Positions 1 through 64,000 of a stretch of 64,000 nt of DNA are shown piece after piece. Both the position numbers and the translations under genes were made by a program. The stretch covers positions 1,292,911-1,356,910 of the forward strand of contig RPFO01000288.1 of the NCBI GenBank assembly GCA_009746045.1, given 5' to 3'. A model generated the notes under the pieces. It was not told the DNA's origin. It was given only the letters and a program-made list of their open reading frames with translations, and made no database searches. Within the stretch, counting starts at the first letter, position 1. Each line of letters starts with the position of its first letter. The DNA comes from Mesostigma viride. Taxonomy: Eukaryota; Streptophyta; Mesostigmatophyceae; Mesostigmatales; Mesostigmataceae.

Positions 1-700
1 TCTCGGATTTGACTTGTATTGCCGAAAGCACGAAGAACATTCTCGTCACATCGAAAATGCCCTCAGTCGCGGACTTGGAATGGCGGGCGCCCTCGGACCT
101 GGATTGGGCGGGGGGGGCCTGGACTTCGCCTGGACATGACTGTCGGAGAGGTCGTGGGTGTAAATTTTGATTTCACCAGGGAGACGAGTACTTCCTTGAA
201 GATTGGATAGTCAAAGACTCCGCGACAGGTGCGGACTTGGCAAAGGGAGGCTACGTTGCCGGCGCCCAAGAAAATGGTTGGAGTAGCTTGAGATGCTTTT
301 TGATGACGACACCTTTTGCCGACTCGCGTGACACGGATGTAAGCGAACTTTATCGGCGTATGTGTTTTGCACTCGCCGACATTCCGCTGATAACTCAACG
401 AGAGTTCGATTTTCGCGTGGAAACAAAAGCCAAAGCGATTGTATCCGCGTGAAGGCGATTGTGGAGGAGGAGCAGGATTCTCTGTGTGCAGAGTATTTGG
501 AGAGAGTGGCCCCGATGAAGACGAGGAGGTCCGAAATCTATCCTGACACCGGCAACAAGGAGGCAAAGTTGGTGGCCGCCAAAGAAGAGATGTTCGCTCG
601 TGTCGATGAAATGGCGGCGAAAGAGGTTCCGAGAGTTCGCTCGATCGGTTGTTGCAAAACCTGCAGAGAGTGGAACGAGTCGCGGGACAGTCTATATTGA
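1..700 (+). pseudogene. Degenerate coding fragments, 5' part of the left-hand gene
   Basis: Short plus-strand reading frames follow one another here, for example 237-452 and 451-700, and peptide sense passes from one frame to the next near 452 and again near 640. The readable parts are charged and helix-prone (a DSLCAEYLERV-type stretch and an LLQNLQRVERV-like heptad stretch in the third frame near 640-690), which suggests a coiled coil. No start codon can be assigned and no family is recognised. I read it as 5' exon material of the same gene that continues at 980, because the interval after it carries the same intronic GC-rich motif found between later exons. Alternative: an unrelated decayed element. 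Confidence 0.35.
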
Positions 701-705
701 TATGA

Positions 706-866
706 GTTGCGCCCGCCGGCGTTTCTCTGGTGTTGAATGCCCCCCCTCTACATACACATTATATTGTCTGGACATTCGTATGTAGTGACAATCGTAGTCA
801 ACGTGATTGCCATTCGTTTGTACGTAAAAAGTGGTTATTGAGGAAGTTGCGCCCCAGGGCGTTTCT
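706..866 (+). repeat. Two copies of intronic GCCGGCGTTTCT-type motif
   Basis: Copies start at about 706 and 846 in the non-coding interval before the exon at 980. The first reads TTGCGCCCGCCGGCGTTTCT. The second is diverged in the middle (CCCAGGGCG). They belong to the family that recurs in the later introns of this gene. Confidence 0.6.
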
Positions 867-979
867 TTGTTGAATTTTCTTCAAACTTAGCTCGCATAAA
901 TAGATGAAGATGACTTAATAAATGCCAATTTTTTTGAATAATATAAACTACTCGCGGCCCGTATGTTCTGGTTTCGCAG

Positions 980-1669
980 ATGTCCAGTCTGACGGTCGAC
1001 ATAAGGGGACGTCCATATCAGGACGCTGTTTTCCGGATTTTTGAGAAGGATCCCGATAAGAAGTGCCGGGATAAGAAATGTAAAAAGATGTCAATTACCA
1101 ACCTCGGTCTGTGTGGGGAACACATCGTAGCTTTCGGAAAGGACATGATTTCCCGTCATTTGCAACAATACGTTGACAACAATTGTGTGGGAGGGGCGCA
1201 GATGGACGTCCTTCTTGAGGATGGAGTGGACGGAGCCAAAAGGGCTGTAATTCGGCTGTCGGAAATGGATGATGACAAAGAGGACGTGAACATTCGCCTT
1301 AGGAGGCACGACGATAACACGGCCGATTGTGTGTTTGGGTCTGGAGGAATGGAGGATGAGAGCCAGGTCTTCCATGATGCCGCGGAGAAGGTGGTTGATT
1401 GGATGATGGGTTGGTCAAATCTTGACGTTCGCATATTCAACCGTCTGACGTCTGATTTCCTTCTTAGGGGAAGTTTCAAGATGGTTGACCGTGCAAGGCA
1501 GTCCAGGAACCAGCTATCCCTTTCCATGGCCAGTCCGATCGCACGCATGATTAAGGAGGGCCCTCTTCCGCGCAACCTTGCCTCGAGATTTCGAAAATAC
1601 CATGAAGGGCTCGACCGAAAATCAGCAGCGATTTCCCATTCGCGAACCACTTATGGGTCGACGGAGTTG
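980..1669 (+). pseudogene. Exon of left-hand unknown gene
   Basis: An open frame of 230 codons preceded by a good acceptor (gtttcgcag, ending at 979) and followed by a donor (ttg/gtaacg at 1670). The peptide starts MSSLTVDIRGRPYQ and has a Cys/Lys-rich stretch (KCRDKKCKKM) near residue 30, then a mixed charged region. No known domain is recognised. It opens with ATG directly after the acceptor, so it could be the first coding exon or an internal one. The next exon begins at 1939. Because later exons of the same gene need frame changes and one is split by a transposon, the whole locus is treated as a broken gene. Confidence 0.5.
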
Positions 1670-1755
1670 GTAACGAAATTTTTTTGCATTTCCTTGCCAA
1701 ATGATTCTTTATGAGGGACATAAGAGTTGTTTGTATAGAGAGTGAATTGACGAAA

Positions 1756-1889
1756 GTTGCGACGGCGGTCGCATCTTTTAGTGCGTCGTTCTCTTGTTAT
1801 GACTATCTGTTCATTCTGAATTATAACGTTGTTTGTACCTTGACATAATGATGCATTTTTTGTATTGAGTTGCGACGTGGGGCGCATCT
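1756..1889 (+). repeat. Two copies of the intronic GC-rich motif in intron 1670-1938
   Basis: Diverged copies at 1756 (TTGCGACGGCGGTCGCATCT) and 1869 (TTGCGACGTGGGGCGCATCT). Both share the TTGCGACG start and a GCATCT end in place of GCGTTTCT, so they look like a sub-family. Spacing is about 113 bp. Confidence 0.55.
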
Positions 1890-1938
1890 TCCTGCTGACT
1901 CGTATGATTTTTCCAATTTTTTTGTTTTGTTGTTGCAG

Positions 1939-2609
1939 ATGGAAAAGGGCGGCCCTACATCGCAGGTGGTCGGCGACTCTCCCCCTAGGGAGGAAGTGTC
2001 TGAAGGGCAACCAGTTCAGGCCCAAGGCGCCTCCTCACAACAGCCTCCTCACAAGCGTGCGAGGTCGGTGACGCCGCCCCAATGGTGGAATCTGGTGTCA
2101 GCTTTGCCGCGGTCACTGGGAAGGATGAGTACCACGTTGGTCGTGAGATGGTGGACGATCCGGTTAAGCGGTCTCAGATTGAGCGGTTTCAGCGACTCGC
2201 GAATGGCACTCGTCAACAGCAATTCGCGCTGTACCAAGACATCCTTAATGACAAACCTGAAGTCGCCAAGGTGCCTTATCTCTCCAAAAACACATTCATG
2301 CCTCGTTTCGAAACCATGCTCTTGCAGGAGCAAAGGTTGGCTCGGTTGGCTCAGAATGCGGCAGAGACAGTAGCCGCCGCGCCCTCCCATGCCGCGCCTG
2401 CCGCAGTAGCCCAAAAGAGGGGGGAGAGTGTGCACGAGTCGGCCGCAGTGCCCTCAACCGCAAGGGATCCCCCCGCGACTTCCAAGCCGGTCGCGACGGG
2501 CGATATGCCCCCGCCGCGGCCAAGGGGAAGGGGGAAGGGGGGCGATGCAGGGGAAGACGATGTTTTCGAAATGACGCAGAGCAATTTGGAAGGTGGCGGG
2601 CCGATCTTC
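1939..2609 (+). pseudogene. Exon with an internal frame change, unknown gene
   Basis: Bounded by an acceptor (tgttgttgcag, ending at 1938) and a donor (atcttc/gtaagt at 2610). The first part reads MEKGGPTSQVV...HKRARSVTPP, with a basic, NLS-like HKRARS stretch. From about 2080 the sensible peptide is in another frame and contains the helix-rich stretch QIERFQRLANGTRQQQFALYQ-like (given here only in part), followed by an Ala/Pro-rich tail. The change lies near the CCCC run at 2077-2080. A frame change inside a single exon means a real indel or a base-calling error. No domain is recognised. Confidence 0.5.
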
Positions 2610-2730
2610 GTAAGTCTCCGCCCATTTAATTGATGTCGTGAAATACAATAAGCATTTTTTTGCAATATTCGCCAGAAATGTCATTTCCGACAACTAAGCG
2701 GATTTTTACTTTCCGTTGAAATGTTCGCAG

Positions 2731-2998
2731 GGCCGGCAAGAGGATGTGGGTGCAAGAGAAGCCCGCTCAATGGCGGGAAGCACCCAGGTACATGAGTGCG
2801 TCAGATTCCTCTCCGCAGTTTACTTGTAATGAAATGGTTTGCGTGCGTATATCCTTGTTTATTTTTGTAGTAATTTTTTTCTTGTGAATGGACAATCGCG
2901 TTTGCTATTTTTACAGGGAAGTCCTGTCGAGCAGCAAGAGGGCGGTGAGAGGAGGGGAAGTGGATCTTACGGTGGTTCCACTGCAGAGCCGGGGAAGG
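2731..2998 (+). pseudogene. Two small exons (2731-2787, 2917-2998)
   Basis: Exon 2731-2787 (19 codons) lies between tgttcgcag and a gtacat donor, and joins in phase to the exon ending at 2609. Exon 2917-2998 lies between ctatttttacag and a gtaagt donor and encodes a Gly/Ser/Glu-rich stretch. Its last base leaves phase 1, while the next long frame (from 3123) wants phase 0. So either one border is misassigned or there is another frame error. Confidence 0.4.
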
Positions 2999-3053
2999 GT
3001 AAGTTACCGTTGACTTACAAATTGAAAGTTTAGGTTCGTCCTCAATTGACAGA

Positions 3054-3074
3054 GTTACGACGGCCGGCGTTTCT
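3054..3074 (+). repeat. Single copy of the intronic GC-rich motif
   Basis: The copy in the intron 2999-3122 contains ACGACGGCCGGCGTTTCTC and differs from the main form by one base (TTACGACGG for TTGCGACGG). Confidence 0.6.
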
Positions 3075-3122
3075 CTACACTTTTCTTACATTAAAAATCT
3101 TCCGTTGATAATGTTCTTGCAG

Positions 3123-3629
3123 GAAGCCGGTCGTCAGGGTGGGGCAAATCTCCAGGGAGAGGGGGCTATCGCTGCCGGTGAGCCTGTGTCAGAGGGCGTG
3201 GTTGGAAGCGACGGCGATACTGCGAAAATGACACGCTTTAAGGAGCAAGCGGATGCTTATAAACTGAGGACGTTGGCAAAGCGGGTTGTGGCCGAGGTGA
3301 GAACGGAAACAGCCCCACCTGAGGTACGGAACCAGATGATGACTCTCCATCAAGTCGCTGAGTTGATCGTGAAGAATGCGTGCGCGCCCGATGGAGCCAC
3401 ACAGCCTGAGGAGATCCCGAGCGCCAAGGCCTTGATAAAGTGGATGCAGGAGAACCTGTTCGAGGGCAAAGGGAAGGAGAGGAAGTGTAAACTGTTGACG
3501 GTGACGGAGAAGGACGCCAAGACTCTGATCAAGATGTTGAAGGAACACGATGCCCGCCGGGACAAGTCTCCGAAGACCGCGAAGGGGTCGAAGAAAGCGG
3601 CTGAAGCAGCAGCGGTTGAGGGGAATGAG
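3123..3629 (+). pseudogene. Exon of left-hand unknown gene (Lys-rich)
   Basis: Open frame between the acceptor at 3121-3122 and the donor GAG/GTAAGT at 3630. The peptide includes a helical region (RFKEQADAYKLRTLAKRVV), a segment ALIKWMQENLFEGKGKERK, and ends in a lysine-rich tail. It may be a nucleic-acid-binding or chromatin-type protein by composition, but that is only an inference. The donor of this exon is the edge that is duplicated in the following intron. Confidence 0.5.
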
Positions 3630-4071
3630 GTAAGTCTACCTCTGTTGTGAGGGGGGCTTTGTTCTTGAGGTCCACGTTTCATGTAGGTTGCGACGGCCGG
3701 CGTTTCTTAAGTGTGACACTTACTTCCTTTAGACTAACACTTACTTCCTTTCCTGATTTCGCATCGTTGAGGGAAATGAGCCAAGTGTACCTCTGTTGTG
3801 AGGGGGGCTTTGATCTTGAGGTTTAGGTTTCATCTAGGTTGCGACGGCCGGCGTTTCTCAAGTGTGACAATTACTTTATTCCTTTTGGTTATGCTTTCCT
3901 GATTTTTTCCTATCATTGTTAAGGGGAACGAGGTAAGTGTACCTCTGTTGTGAGGGGGGCTTTGATGTTGAGGTTCAGGTTTCATGTAGGTTGCGACGGC
4001 CGGCGTTTCTCAATCGGCATTTACTTTATTCCTTTTGGTTATGCTTTCCTGATTTTTTCGCATCACTGCAG
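3616..4071 (+). repeat. Intron made of three tandem ~150-bp copies, each with exon edge, donor and GC-rich motif
   Basis: The exon end plus GTAAGT (3616-3635) recurs near 3767 and 3916. Each copy continues with the same CTCTGTTGTGAGGGGGGCTT stretch and then the GC-rich motif (3687-3707, 3838-3858, 3990-4010). Copy 2 has a damaged donor (GAGCCAAGT) and copy 3 has an intact GAG/GTAAGT. The usable acceptor is only after the third copy (actgcag, ending at 4071). Confidence 0.8.
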
Positions 4072-5259
4072 TACGTGCAGGCCGAAAAAGCGACCCACGC
4101 GGCCATCATGTTCTCAATCAGGCTCGACCAGCACCCGCGCCGCGAGAACATGGAAATAGCTAGTTAACGTGGACTGCTGCCGTCGACGAACACCAGAAGG
4201 GACTCTCCGAAGCACTTGCGACCTACAAGGGGAAGGCGCTGAAGGGAAAGGGGAAAGGAAAGGAGGTGGAGGTTGCGGATGCTCCCGTGTCTCTGCTTGA
4301 GAAATGGGAGAAGTCCCCGGTGTCGCAGGATGATGATGACATCCTGGATGTGAACGATGAGATCGCGAAGGGCAAACGGTTGCGGCAGGAGCTTGCCGTT
4401 CAGCCGCGGGACCTCGATGAGATGTCCAAAGCCTTGGTGCATCGAAATCGGGTGTGGACAAGGAACCTGTTCGTTGGGCCTCAGAAGCTCCTCGCACGAG
4501 ACTTGCATCTGTCGAGAGGCGAGCAGAACGCCACCATTTTTGCCAGTTCGGAGTCCGACTACGGCCACGACAAGCTGGTGATTCCTGTGTGGCGGTACTC
4601 GTTCCAGTTTTTGGCTGACCGGTTCCCCAACACTTTTCATGAGTGGATGAAAAACGAGAACACCCAGCGTCAGGTCGCGCAACTTTTCGGGGAGATGGGG
4701 GGTTACGGACAATGAAGGCTGGCTACGCTCGCGCAATGACTGACAAAGAGATTGATATCTACCTGCGAACGAGCTCGGCGAAGGCGATGGCCGAAGCTGC
4801 TTCCACCAAGGTTCTGACAGGACGGGCCGATGTGCTGGACTCACTTAAGCCCGTGGACGTGAGAAAGGCCGCGCTTTTGGACAGTTTGTGCAAGTCCGCC
4901 TGGGAGATGGCTCCACTCGAGAAGAAGCCACCGTTGCCGCCAGCCATTTGCGGCTTTCTCGTGCTGGACGGGAACCACTTTACCACACTCATCAAATCGG
5001 TGAAATTCGAACTGGTCGCCCCAAATATGACGGTGGACCAAAGATCTGTGTGGTACAAGGCAATGCTGAACGGTTTCATGAAGGCGGAAAAGCTAAGGGT
5101 CGTTGCGCGGGGAGGGAAGGAGCAGGAAGTCACGAAGACCGTGGCCGCGGAGAAGCTGGAGGAGTGGGCAATGGATTGGACGAAATTCGGGGGGTGGACG
5201 TGCAGATGCTCAAGGGTGAGACCATCCTGCCGACCTGGTGGCAGATCCGTGAAGAGAAG
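4072..5259 (+). pseudogene. Long exon with three frame changes, unknown gene
   Basis: Begins after actgcag (ending at 4071) and ends at the donor AAG/GTAAGC (5260). Coherent peptide sense moves between frames three times: near 4160 (after ENMEIAS, continuing TWTAAVDEHQKG), at the G6 run 4697-4702 (GEMGGYG, continuing TMKAGYARAMTDKEI), and at the G6 run 5189-5194 (DWTKFGG, continuing VDVQMLKGETILPTWW). The protein is rich in Lys and aromatic residues, and no family is recognised. The right-hand genes of the window show no frame errors, so these are more likely real decay than poor sequence, although two of the three sit in homopolymers. Confidence 0.5.
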
Positions 5260-5515
5260 GTAAGCCAAGTTGCGACCGCCGGCGTTTCTATAAGTGGTTT
5301 TCTCGTGTTATTTTCAGTATGCCATTAGTTTGGTAACGATGCGACCACCGGCGTTTCTATAAGGGGTTTTCATGTTCCACCTTAGTATGCCATATTTTGG
5401 TCAAGATGCGACCGCCGGCGTTTCTGTCAGTCGTATTCTTGTTCTCAGTTGAGTTGTGCTTATTTGGGAGGACTATCGATGTGTCTCTGCGCGTTGTTGC
5501 CCTACGGCGATGCAG
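5260..5515 (+). repeat. Intron with three ~68-bp copies of the GC-rich motif
   Basis: Motif copies at 5269, 5338 and 5405 (GCGACCGCCGGCGTTTCT and a CCACCGG variant) are spaced 69 and 67 bp. The intervening text is also repeated (tataaGgggttttc, tatgccat). The intron starts GTAAGC and ends gcgatgcag. Confidence 0.7.
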
Positions 5516-5703
5516 GTTTCCGAACAAGTCGGCAAGATGATCGAAGTTGTCAGGCAGCTCGGGAACGCCATGAACGCCGAGGACACAGCCCAAGCCAAGG
5601 CAACGTGGGGCTCAGCGCTGGGGGATGTGCACCGGGCCTACCAGGCATATGGACCCGTCAAGAGAGGGAAGGGCGTGTCTATCCCAACTCCTCTGTACGG
5701 CAA
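5516..5703 (+). pseudogene. Left half of the exon split by the 10.8 kb transposon
   Basis: Open after the acceptor gatgcag (5515), reading VSEQVGKMIEVVRQLG... to ...IPTPLYG. The final bases GGC AA join in frame to G ATC TGG at 16511 when the transposon and one CAA copy are removed, giving ...LYGKIWAIVKPFWQK.... So the host exon runs 5516-5703 and continues at 16511. The element therefore inserted into coding sequence. Confidence 0.7.
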
Positions 5704-5735
5704 CCCTACCAGCCATTTAGAATGTACTCCAGCAC
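5704..5735 (+). repeat. Left terminal inverted repeat
   Basis: Starts CCCTACCAGCC and ends GTACTCCAGCAC. It is identical over 32 bp to the reverse complement of 16476-16507. Just inside lies AAGTACATTTT, shared with the inside of the right TIR and with the central palindrome. Confidence 0.92.
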
Positions 5736-5849
5736 AAGTACATTTTGAGTTTTTCCAAGTTTCCTCTTTTTTGCTTGTTTCAAGTTCAGTTCTGCAAAAA
5801 AAGTGTCCCCATGGCCCCTGGATCTCATCTGGAGGTAGTTGAACTAGTA

Positions 5850-5940
5850 TATGCTACAAAATACTACATTGTACTAGTTTGTACTACTTTGTACTACATT
5901 TTTACTATAATGTACTACATTGAACTACATTTGAACAAAT
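5850..5940 (+). repeat. Subterminal GTACTA(CATT) repeats
   Basis: At least six close repeats of TACTACATT / GTACTAGTTT / GAACTACATT lie about 150-230 bp inside the left end. Clustered short repeats near a terminus are usual transposase-binding sites in several DNA transposon superfamilies. Binding here is inferred. Confidence 0.55.
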
Positions 5941-5944
5941 TTTA

Positions 5945-6665
5945 AGGCTGCTATGCAGTTGTCTAGTGTTCCAGACCCTTGAAAAACAGGTTTTGCCGCC
6001 TCTTTCGGCTCCCCGACCCTGCTCGCGCCCAGATTCGCTACACGAAAACTGTCGCAGCCACCGGACTAATGAGGCAATCCTGCCCCCCATTGCGCCTTGC
6101 GATCACATGTAATCAAGCAAGCATGTCATGCATACTGGTGTTGTCATAATTCATCTTGTAGCGATAAGCAAGTATTAAGTGAGACAGCTATATAATCAGG
6201 GACCATAGAAAGCGCCTCACAATCATGACACATGCACATGGCAAAATAGCAACTTCATTGTGGCAAAACTCTTGAAACTCACCAAACATCACCAACCACA
6301 AATTATATTGTTGCCTTTTATTAAGAGAGTTTTGAACAAGGCAAGTTGCAACACCCGGTTTCCAACCATGATGGACTGTGGGCACACATATTCCATGCAT
6401 GGCTATCTTGATGAAAGAGCCCGTGAGCTTTACTCTTAGTTTGCACATGCATAGTCCTAGTTGTCATGCCATTCTTGATGCATGATACATGTATAATCAA
6501 TGCCTGCGCGAAAACATGAGCCACAAAACATATGGTGTAAGACAATGTACAGCATCCTGCAAACATATCGCTCACCTGTGCTCCTTAATGAGCAGCACTT
6601 AACAAGACATCCCACCATGCCTCATAGACCTTGATAAGCATGGCATCGATAGCCAAGCTACTAAT
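5945..6665. other. Non-coding left arm of the transposon
   Basis: AT-rich, with no reading frame of convincing composition and no recognisable RNA. It probably holds the 3' UTR and terminator of the minus-strand gene ending at 6666. Confidence 0.5.
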
Positions 6666-9004
6666 CTAGCGCCGTTGCTTCTTCATGGAATACTCCACTG
6701 CTGGATAAGCGGGCTGCAAGTGCACCACGTTCTGCGCGAGAGATGTGACAGGCACCATCGTGATTGATTCAGAGTCGAAGTACTGCTGGTGACCTGCCGG
6801 TGGGGTTAGCACGAAAGCAGTGCCCTGCCCACTGTTACTGTATGTCGAGCGGCTTGTCACTGGAGGTGCATGCCGGTGGTATTCAACCTCAGGGTCCAAT
6901 GCCGTGCGAAGTGTCACGGGAGCTGCCTGCCTGTGGTATCCGCCTCCTGCAGCAGTGTACACCACCCGCTGATCGTCCACATATGTCACAGCCCTGGGCT
7001 GAGCCATGGCTGCATCATAGTGCAGCACCCTCTGGGGACTCGACCGTGTTGAATAATGATGCCCTTGCTGCTCCAGCCCGTGACTGGAGTCACTGGCTGG
7101 AGTACCAGGGACCACCAACGGAGTACGGTACTCGCGCTCCAGTCGCTCCACCCGCTCCCGCAGCTCCTTGACCTCCTTTCGCATGTCAGGGGTAGCGGGC
7201 GCCTCAACTTTTGGTGGTGACTGCTGCGCAGCAACAACCTCCTGCCCCTTTTTCTTCCTGCTCCCCACCGTTGCTGGTGCTGCAGCTGTGCCTTGAAGTG
7301 TGGCCAGCTTTGCATTTATAGCTGCGTGCTCCTGCTCCACCCTGGCCAGCCTCCCCTCAGCTAAGCCAAGCTTCTTGGCCAGAGCGGGCAGCGACTCGAC
7401 AGCCTGGCTCCCCCGCTTTGGCTTGGTGCGACCGCCCCCGAGGATGCTTTTGATATCGGTTTGAGCCTCGGCCATTGCCTCCCTCAAGCCATCATACTCC
7501 TTCTTGACCTCATCCAGAGACGAGCGCAAGTCGGATAAGTCGGCATCACCAGCAGTCACCATGGGAATGGCAGCATCAGCAACCACAGGTGGAATGGCAT
7601 GCTTAGATGCATTGGTGCAAGTGCGAACATGCTTCTCGCGCTTCACTGGTGCATGCTCCTGCTTGACCCTCCCCTTCTTCTCGGGTGGCGAGCCGTAAGA
7701 CTTGTCTGACCTGTTGTCACCGCCATCCCCGCTGCTGTTGTGCGGTGTCATGTCGTCGTCCTGAGTCCCTTCAGCTGCCCTTGAAGATACGGCAGGGGGT
7801 GCACATAGCAGGGGCACCGAGGGGAGTGAGGCAGGAAGTGGTGTGCTTGGCGGCGGCGCTGGGAGTGTGGCAGGGGGTGTAGACGCTGGCACCTTGTAGC
7901 CGACAGCCTGGATGTTGGGCAAGGAGGTGCATACAGGACAAAACAACCCAAGGACATTTTACCATGTGTTTATTTATTTATTATAAAAAGAGCCCAATCT
8001 ATCCACGGAAAAGGCACTTATATCAAAGAGGAAAGCATTCGTGCAAGACTTACACTCCAGCCTTTCTCTTGCGTGCAGGTAGTTTTTAATGCATTGATGG
8101 CAGAGTTTGGGTCATAGAATATTCCCGCGGCGGCTTCCACAGCTTGGGCCACCAGAGAAGTTTCTCGAATTGCCCCATGGGCGCCCAGATCCACTGCCAG
8201 CAACCGCGGCTTACACCACATTGCCGGAAACTGCTTCCCCGGTGATGTGGACGGCAGCGAGTAAAACCCCTGCGAATCGCTCAAAAGGGGCATTACCAGG
8301 CAGAACCACTGCTCCTCTCTATCATTCTTACCCCCCGTACGGACCAGGCCAGCGATTAGGGCCGAGGAGAATGTCGCCACGTCAAGCTCCATTGCAGAAG
8401 CCATGTCAGCGACAGCTGCCTGGCCATCAAACGTGACCAAGTCTCCGATTGCGAATGTGTCGTTCCCAGTTTCGCAGGCGACGAAGATGTCGGGATATCC
8501 CGGCTTTCCGGTTACCTGCCCCTTGCGCACGTCGAGATGAATCGCCTCGGAGAAGCTGGTATACTCTGTCAGCATAGTGGCATCCAGCAAGTACAGCTGA
8601 TTCTCACCATTCTGTCGCCTCACGCCTGCAGGCGTCCCCCCACCGACGTCAATGACGTTGATGACGGCACCTTTGTTTGCCGTCATCTTCGATGCCACCG
8701 CATTCATAGCCATTCTACGCACCCCTAAGTGGCCACCATACTTTACTAGGCATTTGCTGAACACGGGGGCCGAGCTAATAAGGCCACTCCCCGAGGCTGA
8801 CCTAGCATCCTGCGCCATGCGCTCCAACCCAGCGACAGCCCCCCGGCACGGAACAAAACTCTTTCGAAGTCTGGAGTTGTCGCCCAACACCCCCCCTTCC
8901 ACAGCGCTAGTTTCCTTAGCTTTTTCTTCGATCTTTACTTCCTCCAGGTTCTCTACCGCGGCAGGGCAGCCATTACCGACTTCCTCCGCCATGGCAGACG
9001 ACAT
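6666..9004 (-). CDS. Transposon accessory protein with coiled coils (two exons)
   Basis: Exon 1 runs 9004 to 8054, with donor AGT/GTAAGT at 8053. Exon 2 runs 7907 to the stop at 6666, after acceptor acatccag. The phases join cleanly, giving about 730 aa. The chosen start is MSSAMAEEVG at 9004; an upstream ATG at 9163 would lie inside the palindrome. The N-terminal half is folded-looking and contains VINVIDVGGGTPAG, a glycine-rich turn like a nucleotide or SAM motif I, but no family assignment is safe. The C-terminal half is Pro/Ala-rich with a basic NLS-like patch (PPEKKGRVKQEH) and two heptad stretches (LDEVKKEYDGLREAMAEAQ and VKELRERVERLEREY). It diverges from the transposase-like gene and shares its promoter. 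It is probably a transposition or regulatory partner; the role is unknown. Confidence 0.7.
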
Positions 9005-9080
9005 CGCCGTGATTGCTAACCCCGACTCACGATGAACAGGAACTTTCCCTCTGCCTCCAGGCTGTCTTCTGCGCAGCTTC

Positions 9081-9407
9081 CATGAAATGTACTTCGTGAA
9101 ATGCATTTCGTGAAATGTACTAAGGAACGTGATTGGCCGGCGTTCGCTCGCCAAATCTCGCAAAATGTACTAAGGCACGTGATTGGTCCCGCAAAATGTA
9201 CTAAGGAACGTGATTGGCCGGCGAAGATTCTGTAGGGAATTTTAATTGTTGCAAACAGAATCTTCGCCGGCCAATCACGTTCCTTAGTACATTTTGCGGG
9301 ACCAATCACGTGCCTTAGTACATTTTGCGAGATTTGGCGAGCGAACGCCGGCCAATCACGTTCCTTAGTACATTTCACGAAATGCATTTCACGAAGTACA
9401 TTTCATG
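9081..9407. promoter_or_regulatory. Perfect 152-bp inverted repeat, likely shared two-way promoter
   Basis: Arms 9081-9232 and 9256-9407 are identical over 152 bp in inverted orientation, around a 23-bp AT-rich spacer. Each arm has three copies of ATGTACTAAGGNACGTGATT followed by GG, giving six CCAAT/ATTGG boxes, plus GTACATTTTGCG words that also occur next to the right TIR. The start codons at 9004 (minus) and 9511 (plus) lie 77 and 104 bp outside the arms. It is best read as a bidirectional promoter or operator that drives both transposon genes equally. It could also form a cruciform. Confidence 0.82.
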
Positions 9408-9510
9408 AAATGCCGAGGTAGCCATGTCTTCTTGCTTGCAAAATTGTGGCTGTTTGTGCGATTAGTGTCAAGGTCAGGTGTACGTTGAGCTATCCGGACT
9501 AGTGGCCGAC

Positions 9511-12500
9511 ATGGCGGTCGAAACGGAAGGTGTGCTATGGCTTTGCTGGGACATAATCGTGGCTCTCTGCTTCCTGGCTTTCGCTATCATGCTGATGGGA
9601 CACCATGGGAAGCGCAAGTCCGCAGCTGAAATGCTAAGCGGCAGCACCCATGCCGGCAGCCTAGTGACCGACGAGACGGTCGACTGTAAGTGCGGCCACG
9701 AGTGCATGAAGCCCATTAAAACATCACATCTCCAGGCATTGCGGAGCGCCTGGTTTGCGCCCGGGCGGAAGCAAGAGGACAGGAAGGCGGCGATAAAGCA
9801 GCAGCTGCACCAGGGGGGGTACGACGCCATAACGACCATGTCGTCATCTACTCGTCACAAGTTCGTTCATGACGCTGGTTTCCGGTTCGTTCTCGACGGG
9901 GGAGTCAAGGATAAGAACACAGGGTCTGTGACCCCTTTTCACTTTCAGGTTTGCGAGGCGGCATTCAGGCACTGCCTGAAAATTAGCAACCACGTTTGGC
10001 ACTCGTCGGTCCACGAGGTGGCTGATGAGCGCCAAGCGCGAGCCGAGGGACAGCACGTCATAGATGTAAGCGGCCACCATGGCAAGAAGCAGTCTCGCGG
10101 GGGCTGCAAGGAGAGGGGGCTGGAAGCACGGGCGCTTGCGGAGGAGTGGATTCGGCGGTGGTTGGAGCCCGCGGTGCAGAATGACCCGACAAACGGAACT
10201 ACGTTCATTGAGGAGCCATGCAAGCAGACTCTTTTCGCCACTTATGTGAAGGAGAACGAGAAGGAAGCCAACTTTCCCTTCGTGTCTCTCACTCTGTTCC
10301 GGATCATCTTTGAGGAGGTTGTTGCAACCAGTTATGTCCGCGTGGAGAAGTTTCGCACGAAGATCATGGGCGTGTGCAACATTTGCAGCAACATCAACAA
10401 CAACATCAATGCTGCCCGTCACACTGACACTAAACGATGGGAGTATTGGAAGGAGGAACTCGCCAACCACGAAGAGCTTTTTCATGTAGAGAGGAAGGGG
10501 TTTCTTGTCAGGCGCTTTAATGGTAAGAACGGTCACTATCATTCCATGTCCATGGACGCTATCGCTCACATGAGGACTCACATTCCTGCGGCGGCTGAGG
10601 CGCCTAAGGACTTTCTTTCCAAGCGAGACCTGACCGTACCTTACACCCTGATTTGTACGATTGCACACGGGTTGAGGACTTTTTTCTGGGTGGTCGCACC
10701 ATGGGTGATCAACAAGGCTGTGGCTGGTAATTCGGGCAGGATAACTGTCACCATCCTTGTTCGTCACATCATTGAAATCTGCGAGCAACAGTCGTGGAAC
10801 AGTGCCACGGACCCTGAGATAAGGGCTTACGGGCTGCCCAGAATTTTGGTCATGCAGGTGGACGGTGGCGGCGACAACATGAACCGCGAGGTTCTGGGGT
10901 TCGCCGCCGTCCTCATCATGAGAGGACTGTTTGACCGTGTCCGCTTCTGCAGGCTACCCGTTGGTCACACTCATATTGATTGTGATCAACGGTTCGGTTG
11001 GTTCGTCAGGTGGATGAATGGCTTAAAGAACAAGGTGACGGACAGGCCACCTGTGAAACTAATCACATTTGATGATGTGCTGGCGGGCCTTGGCATCGCA
11101 TTTGAGCATTACTACGAGCAGGGCCCGACAAACTCGATGCGCCAACTCAACCCGAAGAAGCCCCAAGCTGCGGTAAGACTTATATTAGTGTGGATGGCTC
11201 TTGATATCATGCTGGATTTCTAGTCTTCTCTATGTGCACACTTCATGTGCAGCCATATAGGTCATCCATGTGTGTTTTAACCATGTTGCATGTGCTACAG
11301 ATATTATGAGCAGTATTTACTAAGTGTGCTGGAGTCGTTGTTGCATGCTTGTTGTTTTTCACATGTTCACGTCTGCATGAACGCATCGTTGATACTAATG
11401 ATTATTCATATTGCATTATTCCTATTGCATGACTGTTCTATTGCTTGCAGATTGTGGACGCCGCACTGGATGTCACAACGTGGCTGAATGGGTGCATCCA
11501 CCGCGACTTTGGCCGGTGGGTGAAATCGATGGACGCATTTCCGAAGAAGCCAGCCGCGGGCGACACCCATGGCGCGGGCGCAGGTGCAGGCGGGGGCGGG
11601 GGCGGGGGAGAAGGCGCGGGTGCGGGCGCGGGCGCCACCCAAGGCGCGGGCGTAGGCGCGGGCGCGGGCGCCACCGCCAACTTGGATGATGAGCCAGCAA
11701 CCGAAGCCGAGAGGGAGAGGCACCGCTCTTCGAAGGTGTTCGATCTCGAAGTGTTTCTAGGGCCGGATATGAACGTGTATGTCCGCTGGCGCCTAGCCGC
11801 ATCAGAAACGTTGGTAAATGCACCGGTGAACAAGTGGCAGCCCACAGGGCCTAACGGCGAGGCTTGTGACGGGGTCACGCCCATTGGGTACACCCCGCAG
11901 GGAGATCCTGTCTATGGGTGCCTCCTCATGGAGCGTGGCAAGGCCCCCAAGGGAAGTCCCGGTCTAGCACCGCTTTTTGAATGGGACGAGGGCGGTGCCA
12001 GGAGACGTACCTGCGCTAGCCTTCACGGCCTCTTTCCCGACATCGTCTCCGCTGAGAAGCAGCAGTTGCTGGACAGATGGTTTGAGCAGGTGCCAAAGTC
12101 CGTGGAGGATGTGCGTGCCAACAACGAGAATCTGTTCGACATCATGGAGCAAAAGCTCAAAGAGCAGCGTGAACTGCAAGCGAACAAGGCGGTACCCTTG
12201 CCGCTGCGATCTGCAGGCGACCAGTCGGTTGCGCGGGCAACACGGGCACTGAGGCTGCCCGTAAACCAAGTCATCTCGCACGTCGCTTGCCCTGCCCGCG
12301 AGATTCAAGCGCAGATCAACCGCGCATGTGCGCCCGCTGCGCGAGGGAGCACATCAACGGCAACGCCCGCTTTGCGCACACTGATTTCTGGCAGGCACAC
12401 CTTCAAGGTGAATGGAAGCCTCATACGACGCGGCGACCTACTCGTTGTTAAGCGGCCAGCCGTCACCTGCGGGCAGGGAATGCCGTGGGCACCACACATG

Positions 12501-13346
12501 CTGGTGAAGGTCCTTGATCTGGAAGGCGATCGCACGGAGCGTGACAGCATTGTCGCCTCTCCTTACTACGCACCGACGTGGACGGGCCAGTTTTCTAGAG
12601 TGACATTAGGTGGCGGCAGCGCAGGGATGACGGTCCCCATTTCTGATGTACACCTGCAGCACTGGACAGTGGGCGGTACGGCAGAGGTGCACCAGCCTGA
12701 GCTGATCAGTACCGGCAAACTGTCAGCTGCCACGGTGGCGGCGTTGAAAGAGCACCCGCAGATTGACTTTGAGCATTACAAGACTGCCACCGCCGCCAGG
12801 GCAGCAGCAAAGGATGACTGCAATGCCTACTTTGCCGAGCATGGAGCACGTGCGCTTATCGGGATGCGCCTGTGTGCCCTGTTTCCGGGGACAGCGAGGA
12901 AGAGGGAGCGCTTCCATGGCTGGGTCACTAAGGTTCAGGAAAGGGGAGGTCACCTGCTCATCAAGGCGATGTGGGCTGATGGGCAGTATGAGGACTATCA
13001 TGCCCTGGAGGAGGTGACTCAGTTTGTGTGCGGCTGCCCACACCCAGTCGAGGCATTTGGCCGCGCTCGCTTCTTTCCACAGGAGGGTGGCACCGTGAAT
13101 GCAGGTGATGGCACCCACATGGACGATGCCGTCCCTGCTGTGCACAGTGACAGTGAAGGCGGGGAGGAGGAGGAAGAGGGAGAGGAAGAGGGGGAGGAAG
13201 AGGGGGAGGAGGAGGGGGAGGAGGAGGGAGAGGGGGAGGGAGAGGGGGAGGGAGAATGGGAGGGGGAGGGGGAGGAGGAGGAGGAAGAGGGAGAGGGAGA
13301 GGGAGAGGAGGATGCGGAATGGGAGCCGGGGATGACTGGTAGATGA
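9511..13346 (+). CDS. DUF7869-like putative transposase (two exons)
   Basis: Exon 1 runs 9511-11172 (donor GCG/GTAAGA). Exon 2 runs 11451-13346 (acceptor attgcttgcag). The phases agree, giving about 1185 aa. The start is taken at MAVETEG (9511); ATGs at 9589 and 9595 are alternatives, and the hydrophobic stretch between them is probably not a real membrane segment. Around residues 450-490 is VDGGGDNMNRE...LPVGHTHIDCDQRF, the D...N plus GHTHxDxD signature I associate with the DUF7869 family found in transposon-like proteins, probably an RNase H-like core. A Gly/Ala-rich linker follows the intron. Near 12900-13010 is a Tudor/SH3-like stretch (FHGWVTKV, MWADGQYED), and the C-terminus is a long Glu/Gly tract. 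The catalytic assignment is inferred. Confidence 0.75.
11173..11450 (+). other. Intron of the transposase-like gene
   Basis: GTAAGA at 11173 to TTGCTTGCAG at 11450. Both borders fall between codons, so removal keeps the frame. Confidence 0.75.
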
Positions 13347-13765
13347 GACGGTGCCATCTACCGGCGCATGGAATGAAGTGGTACACAAGTTTACTCATGG
13401 TTATCGGCAAGTAGAGCATGCACGCCTGGCCTAGTTGCATTTAAATCAATGAGTTGAGTTTGGAGAGGCTGCAGTTTGCTTGGATGAAGAATGTGTTAGC
13501 ATGGCCAAACTTTTATGGCTTGTAGCCAAATCCTCTTGGGGTATGCAGTGTACTAGCGGTGTGCAATTGCGAGGATTCCTGTCTTGTAGCGATGTGGCCT
13601 CTCACCCTGCAGCCTGGTAGATGTGTTGGCATGCAGCCACCCATCATTGGTCATCCGATCTGGTGTGATTTGCATTTGCACACCTTGTATTAAGGCCATG
13701 ATTTAATATTGTCTTGTTATTTTTTATGTGTATATGCGAAAAGAGGCATAATATGCTCATATATA
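13347..13765. other. 3' flank of the transposase-like gene
   Basis: AT-rich with no coding frame. Probably 3' UTR and spacer. Confidence 0.5.
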
Positions 13766-14413
13766 GTGCTAGCAAGTGTCACTACCTTTACCTATGCCTG
13801 ACCTTACAAGTTGAGGATGGTCTAATGTAGTGGCAAACAGGTTATTTACAACAATTCACAGTTTTCTGACTTAGTTTGAGGCAACTATACTTACCAAAAT
13901 GCTTGAAAAAGGCAAAAATTGCACCATTTATGCTAGCGAACGTCACTATTTTGAGATCAAACGGGGCCCAAACTTGGCCCATGGTCTAATCTAGTGGTGT
14001 TTAGGTTGCTTCCAACATTTCATAGCTTTCTGACATAGTTTGATATTGTTTAGTAGCTTACACTGAGCAAAATGCTTGAAAATGGCAAAAAATGCACCAT
14101 TTATGCTAGCAAACGTCACTATTTTGACATCAAACAGAGCCCAAACTTGGCCCATGGTCTAATCTAGTGGTGTTTAGGTTGCTTTCAACATTTCATAGCT
14201 TTATGACGTAGTTTGATTTTGTTTAGTAGCTTACACTGAGCAAAATGCTTGAAAATGGCAAAAAATGCAGTATTTATGCTAGCAAACGTCACTATTTTGA
14301 GTTCAGATTGACCCCAAACTTTGTGCATGGTCTATTCTAGTGGTAATTAGGTTGCTTGCAAATATCCATGATGGTTTGACGTGATTTAGTACTGTTTCCT
14401 ATTTATTACTATT
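13766..14413 (+). repeat. Tandem ~171-bp repeat near the right end, interrupted by a nested element
   Basis: Units are marked by TGCTAGCAAACGTCACTATTT-like starts at about 13768, 13932, 14105 and 14279, and also share TGGTCTAATCTAGTGGTGTT and AAAATGCTTGAAAATGGCA. A further copy lies at 16347. The distance from the 14279 copy to the 16347 copy, minus the nested element and one TTAA, is 171 bp, which matches the unit length. Confidence 0.85.
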
Positions 14414-14416
14414 TAA

Positions 14417-16309
14417 GGGGACGGTCCCGGCGCGAATATTTTGGCGCCGAAAAATTCGCGGTACCCGTCCGTACCGTGAAAAAGTGGTGCACGGGGCGCG
14501 CACCCCTACCGGAGCTGGCCATGGCGACGTGCTTTCAGGCAGAGTAGAAAAAGATAGCTCGCGGAATGCAGAGAAACTGAGCGAATCTTAAAGACGATGA
14601 GTAAATGATACTAATTCGTAGCGGAGTTCGCGTTTTTTGCAGTGTCGATGATTTTATTGATGACCATCGCCACGGGGGTCCAATCTGATGTTTTCGTCGA
14701 GAGGAATAAATTAGAATGCACGCTGGCGGCGGTGATTGTCAGGTTTTATGGGCTTTACCTAGCGTCAAGGATGCGTTTAAATCGTTATTGGTAAAGCTTT
14801 AAAAAATTTGCTGGGTTTCGGCAAGATTTCCGTCATGATCGGTAAGACACTCTCCAGGCTCGCGGGATGCGCGTCTTATTATTCCATGGAAGGTTGTTCT
14901 TTCTTGCGCCGCTGGGCGAAGGACAATTCCGGTAATGGTACGATCGTGTGATCAACGTGATCCTATGAATGTTTCGCTTCCTTTATGGGTTATCAACGCA
15001 AGTTTTCGGCTTCTTTCCGTGCAGTTAGCGCAAGGTATAATGCCATTCCGTGCTGCGCATCGCCAGATTCCTGGCACCTTTCAGTGGTTTTTATGTACGT
15101 TGCATGGCTGGGATGTGTCAAAGCGTGACCGTGGCATATCGTCAAGTTGTCAGGGATTTGCTGAGTGGTTTCTTGGAAGGAGCTTGCTAACAGCACTCAG
15201 TTTTGTGTGAATATTGACGCGGCCTTTCTTAGCAGAGGCTTCATTGTGGTTAGAGGCTCACAAGCTTGAGTTTGTTTCTTGGCAAACAATTGCGCTGGAA
15301 AGAAAGGTGGCAGTGGTTTTTCTGAGGGGCATACTGCATGGGTGGAACTGCACGTAGGTAGGGGTTATCGTTGTCTTGTTGGCCTTTCTCCCACTAAAAT
15401 GGGAGAGCCCTAATTCATATGCTAGCAAGGCAAGGTAACCATGGTAAGAAGCCTTGGCAAGCAGCATGTATGATAATTCTGCTTTCTCTGTGGACTGTCT
15501 GTTGTTACCCTTGTTGGGCAATTAGTGGATATGGCTTTCTAGGGTGTGTTTGAGCTTGGTTTTGGGATGATGCCCACACCATAAACCTGAAATATGCTTT
15601 AGAAGTGTCGGCTAGGCATGTAGAGCTACCTGCCTCATTGTTGTGCACACATGCAACAGGTTGCCCGTGTCGAGGTAAGGCAAGGGCACATGACGTGCCC
15701 AGCCACCTCCTTGTACATTGTGGTCGAATGGGGCATGGTCAGGAGCCTTTTGGATGGCATAGGAAGTGTTAGTGTGCCTTAATACTCACTAATGCCTTCC
15801 TTAGCGTCTGCACAGGTGGCCAACTGCCAAAATTAATAACTGCTACAGCTGAGCTCAGAATGCCACCAAACTTTGACAGTGCCTTCTATGGTCATGACAG
15901 AATTTGACTATTACTTTTTAGGCCTAATTGATGTGTTATGAGTGTGTATGGGGGCGCACCGCCTAAAAAAGCGTATTTTTGGCCCAAAAATTAATAACTC
16001 GAAGGGATGTGCTGATTTTGTTGATCCAATTAGGTAGAAACCATGTCCCATGACATTTTTATATGGGTATTACTTTTTTCATGCAACTGGTTCTCCCACT
16101 GTTCTGGGCAAGATGTGCCCCGGACAGCGTTTTTTTCTATTTTTAGCTCATAGCCGGTGTATGGCTGGGGGTAGTACCCCCAACAAGTGGTGGTATGCAT
16201 GCCCAAACATCATGTTTATGGCCCCCAAACATCATTCAGTGGTTGTCAGTTGCATTTCTGTAGTTATTAGGGGGGGTAAGTTTTGATATATTTCTATGGG
16301 ACCCTCCCC
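14417..16309. mobile_element. Nested 1.9 kb non-autonomous element with TTAA duplication
   Basis: Ends GGGGACGGTCCC (14417) and GGGACCCTCCCC (to 16309) are inverted with one mismatch in 12. They are flanked by TTAA at 14413-14416 and 16310-16313. It splits one unit of the 171-bp tandem repeat exactly. The interior has no protein of substance (the longest frames are under 100 codons). TTAA duplications are typical of piggyBac and Kolobok superfamilies, and the GGG start is closer to Kolobok. The class is inferred. Confidence 0.8.
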
Positions 16310-16475
16310 TTAATTTAATTTAAAATGACAAAAATGTACCTTTATTGCTAGCAAATGTCACCAAGATGACGTCCGATCGATACCAAACTTTGTACGAGGT
16401 CTATTTTGGTTGCAAACATCATGCATGACAATTTTCAGCATAAAAAGACAAACTTCGGTACGAAGTACATTTTGC

Positions 16476-16507
16476 GTGCTGGAGTACATTCTAAATGGCT
16501 GGTAGGG
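16476..16507 (-). repeat. Right terminal inverted repeat
   Basis: Reverse complement of 5704-5735 without mismatch. Immediately inside is ACGAAGTACATTTTGCG (16460-16475), whose AGTACATTTTGCG part is present four times in the central palindrome. Confidence 0.92.
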
Positions 16508-16510
16508 CAA

Positions 16511-18171
16511 GATCTGGGCGATTGTGAAGCCCTTTTGGCAGAAAGGAGAGCAAGCCAAGGCAGAAGGGGACGGCGCCGGCGACAAGGCAGGGGGGGCTGA
16601 AGAGACGGACAAGTGGGGGCCGGACCAGAAGAACTTCATGCAGCGCTGGCTGTTCTGGTGTGAGGACCCTTTGAAGCCCGTTGTCGACGGCAAGCCGGCG
16701 ATCGCCGAGGATATCGCGGCTCGGCAAGACTTCCTTGACGCGCGCCCTAAAGACAAGGCGCACGAACTGTCCATTTTCACCGCGCATCGGGAACTTGCGA
16801 GTTTCCAGTATTTCGACAGCCTGATCCAAGCGCCGATCATGTCCTGTGAGGCCCCTCCCAGCAACCTGATAAAAATAATGGAAGTCGCCAAGAATTTGAA
16901 AGAGGCGGCCGTGCAATTCGCCCACATCAAGTTCCTGGAGAAGCCCGAGCTGATGGCCGCTTGCAAACAACTAGACGGGACCTTCAACCCCGTATTGGTG
17001 AGGGAGCACGTGTTTGGCGTGAAGCTGAAGGCCACCGACCTCGACGTTGAGGCCACGAAGTTCATCGCCGAGTGCCGCCTGACCAGAGACTTTTGGCGGG
17101 TGGTCGTCACGGCCACGAGGGCGATCATTCTCACGTTGAGGGACCTTCCGCCGGCTCAAAGGAAAGTGGTCGACCAGAAGGACTGGAAGTTCCCGAGAGG
17201 GCTGCTCGCTTCCCACCCCCGTCATTTGTATGACGATTTGGGTGTGAAGACCAAACATCTGCTGGGTGTGCCAAAGGAGGCGGCGGCGGAGGTCGAGAAG
17301 GAGGTCGAGGAGGCGTCGGAGGAGGGCAAGGGGACTACCAAGGCCAAGAAGGGGTGGCGGGACAGGTTGGAAGCCTACAGCGATTGGAAGGGGGTGAGGA
17401 TGGGATCCGACTGGATCGCATACAGGACAATGGCATGGAAGGAAAACGAAAAAAGAAAGGATCTGGTTGTGACGAAGGTGGTGGACGAGTTGTGCACGGG
17501 GTCTGACAAAATTCCTCGGTCGCTGAAGGACCAGGCGTTTGCTGTGCTGGACCTGGCAGCTGACAGCAACGAGAAGTGGAGGAACCTGCGCAAGTGGGAC
17601 CCAGACTGCATTCCGGAGGAGCGCCACATTCCCAAACCCTCCTCGCATTTGAACCCGGTCGTGTGGGATGTGGTTGACAAGATGACCAACGCCCTTTTTA
17701 GGGGACCCTGCAGAGTTCTGCTGGTGTTCGGGGAGCTAGCCCATATCCGCCGGTGGAAGCGCCTGGTCCGCCTTATCAAATATTGGCTTGCTGAAGATGG
17801 GTGGGAAGACCTCGCCTACTTTAAGGACGACGATTCTTCGTCTGATGAGGGTGATGATTCGGAGAAGGGGGAAGAGGGGGAGGAGGAAGTGGGGGAGGCG
17901 GATGAGAATGAGGATGAGAAGGAGGAGGATGAGGAGGACGAGGAGGACGAGGAGGACGAGGAGGACGAGGAGGACGAGGAGGACGAGGAGGAGGATATTG
18001 CTGAGGGGCACCCGCCCGGGGTGGGTGAGGGGCAGGCGGAGGGGGAGAAAGGGGATGGGGATGGGGAGAAGGGAGGAGGGGGGAGGGGGAGAGGGACGGG
18101 GGAGGAGATGGAAGGGGAGGGAAAAAGCGCCGTCGGGATGATGGAGGCTCGCGTGATGAGACAATGGGGGG
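16511..18171 (+). pseudogene. Right half of the split exon, unknown protein with acidic tail
   Basis: Reads in frame from KIWAIVKPFWQKGEQ through a 400-residue globular-looking part (MQRWLFWCEDPLKP, TRDFWRVVVTATRAI, PRSLKDQAFAVLDLA) into a long Asp/Glu tract (17860-18000) and a Gly/Glu-rich stretch. Two frame changes follow: near the A5 run at 18122-18126 (continuing KKRRRDDGGSRDE, an NLS-like patch) and at the G7 run near 18166-18172. No domain is recognised. The acidic tract plus basic patch suggests a nuclear protein, by composition only. Continuity with 5516-5703 is supported by the restored frame across the transposon. Confidence 0.55.
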
Positions 18172-19174
18172 GATGAAGACAACAGGGGGGGAGGTAAGCG
18201 CCAGCGTGCTGGTGAAGGAGACTCGAGGCCTGTCGTTGGAAACGCCGGCGGGCGTATCTGTGATGAGGAGGGGGATCGCCAGCGGGAGGGAGGCTCGCGG
18301 CCTGTTACTGGAAACGCCGGCGGGCGTATCTGTGATGAGGAGGGGGATCGCCAGCAGGAAGGAGACTCGAGGCCTGTCGTTGGAAACGCCGGCGGGCGTA
18401 TCTGTGATGAGGAGGGGGATCGCCAGCGGGAGGGAGGCTCGCGGCCTGTTACTGGAAACGCCGGCGGGCGTATCTGTGATGAGGAGGGGGATCGCCAGCA
18501 GGAAGGAGGCTCGCGGGCTGTTACTGGAAACGCCGGCGGGCGTATCTGTGATGAGGAGGGGGATCGCCAGCAGGAAGGAGGCTCGCGGCCTGTTACTGGT
18601 AACGCCGGCGGGCGTATCTGTGATGAGGATGGGGATCGCCAGCAGGAAGCAGGCTCGCGGCCTGTTACTGGTAGAGCCGGCGGGCGTTCCCGATTTACGG
18701 GAGGCGGTCGTGTCCGACAGATGGGAATGAGGCCTCGTCAGGATTCATGGGGACCGCCGGTTGAGGGGACCCCCGCCCTCGCCTCGGTTTCTTTGGTTCT
18801 GGATGACGATCCCGTACCGTCGTCAGGAAGGACGGTTGTGATGACTTTGCCCCCCCGCTCGACGGGGATGGAGCAATGCCCGGACACGATACTGCTGAAT
18901 GAGGATGACGATCCGGAGCCGTCGGCTGACACGGATTTTGTTGCGAGCACCCCACTGCAGAAGAGGTTTTTGGAGGCTCGTAACGTGGAGGGTCCGCGGA
19001 CAGTCGCAGGTGGAGGGCCGGCGTTTGCCGGATTGATGCGCCCGACTGAGGTTGTCGATGTTGAGGCGCCGCCAGGGACATCGGCCGGATACTATACCGA
19101 ATTGACCGCGGGTTTGGGTGACACCATGCGTCCACGAAGGATGCCCTTCCACGCTCCAACGGTACATTCGGCCG
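18172..19174 (+). pseudogene. Repeat-bearing exon and downstream Pro/Asp-rich segment
   Basis: The frame runs from DEDNRGGG through the 24-residue repeats to MGMRPRQDSWGPP and on to ...HAPTVHSAG, where GTAATT at about 19174 is a possible donor. The exon is rich in Asp, Pro and Gly. No recognised domain. The next exon probably starts at 19315. Confidence 0.45.
18200..18700 (+). repeat. Seven 72-bp tandem repeats encoding a 24-residue unit
   Basis: In the frame continuous with 18721-19203 the unit reads GGSRPVTGNAGGRICDEEGD plus RQQE, about seven times with small changes. Two frames stay open through the array because 72 is a multiple of three. The DNA unit contains AACGCCGGCGGGCGTATCTG, faintly like the intronic GC-rich motif. 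Confidence 0.8.
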
Positions 19175-19314
19175 GTAATTTCATTTTCAATAAACGAGTT
19201 TAATAAGTACCTTAATATATTTCTACATAAGTTTTTTTGCATCAGTCCATGGCTTCATTGATTTCTCACACGACCCTTCCGTATTCATGTTAATTGGCAT
19301 CTGCTTACGTGCAG

Positions 19315-20045
19315 GGAAAGGCGAAGAAGAAACTCCAGTTCGGTTTCCCCGTGGATCCGCGTCTGGGACTGTGTCCGGAGAGGCCGGCCGTGTTGTTGGC
19401 CAGGCCGCGGTCGGCGAACCAGTTGCACAACCGGGGGCGGGAGGGGACGAGCTCCCACCCAACGCACCAACCCACGCACCAGCCTTACCGTGCGGTCAGC
19501 CAGAAAAAACGTACGAAGACTTGATGGCAGAGGCGGCGGCTGCGCAGGGGCAGAAGGCAAAACGTCGGGGAGGGGGCAGGCGAGGGGCGGGGCAGGAGAC
19601 GGAGGGTGCCGACGAACCTTCACAGCCGCAGAAGGGTGGTGGTCAGGGCAGAGATGGTGGGGGGCTGCCAGTTGCGGAAAAGGGGGCGGATTGCACAGCG
19701 GTCGACCCAATCAGGGACGTTGAGCCAGACGTCCGGATGCGCTTTATGGATGGCGCGAAACTGGGTCGCGGAGGTTGGACTTCGAAATGGGTAGAGGACA
19801 TGTGGCTAAACTGGCAGCACAAGTACCCCAACAAGGAAGATTTTCTGCTCTTTGGCACCCTCCTGGGCCGCGAGAAGGAGAAGGTGGTGATCAGATGGTT
19901 TGATGAAGGGTACGAACTCGGTCGGAGTGATGAGAGCGAGAGAAGGTTTCGTTTCCCCCTGAAGTTCGCCAGCGAACATGTTACTCTCCTGAAGGAAGGC
20001 GCCAGCTGGGACAACATTCCTTCACATCGACCTGGCAAGCGATGA
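19315..20045 (+). pseudogene. Last exon of the left-hand unknown gene
   Basis: Follows the acceptor ttacgtgcag (19314). Frame GKGEEETPVRF... reads to the stop at 20043-20045. The N-terminal part is low complexity (Gly, Pro, Gln). The C-terminal 90 residues look folded (GGWTSKWVEDMWLNWQHKYP, KEKVVIRWFDEGYELG). No family is recognised. It ends ...HRPGKR. The exon itself is intact, so the locus could have been functional until recently. Confidence 0.5.
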
Positions 20046-20600
20046 TGGGCAAGGACTTTGCACGAAGTCGCGTTTTGCACGTTTGCCCACCGCAACATTG
20101 AGAAATGCAGATGTACATAGTAGTTGGATCAGTGACCGCGACTTCTGGAAGTGGCAGTTTAGTAGCTGGGTTGACGTGTCCAATGTATATATGGTGCGGC
20201 GCGTCCAAGGGGGTCCACGCTGATTGAGCACTTGCATGTGTTCTTTAAACATATTCGGACATGTATGAAATGAATAAATTGTTTGGACGATTGCAAATTG
20301 ATTGATTGAAGAATGAGATACCATTATTAATTGAAAAATGTAAAACCTTATTGCGAATTTGTACTTCAAACTTTCACATGCATGCCCCAAATGGTGCATT
20401 TGTGCAGGTTTAGCTTATGAGAAGTAGCATTTATCTACAAATATTGAGAAATTTAGGGGCACTTGGGGTTGTTGGCCATGTTCATTCATGATAAAATGGA
20501 CTTTTTATGCTGTAAAATCATATTCCACTAGTCCAAAACGCTGCTTTCATGACGTCAAAAGTACCAGCAATGGCCCTAGGTTGGAGCAGTAGATGTTGGG
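20046..20600. other. AT-rich intergenic stretch
   Basis: No credible reading frame, RNA gene or repeat was seen. It may include the 3' UTR of the gene ending at 20045. Confidence 0.5.
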
Positions 20601-20659
20601 GACGCCCTCTTCAAGTCATCGTCAAGAACTTCGACATGTCCAGAAGAAGGTGAGAATTC

Positions 20660-21058
20660 CAAGACTGGCTTGCCCAGGCGTTTGAGAGAGAAATCCTTGG
20701 TCGCATGGGCCTTCTTGGAGAGATCAAGCTGGTCGCCCACCGCCTTCCCCGCGCGCGGGGTAAGGCAGGGGCGTCCCCGCTTTTTCTCACCTATAAGAAC
20801 CCGGCGGACAAGATTTCTTTTCTCAGACGCCGCAAGCGGCTCGAGAAGACTCACTTCACCCTGGACGACGACTTGACCCTGGCGCAGCAACAACGGCGAC
20901 GGGAGCTACTATGTCCGACCTACCTCCAGCTCCGGCAGACCACGCCGGCGGGGAATCCGGTGTACTGGAAGGGGGCGGCCATCTACGTCGGCCACATTGA
21001 AGCCCTGGCACGCGACCCCCGCGGCCCCAACGACTCCAGACGCCCCGGCCCAGCTTAG
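20660..21058 (+). pseudogene. LINE ORF1-like C-terminal fragment
   Basis: The frame runs from about 20664 (WLAQAFEREILGRMGLLGE) to the stop at 21056-21058. The stretch LTYKNPADKISFLRRRKRL followed by FTLDDDLTLAQQQRRRELL matches the layout of the L1-type ORF1 C-terminal domain (Transposase_22 family): a strand with K.I...R, then DDDLT and QQ.RR. The N-terminal RRM and coiled coil are not visible, so this is a truncated, probably dead copy. The call is by motif resemblance. Confidence 0.5.
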
Positions 21059-21600
21059 GGGAATATGTACAGCAGTACGGTAGTGTAGAATAGTCAGGCC
21101 TAGCCACCGTGGCCTTGTACATGTACCCCTACTACAGGCACTATACCAGCTGATGCATGAGCATTATTTAGTCATGTACATGTGTTCCTATGATGTGTCA
21201 CACACGGGCCCCGGGTTGGTCAGTACGCCGTACGGAGCCGCAGAAGTACGGGAAAACGTACACTGAAGGCCTCCGCCGTATGTACGCGTACTTTACTTCA
21301 GAATACGCGGTTTGGACTTAGAATTTTTCGGGGGTACCAGCGGGCAGCGGGCACTGGCGCGGTGCCCAGGTTCTGGGCGCGTCGCGTTCACTGCACATTT
21401 GAGATTTTTACTACTAGAAGTAGATGCGTACAGTTCTTTCCATAAAGCGCAAGCCTTGCAAAATCTTTGGCCGGTAGGAGACAGCTAGGACTAGGTACAT
21501 CACGCATAATGACAGCAAATGCCAGCTGTGCTACTGACGGTGTAATGCAATATAGCGAGGACGAGGCCAGTGCGACTGTGCGATAGTGTGCAGCCATTTT
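21059..21600. other. Non-coding spacer
   Basis: Contains GTACGCCGTAC-type short palindromes near 21225 and CGTACTTTACTTC near 21290, but no gene. It may be the 5' flank of the hAT fragment. Confidence 0.4.
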
Positions 21601-21612
21601 CGATTTGCAGCC

Positions 21613-22556
21613 ATGCCGAAGAAAGGGCCTGAATGGGATTTCGTTGTCGAGAAGAAAGAAGCAGTCACGGATGCTGTTAGTAACACAACGCAGTATGTGT
21701 CGAGGATGTTCTGCTCATTTTGCAACAAGAACTTCTCCTACAAGGCGGGGCCAATAAGCGTATTCCGAGTCCGTGCACACTTTGCCGGAATCGCAGGGGA
21801 AGGGGTGTTACCCTGCGACAAAATTCCACCGAATATCCGGAACAGGTTTCTCAGGATTGCTAACAACAAGTTGCAGAAGTCAGACGCCAAGAAGGTGCAC
21901 ACTTTGAACAGGGCAATGGCGGAGATGGGAGGGGCTGCGCCGGCTGACTTGTCGTCGGTTCCCAGCAAGCATCAAGGCCAGCTGAGCATCACCAAATGGC
22001 TGGTTCCCGTCGACGAACAAGGTATCCAGCTGCTGGCTGCCGAATTTTTTATCGAGAACGGCATTGCCTTCAATGCGGCTGAGAGCGCCTCTTTCAAGCA
22101 GATGGTGGCCGGCATGATCCAATACAAAGGAGGGCACGTCACCCCTCCTTCTCGGAAGTTGTTGGGTGGCGAGCTGCTCGTGAAGAAGTTAGTTGTGTCT
22201 TATGTCCTCTCATGCATTATATAGTGGATGGCTTTCCTTACAATTAACTAATTAATTGATTCCTTACAGTTCCCGTTGCAGTCTGCTCCCCCCAGCATTT
22301 AACAAATCATAATCAGATAGGATTGCAGGGCATAAATTAATGGAAGATGTTAATAAATAAGCATATACACCAAATTTCAGTTGCAATAACTGCATGACCA
22401 TCATCAAGGAGCGTGCTAATTGGGTGACTGACAATTGGACCACAAAAACGGTCGCGTATTTTACCGCCGCGTATTTTACACCCCCCACGTATAATACGCG
22501 TATTTTAGGTCCGCGTATTATACCCCGTACCCGTATTTGCCAACCAGAGATGATGC
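21613..22556 (+). pseudogene. Truncated hAT transposase (BED finger plus DUF659-like part)
   Basis: Exon 1 runs 21613-22187 (donor AA/GTTAGT) and exon 2 starts at 22381 (acceptor aaatttcag). The phase is right (2+1). Residues about 30-75 have the BED finger pattern CSFCNKNFS...H...GVLPCDKIPPNIRNRF. Then comes LLAAEFFIENGIAFNAAES..FKQMV, typical of the start of the hAT DUF659 region. Exon 2 gives NNCMTIIKERANWVTDNWTT, the usual place of D-W-T. The frame then runs into CGCGTATTTTA repeats and stops near 22556, so the catalytic core and dimerisation domain are missing. It is a non-functional remnant. Confidence 0.75.
22448..22545 (+). repeat. Short CGCGTATTTTA direct and inverted repeats
   Basis: The word CGCGTATTTTA or CGCGTATTATA occurs about five times in 100 bp, once inverted around CGTATAATACG. 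It begins exactly where hAT similarity ends, so it may be the end of another inserted element. Confidence 0.5.
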
Positions 22557-22845
22557 CTAGCTTTATTTAGTTATGCTTTGCCCATGCAGGGAGTTATACT
22601 CTCTGCTGAGAAGCCATGCCCTAGCTCGCCTTCGTATAGCCATGATGATCTTCCCCCCCTTATGCCATGCAGCGCCTTTCGGTAGGTGCTAGGATAGTCA
22701 TAGTGGTGTGCAGGTGCACTTTGTGCACCCAGAGCAGGTGTAGTTTACACCCTACCCTTGCAGGAAGTAGCCCAGAGTTTATTAAAAGCCATATGCCCCT
22801 TCTCAGGGATATGTCCTACACATACTCCCAACAGAGTTATGTTCC
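22557..22845. other. Non-coding spacer before the microsatellites
   Basis: Nothing recognised. Confidence 0.4.
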
Positions 22846-22849
22846 ATGC

Positions 22850-23431
22850 AATTCAATTCAATTCAATTCAATTCAATTCAATTCAATTCAATTCAATTCA
22901 ATTCAATTCAATTCAATTCAATTCAATTCAATTCAATTCAATTCAATTCAATTCAATTCAATTCAATTCAATTCAATTCAATTCAATTCAATTCAATTCA
23001 ATTCAATTCAATTCAATTCAATTCAATTCAATTCAATTCAATTCAATTCAATTCAATTCAATTCAATTCAATTCAATTCAATTCAATTCAGTTCAATATA
23101 ATTCAATTCAATTCAATTCAGTTCAATATAATTCAATTCAATTCAATTCAATTCAATTCAGTTCAATTCAGTTCAATTCGATTCAATTCAATTCAATTCA
23201 ATTCAATTCAATTCAATTCAATTCAATTCAATTCAATTCAATTCAATTCAATATAATTCAATTCAATTCAATTCAATTCACAATTCAATTCAATTCAATT
23301 CAATTCACAATTCAATTCAATCCAATTCAATTCAATTCAATTCAATTCAATTCAATTCAATTCAATTCAATTCAATTCAATTCAATTCAATTCAATTCAA
23401 TTCAATTCAATTCAATTCAATTCAATTCAAT
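22850..23431 (+). repeat. (ATTCA)n microsatellite, ~580 bp
   Basis: Almost pure ATTCA pentamer with scattered G or TAT variants near 23090-23170, 23250 and 23280. The frames that stay open on the plus strand (IQFNS repeats) are a by-product. Confidence 0.98.
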
Positions 23432-23450
23432 ATCAAGGAGACACTATTGG

Positions 23451-24294
23451 CAGCCTCCATCCATCCATCCATCCATCCATCCATCCATCCATCCATCCAT
23501 CCATCCATCCATCCATCCATCCATCCATCCATCCATCCATCCATCCATCCATCCATCCATCCATCCATCCATCCATCCATCCATCCATCCATCCATCCAC
23601 AGGCATCCATCCATCCATCCATCCATCCATCCATCCATCCATCCATCCATCCATCCATCCATCCATCCATCCATCCATCCATCCATCCATCCATCCATCC
23701 ATCCATCCATCCATCCATCCATCCATCCATCCATCCATCCATCCATCCATCCATCCATCCATCCATCCATCCATCCATCCATCCATCCATCCATCCATCC
23801 ATCCATCCATCCATCCATCCATCCATCCATCCATCCATCCATCCATCCATCCATCCATCCATCCATCCATCCATCCATCCATCCATCCATCCATCCATCC
23901 ATCCATCCATCCATCCATCCATCCATCCATCCATCCATCCATCCATCCATCCATCCATCCATCCATCCATCCATCCATCCATCCATCCATCCGGCCATCC
24001 ATCCATCCATCCATCCATCCATCCATCCATCCATCCATCCATCCATCCATCCATCCATCCATCCATCCATCCATCCATCCATCCATCCATCCATCCATCC
24101 ATCCATCCATCCATCCATCCATCCATCCATCCATCCATCCATCCATCCATCCATCCATCCATCCATCCATCCATCCATCCATCCATCCATCCATCCATCC
24201 ATCCATCCATCCATCCATCCATCCATCCATCCATCCATCCATCCATCCATCCATCCATCCATCCATCCATCCATCCATCCATCCATCCATCCAT

Positions 24295-24330
<36 letters not shown>

Positions 24331-24427
24331 CCATCCATCCATCCATCCATCCATCCATCCATCCATCCATCCATCCATCCATCCATCCATCCATCCATCC
24401 ATCCATCCATCCATCCATCCATCCATC
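23451..24427 (+). repeat. (CATC)n microsatellite, ~980 bp
   Basis: Nearly perfect tetramer, with interruptions at about 23598 (ACAGG), 23993 (GG) and 24320 (G). Open frames HPSI and MDGW on both strands are by-products. Confidence 0.98.
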
Positions 24428-24496
24428 GATCGGGGTTAATGCTCCGTGACTCCCCAGCGGGAGCACGAGTCTAATTAATTCATTAATTAATTAACT

Positions 24497-25190
24497 TGAC
24501 ACGGTCCTCTGGGAGGCTCTTTGGGCCATCCTAGCTCTGGATCGGGTACCGCCGGCGTTTGTTGCTGCCATTCGTCGACTGTATGAGGGCTCACAGGCAG
24601 TAGTGCGGACTGCGGAAGGCACCACCCCACCATTCCCCCTTCGCCACGGGGTGTGGCAAGGTTGTGTCCTGGCCCCATATCTGTTCATTATTGTCGTGGA
24701 TCATGTCATGCGGCGGGCACGTGCACGCTTTACTGCCCTTAACCTTGGTTAAGGGGTTCGAGCCCGGCTTGGACATTCATAACGAGCGCAAGCACGGCAG
24801 GGTTAGCACTGGCTACCGCCTGGCCGACCTGACTTATGCGGATGACAGCACCCTCATCGCGCGCCCCGAGCACATTCAGACCTGGCTGGACTGTCTGGGC
24901 TTGGAGGCGAGGGCGGTACGTGGGGCTGGAGATTAGTGTCAAAACTGAGGTGATGGTAATTGGGGCCTCCAGCCGCCCGCCTCTGCCGCGCCTGCGCGAC
25001 GGGACGGAGGCCCCGTTCCTTCTCGCTTCAAACTGTTAGGGAGCATGCTCCCCGACACCGCCGACGATGTGGACATCCGCATCGGCCTGGCCTGGGCCCG
25101 GCTCCGTTCGCTCAACACCTACTCCAGCGCTCGAAGGGCCTGGGCGAGCACCGTAAGCGCATGCTCTTCAAGGTCCTCGTCCTCACGGTG
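24497..25190 (+). pseudogene. LINE reverse transcriptase fragment with frame breaks
   Basis: One frame reads LWEALWAILALDRVPPAFVAAIRRLYEG then RHGVWQGCVLAPYLFIIVVD (RT motif with QGC..P) and ends in a stop near 24750. Another frame from 24750 reads STGYRLADLTYADDSTLIARP, the YADD catalytic motif. A third frame, near 25030-25190, keeps LGSMLPDTADDVDIRIGLAWAR. Order and spacing fit the palm of a non-LTR RT, but at least two frame changes and a stop make it dead. The C-terminal piece of a similar element lies at 29651. Confidence 0.75.
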
Positions 25191-25204
25191 CCTACGTATC
25201 AAAG

Positions 25205-25400
25205 AGACAACCAGCGCAGGCCAGAAATCGGGAGAATCCGGACCATGGTAGCTCGAGCTTGCCGTTATCTTTTCCGCGTTTTCGAGTCGTTCAGGATGAT
25301 GAAGATGAATGGTGATGGAAATGTGTATCCTTGTGCATTGAAATTATGGCTGGCTTACGTGTGGAGCGACTAGATGACCTAGACGGTGGGGCCGGAAACA
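25205..25400 (+). repeat. Dispersed repeat, copy 1
   Basis: Shares GCGCAGGCCAGAAATCGGGA, GAATCCGGACCATGGTAGCTC, a GTTCAGGAT..GATGAATGG stretch and ATGGCTGGCTTACG...CCTAGACGGT with the copies at 30696 and 56655. It lies at the end of the LINE RT fragment, so it may be the LINE tail or a SINE that uses it. Confidence 0.7.
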
Positions 25401-25752
25401 GCATGCTTGATCAGGGCGTGTGTTTCTAGCCTAACTGGCCGGGAGTGTCTAGTGGTGAGCACCATTGCTGCGATCGCTCTCCCACCATTTACGAGGAAAT
25501 ACCCGCAAATGGAAAACCACTGAAAAGGTCTAGCTAGTCAGTCATCACGTTAGCCATGCCATTCCAAACGTCCAAGAACTGCACACGGTGCAAAGGCAAA
25601 AAGCCGGAGGACAGCACTTTCAAATGTGCGGCGGGAACCAAAAGCCCGCGGATGCCAGAAAACATCGTGTTGCGGCAGCGACGCGACGATGTGGACAACG
25701 AATCCAGTGCCAAGCTCGGAACGGCCGCAAAGGAGATCTGGCATCACAGGGT
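25400..25752 (+). other. Small Cys-rich frame (25556-25804), uncertain
   Basis: MPFQTSKNCTRCKGKKPEDS...FKC has a CxxC...C pattern and continues to MCGDTMRS. It may be the first coding piece of another mobile element cut by the Penelope-like element that follows. There is no family assignment. The rest of the stretch is non-coding. Confidence 0.25.
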
Positions 25753-27378
25753 TCAGATGTGCGGAGATACTATGCGATCCAGCCGGTCCACGACCTGTTT
25801 GTAGAGCTTGTGCCAAGGGGCAGCACCGAACAGATGTGGGTGACGTTGCAAAAAACATCGGACTTGACGGAGCATAATGGCTCGGTCATAGTCTTTGACC
25901 AATAAACGCTGCAAGAGTTCAACAAGAGTCGTGATGAAATCAACACGATAAGAACAAAGACGGGAAAAACGATGTAACTGAGAAAGAACAACACCATATT
26001 TTGCTGTGTGGGAAAGGAGACTGTGAATATCGGGGTAACGAATAAAAGGAATTTGCTGGTATTTAGGATCCTTGCGCTTATCATAGATAGCCGTACGCCA
26101 GCCCTTCTTGTTATGGGTAATGTTAAGATCGAGGTAATTGCAATGAGTATCCTCCGACGTGAGCTTTAATGTGAGGGACGCTTGCGGGTAGATGCCAGGC
26201 AGACCAGCGGTGATATACAAATGGGTTGCGAAATCAGGGTTGTCGAAAGCGATGACATCATCAATGTATCGACATGTATGGATAAAACGCCTGATGAGAA
26301 CATCATCGTTTGAGGCAATGAGATTCTCCATGAATGCAAGCTCATAAGTGTATAGATAGAGGTTTGCAAGGAGCCCGGCACAGTTAGTGCCCATAGGGAT
26401 GCCGATAGCTTGTTGGTATACATTGCCCGCAAAACAGATGAAGGTGTTATCAACAAGATAAGAGATCCAATGGACAAGGTCAGCCTTCGTGATAATATAA
26501 TTATAACCATCCCGCACGATAGCACCTGCCGCGATCCCTGAGAGCCACGTTGCCGTGGGCTTGGTCTGAGAAACACGCACGTGCAGGTGGTTGCGCCCGT
26601 GAGGCCTACGTGCATACAGACGAGTAAGGAGGCTATCTAAACGAGCTTTCAAATCGTGCAAATCTAGTGTGGTATATAGAGTGGTGAAATCATAGGTGGC
26701 TATGGGCATAGGTATACGTTTCTCTGCTGCTGTCTTAGAACGGCTAAGGGCGGCAAGGCGTAGGCGTACTTGGGCTGAGTCTATGACGATCCAACTACCA
26801 GCGCATTCATACCCGGCATTCGACAGCACCTCCACCCATAATGCATTGGCTTCGGGGAGAAGAGCATTCAAAGCATGGCAGATGAGTTTCGAGAGAGGCA
26901 TCAGTGGGGCTGAATGCGACGCAGCAATGGTGCGCAAAGCAACAGGAGTTTTGTGCAGCTTAAGAGTGAGATACAGATATGGGAACGTAGTGGTGGTGGC
27001 GCGTCGCTGCCGCTTAAGGAATGCCCGAGCAAAAATGTTTTGGCTGTGCAGAAAAGCCCGATGAGCAGCAGTGATACTGGCGGTGGACTGTGCACGCTGA
27101 ACATAGGTAGGGCTGGACGCCAACTCGTGTTGCAAAGTAGCAAGGTAGTGCTTCTTGCATATGAAAGCAAAGTTGTTGGCACTCTTGTCAACACACGTGA
27201 TGATAAAGTCCTGCTTGAAGTGGTCAAGAAGTGCTTTATCTGTGGTGTTGAGCCAGGTGGTGCGGTGGACCTGCTGGAGACGGTAATCAAGCCTGGTGAG
27301 ACGTGCATTGCATTCGTGAATGACGGCGCGAAACCACGGTTCCATGGCAAGGGGAGCAAGCTGTAGGTCCGTGCTCAT
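25753..27378 (-). CDS. Penelope-like element ORF2: reverse transcriptase
   Basis: About 541 aa from ATG 27378 to the stop at 25753. The start overlaps the stop of ORF1 in an ATGA tetranucleotide. RT landmarks in order: ITCVDKSANNFAFICKKHY, FPYLYLTLKLHKTP, PIATYDFTTLYTTLDLHDL (first catalytic Asp), YQQAIGIPMGTNCAGLLANL, HTCRYIDDVIAF (the DD pair, about 26250), and IPFIRYPDIHSLLSHTAKYG followed by HRFSRLCS, the thumb signature usual in Penelope-like RTs. The frame is uninterrupted, so the copy is probably recent. With ORF1 it makes a two-part polyprotein. Function: target-primed reverse transcription of the element RNA. Confidence 0.8.
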   Translation of the reverse strand: MSTDLQLAPLAMEPWFRAVIHECNARLTRLDYRLQQVHRTTWLNTTDKALLDHFKQDFIITCVDKSANNFAFICKKHYLATLQHELASSPTYVQRAQSTASITAAHRAFLHSQNIFARAFLKRQRRATTTTFPYLYLTLKLHKTPVALRTIAASHSAPLMPLSKLICHALNALLPEANALWVEVLSNAGYECAGSWIVIDSAQVRLRLAALSRSKTAAEKRIPMPIATYDFTTLYTTLDLHDLKARLDSLLTRLYARRPHGRNHLHVRVSQTKPTATWLSGIAAGAIVRDGYNYIITKADLVHWISYLVDNTFICFAGNVYQQAIGIPMGTNCAGLLANLYLYTYELAFMENLIASNDDVLIRRFIHTCRYIDDVIAFDNPDFATHLYITAGLPGIYPQASLTLKLTSEDTHCNYLDLNITHNKKGWRTAIYDKRKDPKYQQIPFIRYPDIHSLLSHTAKYGVVLSQLHRFSRLCSYRVDFITTLVELLQRLLVKDYDRAIMLRQVRCFLQRHPHLFGAAPWHKLYKQVVDRLDRIVSPHI

Positions 27379-28808
27379 GGCATTGCAAATTTGCGCAGTG
27401 ATGTGGAGAGCAGTGCATTCACCTCTTTGGCACACGTGCGCTGGACCCACGGCCGAAACTTGGTGCCTTTGGCAAAAAGGTCTACAAGCGTGTGGCTCGG
27501 CAGGATGCTGAGGTCAGCGGTCATGACGTGCTGTGAGGTGGGATCAAGGTACTTGAAATACCGTTGTTGTTGGCAGGGGCAGGGCCCTGCCAAGATGGTG
27601 GCCAGCTCGGTGGGCGTTGTATCGCGGCTGACCTTCCCGTTGCTGAAAACCATTTGTCCCAAGGTGGGAGAGTAATGCCAGGCGGCAATGGGAGTGCCGA
27701 AAGTGTTGCGCACCACGAGCGGCATCGCAGCCTGCACTTGCGGCAAATGCAGAATGTGTGGCAAACACAGCTCATCCATCGCAGCATGAATGAAAGGTGA
27801 GATCAGCAAACGGCGCGGACGCAGTGCATCTGCATTCCCATTGACACGGTGCCGAATGATACGTGAGAGAAGGCCTCGCAGACTAGTGGCATGGGAGCGG
27901 GGGACTTGCAGATCAGCTGGGGAGCACGACCCGACGGCAATGTGTAAGCTGGTAAGCTTCTTCAAGCTGCAGGCTTCGAGATAGGATGCATGAAAGTTGC
28001 CGCGTTGCATAAGCCGAGACATGTGACGTAAGCAGCGGAGACTGGTGGAGTAAAGGGAAGGATCGGTGGACACATGTGTGGAAGGTGGAGGGGCCGGGGT
28101 GACGCTGGGGGGATAGGGGCGATATGGGTGGAGATTGTGCTTCAGACGCCAGGCACGGATGAACATAAGAGGGCGGGGACGGAGGGGAGGCGGGCGGCGG
28201 CGAGACCGAGCTTTGAAACTCTTGCCTTCAATGCAAAAACCGTGGGGCAGAAATGCATGTAACATTCGTTTCCAAAACGTTTCCCGATGCCCTGCGGCTT
28301 TGCGAAAAGCGGCGCCGGTAAAGGTGCCGGGGACATGTTCCAAGGGGACGACTCGCCAATCCCACCACCCGTATTGGGCCATGGCGCCATGTAGGGGGGT
28401 GTCGTCGTTGGCGGCAGGGCGGCCAATATGAAGGCGGCGTGCCGCTCGGACATGTTCCTGAAAACGCGTCCAGGCATCCCGTTGCGTCTGGCCAACGTAG
28501 ATACGCTGAGGGTACCTGCGGTTGTAAATGGCATAAATGACGCGATGGGTGCTTACGGGGTGTGGGCGAGTGGAGTTGGTAAGCGACAAATGCGTGCGCT
28601 GTAAGCGCCGGAGGCGACGTAGAGTATGGTCATCCTTGCAGTGATGGTTATGGCGCGTGTTGATGCGACAACGCTTCCGCCATGCCTGTGAGGAGATACG
28701 ATAGGGGAACTGCCGAGAAATAGCAGTGTACTTCCGGTAATCAATGCCACTGGATTGCCGTATTCTGTGGAGGGTAAGAGCATGCCAGAAAGTCATAAGG
28801 TGTTTCAT
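27375..28808 (-). CDS. Penelope-like element ORF1: N-terminal GIY-YIG endonuclease
   Basis: About 477 aa. Residues about 85-175 hold the GIY-YIG pattern VIYAIYNRRYPQRIYVGQT, then RFQEHV, a WWDWRVVPLEHV strand and RETFWKRM with the conserved Glu. Upstream are Cys/His residues (CRINTRHNHHC). Downstream are PCPCQQQ and FAKGTKFRP, the usual lead into the RT. A nuclease N-terminal to the RT is the order described for Naiad/Chlamys-type Penelope-like elements in green algae; canonical PLEs have it C-terminal. The nuclease nicks target DNA. It is uninterrupted except that it ends in the ATGA overlap with the RT frame. Confidence 0.78.
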   Translation of the reverse strand: MKHLMTFWHALTLHRIRQSSGIDYRKYTAISRQFPYRISSQAWRKRCRINTRHNHHCKDDHTLRRLRRLQRTHLSLTNSTRPHPVSTHRVIYAIYNRRYPQRIYVGQTQRDAWTRFQEHVRAARRLHIGRPAANDDTPLHGAMAQYGWWDWRVVPLEHVPGTFTGAAFRKAAGHRETFWKRMLHAFLPHGFCIEGKSFKARSRRRPPPLRPRPLMFIRAWRLKHNLHPYRPYPPSVTPAPPPSTHVSTDPSLYSTSLRCLRHMSRLMQRGNFHASYLEACSLKKLTSLHIAVGSCSPADLQVPRSHATSLRGLLSRIIRHRVNGNADALRPRRLLISPFIHAAMDELCLPHILHLPQVQAAMPLVVRNTFGTPIAAWHYSPTLGQMVFSNGKVSRDTTPTELATILAGPCPCQQQRYFKYLDPTSQHVMTADLSILPSHTLVDLFAKGTKFRPWVQRTCAKEVNALLSTSLRKFAMP

Positions 28809-29640
28809 GATGATTCAGATGCACTGAGAGCTAAGACATCAAACAGAACCAGAGCGGAGCATATTGAGGTAAGTCAATATTCACTGCGTAACACCCGTTA
28901 CGCGATAGCGGTGGTCCATGATGCATCTCCCCGGGGCAGGATGTGGCTAACAACACAGCTGAATGGACTCGGAACATGTGGATTCCCAGTGGGGGGGCCT
29001 TCCAATTGTCATACTTGACACCTCTTTCCTGTAACGAAAAGATTTCCCTTCTTCATGTTCCAGATGAGTCACCGTGCTCCTGCCTTTGTGTTTTTTTGGC
29101 GTTTGTAAAGAGATATGGGAGGGTAAACAAAAGCAAAGGCTGATATTGCCGTGTGGGGGGCCCGATCCTTGGTTAGTCTCTCAAGTGCCCACAGAAAAAC
29201 ACGAGAGTAGCACACACAGCGCGCAGCCCAGCCTAGCTCCCTCAGTAAAAGTAAAAGAAAAAGGACAAGAACAGCAAAACAAACGAGAACAAGAAAAAGA
29301 ACAAAACACAGACACGTAGTGCAATGTGAGCGGAATGATGGAGGAAGGTGAGAGGGGGACATCGTATTGAATGTGTAGGCATTGAGGCAGCCGAAGCGTC
29401 CCATCCCCGGGTACATTCGTGGCTTTCAAAAAAGCCACAACCTGCGTGGAAGAGGAAAATGCAGGAACGATGAGTATGATCCTGAAAACGAGGTTGAGGA
29501 AACGCGGAGAGGAAATGCCGGCCGCTGAAACGATTCCGATGGAACTATGGGTTTCGCCGACATGAGGCGGTGCAGCTGACTATCTCTATGGTGTCGTGTG
29601 TGACCGGGAGTGCCGGTTCACGTGCGCACTCGTCGGACTA
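28809..29640. other. Flank of the Penelope-like element
   Basis: On the minus strand this is upstream of ORF1, so it may hold the element's 5' region. I looked for a hammerhead core (CTGATGA with GAAA) and did not find a convincing one. No other gene. Confidence 0.35.
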
Positions 29641-29650
29641 GCCCGACGAC

Positions 29651-29956
29651 ATGTGTGCTTGGCGCCGATGCATGGCGCGTATGCATGGCGCCGAGGCATG
29701 GACACTCACGGACACACTGGCGGCTAAACTAGATGGCACGGTTTACAGGATGCTCCGACAGGTCCTGAATGTAGGGTTTTCCAAGCAAAGGTCGTTAGAG
29801 TCTTTGTATCAGGGTATGCCTCGCATTTCGGACGAGATTAGGCAGCGTAGGATAGCATTTGTAGGACATCTTGCTCGCATCTTGCCAGTCAGGTCGACAC
29901 CGCCCTTGGTCTGGCCGCCCCCCAGCGGCTTGGCCAACCAGGGCGGCACATCCTGA
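29651..29956 (+). pseudogene. LINE C-terminal fragment (thumb/connection part)
   Basis: Reads AEAWTLTDTLAAKLDGTVYRMLRQVLNV...LYQGMPRISDEIRQRRIAFVGHLAR, the typical region after the RT palm in RTE/craTKL-type non-LTR elements (WTLT....LD....RMLR....L.VS...I..RR..F.GH..R). It is probably the continuation of the element whose palm is at 24497-25190, separated from it by the Penelope-like insertion and its flanks. It continues at 30320 after a short insertion. Confidence 0.7.
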
Positions 29957-30041
29957 CCTGGCCTGGCCCCAAGGACATTCCTAGAAAGCTAGGTAAGCCT
30001 GCCATGAACTACACCCAGATTCTGATCAGGCACTCCGCAAA

Positions 30042-30207
30042 GGTGAAAACCATTTGCGTTCAGTGCCGGGCCGCGGAAAACGCGGAAAAACGCGATCTGC
30101 AAATGAATCCGACCGGAATCGAACTGGGGACCTCTCGCACCAATTTTGCTGACTATAGGACGGACGTCTCCGGTTACCATGGCATCGCCAACTTACACCT
30201 ACAGTCA
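30042..30207 (-). mobile_element. Possible tRNA-derived SINE in the LINE tail
   Basis: 166 bp bounded by TCCGCAAA at 30034-30041 and 30208-30215. On the minus strand it contains AGTTCGATTCC, close to the pol III B box, and TGGTAACCGG about 45 bp upstream, a weak A-box candidate. T-stem pairing is poor, so it is not a functional tRNA gene. It interrupts LINE coding sequence. Confidence 0.45.
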
Positions 30208-30309
30208 TCCGCAAAAGTTCTCCTGTCCGGGGAGTGATGCAAGCCTTTCGGATTTGGTACTAGATAAATCACTCGAGATCTGTGTGTAGGAGTACTACAC
30301 ACGTGTCTG

Positions 30310-30547
30310 CACGCGAGACTTGTTCAGTCTCGCAACGAGAGACGGGCTGAACACGGCTGAATCCACCCAGATGTTGCTGGCTGACCTAGTGGTCCCAGCT
30401 CAGTTTGAACACGGCATTCACTCCCTCTCTCTTCTTTGGACTGCCATGCAGAACAAGAAGCGGTGGCAGAAGATTGTCCAGGCTCACACGCCAGCCCCTG
30501 TGGGCAAGCCCCCTCCCCCCAAGCGGAAAGGGCGGTTTGCTGAATAG
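30310..30547 (+). pseudogene. LINE extreme C-terminus
   Basis: The frame reads LFSLATRDGLNTAESTQMLLADL...SLSLLWTAMQNKKRWQKIVQAHTP and ends in a Pro/Lys tail at 30547. A terminal R/K-W...V helix of this kind closes many RTE-type ORFs. It belongs with 29651-29956. Confidence 0.55.
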
Positions 30548-30695
30548 TGTAGTTAGGATTTCTCTAGACTAGATAGCTTAGTTCGGTTCGTTCGATTACG
30601 CGGCTTCGCCCACCTCCATCCATCCAGCCAGGAATATGTGCTACAGGATCTCCCAACGGAGACATGTTATAATTTAATTTAATTTAGTTTACTTC

Positions 30696-30780
30696 AACCA
30701 ACGCAGGCCAGAAATCGGGAGAATCCGGACCATGGTAGCTCGAGCCTGCCGCTATCTTGTCCGCATGTTCGAGTCGTGGG
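30696..30780 (+). repeat. Dispersed repeat, copy 2
   Basis: About 85 bp nearly identical to 25205-25290 (CAGGCCAGAAATCGGGAGAA, CCGGACCATGGTAGCTCGAG), directly downstream of the LINE C-terminus. Confidence 0.7.
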
Positions 30781-30789
30781 CCGGAATAT

Positions 30790-33690
30790 ATTCAGGATCG
30801 GTGGTACTAGGGTGCTGTGACGTGTACGGTTGCGTCATGAGACACACTCGCGCCTGTAACTGCAGCTTGGTGTGTCCTAGCAATCCAGATCACGCCAAGT
30901 AGCCGCGATGGGATGGCTTGGGGTGAAGTCATGTGACCAGAGATGGCAATGATACTTCCTTGATGTGACGGCTTGGCCACTGAACGCCGCCTGGGAGCCT
31001 CGGAGGCTGGACGACAAAAGGCCCCCGCGAGGACTTTACATACTACGCATGATGACACGGGATGTAGAGAGCTAGGCGTTGGAGGGCCATGCCTAGCTTC
31101 CTGCGCGTTGGGGGGGGAGGGGCGCGGGTCGGGTTGGGGTGTGTGGTGTCATGTTGGGGTCACATGTGCGTAGCTGGGAGGACGTGGAAGTAGCACATGA
31201 CGTGTTGTGTGGATTCCGTGGGGTGCTCCCATGTTGGGAGATGTACTGGGTGTGGTCGGAGGTAGGGGGGTCTCGGTGGTGTGGGCGGAGGGTGGACCTG
31301 TGCAGACGTGGAAGGCAGGTGGCCTGTGCGTTCGTTTGGGGGGGGGCGTGGTGGTGGTGGTGGTGGTGGGGGCGCCCCCCCCCCCCCCCCCCCCCCCCCT
31401 TTCAGGGTGGCGTCGGGAACAGTGTAAGTGGGGGTTGGCCGGGCAATCGTGGCACACAACGGTGGCCATTGTCGGTGGGGTGCACACACGTGACCTCGTG
31501 GGTGGGTGGGGACTCATGTGGTTGACGAGGGGGTGGCAGTGGAACGTGCTCGTTACTGAGGTGGCTTAGAAGGTGTTTTGCTATGTTGGTGCGAACGGTG
31601 GTTTAGGTAACACGGAAGGGTGGTAGTCACATACGTTAGGGGGGACGCGAGATGGATCACTTGGGTGGGTCAGCGTATGGTTTTGGGGAGTAGTGTGGGT
31701 TGATGGTGTTGTGGGGGACCTTGTTGTGAGGGCGGGAGTGGTCCGTAGTCAGGTGGGGGTGGGTATCATGGGGATGTCTGTAGCGTATATTTGTGAGTGG
31801 GCCCGATATGGAGCACGAAGGGGAATGGGGCGAGAGGGAGTTAGCGGGGTTGGAGTGTGCTGGCATTGTGGTGGGATGGTTGGAGGCACAAGGACATGCG
31901 TAATTGCAAGAGTAAATGCTTGCGTAACAATATTGGATCAGCTGCTCCTAGAACACCTACCACCCTCAGCATGCAACAACCAACAGTAACAACCGCCAAC
32001 AGTGACAACGTTAGCAAGATGTGACGCCAATTCCATTGCAGCCCCGATGTAATTTCGGGTGGTTCCTAGTCCTGCCGCGCACTTAACTTGGATTGGGGCC
32101 GCACACGTCATTTGGTGCAGCAAGGGCTCGTGGTCGGTATGGTGGCAGCCGGAAGGTGGAGACCTTGATTGCCGTGGAGATCCGGCGTGGCGGAGGGGCC
32201 GGTGGCAACATGGCGGAGGCAAAGGAGCGACTCAGCAGAGGGAGGCAGGAGCCCGGGCACAGCAGCGGCGGAAGTGGAATATTGCTTGACGTGGTGCGTG
32301 CAGCGGGATTGGTAGGCACTACCTACAATCACCCGGACATGATTGCCTGTGACTGCAGAGCCCGCAGCCGCCCATGGAGGAGGCGGTCCTTGCTGCGACT
32401 TAAGGGTGTGATATTGCATGGGAAAGAGGATGTCGAGGGTCTTAGGGCGGCTCGCGTGGTGAAAGCTGCAGCGTGATGGTTGAGGAGCGCGAGCTGCAGG
32501 TCTCGTACATTTGGGCCACTGGGTGAGGTCGCCAATGTGGTGGAGGCATCTCCATCGGGCCACTCGAACATCACTCAGTGGCCAGAGGGAAGACGAGGGT
32601 CGGCTAGTGAGTTGTCGGTGGGGCTAGTATTCCGTCAAAACTGCACAGAATTGACGGAAAGCTCGAATCGCGGGCATGGGCAGGCGATGTGATAGACATT
32701 GCGCCTGCGGTTGAGGAAGGAAAGTCCTGTTAACAGCGCTGAGCCGCTGTAGTCGAGGCGTCCGCTCAGTTCACAGGGAGACGAGAAGTCTGTCAAAACT
32801 GCGCATGGGTGGAAAAATGAGAGATCATTATGAAGGTATCTTGCAGGCTGTTTTTATGGGCTAAAATTTATCGCAGTCCTCGAAGCGTAGGCGGGTTAAA
32901 ATCGTAAATCCGCCATAGCCGCCTGCACAGTGCCAAGTGCCAACTGAGAACTCGGATGCGGGCCTGATGTAACGATACTACTTAGCCATTCAGCCGCGTG
33001 GCACCTCGCCGCGCCATCCTACGGCATGGACGGGCCGGTGCTTATTATGTCCCACCTGCCTCCGGCTGGTTGGCTGTTTCTATTTCGGGCGCGGGAGGCC
33101 CTGTGCCACGGTGCCTCGGCCGGCAGAGATGTCTGGGATGGCAACTGCGCATCTTCCTCGGGAGCAACGTTGGAAAATACAATACCCATCGCCTCGGGCG
33201 CGTACTGTAATAAGCGCCATCCCCTGCTGGGCGCTGCTTGGCATCGAATTGGATGCTGACCCCGAATTTCGAATTAAGTTATCCTAGCTTTTCAGCTTGT
33301 CGGCCCGCGCTTATCAAGTCATGATTATCCGAGGGTTATTGTGCTGTAGCGCACGCTGCAGAGAGATTTTTTAGCCAGCCTTTGGGAATCCGCCTTGAGG
33401 CATTCTCGGGCATATTGGGCTCAGCATGGGCGAATTGGATGAATTATAGAGCGGCAATTCGCCTGTCCGTGCCCCAGCTAATCTTTTCAATGGGCTTGAG
33501 AGGAGCAATTGGTTCATGACATGTAGCTAAATTAGGAAATGGAGTGCCCAGCTGCAACGTTTTGTTTGTTAGCATTGTGGGGCGACCCTCATCATGAGGA
33601 GCGGCCCCCGGTCAACGTTGGCAATCTGGGTTGGGGAGGGTCTTAAGTTTTACTGTCTAGTACAATTTAAGTGCCTACTACGACGGCTTG
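30790..33690. other. Non-coding region with G/T-rich and poly-C tracts
   Basis: No credible gene was seen. 31100-31900 is strongly G/T-skewed (GGTGGT, GGGGTG runs) with a C20+ run at about 31377-31399. 32000-33600 is ordinary composition without a coding frame. The last few hundred bases are presumably the promoter and 5' UTR of the kinase gene that starts at 33702. Confidence 0.5.
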
Positions 33691-33701
33691 TTGGATAAGA
33701 C

Positions 33702-36700
33702 ATGAATAGGTGAGGTATTTGGCCTTCCACGGTGCCATCGTCGGCTGTCACGCGGCGTTCGTAGCAGGTTATCTGTTTTATGAATTTTTGAAGCAGCGTT
33801 CGCAGAGCATACTGATTTGGCGACGTTAAGGGGTCAATAAATGTTTTGACGCCGGATGGTGCCTATTGACGCTTTTTCTTCGTGCCTATGGGTTTCCTTC
33901 CCTGTACCCCGTCCGTATCCGCATTTTGCGCGCAGGTATAAAGTGGCACGCCAGTTGGGCGATGGCACGTATGGCAGCGTGTGGCGTGCTACCAACAGGC
34001 AAACCAACGAAGTTGTTGCCATTAAGAAGATGAAAAAAAAATTTTACTCGTGGGAAGAATGCATGAATTTGAGGGAGGTGAAGGTACGTCGAGCCTTTAT
34101 ACTGTCATTGTTTCCGGTTATAGCATGCGTGCGTTCTTCTAATTTTGCACCGCGTCATCCTGCATGTATCGGTTGATGTTCCTTTCATGGTGGAAAGGAA
34201 CCATCAGTGCCGTTTCCCAAGCCAAGGACGAGGCGCCTAGTTCGGCATGATGGAGGAAGGCAGGCAGGAGGGCAGACAGACAATGAAAGGGCGATGAGTG
34301 GGGGGAGCCGTGGGCAGTTTCTGTGCGTAGTGCCTGGGTGGGCGCTCGCTAGCATGCAGTGAATGGTTTTTCCCTTTGCTTCTTGTAGAAGTCTGAGTAT
34401 GTTGTCCACCTCCCACTCGCCCTCGCGCGTTTCTCCCTCCTTCCCCCTCGCCCTCGCGTGTGGTTCCCTCCCTCCCCCCTCAACCCCAGTCTCTGCGCAA
34501 GATGAACCACCCGAACACCGTCAAGCTCAGCCCCCCCTGATGCGTACCCTGCCTTACCCTCCCCCCTCCCTCCCCAGTCGCTGCGCAAGATGAACCACCC
34601 GAACATTGTCAAGCTCAAGGAGGTGATCCGCGAAAACGACGAGCTCTTCTTCGTGTTTGAGTTCATGGAGAACAATCTGTATCACTACATCAAGGATCGC
34701 GACAAGACGTTCGGGGAGGCCAAGATCCGCAATTGGATGTACCAACTCATGCAGGCCATGGTGTACATGCACAAGAACGGCTACTTCCACCGCGACCTCA
34801 AGCCAGGTGAGGAAGGGGGCCAAGCCTAGAGCCAGGTGAGGTGGTGGTGGTGTGTGCGGGGTCTTCAGGCCGGGTGATGGGGGGTTAGGGGTCCTCAAGC
34901 CAGGTGAGGGGTGTGGTGTGGGTGAACCCCCTTATTCTGCCAGGCTGGCTGTTGGGAGGTGGGCTCCAACCAGATAATGTGATAAAAGGGGGTGGGGGCG
35001 TTGGCCGCATGCCTGTGGAAGAATGGGTGGGGGGTTTGCCGCTCCGCCATGTGAGGAAGTGGAGTGCGAGGGAAACCAGCTGGATGTGGCGACCAAGAGG
35101 GCGACCCGCCAGTTTGTGTGGGTGTTTGGGAGGGGGAAGAGATCCTGCCAACGGGGTGGGTGGTGGTGGAGTTGGGGAGGTTGGTGCGCTGGATAGCCTG
35201 GGCATGCCACCTGTCTTACCCTGAGCCCTGCCCGCGGCTCGCTCGGGGCTCAAGAGGTATTGTGTAATCCCCTGACAGGCTCCCACGAGCTTTTTATACC
35301 AGTTTCACGTTGACCAAAAGGGGAGGGGTCCATCGTGTGAAGTTCCTTTTCATGGCGTGCTGCCCCCCTTGGTTGATGCATGTGAGTGATCGCCCAGAGT
35401 CACTGCTGGTGATCCGCGACGCGGCCATCAAGCTGGCACACCTGCTGACCCTTGTCATGACGTGTGTACAATGTGTTGGTGCAGAGAACCTGTTGGTCAG
35501 CCGCGACGCAACCATCAAGCTGGCAGACTTTGGCCTGGCGCGGGAGATTCGTTCGCGGCCGCCGTACACCGACTACGTGTCCACTCGCTGGTACCGCGCG
35601 CCCGAGGTGCTGCTGCGCTCGCCCTACTACAGCGCGCCCATCGGTGAGGGGCACGCCCTGGTATACTCGTATATGCTTGTCCTTGCGGGTTGGTGCCGCG
35701 CGCCCGAGGTGCTGCTGCGCTCGCCCTACTACAGCGCGCCCATCGGTGATGGGCACGCCCTGGTATACTCGTATATGCTTGTCCTTGCGGGTTGGTGCCG
35801 CGCACGAGAGGTGAGGGACATGTAGTCATGCTTGCCCCAGTAGATTGTGTTTGTGGGTGCCCCTCCAGCACACACGCCGGTTGGTTGGTGGGTAAGCCCT
35901 TGTAGGCGCTCATGCGCACCAGTCGACGTGGGTGGCATCCGAGTCTGTGCCATATGGGCGACATTTGCTACGATGGTGTCTGCTGCCCACTGGCACACAT
36001 ATGTATCTTGCTCCCTCCCCCCCACCCCCCTGCCCCCTGTTGCGCAGTCTGGGCGGTGGGCTGGCTCTCCAACGCCCTTCTTCGTCTTCCTTCCCTTCTA
36101 TGCAGACACCTGGGCGGCGTGCTGACCCCCCAATGCCCTTCTTTATCCTCCTCCCCTCTTCTCTCCCCCCTTGTGCAGGCATCTGGGCGGCGTGCTGACC
36201 CCCCAATGCCCTTCTTCGTCACCCTCCCCTCTTCCCCCCCCCTTGGTTCAGACACCTGGGCGGCGTGCTGACCCCCCAGTGCCCTTCTTCATCCTCCTCC
36301 CCTCTTCCCCCCCCCTTGGTTCAGACACCTGGGCGGCGTGCTGACCCCCCAGTGCCCTTCTTCATCCTCCTCCCCTCTTCCTCCCCTGTCTGATGCAGAC
36401 ATCTGGGCGGTGTGCTCCCCCCCCAATGCCCTTCTTCATCCTCTCCTCTTCCCCCTTCCCTGATGCAGCAGACATGTGGGTGGTGTGCTGACCCAATACC
36501 CCCCAACACCCTTCTTCATCCCCCTCCCCTCTTCCTCCCCCCTCTTCCTCTGATGCAGACATCTGGGCTGTGTGCCTCTACTGCCCTTCTTCATCCCCCT
36601 CCCCTCTTCCTCCCCCCTCTGATGCAGACATCTGGGCTGTGTGCCTCTACTGCCCTTCTTCATCCTGTGCCCCTCTTCCCCCCTCCCCGATGCAGACATC

Positions 36701-39700
36701 TGGGCTATCGGCGCCATCATCGCGGAGCTGTACACGCTGCGGCCACTCTTCCCGGGTGCCAGCGAAGCGGACGAGATCTACAAGATCTGCTCCGTGGTCG
36801 GCACGCCCACCGAGCGCACGTGGCCGGATGGGCTCAAGCTGGCTGCGCAGATGAACTTCCGCTTCCCCCAGTTCATGCCCACGCCGCTCGCGTCGCTCAT
36901 CCCCAGCGCCAGCCCCGAGGCAATCTCGCTCATGGAAGCCATGATGGCCTGGGACCCTGCCAAGCGGCCCACGGCGGTGCAGGTGCGGCCAACCTGACAC
37001 ACCCTGCCTCGTTGAAGTATATGTGGTCGACTGTGTGTGGTATGAGAGTCTGTGATGGGCATGGCATTACGCGCCAAGCGTGGTCGCACGTGCGTGTCTT
37101 GGTCGCGCAGCTGGACCCGTGTCGTGATCGCATGGCTGGCCGGGGCTTGTGGCGGCCACGTCGTTCGCTGGCTGTGTGCTGCCCCTTTTTATGTTTTGCT
37201 GGCCACGTGTGTCTTGTCCCCTGCTGGCCATGTGCACGGTTGCCCCCCCTCTTTACTGTCACTTTGCTGTTCGTCTTCCTCGTGGTGTGTGGACAAAGCA
37301 CGCGTCGCCTGCCGACACGTGGACAAGGTAGGAGTGGCAAACTGTGAGGGTTGCTAACGACCTCGGATGTGTTTGTACGGCGCATGTGTGGGCGTGCGCA
37401 CGTGTGCACACGGGCGCCTGTGTGTGCATCTGTGTATGTCGCCATGCGCACATCGTTCGGGGGGGGGGGGGGGGGGGAGAAAGGGCGAGGAAGCGTGCGA
37501 TGCTGGCGCCTGTCTCATGTGCTGGCGTCTGTCTTATGTGCTGGTGTCTGTCCTCTGTACACCCCATGTGGGTGGCCAGATAAATACCACACTAGTTTAT
37601 ATCTCCGCTAGTATATATCTCCGCCATACTAGTATATATCTCCGCTAGTATATATCTCCGCCATACTAGTATATATCTCCGCTAGTATATATCTCTGCCA
37701 TACTAGTATATATCTCCGCTAGTATATATCTCCGCTAGTATATATCTCCGCCATACTAGTATATATCTCCGCCACAGCCTTTGTCATGCTGTGCAAGCGC
37801 ACGTAATGCCGGACTCCCCAACACTTCTCCCCCCTTGCACCCTCTTCCTCTCCGCGCGTCACCACCAGGTGCTGCAACACCCCTACTTCCAGGTGGGGGC
37901 CAGGGGGCCCCAGGCGCCGCTGAGGAGCCCCAACGTGCGGCCGAGGACCAATGACTGTACGTGCAGGGTTGAATAGTTTCAAGTCAATTTGCTAGTTTCC
38001 ATGGTACAGACCGCCGCGGCTCCGTAGCTAGTTACCCCGCCCCCTTGACCGCGCCCATTCTGTTAACTGCCACAGAATGGCAGACTGTCGCATGCACCGT
38101 GCCCATTCTGTTCGCTGCCACAGATCACCGCTCCGCCTCCTTTTCCTTTGCAAGGGTTCTGTTGGGATGTGTGTGTGCGAGTGGGCCTGCTCACTGGTGC
38201 GTGCCCATTGGGGCGTGGGCGTTGCGCATCGGTGGCTGCTTGTACCTGCCCGTGCGCAGATATTATCTGTCTGTTAGATCCTCGTTGCGTGTATGTTTGA
38301 TGCTCGTTGTTGCTGTGTTCTGTTCCTGCGTTTGTCCCTTCTGGCGCGTGTGCTTCTGTGCTGGCCTTTATCCCTCTGCTTTGGTTTTCGCCCTAAATCC
38401 TCGTCTCACACGCTCGTGTCCTTTACATGGCCTTCCTCGTCCCATGCTCTTGTGCCATCTGCCACGTGCCATCTGCCCTCCCTCCCACTTGTGTGCCATT
38501 TCCCCTCCCCCCCCCCCCCTGTGCGTGCCGTCTGCCAGTGGACCGCGAGAGCGAGGGCAAGCAGGCGATGACAGTTGCCACCTCCCTCTCTGTGGGCGGG
38601 GGCGGGCCCCAGTACAACCCGTACAACCCGTTGCCCCCACGCGCCACGTCGCTACCCGTCGCCGCGCTGCCCACCACCAAGGGCCCGTCCCCCGCAGTAG
38701 CGCCAGGGGGGGGATTCCCGGGTGCAGGTGCCAGCAGCAACAGCAACAACAACAGCAGCGGCGGCAACAGCAACAGCAATGCAGCCAGCCTGCTGACCAA
38801 GCAGCCCTGGCCATCATACGCCGGCAAGGGGCCCGGTCCCGTGGGTCTGGCACCGCCCAAGCAGCTGGTGGGTGCCCGCGGTCGCCTCCCCGGCAGATGT
38901 GCCGGAACACGCGCCGCTTGTCATGCCTAAACCACGGGCCCTAAGCTCCTGTCATTATGCCTGGACCCCTGAGCCTGGTATGCCTGTCATCGTGCCTAAG
39001 CCCCGAACCCTGTCAGCTCCACCCCACATGCCTCCCGGTGCGCTGCTGCGTGACCGTGCACTGCGCCTCGCTGCACCCTGCGTGTGGATGCTCCAAAGCA
39101 CATTCATGCCTCCCTCCCTGTGTGATCCTCACTCCTGTGTAATGCTCTCCCCTCCTTCCCGGTGTGATGCTCCCTCGTTCTCTGCTCCCTCCCTCCTGTG
39201 CGGCTGCCCGATCGTCCGCATCTGCCGTCCCGCAGGAGGAACTGAGCGGCGGCGGCGCGCCCGGCATCGTGCGGCAGGCGCGGTATCGGCCAGGGATGAA
39301 CCCGCAGCAGTTGCCGGCGCCGCAAGGGGCAGGTGAGGGGGGATGAACTTGCATCGGTTGGCGGCGCCGCAAGGGGCAGGTGAGGGGGGAGGAACCCGCA
39401 GCGGTTGCCGGCACCGCAAGGGGCCGGTTAGGGGGGAGGAACCCGCAGCGGTTGCCGGCGCCGCAGTGGGCAGGTGAGGGGGGATGTACCCGCAGCGGTT
39501 GCCGGCGCCGCAAGGGGCCGGTGAGGGGGGAGGAACCCGCAGCGGTTGCCGACGCCACAGTGGGCAGGTGAGGGGGGAGGAACCCGCAGCGGTTGCCGGC
39601 GCCGCAGTGGGCAGGTGAGGGGGGATGTACCCGCAGTGGTGCCCAAGAGTTCAGGCACGGTTGTCGCCATGTCTTGCTCGCAGCGCCCATTATGGCACTG

Positions 39701-40856
39701 TGTCTTCTCACTGAGGCAATGTGCTGGTTCCTGCCTGCAAGTTCTAGGTCTTGTCTTCCTTCCCCAGGCTCACCCACGGACCCTCGTGCTCTCTGCGTCT
39801 GTGTTTGTTGTCGCCCCATCTCTCCCTGGGGGTGCGCTGTGGCCCCACCCAACCCCCATGCGCGTGATGGCACCAGGTGGCGTTGCGCTGGCCCCGATCG
39901 CAGGCGCAGGGGGTGTGGGCGCCGGCGGGGCAGGCGGTGGTCTCATCGGCTCCTCTCCCAACAAGCTGGGCCAGATGAACATGCCGCGGTGAGTAGGCGC
40001 AAGGCGCTACAAGCTGGGCCAGATGAACGTGCCGCGGTGAGTAGGCAAAAGGCGCAACAAGCTGGGCCAGATGAACATGCCGCGGTGAGTAGGCAAAAGG
40101 TGCAACAAGCTGGGCCAGATGAACATGCCGCGGTGAGTAGGCGCAAGGTGCAACAAGCTGGGCCAGATGAACATGCCGCGGTGAGTAGGCGCCAGGCGCA
40201 ACAAGCTTGGCCAGATGAACATGCCGCGGCGAGTAGGCACAAGGCACAACAAGCTGGACCAGATGAACCTGCACGGTGAGCAGTTGGCGCAAAGTAGTAA
40301 TGTCTGGTTGTGTCTATATTTAATGATGCTGGCTGTGCAGAGGGTGGTGATCAGCCAGTGAGGAGGGCAAATAAATGGCTTGCATGTGTCTGGGGGGGGG
40401 GGAGGTTAGGGGGGGACGAAGGGTGGGGTTAAATGAGGGGGTTGAAAATGATGGGGTTAACCATCACAGTGATGATGAGGCTACAAGTGGTTGACTACGC
40501 TGCTTGCTCCTGCTACTTGGGCCCTATGCATTCATTGGCCGTTTTATTTGGCTGTTTTCATCTCTTGCGCCTTCCTTTCTCGTCATTGCGCGGACCCACG
40601 TTAATGGCTGGCACGGGCTTTTGCAAACACAAGTTGCGAACATTTCAATGACATTTGCCTGTTCCATGACCCCTTGCGTGGCAACGACCATCCCTTGCCC
40701 TTCCCCCCCAACAGCTATGCGATGGGCATGGCCCCCGTCGGGCCCGCAGGCGCTCGCAACTCAGTGGGCTACAACCCGCTGCCGCCCGCCGCGCAGCCGG
40801 TGGGCGCAGGCGGCCCCTCTTCGTACAGCGGCGGGTTCTACAACGCCCGGTACTGA
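33702..40856 (+). CDS. LF4: MAK/RCK-family kinase, LF4-like (flagellar length)
   Basis: Ten coding exons: 33702-33709, 33936-34083, 34578-34806, 35485-35643, 36696-36982, 37869-37956, 38539-38867, 39236-39332, 39877-39988, 40715-40856. All phases close, giving 532 aa. The first coding exon is only ATGAATAG, spliced to give MNRYKV, the usual MAK-family start. Kinase features: glycine loop GDGTYGSV (11-18), VAIK Lys33, HRD 121-123, DFG 141-143, activation-loop TDY 155-157 as in MAK/ICK/LF4, APE 165-167, DIWAIG helix, and the MAK-specific insert MNFRFPQF. The tail after about residue 310 is Gly/Pro/Asn-rich with YNPYNPLPP-type motifs. Family role: a ciliary kinase that shortens or limits flagella. 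The MAK/RCK call is firm; LF4 orthology is very likely. Confidence 0.93.
34481..34530 (+). repeat. Decoy copy of kinase exon 3 acceptor and exon start
   Basis: About 50 bp upstream of the true exon (34578) is ccccag followed by a near-identical copy of the first 42 coding bases ([13 protein letters not shown]). It then runs into a stop after SPP. Confidence 0.85.
35395..35440 (+). repeat. Decoy copy of kinase exon 4 acceptor and exon start
   Basis: cag followed by [15 protein letters not shown], a diverged copy of the true exon start [15 protein letters not shown] at 35485, in the same phase. Confidence 0.8.
35589..35805 (+). repeat. Two 102-bp tandem copies spanning kinase exon 4 end and donor
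   Basis: Units start TGGTACCGCGCGCC (35589) and TGGTGCCGCGCGCC (35691), with a third start at 35793. Each contains the [15 protein letters not shown] coding end. The first donor is GTGAGG and the second GTGATG. The period is 34 codons, so the frame stays open through both. Confidence 0.9.
36030..36695 (+). repeat. About ten tandem copies of kinase exon 5 acceptor and first exon bases
   Basis: Each 65-90-bp unit has a C/T tract, (at)gcag and ACATCTGGGCGG-type exon-start sequence. They lie near 36042, 36105, 36177, 36250, 36325, 36398, 36470, 36558 and 36627, and the true one is at 36695. Only the last is followed by open exon sequence. Confidence 0.85.
37458..37478 (+). repeat. Poly-G run in a kinase intron
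   Basis: An uninterrupted run of about 19 G. Such runs are error-prone in assembly. Confidence 0.8.
37585..37775 (+). repeat. AT-rich tandem repeat in a kinase intron
   Basis: Alternating TATATCTCCGCTAGTA and CCGCCATACTAGTATA units, about 190 bp. Confidence 0.85.
39286..39640 (+). repeat. About seven 45-bp copies of kinase exon 8 end plus donor
   Basis: The unit contains AACCCGCAGCGGTTGCCGGC, GCCGCAAGGGGCAG and GTGAGGGGGG. The first copy is the real exon edge at 39332/39333. Later copies mostly retain GGTGAGG (one has GGTTAGG). Confidence 0.9.
39958..40275 (+). repeat. About seven 48-bp copies of kinase exon 9 end plus donor
   Basis: The unit is ACAAGCTGGGCCAGATGAAC, ATGCCGCG, GTGAGTAGGC plus a short AAGGCGC link. 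The real edge is 39988/39989. Nearly all copies keep CGGTGAGTAGG, a good donor. Confidence 0.92.
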
Positions 40857-43630
40857 CACCTGGCGCATTGCTGACACCTGGCGCGGTGCTAACATTCAGG
40901 ATAGTGCTGACACCCGGCATGCGCCCAGGAATATGCTGCTTGGCTACTCGGCCATTTTTTTCCCAGGGGTCCACTACCCCCTTGCCGCCATGCCCCCAGG
41001 TGCAGGTGTCCAATTGCTTTGCGTTGGATGGGCTTGAAGGGGAAGCGACCATTGCCATGCGGCAAGAGGGGTGGCTGCCCTGTGCAGCGACCGTGTGTGC
41101 CGCTGGAGGAGGTTGCGTGGATGACGTGATGAGGACGCTCGGGGCTGTCGTCCACCAGCCTCCCCCTCCCTTGGCACATTTACTGCCATGAACGCACTAG
41201 CCTGGATTTGTCCAAGTAATCAAGCTCTTTGCCAGGGCTTGGTGGCCCAGGTGGTGCGAGAGGTGCGCCGATGTGCGATGCGAGCCCCTGGGGTGATGCC
41301 ATGATGGATGTGACAAGATCAGTTGCATGATGACGTCATCTAACTGCGAGGCGCCTGGCCAAGAAAAGTCCGTGGCACATGCCTCGCTCGGTGTGCAAAT
41401 GATGCGTCGCGTGGCCTGTTGCGTGCCACCGATAAAATGGGGCGTGGTTGGGTGGGATGACCTGATGTACCGCCAGATGGCAGCTGGCGGCGGCATGGCA
41501 GGGTGCTCACAAAAGGGTGCGTGCCGACCCGGCTGCCTCCCACATGATGTTTCCCGAGGTAAGGTCGGTGCACGATACCGGTTCCATCGTACCTGGCTGT
41601 TGGTACCTGGTTGCATCATACCTAACTGGTGCATCTTGTCTTGTGCTTCATTAGCCGGTGTCCGACCCTTCCAAGAGGCCATTCGTTGGTGTCCCTTTGA
41701 GCATTCGTGTCGGATGCCTTACATCGCCGGCATTACGACCTGCATGTCCAGCATAGAGCTGGACATGGCCACAGCACAAACTGGCCCATGCAATCGCATG
41801 GCCGGCCACTGCCATGACCCAGTAGGCAACCACCACGGAAGCCGTGGGGAACCGGCGCAGAGCTGACCCCAATCTTGTTCGATGACGGCCGCACCCCCTT
41901 GGTCAGGGTGATGAAGCTTTCACCTTTGGTACGGCGAATGACCTGCTCCCCTCTTGGCAGTGGGTGACCCCCCAGCAGTGGGGCGGGTAGCCCATCATCT
42001 TTCCACTTCAATCTAGGGTGGGTAGCCGCCATGCCACCGGTGCCTGTCATGCATGGCTCCCGATGGTGTTGCCCCCACGCGGTTGGTGTTGTGCCCAACG
42101 GGGGGCGTGGGTGCGGAGAGGGCCCAGGTCGCCCGGGACGGGATGCAAGCAGTGGACCGCAGCAGTCTCGGACAGTTGGCGCGACGAGGGGCATGCTCTT
42201 GGCCCAGGCACGCGCTGGAGAGGGCACACAATAGAGGAACCACATAGACAAGTTATGGAGACCTGCAGTGGACATGGCCAGTACGTCAGGTGCCCCATGG
42301 CGTGCTTGTTGATTCGAGGCATTGGCACTGAGCCAGGTGCAGGTTGGGCGATCATCGGGCGTGCCACAAGAGCATCAAGGCATGTAGCTGGCCACTCTGT
42401 GACATGGTTTGTCTCATGCTGATGCATCGGCGTGGGTGCTTGGGCGAAGTGGATCTGGATGTGCAGGGAAGGCGGCGCACAGGCTCTTGTTGCATAGTTT
42501 TGAGCCGCCTGCTGGGTCCTCCGAAACTGCTCCTTTCCCAATGCGTCCTACCAATTTGCTTGGAAGGATGCTTCCTGTTACCATGCTCTGGAAGGGAAAA
42601 AGCACCGCTACACAGCTACAGCTTCCAAGGGGTTAAAGAGGATGGGCCCATTTCTCAGCTAGCATGCCCAGCCAGCGGATGGCTGCTTGTGAACGCAGTC
42701 GTCTCTTTTAGTATATGTGCTTCTAGTGCTGTCTACAAATACGTGGTGCAGGCACATGGCAGCGTCACACTTTGACCTAAAACGTCGACAATTGCTGCTG
42801 TAGTGCTAATCAAGAAATAATATGTATGTTTGGTGTACATAGCGTATATAGACAGAAGTGTTGCTAATATTGCAGCAGCACTAGCGCATTGGTAGGCTAT
42901 TTCTCCAAAGCGAAAAGGCAAATGTCAGCAATAGGCTGATTCCTCAATAATATTTTGGATGAATTGATTTTACCCAGAAGAACAACTCGGGTCCCACGGA
43001 GCACAGCAGACGCTAATGCCACAGCATATTCTGTGGAAGGCACGATGCCACGTTTAACAAACGCTGGCATCATGCGCTTGGGCCGGACGCAAGAAAGGAA
43101 CCGTCAACCCTAACGAGAGGAGGGCGGCCTGGCTTCTCTCACTGCTAGCAGGCACAACTGTGGGTGCAATGAGACATTGCAACCACATGGCATCTTTCCT
43201 CTCAAACGACTTCTATAGTCTTTGTAGGATGTTGGAACGCCATGCGTCCATGGGGTCTTTCCTCTCAAACGGCTTCTTTGGTCTTTGCACGACGTTGGAA
43301 CGCCATGCGTCCAGGAATACTTGTCTCAATTAACATGGCGGATGCTTCGATGACTGTAGCGCCGCCCCAAACTTGCTCTTTCGCCACCCAGGTGGCTGCA
43401 TTGGTCACAAATACTGATATACATTGCCTTGCACCATATTTTTTAGCGTGTTGACGTACAATGTTACACATTCCAACTCAATTAATTTCTGCCATCCCGA
43501 GCCAGTTGACAAACACGGATAAGAGGCAGGATAAAGTTTCCATGGCCTGGATCTTCCAAAATTCAGGCCTGTGCTGGTTTTCTCAATATGTGGCATGCCC
43601 TCTGCAAACTAGATTGAATGCCCCCCATGG
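40857..43630. other. Convergent intergenic region between kinase and eIF2B-beta
   Basis: Both genes end here (40856 plus, 43631 minus). Several frames of 60-180 codons exist but with no recognisable domain. A two-copy repeat of about 70 bp lies at 43185-43320 (TCCTCTCAAACGRCTTCT, GTTGGAACGCCATGCGTCCA). Otherwise nothing is supported. Confidence 0.5.
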
Positions 43631-45887
43631 TTAAATCGCGTAGTCCTCCGGGCTGTAGTACTCAGAGAGAAGCCGGTAGACATACGATGGGTTGAAGCAG
43701 CCCCTGCCCAGGGAACAGGTAGCAAAAAGAACACAGGGCCATGCCACGTGGATAGTGTGGGCCGGCCCGTCAGCTCAGAGCACACACATCTTAATTGTTT
43801 GTGCTGTAATATGCTAGGTGGTGTGGTTTGGTATCTCAACAATCGCAATGTGAGACGCCACTGCTGCCAGGGAGTCCACACGATTACAAAACCTACCAAA
43901 AGGCTGGTGCACATGGGGGCCAGGGGAAGTGGTGAAAGGGTGTGCAGGGAGGAAGAGCGAATGCAACAAAACTGAGCACATATTGGCAGGCGTTGCAGCC
44001 ATGCTCCAAAGTTGACACAATTCCATTTATGGCACATGCATGCTGTATAACTATATCAAGGAGATGCTCTATAACTAAATACGTGGTACAAACGGCAACT
44101 CGTGATGCACAGGTACAAGTCAGTGATGATAGTGTACACGTTGCGCGTCATTTTTCAATCAAAACATACCAGTCATTGCTAATGATGGCGCATAAGCACG
44201 AGCCATTGTGAACGATGGCGCATACGCCCGAGTCATTGCTAATAATACTGCATTCTAGTCATGAGCACAAGTAGCTGTGCACATGTACGCGCAAAATGTA
44301 ACAATAGCCTTGCACACGTACAAGTCAGTGACAATGATGGCACCAATACGTACGAGTCGGTGATGAAGAGGGAGACCAGCTCTGGCGGGATGTAGTCGTA
44401 CGCCGGATTGGCCACATGCAGCTCCCCAAGGGTGCACGCGGGCAACCCCTCCCCGTCCTTGGCACCCCCGCCCTCGCCCGCACCATGGCCCCCCTTGCCG
44501 CCCCCTGGGCTGAGCTCTTGGCTGGCAGGTGCCGCCCCTGGCCCCTTGGCCTTTGCGGGACCGTCCGCGCCGCCCTCCCCTCCTGCCCGCTGGCCCGGCT
44601 CACCTCGCTGGCCCGCCCTCCCCATGTCGGTTCCCTGGCCCTGCCCGCCCCTCTGCTCGGCGTGCGCGTCGGAGGCGTCGGCAGCCGCCCCATGCAGCGC
44701 GTGGGCCAGGAAGTTAGAGGCCAGCACCTGGGCCGGGCAATTGATCTCGTTGAGCATGATGTCCGGGTTGTGGGGGTAGATGGGTGACAGCTGGCAGCCA
44801 GGGTTTCGGGGGGGGGGGGGGGGGGGGAAGAAGCGCGTGACCAGCACATGGTGGCAGATGGCGGAAACAAAGACTCGTGTCAGCCGGCAATACAAGATGG
44901 TGTTATCCGTGGGTATTGCAAAATAAGTTGACCAGCAAAGAAAAGGCTTAAAAGGCAGATCAACCAGCTAGATACCACCCACCTATAGATGCCGCCCACC
45001 TATAGATGCCACCCACCCATAGATGCCACCCACCTGTAGATACCACCCAGCCATAGATGCCACCAACCCATAGGTGCCACCAACCCATAGATGCCACCCA
45101 CCTAAATATGCCACCCACCTATACATGCCACCCACCTAAATATGCGACCCACCTATACATGCCACCCACCTATAGATGCCACCCACCTATAGATGCCAAC
45201 CACCTTTAGATGCCACCTCCATCACCAGAACGCACAAGACCTGCTGAGCATGCCACCCATGAAGCGGGTGGGGAAGCGGGTGACCCACAGGTGCGCACAC
45301 CTTGTGGCAGCAGAGGGGCGCCTACCTTGTGGAGGCCTGCCAGCACGACGCAGGGCACTGAGTGGCACTGTGCGGCGAGGGCGACCGTGTGCGCGCCCAC
45401 AGGCGCGATGACGCCGCCGTTGGCCATCACACCGTGCGCGCTGATGAGCACCTGTGAGGCGGAGGTGAATGATAGGCCACAGGGAGGGAGAGGGAGTCAA
45501 ACGGAGGGAGAGGGAGGGAGGGAGAGGGATGAGTATAGGATGTGGCAACCACACCTTGGTGCACGTGCTGATGGGCAACCGCAGGCCAGTACACGTGGGG
45601 TTGGGATGGATGAGGGAATGGCGAGCAAGGGAAGCAAATGGGATGACAGGGCGCGGACGCAGATCAGCACCTGCACAAAAGCGGGTGTGTGCGTGGCAGC
45701 TTGGGTGTGAATGGCAGGAAACAAGAGAAACCAGCCCATAACCCACCCATCACAGACGCGCGAAACTGGTAGCCTGCCTATGCGTGTGTGCGTGTGCGTG
45801 TGTGTGCGTGTGGATGTGGATGTGGATGTGGATGTGCATGTGAATATGTGTGTGCACATGTGTACTTGTGTGTGTGAGCGCGCGCGC

Positions 45888-45921
<34 letters not shown>

Positions 45922-48900
45922 GGGCGGCGACAGGGCGGTTGGCTGGAGGGCGGGAGGCGGCCACTAACACGTCGTACGTACCTGCACCTATTCTTAGGAC
46001 TGAGTTCAACTCAGTCCTAATTTTAGGACTGAAATTTGGGGTCACGTTGAAAATTCACCCAAGTCGGAATGTTTGTAAAAAAAAATTCCCTCAAAATTTA
46101 TTCAAATACTACGTGAAATGACCTTTCTTGGACATATTTTTGCGATTTTTTTGGATTTTGTTTGGGCGGCTAAATGTACGGTCAAAGTACAGGTGGTAAG
46201 GGTACTTTTCCACGTGAAACGCGAGTTCCGGAAATGCACGACCTAGCCATGGCGGCTTGCGCCCATGCATGCAGTTTACGTTTGCGGACGATTTAGCAGG
46301 TAAAACTCAGGAAATAGATTTAATACGTCCTAAAGATGACACAAACCAATTTTTAGCTCACGGGGATGTGATTTACCAGGTGTCGGCACTGCTCTTGCTG
46401 GAAAAAACTGCGACCGGGCAGGTTGACGGAATTGATGACTAAAATTGCTTTACGGTGCAGGTCGAAGGGTTTATATGCTTCTTTCTACTTATTATCATGC
46501 ATGTGTGTAGCATTAAGTCAGTGGCAGTAAAGATTTGATGATTTCGACCACTCTGTCATGTCATGGTTTGTGTGTCGCAAGTGTCACTTTTGCGGGCGCC
46601 GCCTGGGCCAAGATAACGCCATCCGTGCACGGTAAAGCTGAAATATCGTTACCTCATCGTTTTTTATGTTCTTACATGAGTTTGAGCTTGCAAGGCGCTG
46701 TCAGTTTCGAATCTTGATGCGCTTTCTTGACCGTTGCCTGCCCCTCTCTAAACCCCCCTTTTTTATGATGTTACCAGGCATTTGCCTTACCCTAGTGTAC
46801 TTTTGCAGTTTTTTAGGCGCTGTATGGGTTTAAATACCTTCATAGATGTTAGTTATTCTTTTGCTACGTTCATACTGCGTGATTGTATGGCCATGGGCTG
46901 CATCCAGCGTGCTTTCAAGCTTATACGGGTGAGTGAAGAATCTTGGTGATAAACCACTGTCATCATGTGCCAGCAAGTATGTTGGCCATGCCATGGCAAG
47001 GCAAAACAGTGTTAGCCATCTTTATTCTTGTTAAAAACAATTGAAATATGCTTAACCTACCCATTATATTGGTGGTTAAGGCTTATAATAAAACCCTTTG
47101 TAGGTAGGTGTCAATGCCCATTCCCTACGTGCGTGCATAGGCTCTCACACATACTAAGGTATAATATAACTGCAATATGATGATGCAAGTATGTTGTCCT
47201 ATCATGCGTGAAGGGAAATGAGTTGATTGGCATGGTTGGTTGCCACGGTGGTGTGCAGTATGACCGCACTTACATGCTTGCACATTGCTAGCAACCTCGA
47301 AACCCATTCTTAGGGCTGGTGGTTTTTGGTGAGTTTCAGGTAGAGGCTGTGGACGAATTGAGCCCAGTTTTTTGCCATGTTTCAATAACTATATTGTTTA
47401 CACGCCTATATTTTTCAACATGCACATGGATTTTAATGTATTTTCCCAACTCGTCCTTCCGCAGAAAATTGCCAAATCGCGAGTATGGGTTGACACCCTT
47501 GTAAAATTTTACATGATTTGGTCAACATATGATTTTTTGGGCATATGCCCAAGCATTAGCATGATATTGAGTGCCATTAAGCATATCAAACATATGGGGT
47601 ACCCCCCTGCCCTTACCACTACTTGAACTTGAAGTCAGTATACTCAGTCCTAAAAATAGGACTGAGTTTTGACGTACGACGTGCTAAGGGGATGTGTTCG
47701 CCATGGCCCCTACCAACCACCTTGGATGGTAGTCACACACCAACCACACAACCATGCACACCCCATGCCACCCGCCTGATGAACGCGCGCCCGCTACCAC
47801 AGCCACCAGGTTACCGAGTATCGAGCCCCCCCCCTCCACCCACCCCACCCCACCACCCACCCACCCACCCCACCCTCGCCCCCCCTCCAGCCCCACCCAC
47901 CCACCCACCCACCCACCCACCACCCCACGCCACGCCACGCCACGCCATGCCACGCCACGCCCCCCCCCCCCCCCCCCCACCCCACCCCATCCCACCCCAC
48001 CCCCCCCACCCACCCACCCACCGCACCCCACCCCATCCCACCCCACCCCACCCCACCCCATCCCACCCCATCCCACCCCACCCCACCCCACCCCACCCCA
48101 CCCCACCCCACCCCACCCCACCCCACCCCACCCCACCCCACCCCACCCCACCCACCCCACCCCACCCCACCCCACCCCACCCCACCCCACCCCACCCCAC
48201 CCCACCCCACCCCACCCACCCCACCCCACCCCACCCCACCCTACCCTAACCCTACCCCACCCACCAGGTTGACGCGCGCCATAAGCGGGAAGACGGCGGC
48301 GTCCGTGATGAGCGTGGTCTGGATGCCGGCCGACGCCAACGTCTTGGCCATGTCGTGGCCCAGGTATCTGTATCGATAGAAGCACAGATAGACAAATAAT
48401 AGAGGTAAAGGGGGGGGGGTTAGCGCCGTGGCCATGTCATGGCGCAGGTACCTGCAGGGGTACGTGTTGAAGGGTGCCGAAAGGGATGGGCATGCACCTG
48501 CTGCAAGGGGGTGGGTCAGCGTCTGTGCTGTGCCATAGCCCAGGTTCTTGCAATAGTCAAAGTGACAACGTAAGGGCATGCTATAAGAATGGGGAGATGG
48601 GGGAGGGATGGGTGAGGGACGGTGAGGGATGGGTGAGGGATGGGTGAGGGAACGGACGGGGGTGCATTGCCTCACAAGGGGTGGGTCGGCGCGCGGGCGA
48701 CCTGCTTCCACAGGGATGTGCCCGTTATGTATGGGTCAAGTATGGGTTGTGCATGCGCCATGTACAGGTGTGTGAGATGGTAGCATGGCCCCACCGCCAT
48801 CATGGCTTAAGCTACTTAAGAGGGGGGGGGCGGGGAGAGCAGACTTCCGTGCGTGATTCCCTCAACTTACCCTGTCCGTTTGTCTCCATGGAAAAGGGCC

Positions 48901-51169
48901 GCTTCTTGGTCACCTCTTTGAGGAATGCGGCATTTACCACACTAAAGTGCACTATTGTACACTACACCATACTATAGTGACCACACCCACCGCGGCGCGC
49001 CCTCGCCCACGATCACGTGGAAGGGCCGCTTCTTGGCCGCCTCCTTGAGGAATTCGGCCGCCGTCAGCGACGCGCCCACTGTCAGGATGACCTCGCTGGC
49101 ACGTGGTGGGCGAGGGCGCAAGCAAGTGGACGACGAAACAGGGGTATAGGATAATGGCAAGGGCAAAGGGGGGGGGAGGGGGGCAAAGTCATAGGTGGGG
49201 GTAAACAGGGGGAGGCACAGCGGGGGAGTGGCGGGTCAGCGACGTGCCAGGTACTCAGGATGACCTTGGGGTACAACCAAGCGACTGGGGTGGAGCGACA
49301 GACTGCTACAGGGCAAGATTTTATTGCGTGATCTGTGCAAGAAAGGTGTGGGGTGGTGGACAAGCGGCACGGGCCGTGGGGGTTGGGGCGTGGGAGTTGG
49401 GGCGTGGGGCATGGGGGCTGCGAGGACGTGGGCAGGCCATCACTCACTTGTCGTGGGTGTGCCCTATCTACATAAACCGTGCGTACTCACTTGGCCTGGG
49501 TGTGCCCTATCTAAATATACCATGCGTACTCACTTGGCGTGGATGTGCTCAATCGCCTGCTCCGCGATTTGGATGTGGATGGAGTCAATCTCCTCCAGCA
49601 GCTCGTTGATGGCCTCGATCACCCGCGTCTTGAGCTGGCCCTGCTTCGCCTCTATAAACGGAGCAAGGCACAGGGCACGGGGCGCGAGGCACAAGGCACA
49701 AGGCACATGGCACAGGGCACAAGGCACGAGGCACAAGGCACAAGGCACAAGGCACAAGGCACAAGGCACAAGGCACAAGGCACAAGGCACAGGGCACAAG
49801 GCACGAGGCACAAATTTGTGCTTCAGGTAATAATTATCTCAGTACGGCTAAAGCACTCTACTACTTCGTACTAAAATAAACCTTAAGCAACATCTTTGCG
49901 GTCAGGTTCCACAGCGCGGCCAATGTTCGGCTGACGCAAATACCGTAGGATTTACGGGTTTGCAATCAGCGGTACACACACTAATTAACATGGAAGGTGT
50001 ACATAATGGGCGTGTGTGTGGTTAGTGACGGATGCACACCCCACGTGCATGTGGGGGGAGTACAAGGGGGCAAGACACATGGCGGGGGAGTACAAGGGGG
50101 CAAGCCGCATGGGGGAGGAAGCGCAAGGGGGCAAGCCGCACCAGGCGGGAGCATGGCCACTCTAGTGGCAAACGCCACCGCAGCCGCCGCCACCACAACC
50201 ACCGCCGCTTGGCGTGACAACCAGCAAGGGAACTGCACTGCATAACATGCGGCACGGCCACCCACGGGGCGGCACATGACATGCGGCAGGACAACAAGAA
50301 GGGATACCAACCCCTTGCGAAAGAGGTTGCCTCGCAAGCCGAAAGAGGACCTACTGGGCAGCGCCGGCTTCTCGGGTTGCTTGGCCTCCGGCTCCAGCGG
50401 CGCGTTCTCGTGGATGGTGCCCTTGGACAGGGCCGAGGGTTTGTCGCTGCCCCCTGGCCGCGGCCGCGGGTTGGCCTCCAGAAGGTTGTGCAGGGAGGCC
50501 GTGCGCCGGCCCGACATGCCGGGCGTCTGCGCCTTGAACTCGACCTTTCCCGTACCGAACCCGTTCCCCTCGTCGCTGCCTCCGTCGTCGTAGTCCTCGT
50601 CCTCGGACCCATCACCCCCCTGGGCGTCCTCCACATGCGCCTGCAGGGTCTGCGCGGCATTCAGCTGCTCGTGCGCCAGCACCGCGTCTTCCTCGCGGAT
50701 GATGTGGAGGACGCGCCGGACGACGTTCCCGATCGTGAGCTCTGCGAGTGCGCAGTTGGCGACAAACAGCAATGTGGTCAGTGACGAAGCCATCGCGGTT
50801 GAATCGCTAGCGCCACATTAGGATCAGCAGCGTTCGGTTACCCGCTCACCTGCAGGTCGGGCAGTAGTCATACGCGCTCCAGCCGTTTTCACAGAATCAA
50901 GAAGGCCATCCGCCAGCGTGGGCATAAAACGCTTCTCAAATGATACAATTTGGCGGAGCAGGATCGCCGTCATTTTGGCTACCTTAAGGGAGCCTTCAAT
51001 ATTCCTGCGCAGGCAACAAAACGTGCCCAGGAAGCCAGATACGTTAGCCCGCATCCACCAAGGCATATACATGCCAAATGTATAGGTGAAAGAGGTACCT
51101 CATTTGCACGCACACTCACCTGCGTTGAAGCTTGGTAATGAAGTCATTAATAAGCACGTTCGTGTCCAT
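43631..51169 (-). CDS. EIF2B2: Translation initiation factor eIF2B subunit beta
   Basis: Nine coding exons, read on the minus strand: 51169-51120, 51004-50850, 50741-50308, 49649-49534, 49095-48991, 48367-48265, 45451-45326, 44790-44354, 43703-43631. All phases close, giving 532 aa. The N-terminal helical domain reads [18 protein letters not shown]...[12 protein letters not shown], then [17 protein letters not shown]. The Rossmann-like C-domain reads [86 protein letters not shown], and ends [20 protein letters not shown]. It is longer than animal eIF2B-beta (about 350 aa) because of an acidic insert near residue 100-200 and a Gly/Ala-rich one after LAHAL. Role: regulatory subunit of the eIF2 GDP/GTP exchange factor in the cytosol. 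It diverges from the EDC4-like gene. Confidence 0.93.
44990..45215. repeat. ATGCCACCCACCTATAG minisatellite in an eIF2B-beta intron
   Basis: About fourteen units of 16-17 bp with small variants (TAAATATG, CCATAGATG). Confidence 0.9.
45780..45920 (+). repeat. GTGTGT/GTGGAT dinucleotide-type tract
   Basis: Purine-T alternation (GTGTGCGTG, GGATGT repeats, GCGCGCGC, then GT repeats) in an eIF2B-beta intron. Confidence 0.85.
45967..47684. mobile_element. 1.7 kb TIR element inside an eIF2B-beta intron
   Basis: Ends ACACGTCGTACGT and ACGTACGACGTGC are inverted over 12 bp apart from the terminal base. They are flanked by TA (45965-45966, 47685-47686; CTA if one more base is counted). Just inside each end is the same hairpin, ACTCAGTCCTA..TTTTAGGACTG, in the same relative orientation. 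The interior is AT-rich. The best frame (46257-46442, with [20 protein letters not shown]) is not recognised. It is probably a non-autonomous DNA transposon. Confidence 0.65.
47820..48255. repeat. (CCCCA)n tract in an eIF2B-beta intron
   Basis: Over 400 bp of CCCCA pentamer and CCACC variants, with a C-run near 47963-47980. It ends CCCTACCCTAACCCTACCCC. Open frames such as GWGGVGW are by-products. Confidence 0.95.
48335..48560 (-). repeat. Two decoy copies of the acceptor and exon start of eIF2B-beta exon 6
   Basis: On the minus strand the true edge CAG/ATACCTGGGCCACGACATGG (48368/48367) is preceded by CAGGTACCTGCGCCATGACA (near 48452) and CAAGAACCTGGGCTATGGCA (near 48555), at intervals of about 85-100 bp. 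Confidence 0.75.
48886..49045 (-). repeat. Exon 5 segment of eIF2B-beta duplicated into the next intron
   Basis: The coding stretch GAATTCCTCAAGGAGGCGGC...AAGAAGCGGCCCTT of exon 5 recurs at 48932-48886 as GCATTCCTCAAAGAGGTGAC...AAGAAGCGGCCCTT, about 130 bp downstream. Confidence 0.75.
49435..49550 (-). repeat. Three 42-bp copies of eIF2B-beta exon 4 end plus donor
   Basis: The true edge GCCAA/GTGAGTACGC (49534/49533) is followed on the minus strand by two copies carrying (GG)CCAAGTGAGTACGC (about 49491) and ACAAGTGAGTG (about 49448), each with AGATAGGGCACACCCA in front. Confidence 0.8.
49665..49815. repeat. Heptamer GCACAAG minisatellite
   Basis: About twenty units of GCACAAG with GCACGAG and GCACAGG variants, in the eIF2B-beta intron before exon 4. 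The longest gene-like frames across it are by-products. Confidence 0.95.
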
Positions 51170-51890
51170 GGTCACTAGCTCGTCGGTCTGAGGGAACAAA
51201 TTGCAAGTCGCTACCTTGTTGCCGACCTCAATGCGGCCTCATGTTAAAACCCCGGCATGATGCACGCACTCAGTTTTCCCAGGCCATAGCCACCTTTTCT
51301 TCCGCGAAACCTAGCACAATAGTAACTGGAACAAGCGGAGGGAGGGCGGACATGGCTTTATTTTACGCCCGGAACCTGCCCGGAACCTTGTCGACAATAA
51401 GAATGCCAGCAGCTATTACGACGTGCCTGTTGTCCTATGCCGTACTGTACGGCTGCCGTTATTATCCGTGCTTGCTAGCTCCGTTGATCTCATGCGGGGC
51501 TTACCGGCCCCTCTCCCGATAATATGCCAATGGGAGCGTGCTGGCCGTTCTCTTTGGTACGGCGTAAACTATACGTCCCTCCCTATCCCCGCCAGCGGTC
51601 GGTTGCAATATTGATATTCGGTCCTCCGTGGCCTAGTGCTCGCAGGCGGGTTCGAGTGGGGCACCCGCGTGCATGCGCACTCATCGTGTCTGTAGTCTGT
51701 ACTGAATTACCGAACCCACGTGCTGTCGTTTGGGCAAGGGAGAGTGAAATCCATGGCAATCTTCTCGGAAATAAGCATTGTGGAGGCATAAAATGAGACT
51801 AGAAGGTGAATTTTCTTAGCAGGTGGCCAGCAAATGACGACGGTTAGGAGCTGCTAGGTATTTCTTCGTTCTTTATACTAGTTACATCTC
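51170..51890. promoter_or_regulatory. Divergent intergenic region, eIF2B-beta / EDC4-like
   Basis: 720 bp between start codons at 51169 (minus) and 51891 (plus). It must contain both promoters or share one. No TATA box or other element could be named with confidence. Confidence 0.5.
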
Positions 51891-54800
51891 ATGGCGGATT
51901 CCGGTAGACACCTTATGGCCTTGCTTGGAGCAGCTGCTGCGGGTGCGGGCAGGCCACTTACCCCAGGAGTACCCCCTCCTTACTCTCCAACGGCACCTCT
52001 CTTGCCTGTGGCGAGCTTACCACGCCAGTCCGCTGGTTTTCAGAAGCATATGGCATCCGCAGGCCGGCTGGACAGCCTTGAAGTCGAGGACGAATCACAA
52101 CTGCTACACAGCCCGGAGGGTTGCCCGTTATCCGCTAGTGTGCCAATCCAGATATATGACACGCAGGGCAGTGCAGACGCCGTGTGCGATGGTGTGCTGT
52201 TTCCTAGCAAGGCACCCTCCCAGCTGGAAGTGACGCCCATCACGATGTACAACACCGCGTACAGCGAGGCACTGGGCAGCAGCATCGCGGTGAACAAGCG
52301 CTACGTCTGCTACGGGCTTGCTGCCGGCCAGATCCGCGTGTTGGATAGGGATTCCGGGGCTCGAGCCTTGCTCAAGGGCCACTCCAAGGTGAGCCGGCTC
52401 GCCAGGGACAGCTCGCTGCTGCCCGCCGGGATGCAGGTTTTGCGTGCTCGAGAATCGTGGCTCGTTTGTGCCACCGTAGCGAAAAGATGCTCTCTGCCAC
52501 GTTGCAGTGTGGGGCATGCCGGTAGTCGCGCTGCCATGCACGACCCCATGCATGACCCCATACATGACCCCATGCGTGACCCCATTCATGAGCCCATACA
52601 TATGACCCCATGCGTGACCCCATGCACGAACCCATGCATGACCCCATGCATGACCCCATGCATGAACCCATGCATGACTCCATGCGTGACCCCATGCATG
52701 ACCCCATGCATGACCCCATGCATGACCCCATGCATGACCCCATGCATGACCCCATGCGTGACCCCATACATGACCCCATGCGTGACCCCATGCGTGACCC
52801 CATTTGTGACCCCATACATGACCCCATACATGACTCCATACATGACGCCATCCATGACCCCATCCATGACCCCATGCGTGACCCCATGCATGACCCCATA
52901 CATGACCCCATGCGTGACCCCATGCGTGACCCCATTTGTGACCCCATACATGACCACATACATGACCCCATGCGTGACCCCATGCATGACCCCATGCATG
53001 ACCCCATGCATGACCCCATGCATGAACCCATGCATGACCCCATGCGTGACCCCATGCGTGACCCCATGCATGACCCCATACATGACCCCATGCGTGACCC
53101 CATGCATGACCCCATGCGTGACCCCATTTGTGACCCCATACATGACCACATACATGACCCCATACATGACCCCATACATGACCCCCTACATGACCCCATG
53201 GAGTGGCAGGCATGCCTGCTGCTGCAAGCAGCCGCGCTTGGTGCGTGCCACCCAGCTCGGGCGCGGCCGCCGTCCCGTCAGCTACTCATGCATGCCATTC
53301 TCAGCGTGCGCATGCCATTGTGTCTAGTGACAAGTGGCTTGACCCATGACCGCATGGTCATGTGCCGCCAGGTGGCGCCGTCCCCACGTTGGATAGCCTC
53401 CCCTCGTGCTGGCTCAGATGTCATCGTCCCCCTGTTCAGTCGCCCCCTCTAGCACCTGCCTGCTCGTCTCTGGGACATGAGCGCCAACCACATCCCTGAG
53501 AGAAGTGGGGTGAGGGTGGGGTGAGGGTGTGGGTGAGGGTGGGGTGAGGGCGGGGTGAGGGTGGGGTGAGGGTGGGGTGAGGGTGGGGTGAGGGTGGGGT
53601 GAGGGCGTGGGTGAGGGTGGGGCGAGGGTGGGGTGAGGGTGGGGTGAGGGTGGGGTGAGGGTGGGGTGAGGGTGGGGTGAGGGTTGGGTGAGGGTGGGGT
53701 GAGGGGGGGTGAGGGGGGGTGAGGGGGGGTGAGGGGGGGTGAGGGGGGGTGAGGGGGGGGTGAGGGGGGGTGAGGGGGGGTGAGGGGGGGTGAGGGGGGG
53801 TGAGGGGGGGTGAGGGGGGGTGAGGGGGGGGTGAGGGGGGTGAGGGGGGGTGAGGGGGGGTGAGGGGGGGGCGAGGGGGGGCGAGGGGGGGGGTGAGGGC
53901 GGGGTGAGGGCGGGGTGAGGGCGGGGTGAGGGCGGGGTGAGGGCGGGGTGAGGCGGGGTGAGGGCGGGGTGAGGGCGGGGTGAGGGCGGGGTGAGGGCGG
54001 GGTGAGGGTGGGGTGAGGGTGGGGTGAGGGCGGGGTGAGGGTGGGGTGAGGGTGGGGTGAGGTGGGGTGAGGTGGGGTGAGATGGGGTGAGATGGGGTGA
54101 GGGTGGGGTGAGGGTGGGGTGAAGGGTGGGGTGAGGGTGGGGTGAGGGTGGGGTGGGCGCTGGGGTGAGCGGTGGGTGGACATCGCCATGCAGTGCCCTG
54201 CGCCTGCCCTGTGCCTGCCATGCTGCATGTGGCGCATGTGATGCAGTGGGCGTTGCATGTGCGGATGGCGATGGTCCCCCCCCTTTGATTGCACGATGCC
54301 CGCACACACACAGCACGGAGCCGCACAAAAGCGAGCGCGTGGCTGGATAGCGAGCGCACGCGTGCTATTTTCGGCACTCTGCTGCTCATATTTGTGTACA
54401 ATAAATCTCATCGCGAAGTGCTGCTTTTACAGCACCCTTGCTCTGCCTCCCCCGCTGCTGCGCCGTCTTGCCCGCCTGCTGGCACCTCCCTGACCCTGCC
54501 TGCTCGCGCCCCATCCTCAACCCGTGTGCCTCATGTGCCCTTTGGTCCACCCGCGTGCCACACTCACAGGCGGTGTTGGATGCTGCCTTCTTTTCGGAAG
54601 AGGAGGACCTGTTGGCCAGGTGAGGGGGGGAGGGGGGGGGGGGGGCAGACCAGGTGTGTTGTACTAGGAAACAAATTTTGCTGGTCAGGTGTGTGTCAGG
54701 GGGGGGAGATGGCCAGAGGGGCAGACCCGGTGTGCCAAATTGGGGATGACCTTTCTGCCTTTTAAAATTATTATTGTTGTTGATGTTATAATAATAATTT

Positions 54801-57800
54801 TTATTACTATTATGAAATGGTACAGGTGAGATGTGTGTGGGCCTCTGCAGCAGCACGTGCAAGGAGGTGGGTGGCCTGATTAAAGAGGGAAAGGTGGCAC
54901 CACCTCAAGGGGGTAGTTGCGGGGAGACCGCCAGGTGGCGCCCGCCGCAGGCCCTCATCGCGTGCATCGTGCGGTGCCACGTGTCGTGTTTTGGGTGCTT
55001 TTGTCGGTCGGGCTGCATGCCTTTGGCGGTGGGTGCTTTTCGCGGTCGGGTGGCATGCCTTTGGCGGTGGGTGGCCTCTCACCGGCAGTGCGGGCGGTGG
55101 CAAACACATGCATCCAAGCACTTGGTTGGTGCGATGGTTTTTTTGCTACTGGTCAGGACAGGAGTGTGAGGGATTGGGCGGGGGGGGGGGGGGGCGGCAT
55201 ATACGTGGGGGAAGGTACATGGTGAGGGCCTGCCAGTGGGCGGCCGACTCGTGATTCGCCCGTTGCTGTCCCGCAGGTATCATTCCACTGACATGCATGT
55301 TTGATGTCATGCACGTTATGTGCTGGTGCCTGCCCCTTCCAACCCCCGTCCCCTCCCACACACCACCACCCCACAGTGTCGCGGAGGACCTGTCGCTGCT
55401 TGTCTGGCGCATCGCCGTCAACGTGGGCACCCTTGTGCTGGAAGGCGAGCGATTGATGGCGGTGCAGCTGCAGCTGGCGGGGGGGGCCGCGCCGCCGGCA
55501 TCCACCAACCGCGTGTGCTGGCACCCGAGTGACAAGGTGCGTTGCCACCACCTGCGGGTCTGTACTTGTGGCCCTGTGCTGGACAAAGGGGTGTAGGGCC
55601 ACGATCTGATAATTTAGCGCTGGACAAGGGGGTGTAGGGCCACAATCTTCTACATTTATATGGTGCTGGACAAAGGGGTGTAGGGCCACGATCTTCTACA
55701 TTTATATGGTGCTGGACAAGGGGGTGTAGGGCCACGATCTTCTACATTTATATGGTGCTGGACAAGGGGTGTAGGGCCACGATCTTCTACATTTATATGG
55801 TGCTGGACAAGGGGTGTAGGGCCACAATCTTCTACATTTATATGGTGCTGGACAAGGGGTGTAGGGCCACGATCTTCTTCATTTATATGGTGCTGGACAA
55901 GGGGTGTAGGGCCACGATCTTCTTCATTTATATGGTGCTGGACAAGGGGTGTAGGGCCACGATCTTCTACATTTATATCGTGCTGGACAAGAGGTGCAGG
56001 GCCACGATCTTCTACATTTATATGGTGCTGGACAAGGGTGTAGGGCCACGATCTTCTACATTTATATGGTGCTGGACAAGGGGTGCAGGGCCACGATCTT
56101 CTACATTTATATGGTGCTGGACAAGGGGTGTAGGGCCACGATCTTCTACATTTATATGGTGCTGGACAAGGGATGTTGGGCCACGATCTTCTACATTTAT
56201 ATGGTGCTGGACAAGGGGTGTAGGGCCACAATCTTCTACATTTATATGGTGCTGGACAAGGGGTGTAGGGCCACGATCTTCTACATTTATATGGTGCTGG
56301 ACAAGGAGTGTAGGGCCACGATCTTCTACATTTATATGGTGCTGGACAAGGGGTGTAGGGCCACGATCTTCTACATTTATATGGTGCTGGACAAGGGGTG
56401 CAGGGCCACGATCTTCTTCATTTATATGGTGCTGGACAAGGGGTGTAGGGCCACGATCTTCTACATTTATATGGTGCTGGACAAGGGGTGTAGGGCCACG
56501 ATCTTCTACATTTATGTGGTGCTGGACAAGGGGTGTAGGGCCACGATCTTCTACATTTATATGGTGCTGGACAAGGGGTGTAGGGCCACGATCTTCTATA
56601 TTTATATGGTGCTGGACAAGGGTGAAGAGCCACGATCTGCTATTTATATATGAAAGCGACAAGCAGCGCAGGCCGGAAATCTGGAAGAATCCGGACCATT
56701 GTAGTTCGATTCTGCTGTTTTCTCATCCGCGTTTTTCTAGTCGTTCAGGATTATGGAAATGAATGGAGGTGGATATGTGTAGCGGTGGATATGAAAAGTC
56801 ATGGCTGGCTAACGCTCATTGAGACCTAGACGGTCTCGCTAATAACCTCTGCTATTCGGGGTTCAGGGCCACAATGTGCTATTTTTATGTAGTGCTGGAC
56901 AAGGGGTGTAGCGCCACGATCTGCTATATTTATATGGTGCTGAACAAGGGTCAAGGGGGTGAAGGGCCACAAATCTGCTTGTTATATATAGTGCTGGGCA
57001 GCATGGTGTAGGGCCACGATCTGCTTTTTATTTGTGCCCTGCTATAGATACGATTCCTATGTCGGTGACCTTCTATGGACGTGGCATGCTGGACCGGGTG
57101 GAGACGTGGTAGGCCATCAACTCGTGTAGGGACACTAAATGTATCACCCGCCACGGTGCCACCTGTGGCTATTCTCGCTTCCCTGAAGCAATGTCAGCGG
57201 CGAACCATTGACGAGATCGTCAGCACCGTTCTGCCATCGTCACCGCCGCCGCTCCTCGGCACTGCCTTCAACGTCGTAGTCATTCACACCGTGATGATCG
57301 GTGGTGAGGATGCATGATGATGTCATCAACAGTGGGATGATGGTCCACGTCACGCCATCCTCACCCATGCCCCACCCTGGGTCCCCTCGTTCCGTCATGC
57401 CTGTCCACTTTCAAACTGTCCTCCCCCCCAGAATATGCTGGTGTATGGTGGCCCAGCCGGGGCCTGCCTGCTGACCATCGACACCCTTGAAGCCGCCAGG
57501 GTGGATGCCGCCAGGGAGGAAGGCGCTACTGACCCAGCACACAAGCTCAAGCTGGTAGTTGACCCCAGTGCGGCAGCCCCCTGTGGGGTCACCATCCTGC
57601 CAGCCCCCACCGATGCGGCGTCAGCGGCCGTGACGGATGTGTCCGTTTCACCCGATGGCGCACGTGTGCTGGCGGCGATGGCTTGCGGGCAGGTGGGTGG
57701 CATGCAGGCAGGTGGGTAGCATGCAGGCAGGTTGGTGGCGGCGAGCGGTATGGGTGGGTTGCCCGTTGGTATGGTGCCATGCCAGCACACTACGGGCACA

Positions 57801-60800
57801 AGGAGCGGCTCAGGTGCCCTCAGCTGGTTCGTTGCTGCGCAGAGGGTGTGATGGCGCAGTGCAACTCTTGGAACGTTTGCTGGTAGCTACCGGCAGTATA
57901 AAGCAGGTAATGTCGTGTGTAGGTGCTGTCAGGTTATAGGGTACTTTGCAGCTGCAGCTGTTTCTTGCAAGGGAGTGGGTGGCATGGAAGGGGTTGATGA
58001 AGTCTCCGCTAATTATGAGGCATTTCCAAGCTGCAGCCGCTGCAAATTCATGCTCGCGTCATTACTCACCGTCGACCTGGCAGGGGCCGCAGGGGCCGTG
58101 CTGCCATGAGAAACACCGCAGGCGCCTGGCATGGTGCGTTCTCGTGGGGCGTGGCAGCATTATACGTTTCGCGTGTACATCGCCAGGCGAGCCACATGCA
58201 TCGGCTTCTCTGGGTGGTCCCTGGGTGTTTGGCAGCTCCCGTTTGTGCCCTCCCCACGGACTCCCCTTGCTTGCTTCCGCGCCTTAAGCCATTCACTGTC
58301 TGGCCTGGTGGCAGCTCACACCCTCACCTTGGCGTTGCCCCATTGGATCATGGATGCCTGGATCGTGGCCTGCCCCGTGGCCACCACGGTCGCCGCGTCG
58401 CCAGGTGTGCGTCTGGGACCTGCCAGGGTGTTCCCTCACGTCCGTGCTTCATGCCCATGGTGGCGCGCCGGTGCACGCCGCGCGCTTTGTCTCGGTGGCT
58501 GGGCTGGACACCCCCGCCGTCATCACGGGGGTACGTCGGCTCGCCGTGCGATCGTTGCTGGATCGAACCCTTTGGGTGTGATGATCTGCGGATGTCTTTC
58601 CTGCTGGTGTGGTGATGGCAGTGGTGCTGGCAGTGCGTGTGGTGCTGGCAGTGTGGTGATGGCAGCGCGTGTGCTTGGATGGTACCCGACGCTTGCTTTT
58701 GGATGATGGACCTCTTGACTGCCAGCCCATCTGAGCATTGAACATACCTCAGGTGTGACTTGGTTTTTGCGCCCTGACCTGCGTTGTGGAGTTTGGCTGC
58801 CTTTGCTGCCCGCGCATGTGCAGGGCCATCACAACCATGAGCTTAAGCTGTGGGTGGTGCAAGGGGAAGGCACAGCGGCCAGCAGCCAGGATGTGGGCGC
58901 GTCACCCTGGGCGTGCGTGCACCAGGTGTTCCTGGTCTCGAGCGGGGGGCGCCAAGTGGCGGATGATGGCGACGCAGCCGCGGTGCTGCGCCAGCTGGCG
59001 GAGGGCACGCAAGAGGCCTTCTTCAACCATGTGCTGGTGGGTGCAAGTGTTGTAACCACATGCTCTTGCGTGGGTGTTCTTTATTCCTTGTCTTCAATCA
59101 CAAATGTGTGGGTACTTGGGGGGGGCGTTATCTATCAATGAGACAAGAGTTATAGGGTGCATGCATGGGGGTTTTATATAGACTCAACAGTGTTTGGGTT
59201 CGCGGGTGATCTATATGTAGTTGACTGCATGGGGCCGTATTCATTAGTCCTTTGCGTGGGTTGCTTGCGTAGGGAAGGCCTGCATGGTGGGTGGGTTCCC
59301 ATCCACTGCACTGGTGGGGTGTTGCGCAGGGCTGCTGGTGCTAGCCACCGCCACAAACGCCACGAAACGCCACTGCCACGAAGCGCCACCAAACAGGTAC
59401 TGGAAGCAGTGGCCCACGGTACCCGTTGGGGGCACGGGAACAGGACGCGTCGGTGCCGCGCGCCTGTCCTCGCACAACCTGATACAACATTATCATGTGC
59501 AGCCACCACGCTGATGTCGGGGGTTGAGCGTCTGTCTTGCTCGGAGAAGGCCCCCTGTGGGATGAGGGGAATAGGGCCTGAACATGCGTTATGCTGACAC
59601 GAACACTTGACCCACTAGACGCCTTGCGTACCCCACCCACCATGTGTGCTGATGCTGTCTGCTGCCCCTGTTGCGCCCATCCTTCCTTTTCCTGCTTCCG
59701 CCCATCCTTCTGGGACGGCCCCGCGCATGGACCCTTCCCCCCTGCACCCAAACCCTTTGCCCCCCTGCCAGGTGGCGCAAGGGGACGGCTACTCCCTGGT
59801 GGTGCTTGCCAACACGCGCAAGAACGCGGTGTACACACTGAGCGTGGTGGCGGGCGACGGCAGCCACTCCCCCCTTGCCCACTTTGAGTACCTCGCTGAG
59901 TTTGCGGTGGTGCTCCCCATCCTGAGCGGCGCCGCACTGCCCTCGACGCGCCCCGTCGCCATCACGGGGACAGCTGGCGGAAGCGGGCAGCAGGCAGGGG
60001 GGCCGGTGGAGCCCGTCGTTCAGCTGTTCTGTGTGCAGACGACGGCCGTGCAGCAGTACGCGCTGTTCGTCACGCAGGTGGGTCCTGCAATAGGCGCTGT
60101 TCGTCACGCAGGTGGGTGCAGCAATAGGCGCTGTTCGTCACGCAGGTGGGTGCAGCGGTAGGCGCTGTTCGCCACGCAGGTGGTGCAGCAGTGGGCGCTG
60201 TTCGTCACGCAGGTGGGAGCAGCAGTAGGCGCTGTTCGTCACGCAGGTGGGTGTAGCAGTGGGTGCTTTTTGTCACTCGGGTGCGTGCAGCAGTAGGCAC
60301 TGTTCGTCACGCAGGTGGGCGGTGGGGGAGGCGCGCATGTATGTGTTTGTGTGTGTGAGGTGCGACCGGGGGAGATGAGGTCTGTTTGTGACGAGACCAG
60401 GTGGCTGACAGGTGGGTGTAGGATGACACTGCGCGTGCAGCTGCGTGGACATGGTTGCTTGTCCTGCACTTGTGTGTCGTCTCTTCCGCACTTGTCATTG
60501 TGAAGGGCCAGCAGTCCGTTGGCAATGATGACTTCTCTGCTCCCAATTACTCTCAGGAGGGTGTTGGTGACGCAGTGTGCTGCGCCCTTGCCCATGCACC
60601 CTGAACGCCTCGCCCTCGGCCCAGTATGCGCCCAGCCTCTTGCCCACAACGCACCTTGCTCACAAGAACACGTGGACTCTAAACACCACAACTCCCTTGC
60701 GCCTCCCTCATGACTTACAACGCGCAGTGCGTGCCCGAGGATCGCGCGCGGCAGCTGCTGGGTGCTGCCGCCGCCACCCACGAGCAGTCCCTGGAGGCGG

Positions 60801-63800
60801 CCGCCGCCGAAGAGCTGCAGCGGGCTGCTGAGGCAAAAGTTCCCAAGTCGGCCGCCGTGGTGCCCAACGTGAGTGCCAGGTAGTGGTGTATGTCAGCGGT
60901 GATGTGGTTACTTGCTGGCGGTGATGTGATTACTTGGCAGCGGTGAAGGGGTGGTTGCTGGCGGTGATGTGGTTACTTGCTGGCGGTGGTTAGCCAGAAG
61001 TGGTTGGGGGACCTTCTAGGGATTGGGGTGGATCAGCTAGTTAGTTTTTTAAAGTAGATATTGGGATTGGAGTTTTATAATGCTTGTAAGCATGCCTAAT
61101 ACTCGTTGCAAATGGTGGCTTGGTAGCTAATGCTGGCAGTTGCCTCTCCCAGACAATCAGTAACCTCCCAGGCTTGTCCAACCTGTAACTTGCAGGTTGC
61201 TTTCCTGCTTCAAGTGATCTTTGCCTGAGGAGTATTTGCAAGGATTCACGCTCCCCCCAGCTCGTCCACTAAAACGTGCGCGTGCTCACTATACCATGCG
61301 CCCGTCCGCTATATCACATGCGTATATTTGGCCCCTGTTCGCCTACACCATGCACTCGTCGGCTAATCACATGCGTATATATGGCCCCTGTTCGCCTATG
61401 CCATGCACTCGTCGGCTAATCACATGCGTATGTATGGCCCCTGTTCGCCTATGTCATGCGCTCGCCCGCTATATCACATGCGGATATATTAAAAATTATA
61501 ATTACTTACATCAGAGTGAAGGCACCCAATTAAACATAAACAAAGCCAACGCTAACAAGAGATACCATGACAAAATAACTACAGCCGGCATGGGACACTC
61601 CACACTGCGGAATGAAGTAAAACAGCCTAATAACCGTGCTGCGCCGCAAAGTCAGCCCGCGTGCGGCATGTGTATATATGGCCCCTGTTCGCCCCATGCG
61701 CCCTATTTCCCACATGGACACTGCCCACGCCCGCACCGCCCGCGCACACCGCCATTGCCCGCATGCCGCCACCCTGCAGCGGAGCTATGCGATGGCAGCA
61801 ACGCCCGCAGAGATGGCGGCGGTGTTGGCGGTGGATGCCAGGAGTGCGCCCAACGCCCCGCATGCTGCCGACAAGGAAGATGGACCGGCTGCAGCGCCAA
61901 TGACCCCCCCACCTTCCCAGAGACCGCTGCCACCCGAGGCCACCCCAGAGCGGGTGGCATCCCCCGCTCTCACACCTGCCAGCACGCCCGCAGAGAGAAC
62001 ACCCGCGGTGGCAACACCTGTACCATCGGTCACCACGCCGCCGCCGGCTACGCCCGCGGACAACTTGTTTGGAGCCGCGTCACCAAGCCCCGCTGCTGGC
62101 GTGCGCCCACCCTCCCCGGGCTACCCTGCACTGCTAACGCCGCAACAAATCCTGCAGCAGGTGCATGGTGGTGCGGCCGCAAGCACCATGATGGCCCAGG
62201 CGGCCAGCGGCAGCAGCAGCAGCAGCGCAGGTCACGCGGTCAGCAGCGGGGCGCATGGCAACGGGACGTCATCACCCACTGTCGCGACCTCATCCAGCAC
62301 CCAGGCAGCCGCGGACGCGGCGTCCGCAGGGGCCCCTGCGCAGGCGCTTGCCACGGAGCCACCGTCGGTCCCTGGCAAGCGGGCCGGCTTGCTGCACCTG
62401 GGCAAGCTGCCGCCTGGTTTCCCTGCGCCAGCACAAGCGCCCACCACCACGCCCGCAGAGCCCCCAGTGGCAAGTAGTAGTGTGGGTAAGGACAAGGACA
62501 AGGGCAAGGCCGCGCCGCTGCCCGCTGGCAAGGCACGCAACAAGACACCTCCGCCACCCATCCCTTCGCCGGCCACCCCTGCGGTTGCGGATGGGGGCAG
62601 GCTGGACGCCAGCGGAGCCACCGCGCAAGCTCTTGGCCCGGCCACCGCGCCCTCCGCGCCCCCGATGCCGGCGGATGCTGGCGGCGCGGCCACTGCCACC
62701 AAGCCTGGTTCCGCCAAGAAGGGGGCGGCGTTGGACACCGGTTTGCAGCAGGTGGCGCCCGAGGCAGGGGCGGGGGCCGACGGGGGCGCTGTTGCTGCGG
62801 CGGTGACATCAAGGGCAGAACTGGAGTCATTGCTGTCGCGGCCGCTCCCGTTTGGCGGCGCGCCCTCGCACGCCCCCGAGGCGGCCGCACCAGGTGTTGC
62901 AGGGGCCGACGACGCGGGCACTGCCTTGCTGTCGCTGCTGCGAGGTGCCACAGGGGATGCCAGGGTGGGCGGGGGGGCAGGGGCGCAGGAGGCGGCGGCC
63001 GCACCAGGGGTTGTGGATGCGGGCAAGGGGGCGGCGACCGAGGCTGCAGAGAAACAGGCGTCGGAGGGGCATGGCGGCGCGGGCCACGGCGGGGAGGGGG
63101 TCCCGCACAAGGAGCCGCGTAGAGAGGAGGCGCAGGCGCAGGGCAAGGTGGAGGCCAAGGATGCGGTGCGGGAGGCACCAGTGCCGCACCCGCTGCCAGG
63201 GGGTGCCAAGGGGGTCGAGGGGGAAACCCTAGCGCGGGCGGCGGCAGCAGCGGTGCCGTACCAGGAGGCCAAGGGGGCTGCGGCAGCGCCAAGTAGCGAT
63301 GCACACAAGGTCACGCAGACGCTTATGGCGCACATGGCGTCGGTGGAGAAGGAGATGGTGGCCATTCGCAAGGAGCTGATCAGCCAGGTGAGAGGGGGGA
63401 GGGGCGCTAGGATCTATTTATGAGCTACTTAATGGTAGTAGGGTGCTATTTTAGATGGATCGATCCAGCCAGGGGGGGGGGGGCGGCGCGCTAGGTGCTA
63501 TTTAGCCCTAAATATTTGTAGTAAGGTGTCCTACAGAAGGAGTTGTCTAGCCAGCTTTGCGTGGGGGGGGGAGCGGTTGCAGTGTGGAAGCTGGCTGGAT
63601 GCTATTTTTGGGATGCCATGGTGTGCTATCTTGGTGTAGGTATATAGTAACGAGGTGTTAGGCGCTAATAATTTCTAACTAGATGACGTTGGTGCCCTTT
63701 TTAGATGTATCTAGATGCCATGGATGTCCTATTCAGATGTATCTAGATGCCGTTGGTGCGCGTTGGATGCCATCGGCGTGCGACAAGCGCAGGCATTTTC

Positions 63801-63968
63801 TGCACCCAACTGTCCTCCCGTCCGCCACACCATCATGTTTCCCACCCCTCCCAAGTGCAGGCGGCAGCGCAGAAGACGGCCGCCACGTCGGCGTCGGCGC
63901 TGGTATTGGGCGCGCTGGCCAAGGAAGCCAAGAAGCTGGAGCTGGCGATCGGAACGCGCGTGGACAAG
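51891..63968 (+). CDS. EDC4: EDC4 / VARICOSE-like mRNA-decapping scaffold (3' end beyond window)
   Basis: Ten exons seen: 51891-52388, 54570-54619, 55377-55536, 57432-57692, 58405-58530, 58824-59036, 59772-60077, 60728-60868, 61780-63387, 63861-63968. All phases close, giving 1157 codons, and it continues to the right. The N-terminal WD40 part reads ITMYNTAYSEALGSSIAVNKRYVCYGLAAGQIRVLD, LLKGHSKAVLDAAFFSEEEDLLASVAEDLSLLVWRI, NRVCWHPSDK, VCVWDLPGCSLTSVLHAHGG, HHNHELKLWVV and YSLVVLANTRKNAVYTLSVV. These match the EDC4/VCS WD region (VCWHP, F.E..HLLAS). A 500-residue Ala/Pro/Gly linker follows, then the start of the alpha-helical C-part (VTQTLMAHMASVEKEMVAIRKELISQV). Role: a P-body scaffold that promotes DCP2-dependent decapping. 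Confidence 0.88.
52540..53205 (+). repeat. CATGACCCCATG 12-bp minisatellite in EDC4 intron 1
   Basis: About 55 units of 11-12 bp (CATGACCC, CGTGACCC, TTTGTGACC variants), with longer blocks repeated at about 52800 and 52920-53160. Both strands stay open by chance. Confidence 0.95.
53510..54165 (+). repeat. GGGTGAGGGTGG minisatellite in EDC4 intron 1
   Basis: About 60 units of 10-12 bp, each with GGTGAGGG, which is also a consensus donor. G-runs of 3-8 every few bases make it a strong G-quadruplex candidate on the sense strand. Minus-strand PPSPPLTPP frames are by-products. Confidence 0.95.
55590..56640 (+). repeat. About 22 copies of a 45-bp unit in EDC4 intron 3
   Basis: The unit is GCTGGACAAGGGGTGTAGGG, CCACGATCTTCTACATTTAT, ATGGT. 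It is highly uniform, with decayed copies to about 57030. Since 45 is a multiple of three, frames stay open on both strands. Confidence 0.95.
56655..56840 (+). repeat. Dispersed repeat, copy 3 (in EDC4 intron 3)
   Basis: Matches copy 1 at 25205-25400: GCGCAGGCCGGAAATCTGGA, GAATCCGGACCATTGTAG, GTTCAGGAT..GGAAATGAATGG, GGCTGGCTAACG, GACCTAGACGGT. It is inserted between the 45-bp array and its decayed copies. Confidence 0.7.
57688..57740 (+). repeat. Three short copies of EDC4 exon 4 end plus donor
   Basis: GGGCAG/GTGGGTGGCATGCAG is followed by GGCAGGTGGGTAGCATGCAG and GGCAGGTTGGTGGC. Confidence 0.75.
60061..60320 (+). repeat. About eight 31-33-bp copies of EDC4 exon 7 end plus donor
   Basis: The exon end GCGCTGTTCGTCACGCAG with GTGGGT (60077/60078) is repeated with a TGCAGCAATA-type link. 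Most copies keep CAGGTGGGT. Confidence 0.92.
60869..61779 (+). other. EDC4 intron 8 with two small repeat families
   Basis: 60890-60990 has about five copies of GTGATGTGGTTACTTGCTGGCG, directly after the donor. 61310-61480 has four copies of a ~65-bp unit, TCACATGCGTATATATGGCC plus CCTGTTCGCCTA. The intron ends cctgcag at 61779. Confidence 0.7.
63388..63860 (+). other. EDC4 intron 9
   Basis: From GTGAGAGG to gtgcag. G-rich tracts at 63475 and 63565; nothing else recognised. Confidence 0.6.
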
Positions 63969-63990
63969 GTGAGGGCAAGGGGACAAGGTG
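63961..63990 (+). repeat. Small duplication of EDC4 exon 10 edge
   Basis: GGACAAG/GTGAGGGCAAG is followed by GGACAAGGTGGG about 17 bp on. Confidence 0.55.
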
Positions 63991-64000
63991 GGTCGGATAC

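Follow-up and report, generated by a model that had tools for sequence, protein, structure and literature searches.

Why should the end of an exon, often together with its splice site, be found again inside the adjoining intron? This question is raised by the window analysed here, a stretch of 64,000 nucleotides, probably nuclear, from the streptophyte Mesostigma viride, in which tandem copies of exon edges had been noted from the letters alone (hereafter, the sequence-only reading). These copies are confirmed as a real feature of the window: the arrays were found by TRF and by alignment to exon edges where they had been listed, and the exon ends of many genes are indeed copied, often with the splice site, into the intron next to them. 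Transposons are the cause most often named for long introns. In M. viride NIES-296, which is probably either this organism or its sister, introns have a mean length of 1141.9 bp and repeats occupy 30.1% of intron space (PMC6947507). That report, like ours, has introns lengthened by repeats, but it credits repeats in general in an account that makes no mention of exon-edge copies, and the word root "splic" is absent from its main text.

The MAK/LF4-like kinase gene (gene B, 33936..40856, plus strand) was modelled with nine exons in a continuous frame, the model lacking the 5′ end, and its kinase region of 282 aa is 93% identical to a Mesostigma protein. Three donor arrays, all on the plus strand, lie over exon ends of this gene: at B3 (35589..35803), with stacked units of 102 bp comprising 55 exon and 47 intron bases (TRF 2.1 copies); at B7 (39293..39640), with a 47-bp unit of 40 exon and 7 intron bases (7.4 copies, score 66); and at B8 (39959..40280), with a 48-bp unit of about 30 exon and 18 intron bases (6.7 copies, score 60), none of 100 shuffles being as good as either of the latter two. 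An acceptor array precedes exon B4 (36093..36706, plus), in which stacked units of about 73 bp (8.3 copies) consist of a pyrimidine tract, CAG and about 11 exon bases, the exon part matching at 11/11 (1/100 shuffles). Before B2 and B3, only one diverged acceptor copy each accompanies the exon, both on the plus strand: that of the B2 start with its AG in intron B1 (34490..34529, score 65, 37/40 identical) and that of the B3 start with its AG in intron B2 (35403..35441, score 48, 33/39 identical). Intron B2 also holds a short and weak copy of the B2 end with its GT (34893..34903, plus, 11/11 identical), which is absent from the list of the sequence-only reading, and for all three of these copies 0/100 shuffles did as well.

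On the minus strand, an eIF2B-beta-like gene (gene C, 48265..51169; Pfam IF-2B, E=5.5e-29) was modelled with six exons in a continuous frame, and its 3′ end was looked for and not found. The end of exon C4 is covered by a donor array with a 43-bp unit (49442..49548, minus; TRF 2.5 copies, 2/100 shuffles), and intron C4 holds a diverged copy of the C5 start (49235..49266, minus; score 32, 0/100 shuffles), in which the splice AG is not kept in the register found. The C6 start is copied with its AG into intron C5 (48429..48450, minus; score 34, 0/100 shuffles), and weaker copies of the same start were spotted by eye above it. A coding block said to be copied near 48886 is present as 16 coding bases of exon C5 within intron C5 (48909-48894, minus; 16/16, 0/100 shuffles), the splice site not being included. 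An EDC4/Ge1-like WD40 protein is encoded by gene D (54570..63968, plus), modelled with nine exons in a continuous frame and with both ends open; its Pfam matches are weak, WD40 and Ge1_WD40 both falling below the cut-off. The array over the end of its exon D6 (60048..60319, plus) has a 34-bp unit in 8.0 copies (score 52, 0/100 shuffles). At exon D3, where copies had been placed at 57688-57740, a TRF array with a 19-bp unit in 3.2 copies does cross the junction (57679..57739, plus), but the exon part alone is not significant, 17/100 shuffles being as good; the copies given at 63961-63990 are weak, with only 7 matching exon bases. The pattern had been ascribed to four genes, three of which have recognisable products. 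For the fourth, gene A (about 3.0-5.7 kb), a Pfam scan of three ORFs yielded nothing, and its stacked donor array (3615..4059, plus; 151-bp unit, TRF 2.9 copies) has units of 15 exon bases followed by most of the intron, the exon boundary being set by reading only.

For the three hand-built genes B, C and D, with 42 exon edges and 21 introns, 12/42 edges in 8/21 introns match their own intron at a level reached by at most 2 of 100 dinucleotide shuffles. At a score of at least 26, matches to the own intron occur at 9/42 edges, compared with 3/576 non-cognate pairs with introns of other genes, which is not what introner-like elements, a single dispersed sequence family present in many introns, would give. 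At the same score the controls in these genes gave 0/42 for reverse complements, 0/36 for far edges and 0/58 for exon interiors. None of three coding edges without a splice site (the LF4-like stop, the TrpE-like stop and the eIF2B-beta start) rose above shuffles.

Recurrence of the pattern was examined in a sample of 230 kb from the same assembly plus one neighbouring piece. Arrays with a unit of at least 8 bp make up 13.7% of 207 kb sampled, and shuffled sequence yielded none. At a score of at least 26, 17/227 edges matched, 4 of them from the repetitive frames of piece L002, against 12/350 exon-interior windows and 5/1281 non-cognate pairs. As regards the statement that copies sit only on the intron side, the window genes have no far-edge or exon-interior window at this score, and the sample has those 12 interior ones. 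In a set of 21 exons from 8 gene pieces picked by eye (19 from the 139 sample exons, 2 from L024), 11/40 edges match their own intron at p<=0.02, a rate like that of the window genes; L024 is the neighbour added after L018 had shown copies, and without it the count is 9/36 at the same threshold. The acceptor of the first exon of L010 and the donor of the last exon of L018 were left out of the count of 40, and one further edge was left out of the array-start density tests below. Pfam cut-offs were passed by the TrpE, XPG and PGAP1 pieces, whose edges are positive in 5/20 cases, and the TrpE-like gene carries a junction-spanning array with a 99-bp unit; the LRR piece fell below the cut-off, an HtrA-like piece had no Pfam match, and the scan excluded the ankyrin- and WD-like pieces. 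The sequence-only reading had taken the pattern to be genome-wide, and both the sample and the picked genes support this, as they do its proposal that introns lengthen by tandem duplication over exon edges.

What, then, produces the copies? In recent arrays a head-to-tail unit of exon, splice site and intron spans the junction, and older copies have no recognisable intron part. Given that recent units cross the junction in this way, they point to tandem duplications within pre-existing introns. Unit lengths of 19, 34, 43, 47, 48, 99, 102 and 151 keep no reading frame. We therefore consider it probable that the copies are explained by short tandem duplications that happen to cover exon-intron junctions in an array-rich genome. 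A single unit holding part of the exon, the splice site and part of the intron would be duplicated head to tail, presumably by slippage or break repair, and each added copy would make the intron longer without changing the protein, provided that the exon-adjacent site gets spliced. Copies on the coding side would be purged by selection, and those on the intron side would be neutral. Because the exon they derive from does not change, old copies should stay recognisable for longer in their exon part than in their intron part. Several observations speak against this explanation: some copies have no recognisable intron part, for which decay accounts only if they are old; sample exon interiors match their flanks more often than non-cognate pairs do; and plain neutrality alone does not yield the excess of array starts at exon edges, which are about 3-5 times denser there than in intron interiors.

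This excess is the ground for the tentative idea that splice junctions are a mutational hotspot, where transcription or splicing makes exon-edge DNA break or slip more, so that duplications start there. Array starts fall in 17/81 edge windows and 51/683 intron-interior windows (P=0.0003), or 14/81 and 21/683 when at least 90% identity over 20 bp is demanded, and 7/22 TRF arrays straddle a junction where 1.5 are expected (P=0.0003), such P values being optimistic because interior windows were counted from both intron ends. Against this, a nearby copy is equally frequent by position (15/45 junctions, 100/304 interior windows), the longer survival of exon copies would by estimate yield up to about a twofold difference, the sample alone at >=95% identity over 20 bp shows no significant difference (2/39 edge, 6/333 interior; P=0.2), and the window itself was chosen for showing the exon-edge pattern. 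The earlier wording that the duplications are seeded at exon edges accordingly has the density of starts and the straddling arrays in its favour, but neither positional coverage nor the most identical pairs of the sample. Rather doubtful is also a wider proposal, in which junctions in this lineage are duplication hotspots coupled to transcription or splicing, introns grow from their edges genome-wide, and the spliceosome passes over copies of equal strength by ranking sites by exon length, so that the outermost pair wins. Intron birth, in which AGGT-bearing exon pieces are duplicated in tandem and the copy turned into an intron, would fit the presence of exon copies within introns, yet the recent units already contain intron, which speaks against an intron-free prior state. 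Moreover, 0/21 introns rose above the non-cognate maximum when exon ends were compared with intron 3′ ends or exon starts with intron 5′ starts, a test in which old events would not show; this origin, one of those first offered, is thus very improbable. We give hardly any credence to misassembly as the maker or inflator of the arrays: the assembly does contain stretches of N, but many substitutions and small indels separate the copies, the unit length is particular to each intron, and the same pattern returns in gene after gene.

The copies bear in addition on the choice of splice sites. In 6/7 scored donor arrays one or more copies match the real donor in strength under a matrix trained on the real sites, and 28/29 decoy choices tested lead to a premature stop; D6 copy 4 was placed one base off in the stop test, and so were the same copy and one B3 acceptor in the site scoring. 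Since nearly all decoy choices bring a stop, the outermost site, namely the 5′-most donor and the 3′-most acceptor, should be the one spliced, a prediction based on reading frames and homology. Where a copied donor scores the same as the real one, the choice should depend on position and not on strength; strength may help at the B3 donor and acceptor arrays, in which no copy scores as high as the real site. An outermost-wins rule is the outcome that exon definition, or recognition across short exons, would give. It had also been proposed that the copies are decoys that tune splicing, and functional decoys could hold or regulate splicing or cut output through early stops. The GT or AG is retained in many copies, and some of the copied donors equal the real one, as noted, but the early stops stand against such a role, older copies keep the dinucleotide in about 10/14 cases (by reading), about what divergence would give, and unit lengths and array positions vary from intron to intron. 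No evidence for tuning was found in these arrays, and we regard it as improbable.

In the human interferon-induced gene G1P3/IFI6, a minisatellite supplies many splice donors at one locus. Tandem units each with a donor are likewise seen here (39293-39640, 39959-40280, 60048-60319 and others), but at many edges of many genes, at donors as well as acceptors, and with decoys whose use would mostly lead to stops. Alternative splice sites arranged in tandem, as defined by their close spacing (PMC8055015), similarly involve competition between neighbouring sites of the same kind; those lie a few nucleotides apart, whereas the best offsets here are 19-239 bp and include copied exon. Intron gain by tandem genomic duplication, as outlined in a review (PMC3443670) and for Drosophila cases (PMC2891723), turns a duplicated exon piece into a new intron. 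There too, exon DNA is tandemly duplicated and splicing keeps the copy out of the protein, but the Mesostigma unit includes intron and a pre-existing intron is lengthened. Duplications at about a quarter of the exon edges examined in the two gene sets (12/42 and 11/40) reveal another route of intron growth that can be read in sequence. The arrays are natural experiments as well, in which rival sites, often of equal score, stand a few dozen bases apart and a wrong pick would nearly always ruin the protein, and they put site choice by the splicing machinery to a clear test, making exon versus intron definition testable from RNA reads alone. They are also an annotation trap, as the gene finder mistook copies for exons at 39449-39473 in the window, at 6638-6659 in piece L019 and at 8403-8439 in piece L018.

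Tandem duplications across exon edges have lengthened introns, and the effect is real, specific and extends beyond the window; the type of mutation is known already, and its scale is what was unexpected. Three genes in the window were built by hand, with frames unbroken across 9, 6 and 9 exons, respectively: a MAK/LF4-like kinase (33936-40856, plus strand), an eIF2B-beta-like protein (48265-51169, minus strand; Pfam IF-2B, E=5.5e-29), and an EDC4/Ge1-like WD40 protein (54570-63968, plus strand) whose Pfam matches lie below the cut-off. When the 50 exon bases immediately preceding each intron and the 50 immediately following it were aligned to that intron (21 introns, 42 edges), no more than 2 of 100 dinucleotide shuffles reached the real score at 12 of the 42 edges, with at least one such edge in 8 of the 21 introns. 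At a score of at least 26, 9/42 edges match their own intron, against 3/576 pairings of edges with introns of other genes, and none of the 42 reverse complements, 36 far edges of the same exons or 58 exon-interior windows of these genes does so. Copies are local and in direct orientation, and they are specific to the exon edge adjoining the intron. The exon-edge copying described in the sequence-only reading is hence borne out, its items at 57688-57740 and 63961-63990 each being weak when taken alone.

Across 282 aa of the kinase region (encoded at 33936-37892), a Mesostigma viride protein (jgi Mesvir1) shows 93% identity; the remaining matches among the best 120 of 7988 reach at most 80%. The window thus probably belongs to the nuclear genome of a streptophyte alga, either Mesostigma or something closely related to it. 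Dispersed repeats are common to the window and the sampled assembly, which is listed as the window's own, the best match being 96% identical across 484 bp. At 39293-39332, within the exon end bearing a 47-bp array, the Mesostigma protein matched to the kinase gene (P0001) diverges from our reading, which is either a true strain difference or a faulty gene model at the array.

Recent arrays have a common layout, in which units of part exon, splice site and part intron follow one another head to tail, extending into the intron. Donor arrays lie at 39293-39640 (47-bp unit, 7.4 copies), 39959-40280 (48-bp, 6.7 copies), 60048-60319 (34-bp, 8 copies) and 35589-35803 (102-bp, 2.1 copies), and at 36093-36706 an acceptor array repeats a pyrimidine tract, CAG and about 11 exon bases roughly nine times. 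In other copies, an exon part of 11-44 bp is recognisable and the intron part matches for just 0-6 bp beyond the junction; examples with little or no matching intron part are found at 34490-34529, 35403-35441, and 48429-48450. In older copies the exon part would outlast the intron part, the exon original being held constant while the intron original is free to change; possibly, copies without a recognisable intron part instead arose from a shorter segment copied from the start. Birth of the introns themselves from duplicated exon DNA, which had also been proposed, is not supported. In that process, as outlined in two reports, the duplicated exon piece turns into the intron (PMC3443670, PMC2891723), whereas recent units here hold intron sequence already, and when intron ends were set against opposite exon edges, none of the 21 introns exceeded the non-cognate maximum in either comparison.

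An excess of array starts at exon edges is likely, though not settled. With interior windows taken from both ends of every intron, which makes the P values optimistic, 17/81 edge windows of 50 bp contain an array start, compared to 51/683 interior windows (P=0.0003, window genes and sample together); the counts are 9/42 against 35/350 in the window genes (P=0.03), and 8/39 against 16/333 in the sample including piece L024 (P=0.0015). The excess persists at 90% identity or more over 20 bp (14/81 against 21/683) and at 95% or more (7/81 against 17/683, P=0.009), and in the window a junction is straddled by 7 of 22 TRF arrays against 1.5 expected (P=0.0003). The proposal that arrays are seeded at exon edges is favored by these starts and opposed by equal position-wise rates (15/45 junctions, 100/304 interior windows). 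In the sample alone, neither the most identical pairs (2/39 against 6/333, P=0.2) nor those at 25 bp and 90% (1/39 against 5/333, P=0.49) differ significantly. By our own estimate, slower decay of exon copies could yield up to about a twofold edge excess.

Because the window had been singled out for this pattern, a wider sample of the assembly was chosen, comprising a 10-kb stretch at the start of contig 1, a further twenty pieces spaced 700 kb apart on that contig, and a pair of pieces from contig 2 (one piece, L014, is all N). With the three window genes as training set, a simple gene finder predicted 139 coding exons. At a score of at least 26, 17/227 predicted edges match, 4 of them within repetitive frames of piece L002, against 5/1281 non-cognate pairs, 3/227 reverse complements and 12/350 exon interiors. 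A set of 21 exons from 8 conserved-looking gene pieces, two exons coming from the neighbouring piece L024, gave 11/40 edges at p<=0.02, or 9/36 without L024; for nine of the 11, none of 200 shuffles scored as high. The pattern recurs in other genes, as had been anticipated; in genes with an above-cut-off Pfam match (TrpE, XPG, PGAP1) the count is 5/20 edges. Piece L018 holds the clearest case, a TrpE-like gene on its minus strand, where the exon end plus GTGGGTG is followed by two further copies with a 99-bp unit, all with GT; another of the gene's introns has a single older copy that has lost the donor.

The arrays pose a testable question, namely how the correct splice site gets picked. Using a score matrix trained on the real sites, at least one copy ties with the real donor in 6 of 7 donor arrays (kinase exons 7 and 8, eIF2B-beta-like exon 4, EDC4-like exons 3 and 6, and the TrpE-like gene); at the donor and acceptor arrays of kinase exon 3, the real site outscores every copy. 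Of 29 decoy choices tested, with one position off by a base, 28 lead to a premature stop and the remaining one adds 34 codons within the kinase domain; judged from these reading frames, a working protein would therefore require the outermost site on each side, the first donor and the last acceptor. Such sites would make the exon as short and the intron as long as possible, an outcome predicted by exon definition and not by a preference for the shortest intron. The splice dinucleotide is retained in about 10 of 14 older copies (read by eye, register picked by score), which is about what divergence alone gives, and thus these 14 show no sign of selection to preserve decoys.

Arrays with a unit of at least 8 bp make up 13.7% of the 207 kb sampled and are absent from 200 kb of shuffled sequence. 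In strain NIES-296, the mean intron is 1141.9 bp and repeats form 30.1% of intron space (PMC6947507), a description whose accessible part does not mention exon-edge copies; literature coverage being incomplete, no claim of novelty is made for the pattern. The word "intron" is absent from the main text of PMC7027972, which concerns strain CCAC 1140.

Other repeats were also observed. At 40848-40894 an 18-bp array spans the kinase stop codon, its coding part not being above shuffles, and at 55576-56649 most of one EDC4-like intron is filled by 24 copies of a 45-bp unit, which begin 39 bases past the donor. Exon 6 of the eIF2B-beta-like gene directly abuts a 5-bp CCCAC array (47839-48262) in the minus-strand region 46000-48265, and its 3′ exons were not found by eye in translations of 46000-48262. 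The 19-base motif TGCGACSGCCGGCGTTTCT has 13 matches at up to 3 mismatches against 0.01 expected (708-5425, plus strand; 18238-18544, minus strand), eight in or near an unnamed gene at about 3.0-5.7 kb and five within a 72-bp array. A 585-aa open frame at 9466-11220 (plus strand) matches DUF7869 (E=4.9e-13). In the sample, frames read by eye suggest a candidate integrated virus-like element, capsid-like, at about 1000-8400 of piece L021 (minus strand) and a candidate mobile element, helicase-like, at 6546-9129 of piece L013 (plus strand).
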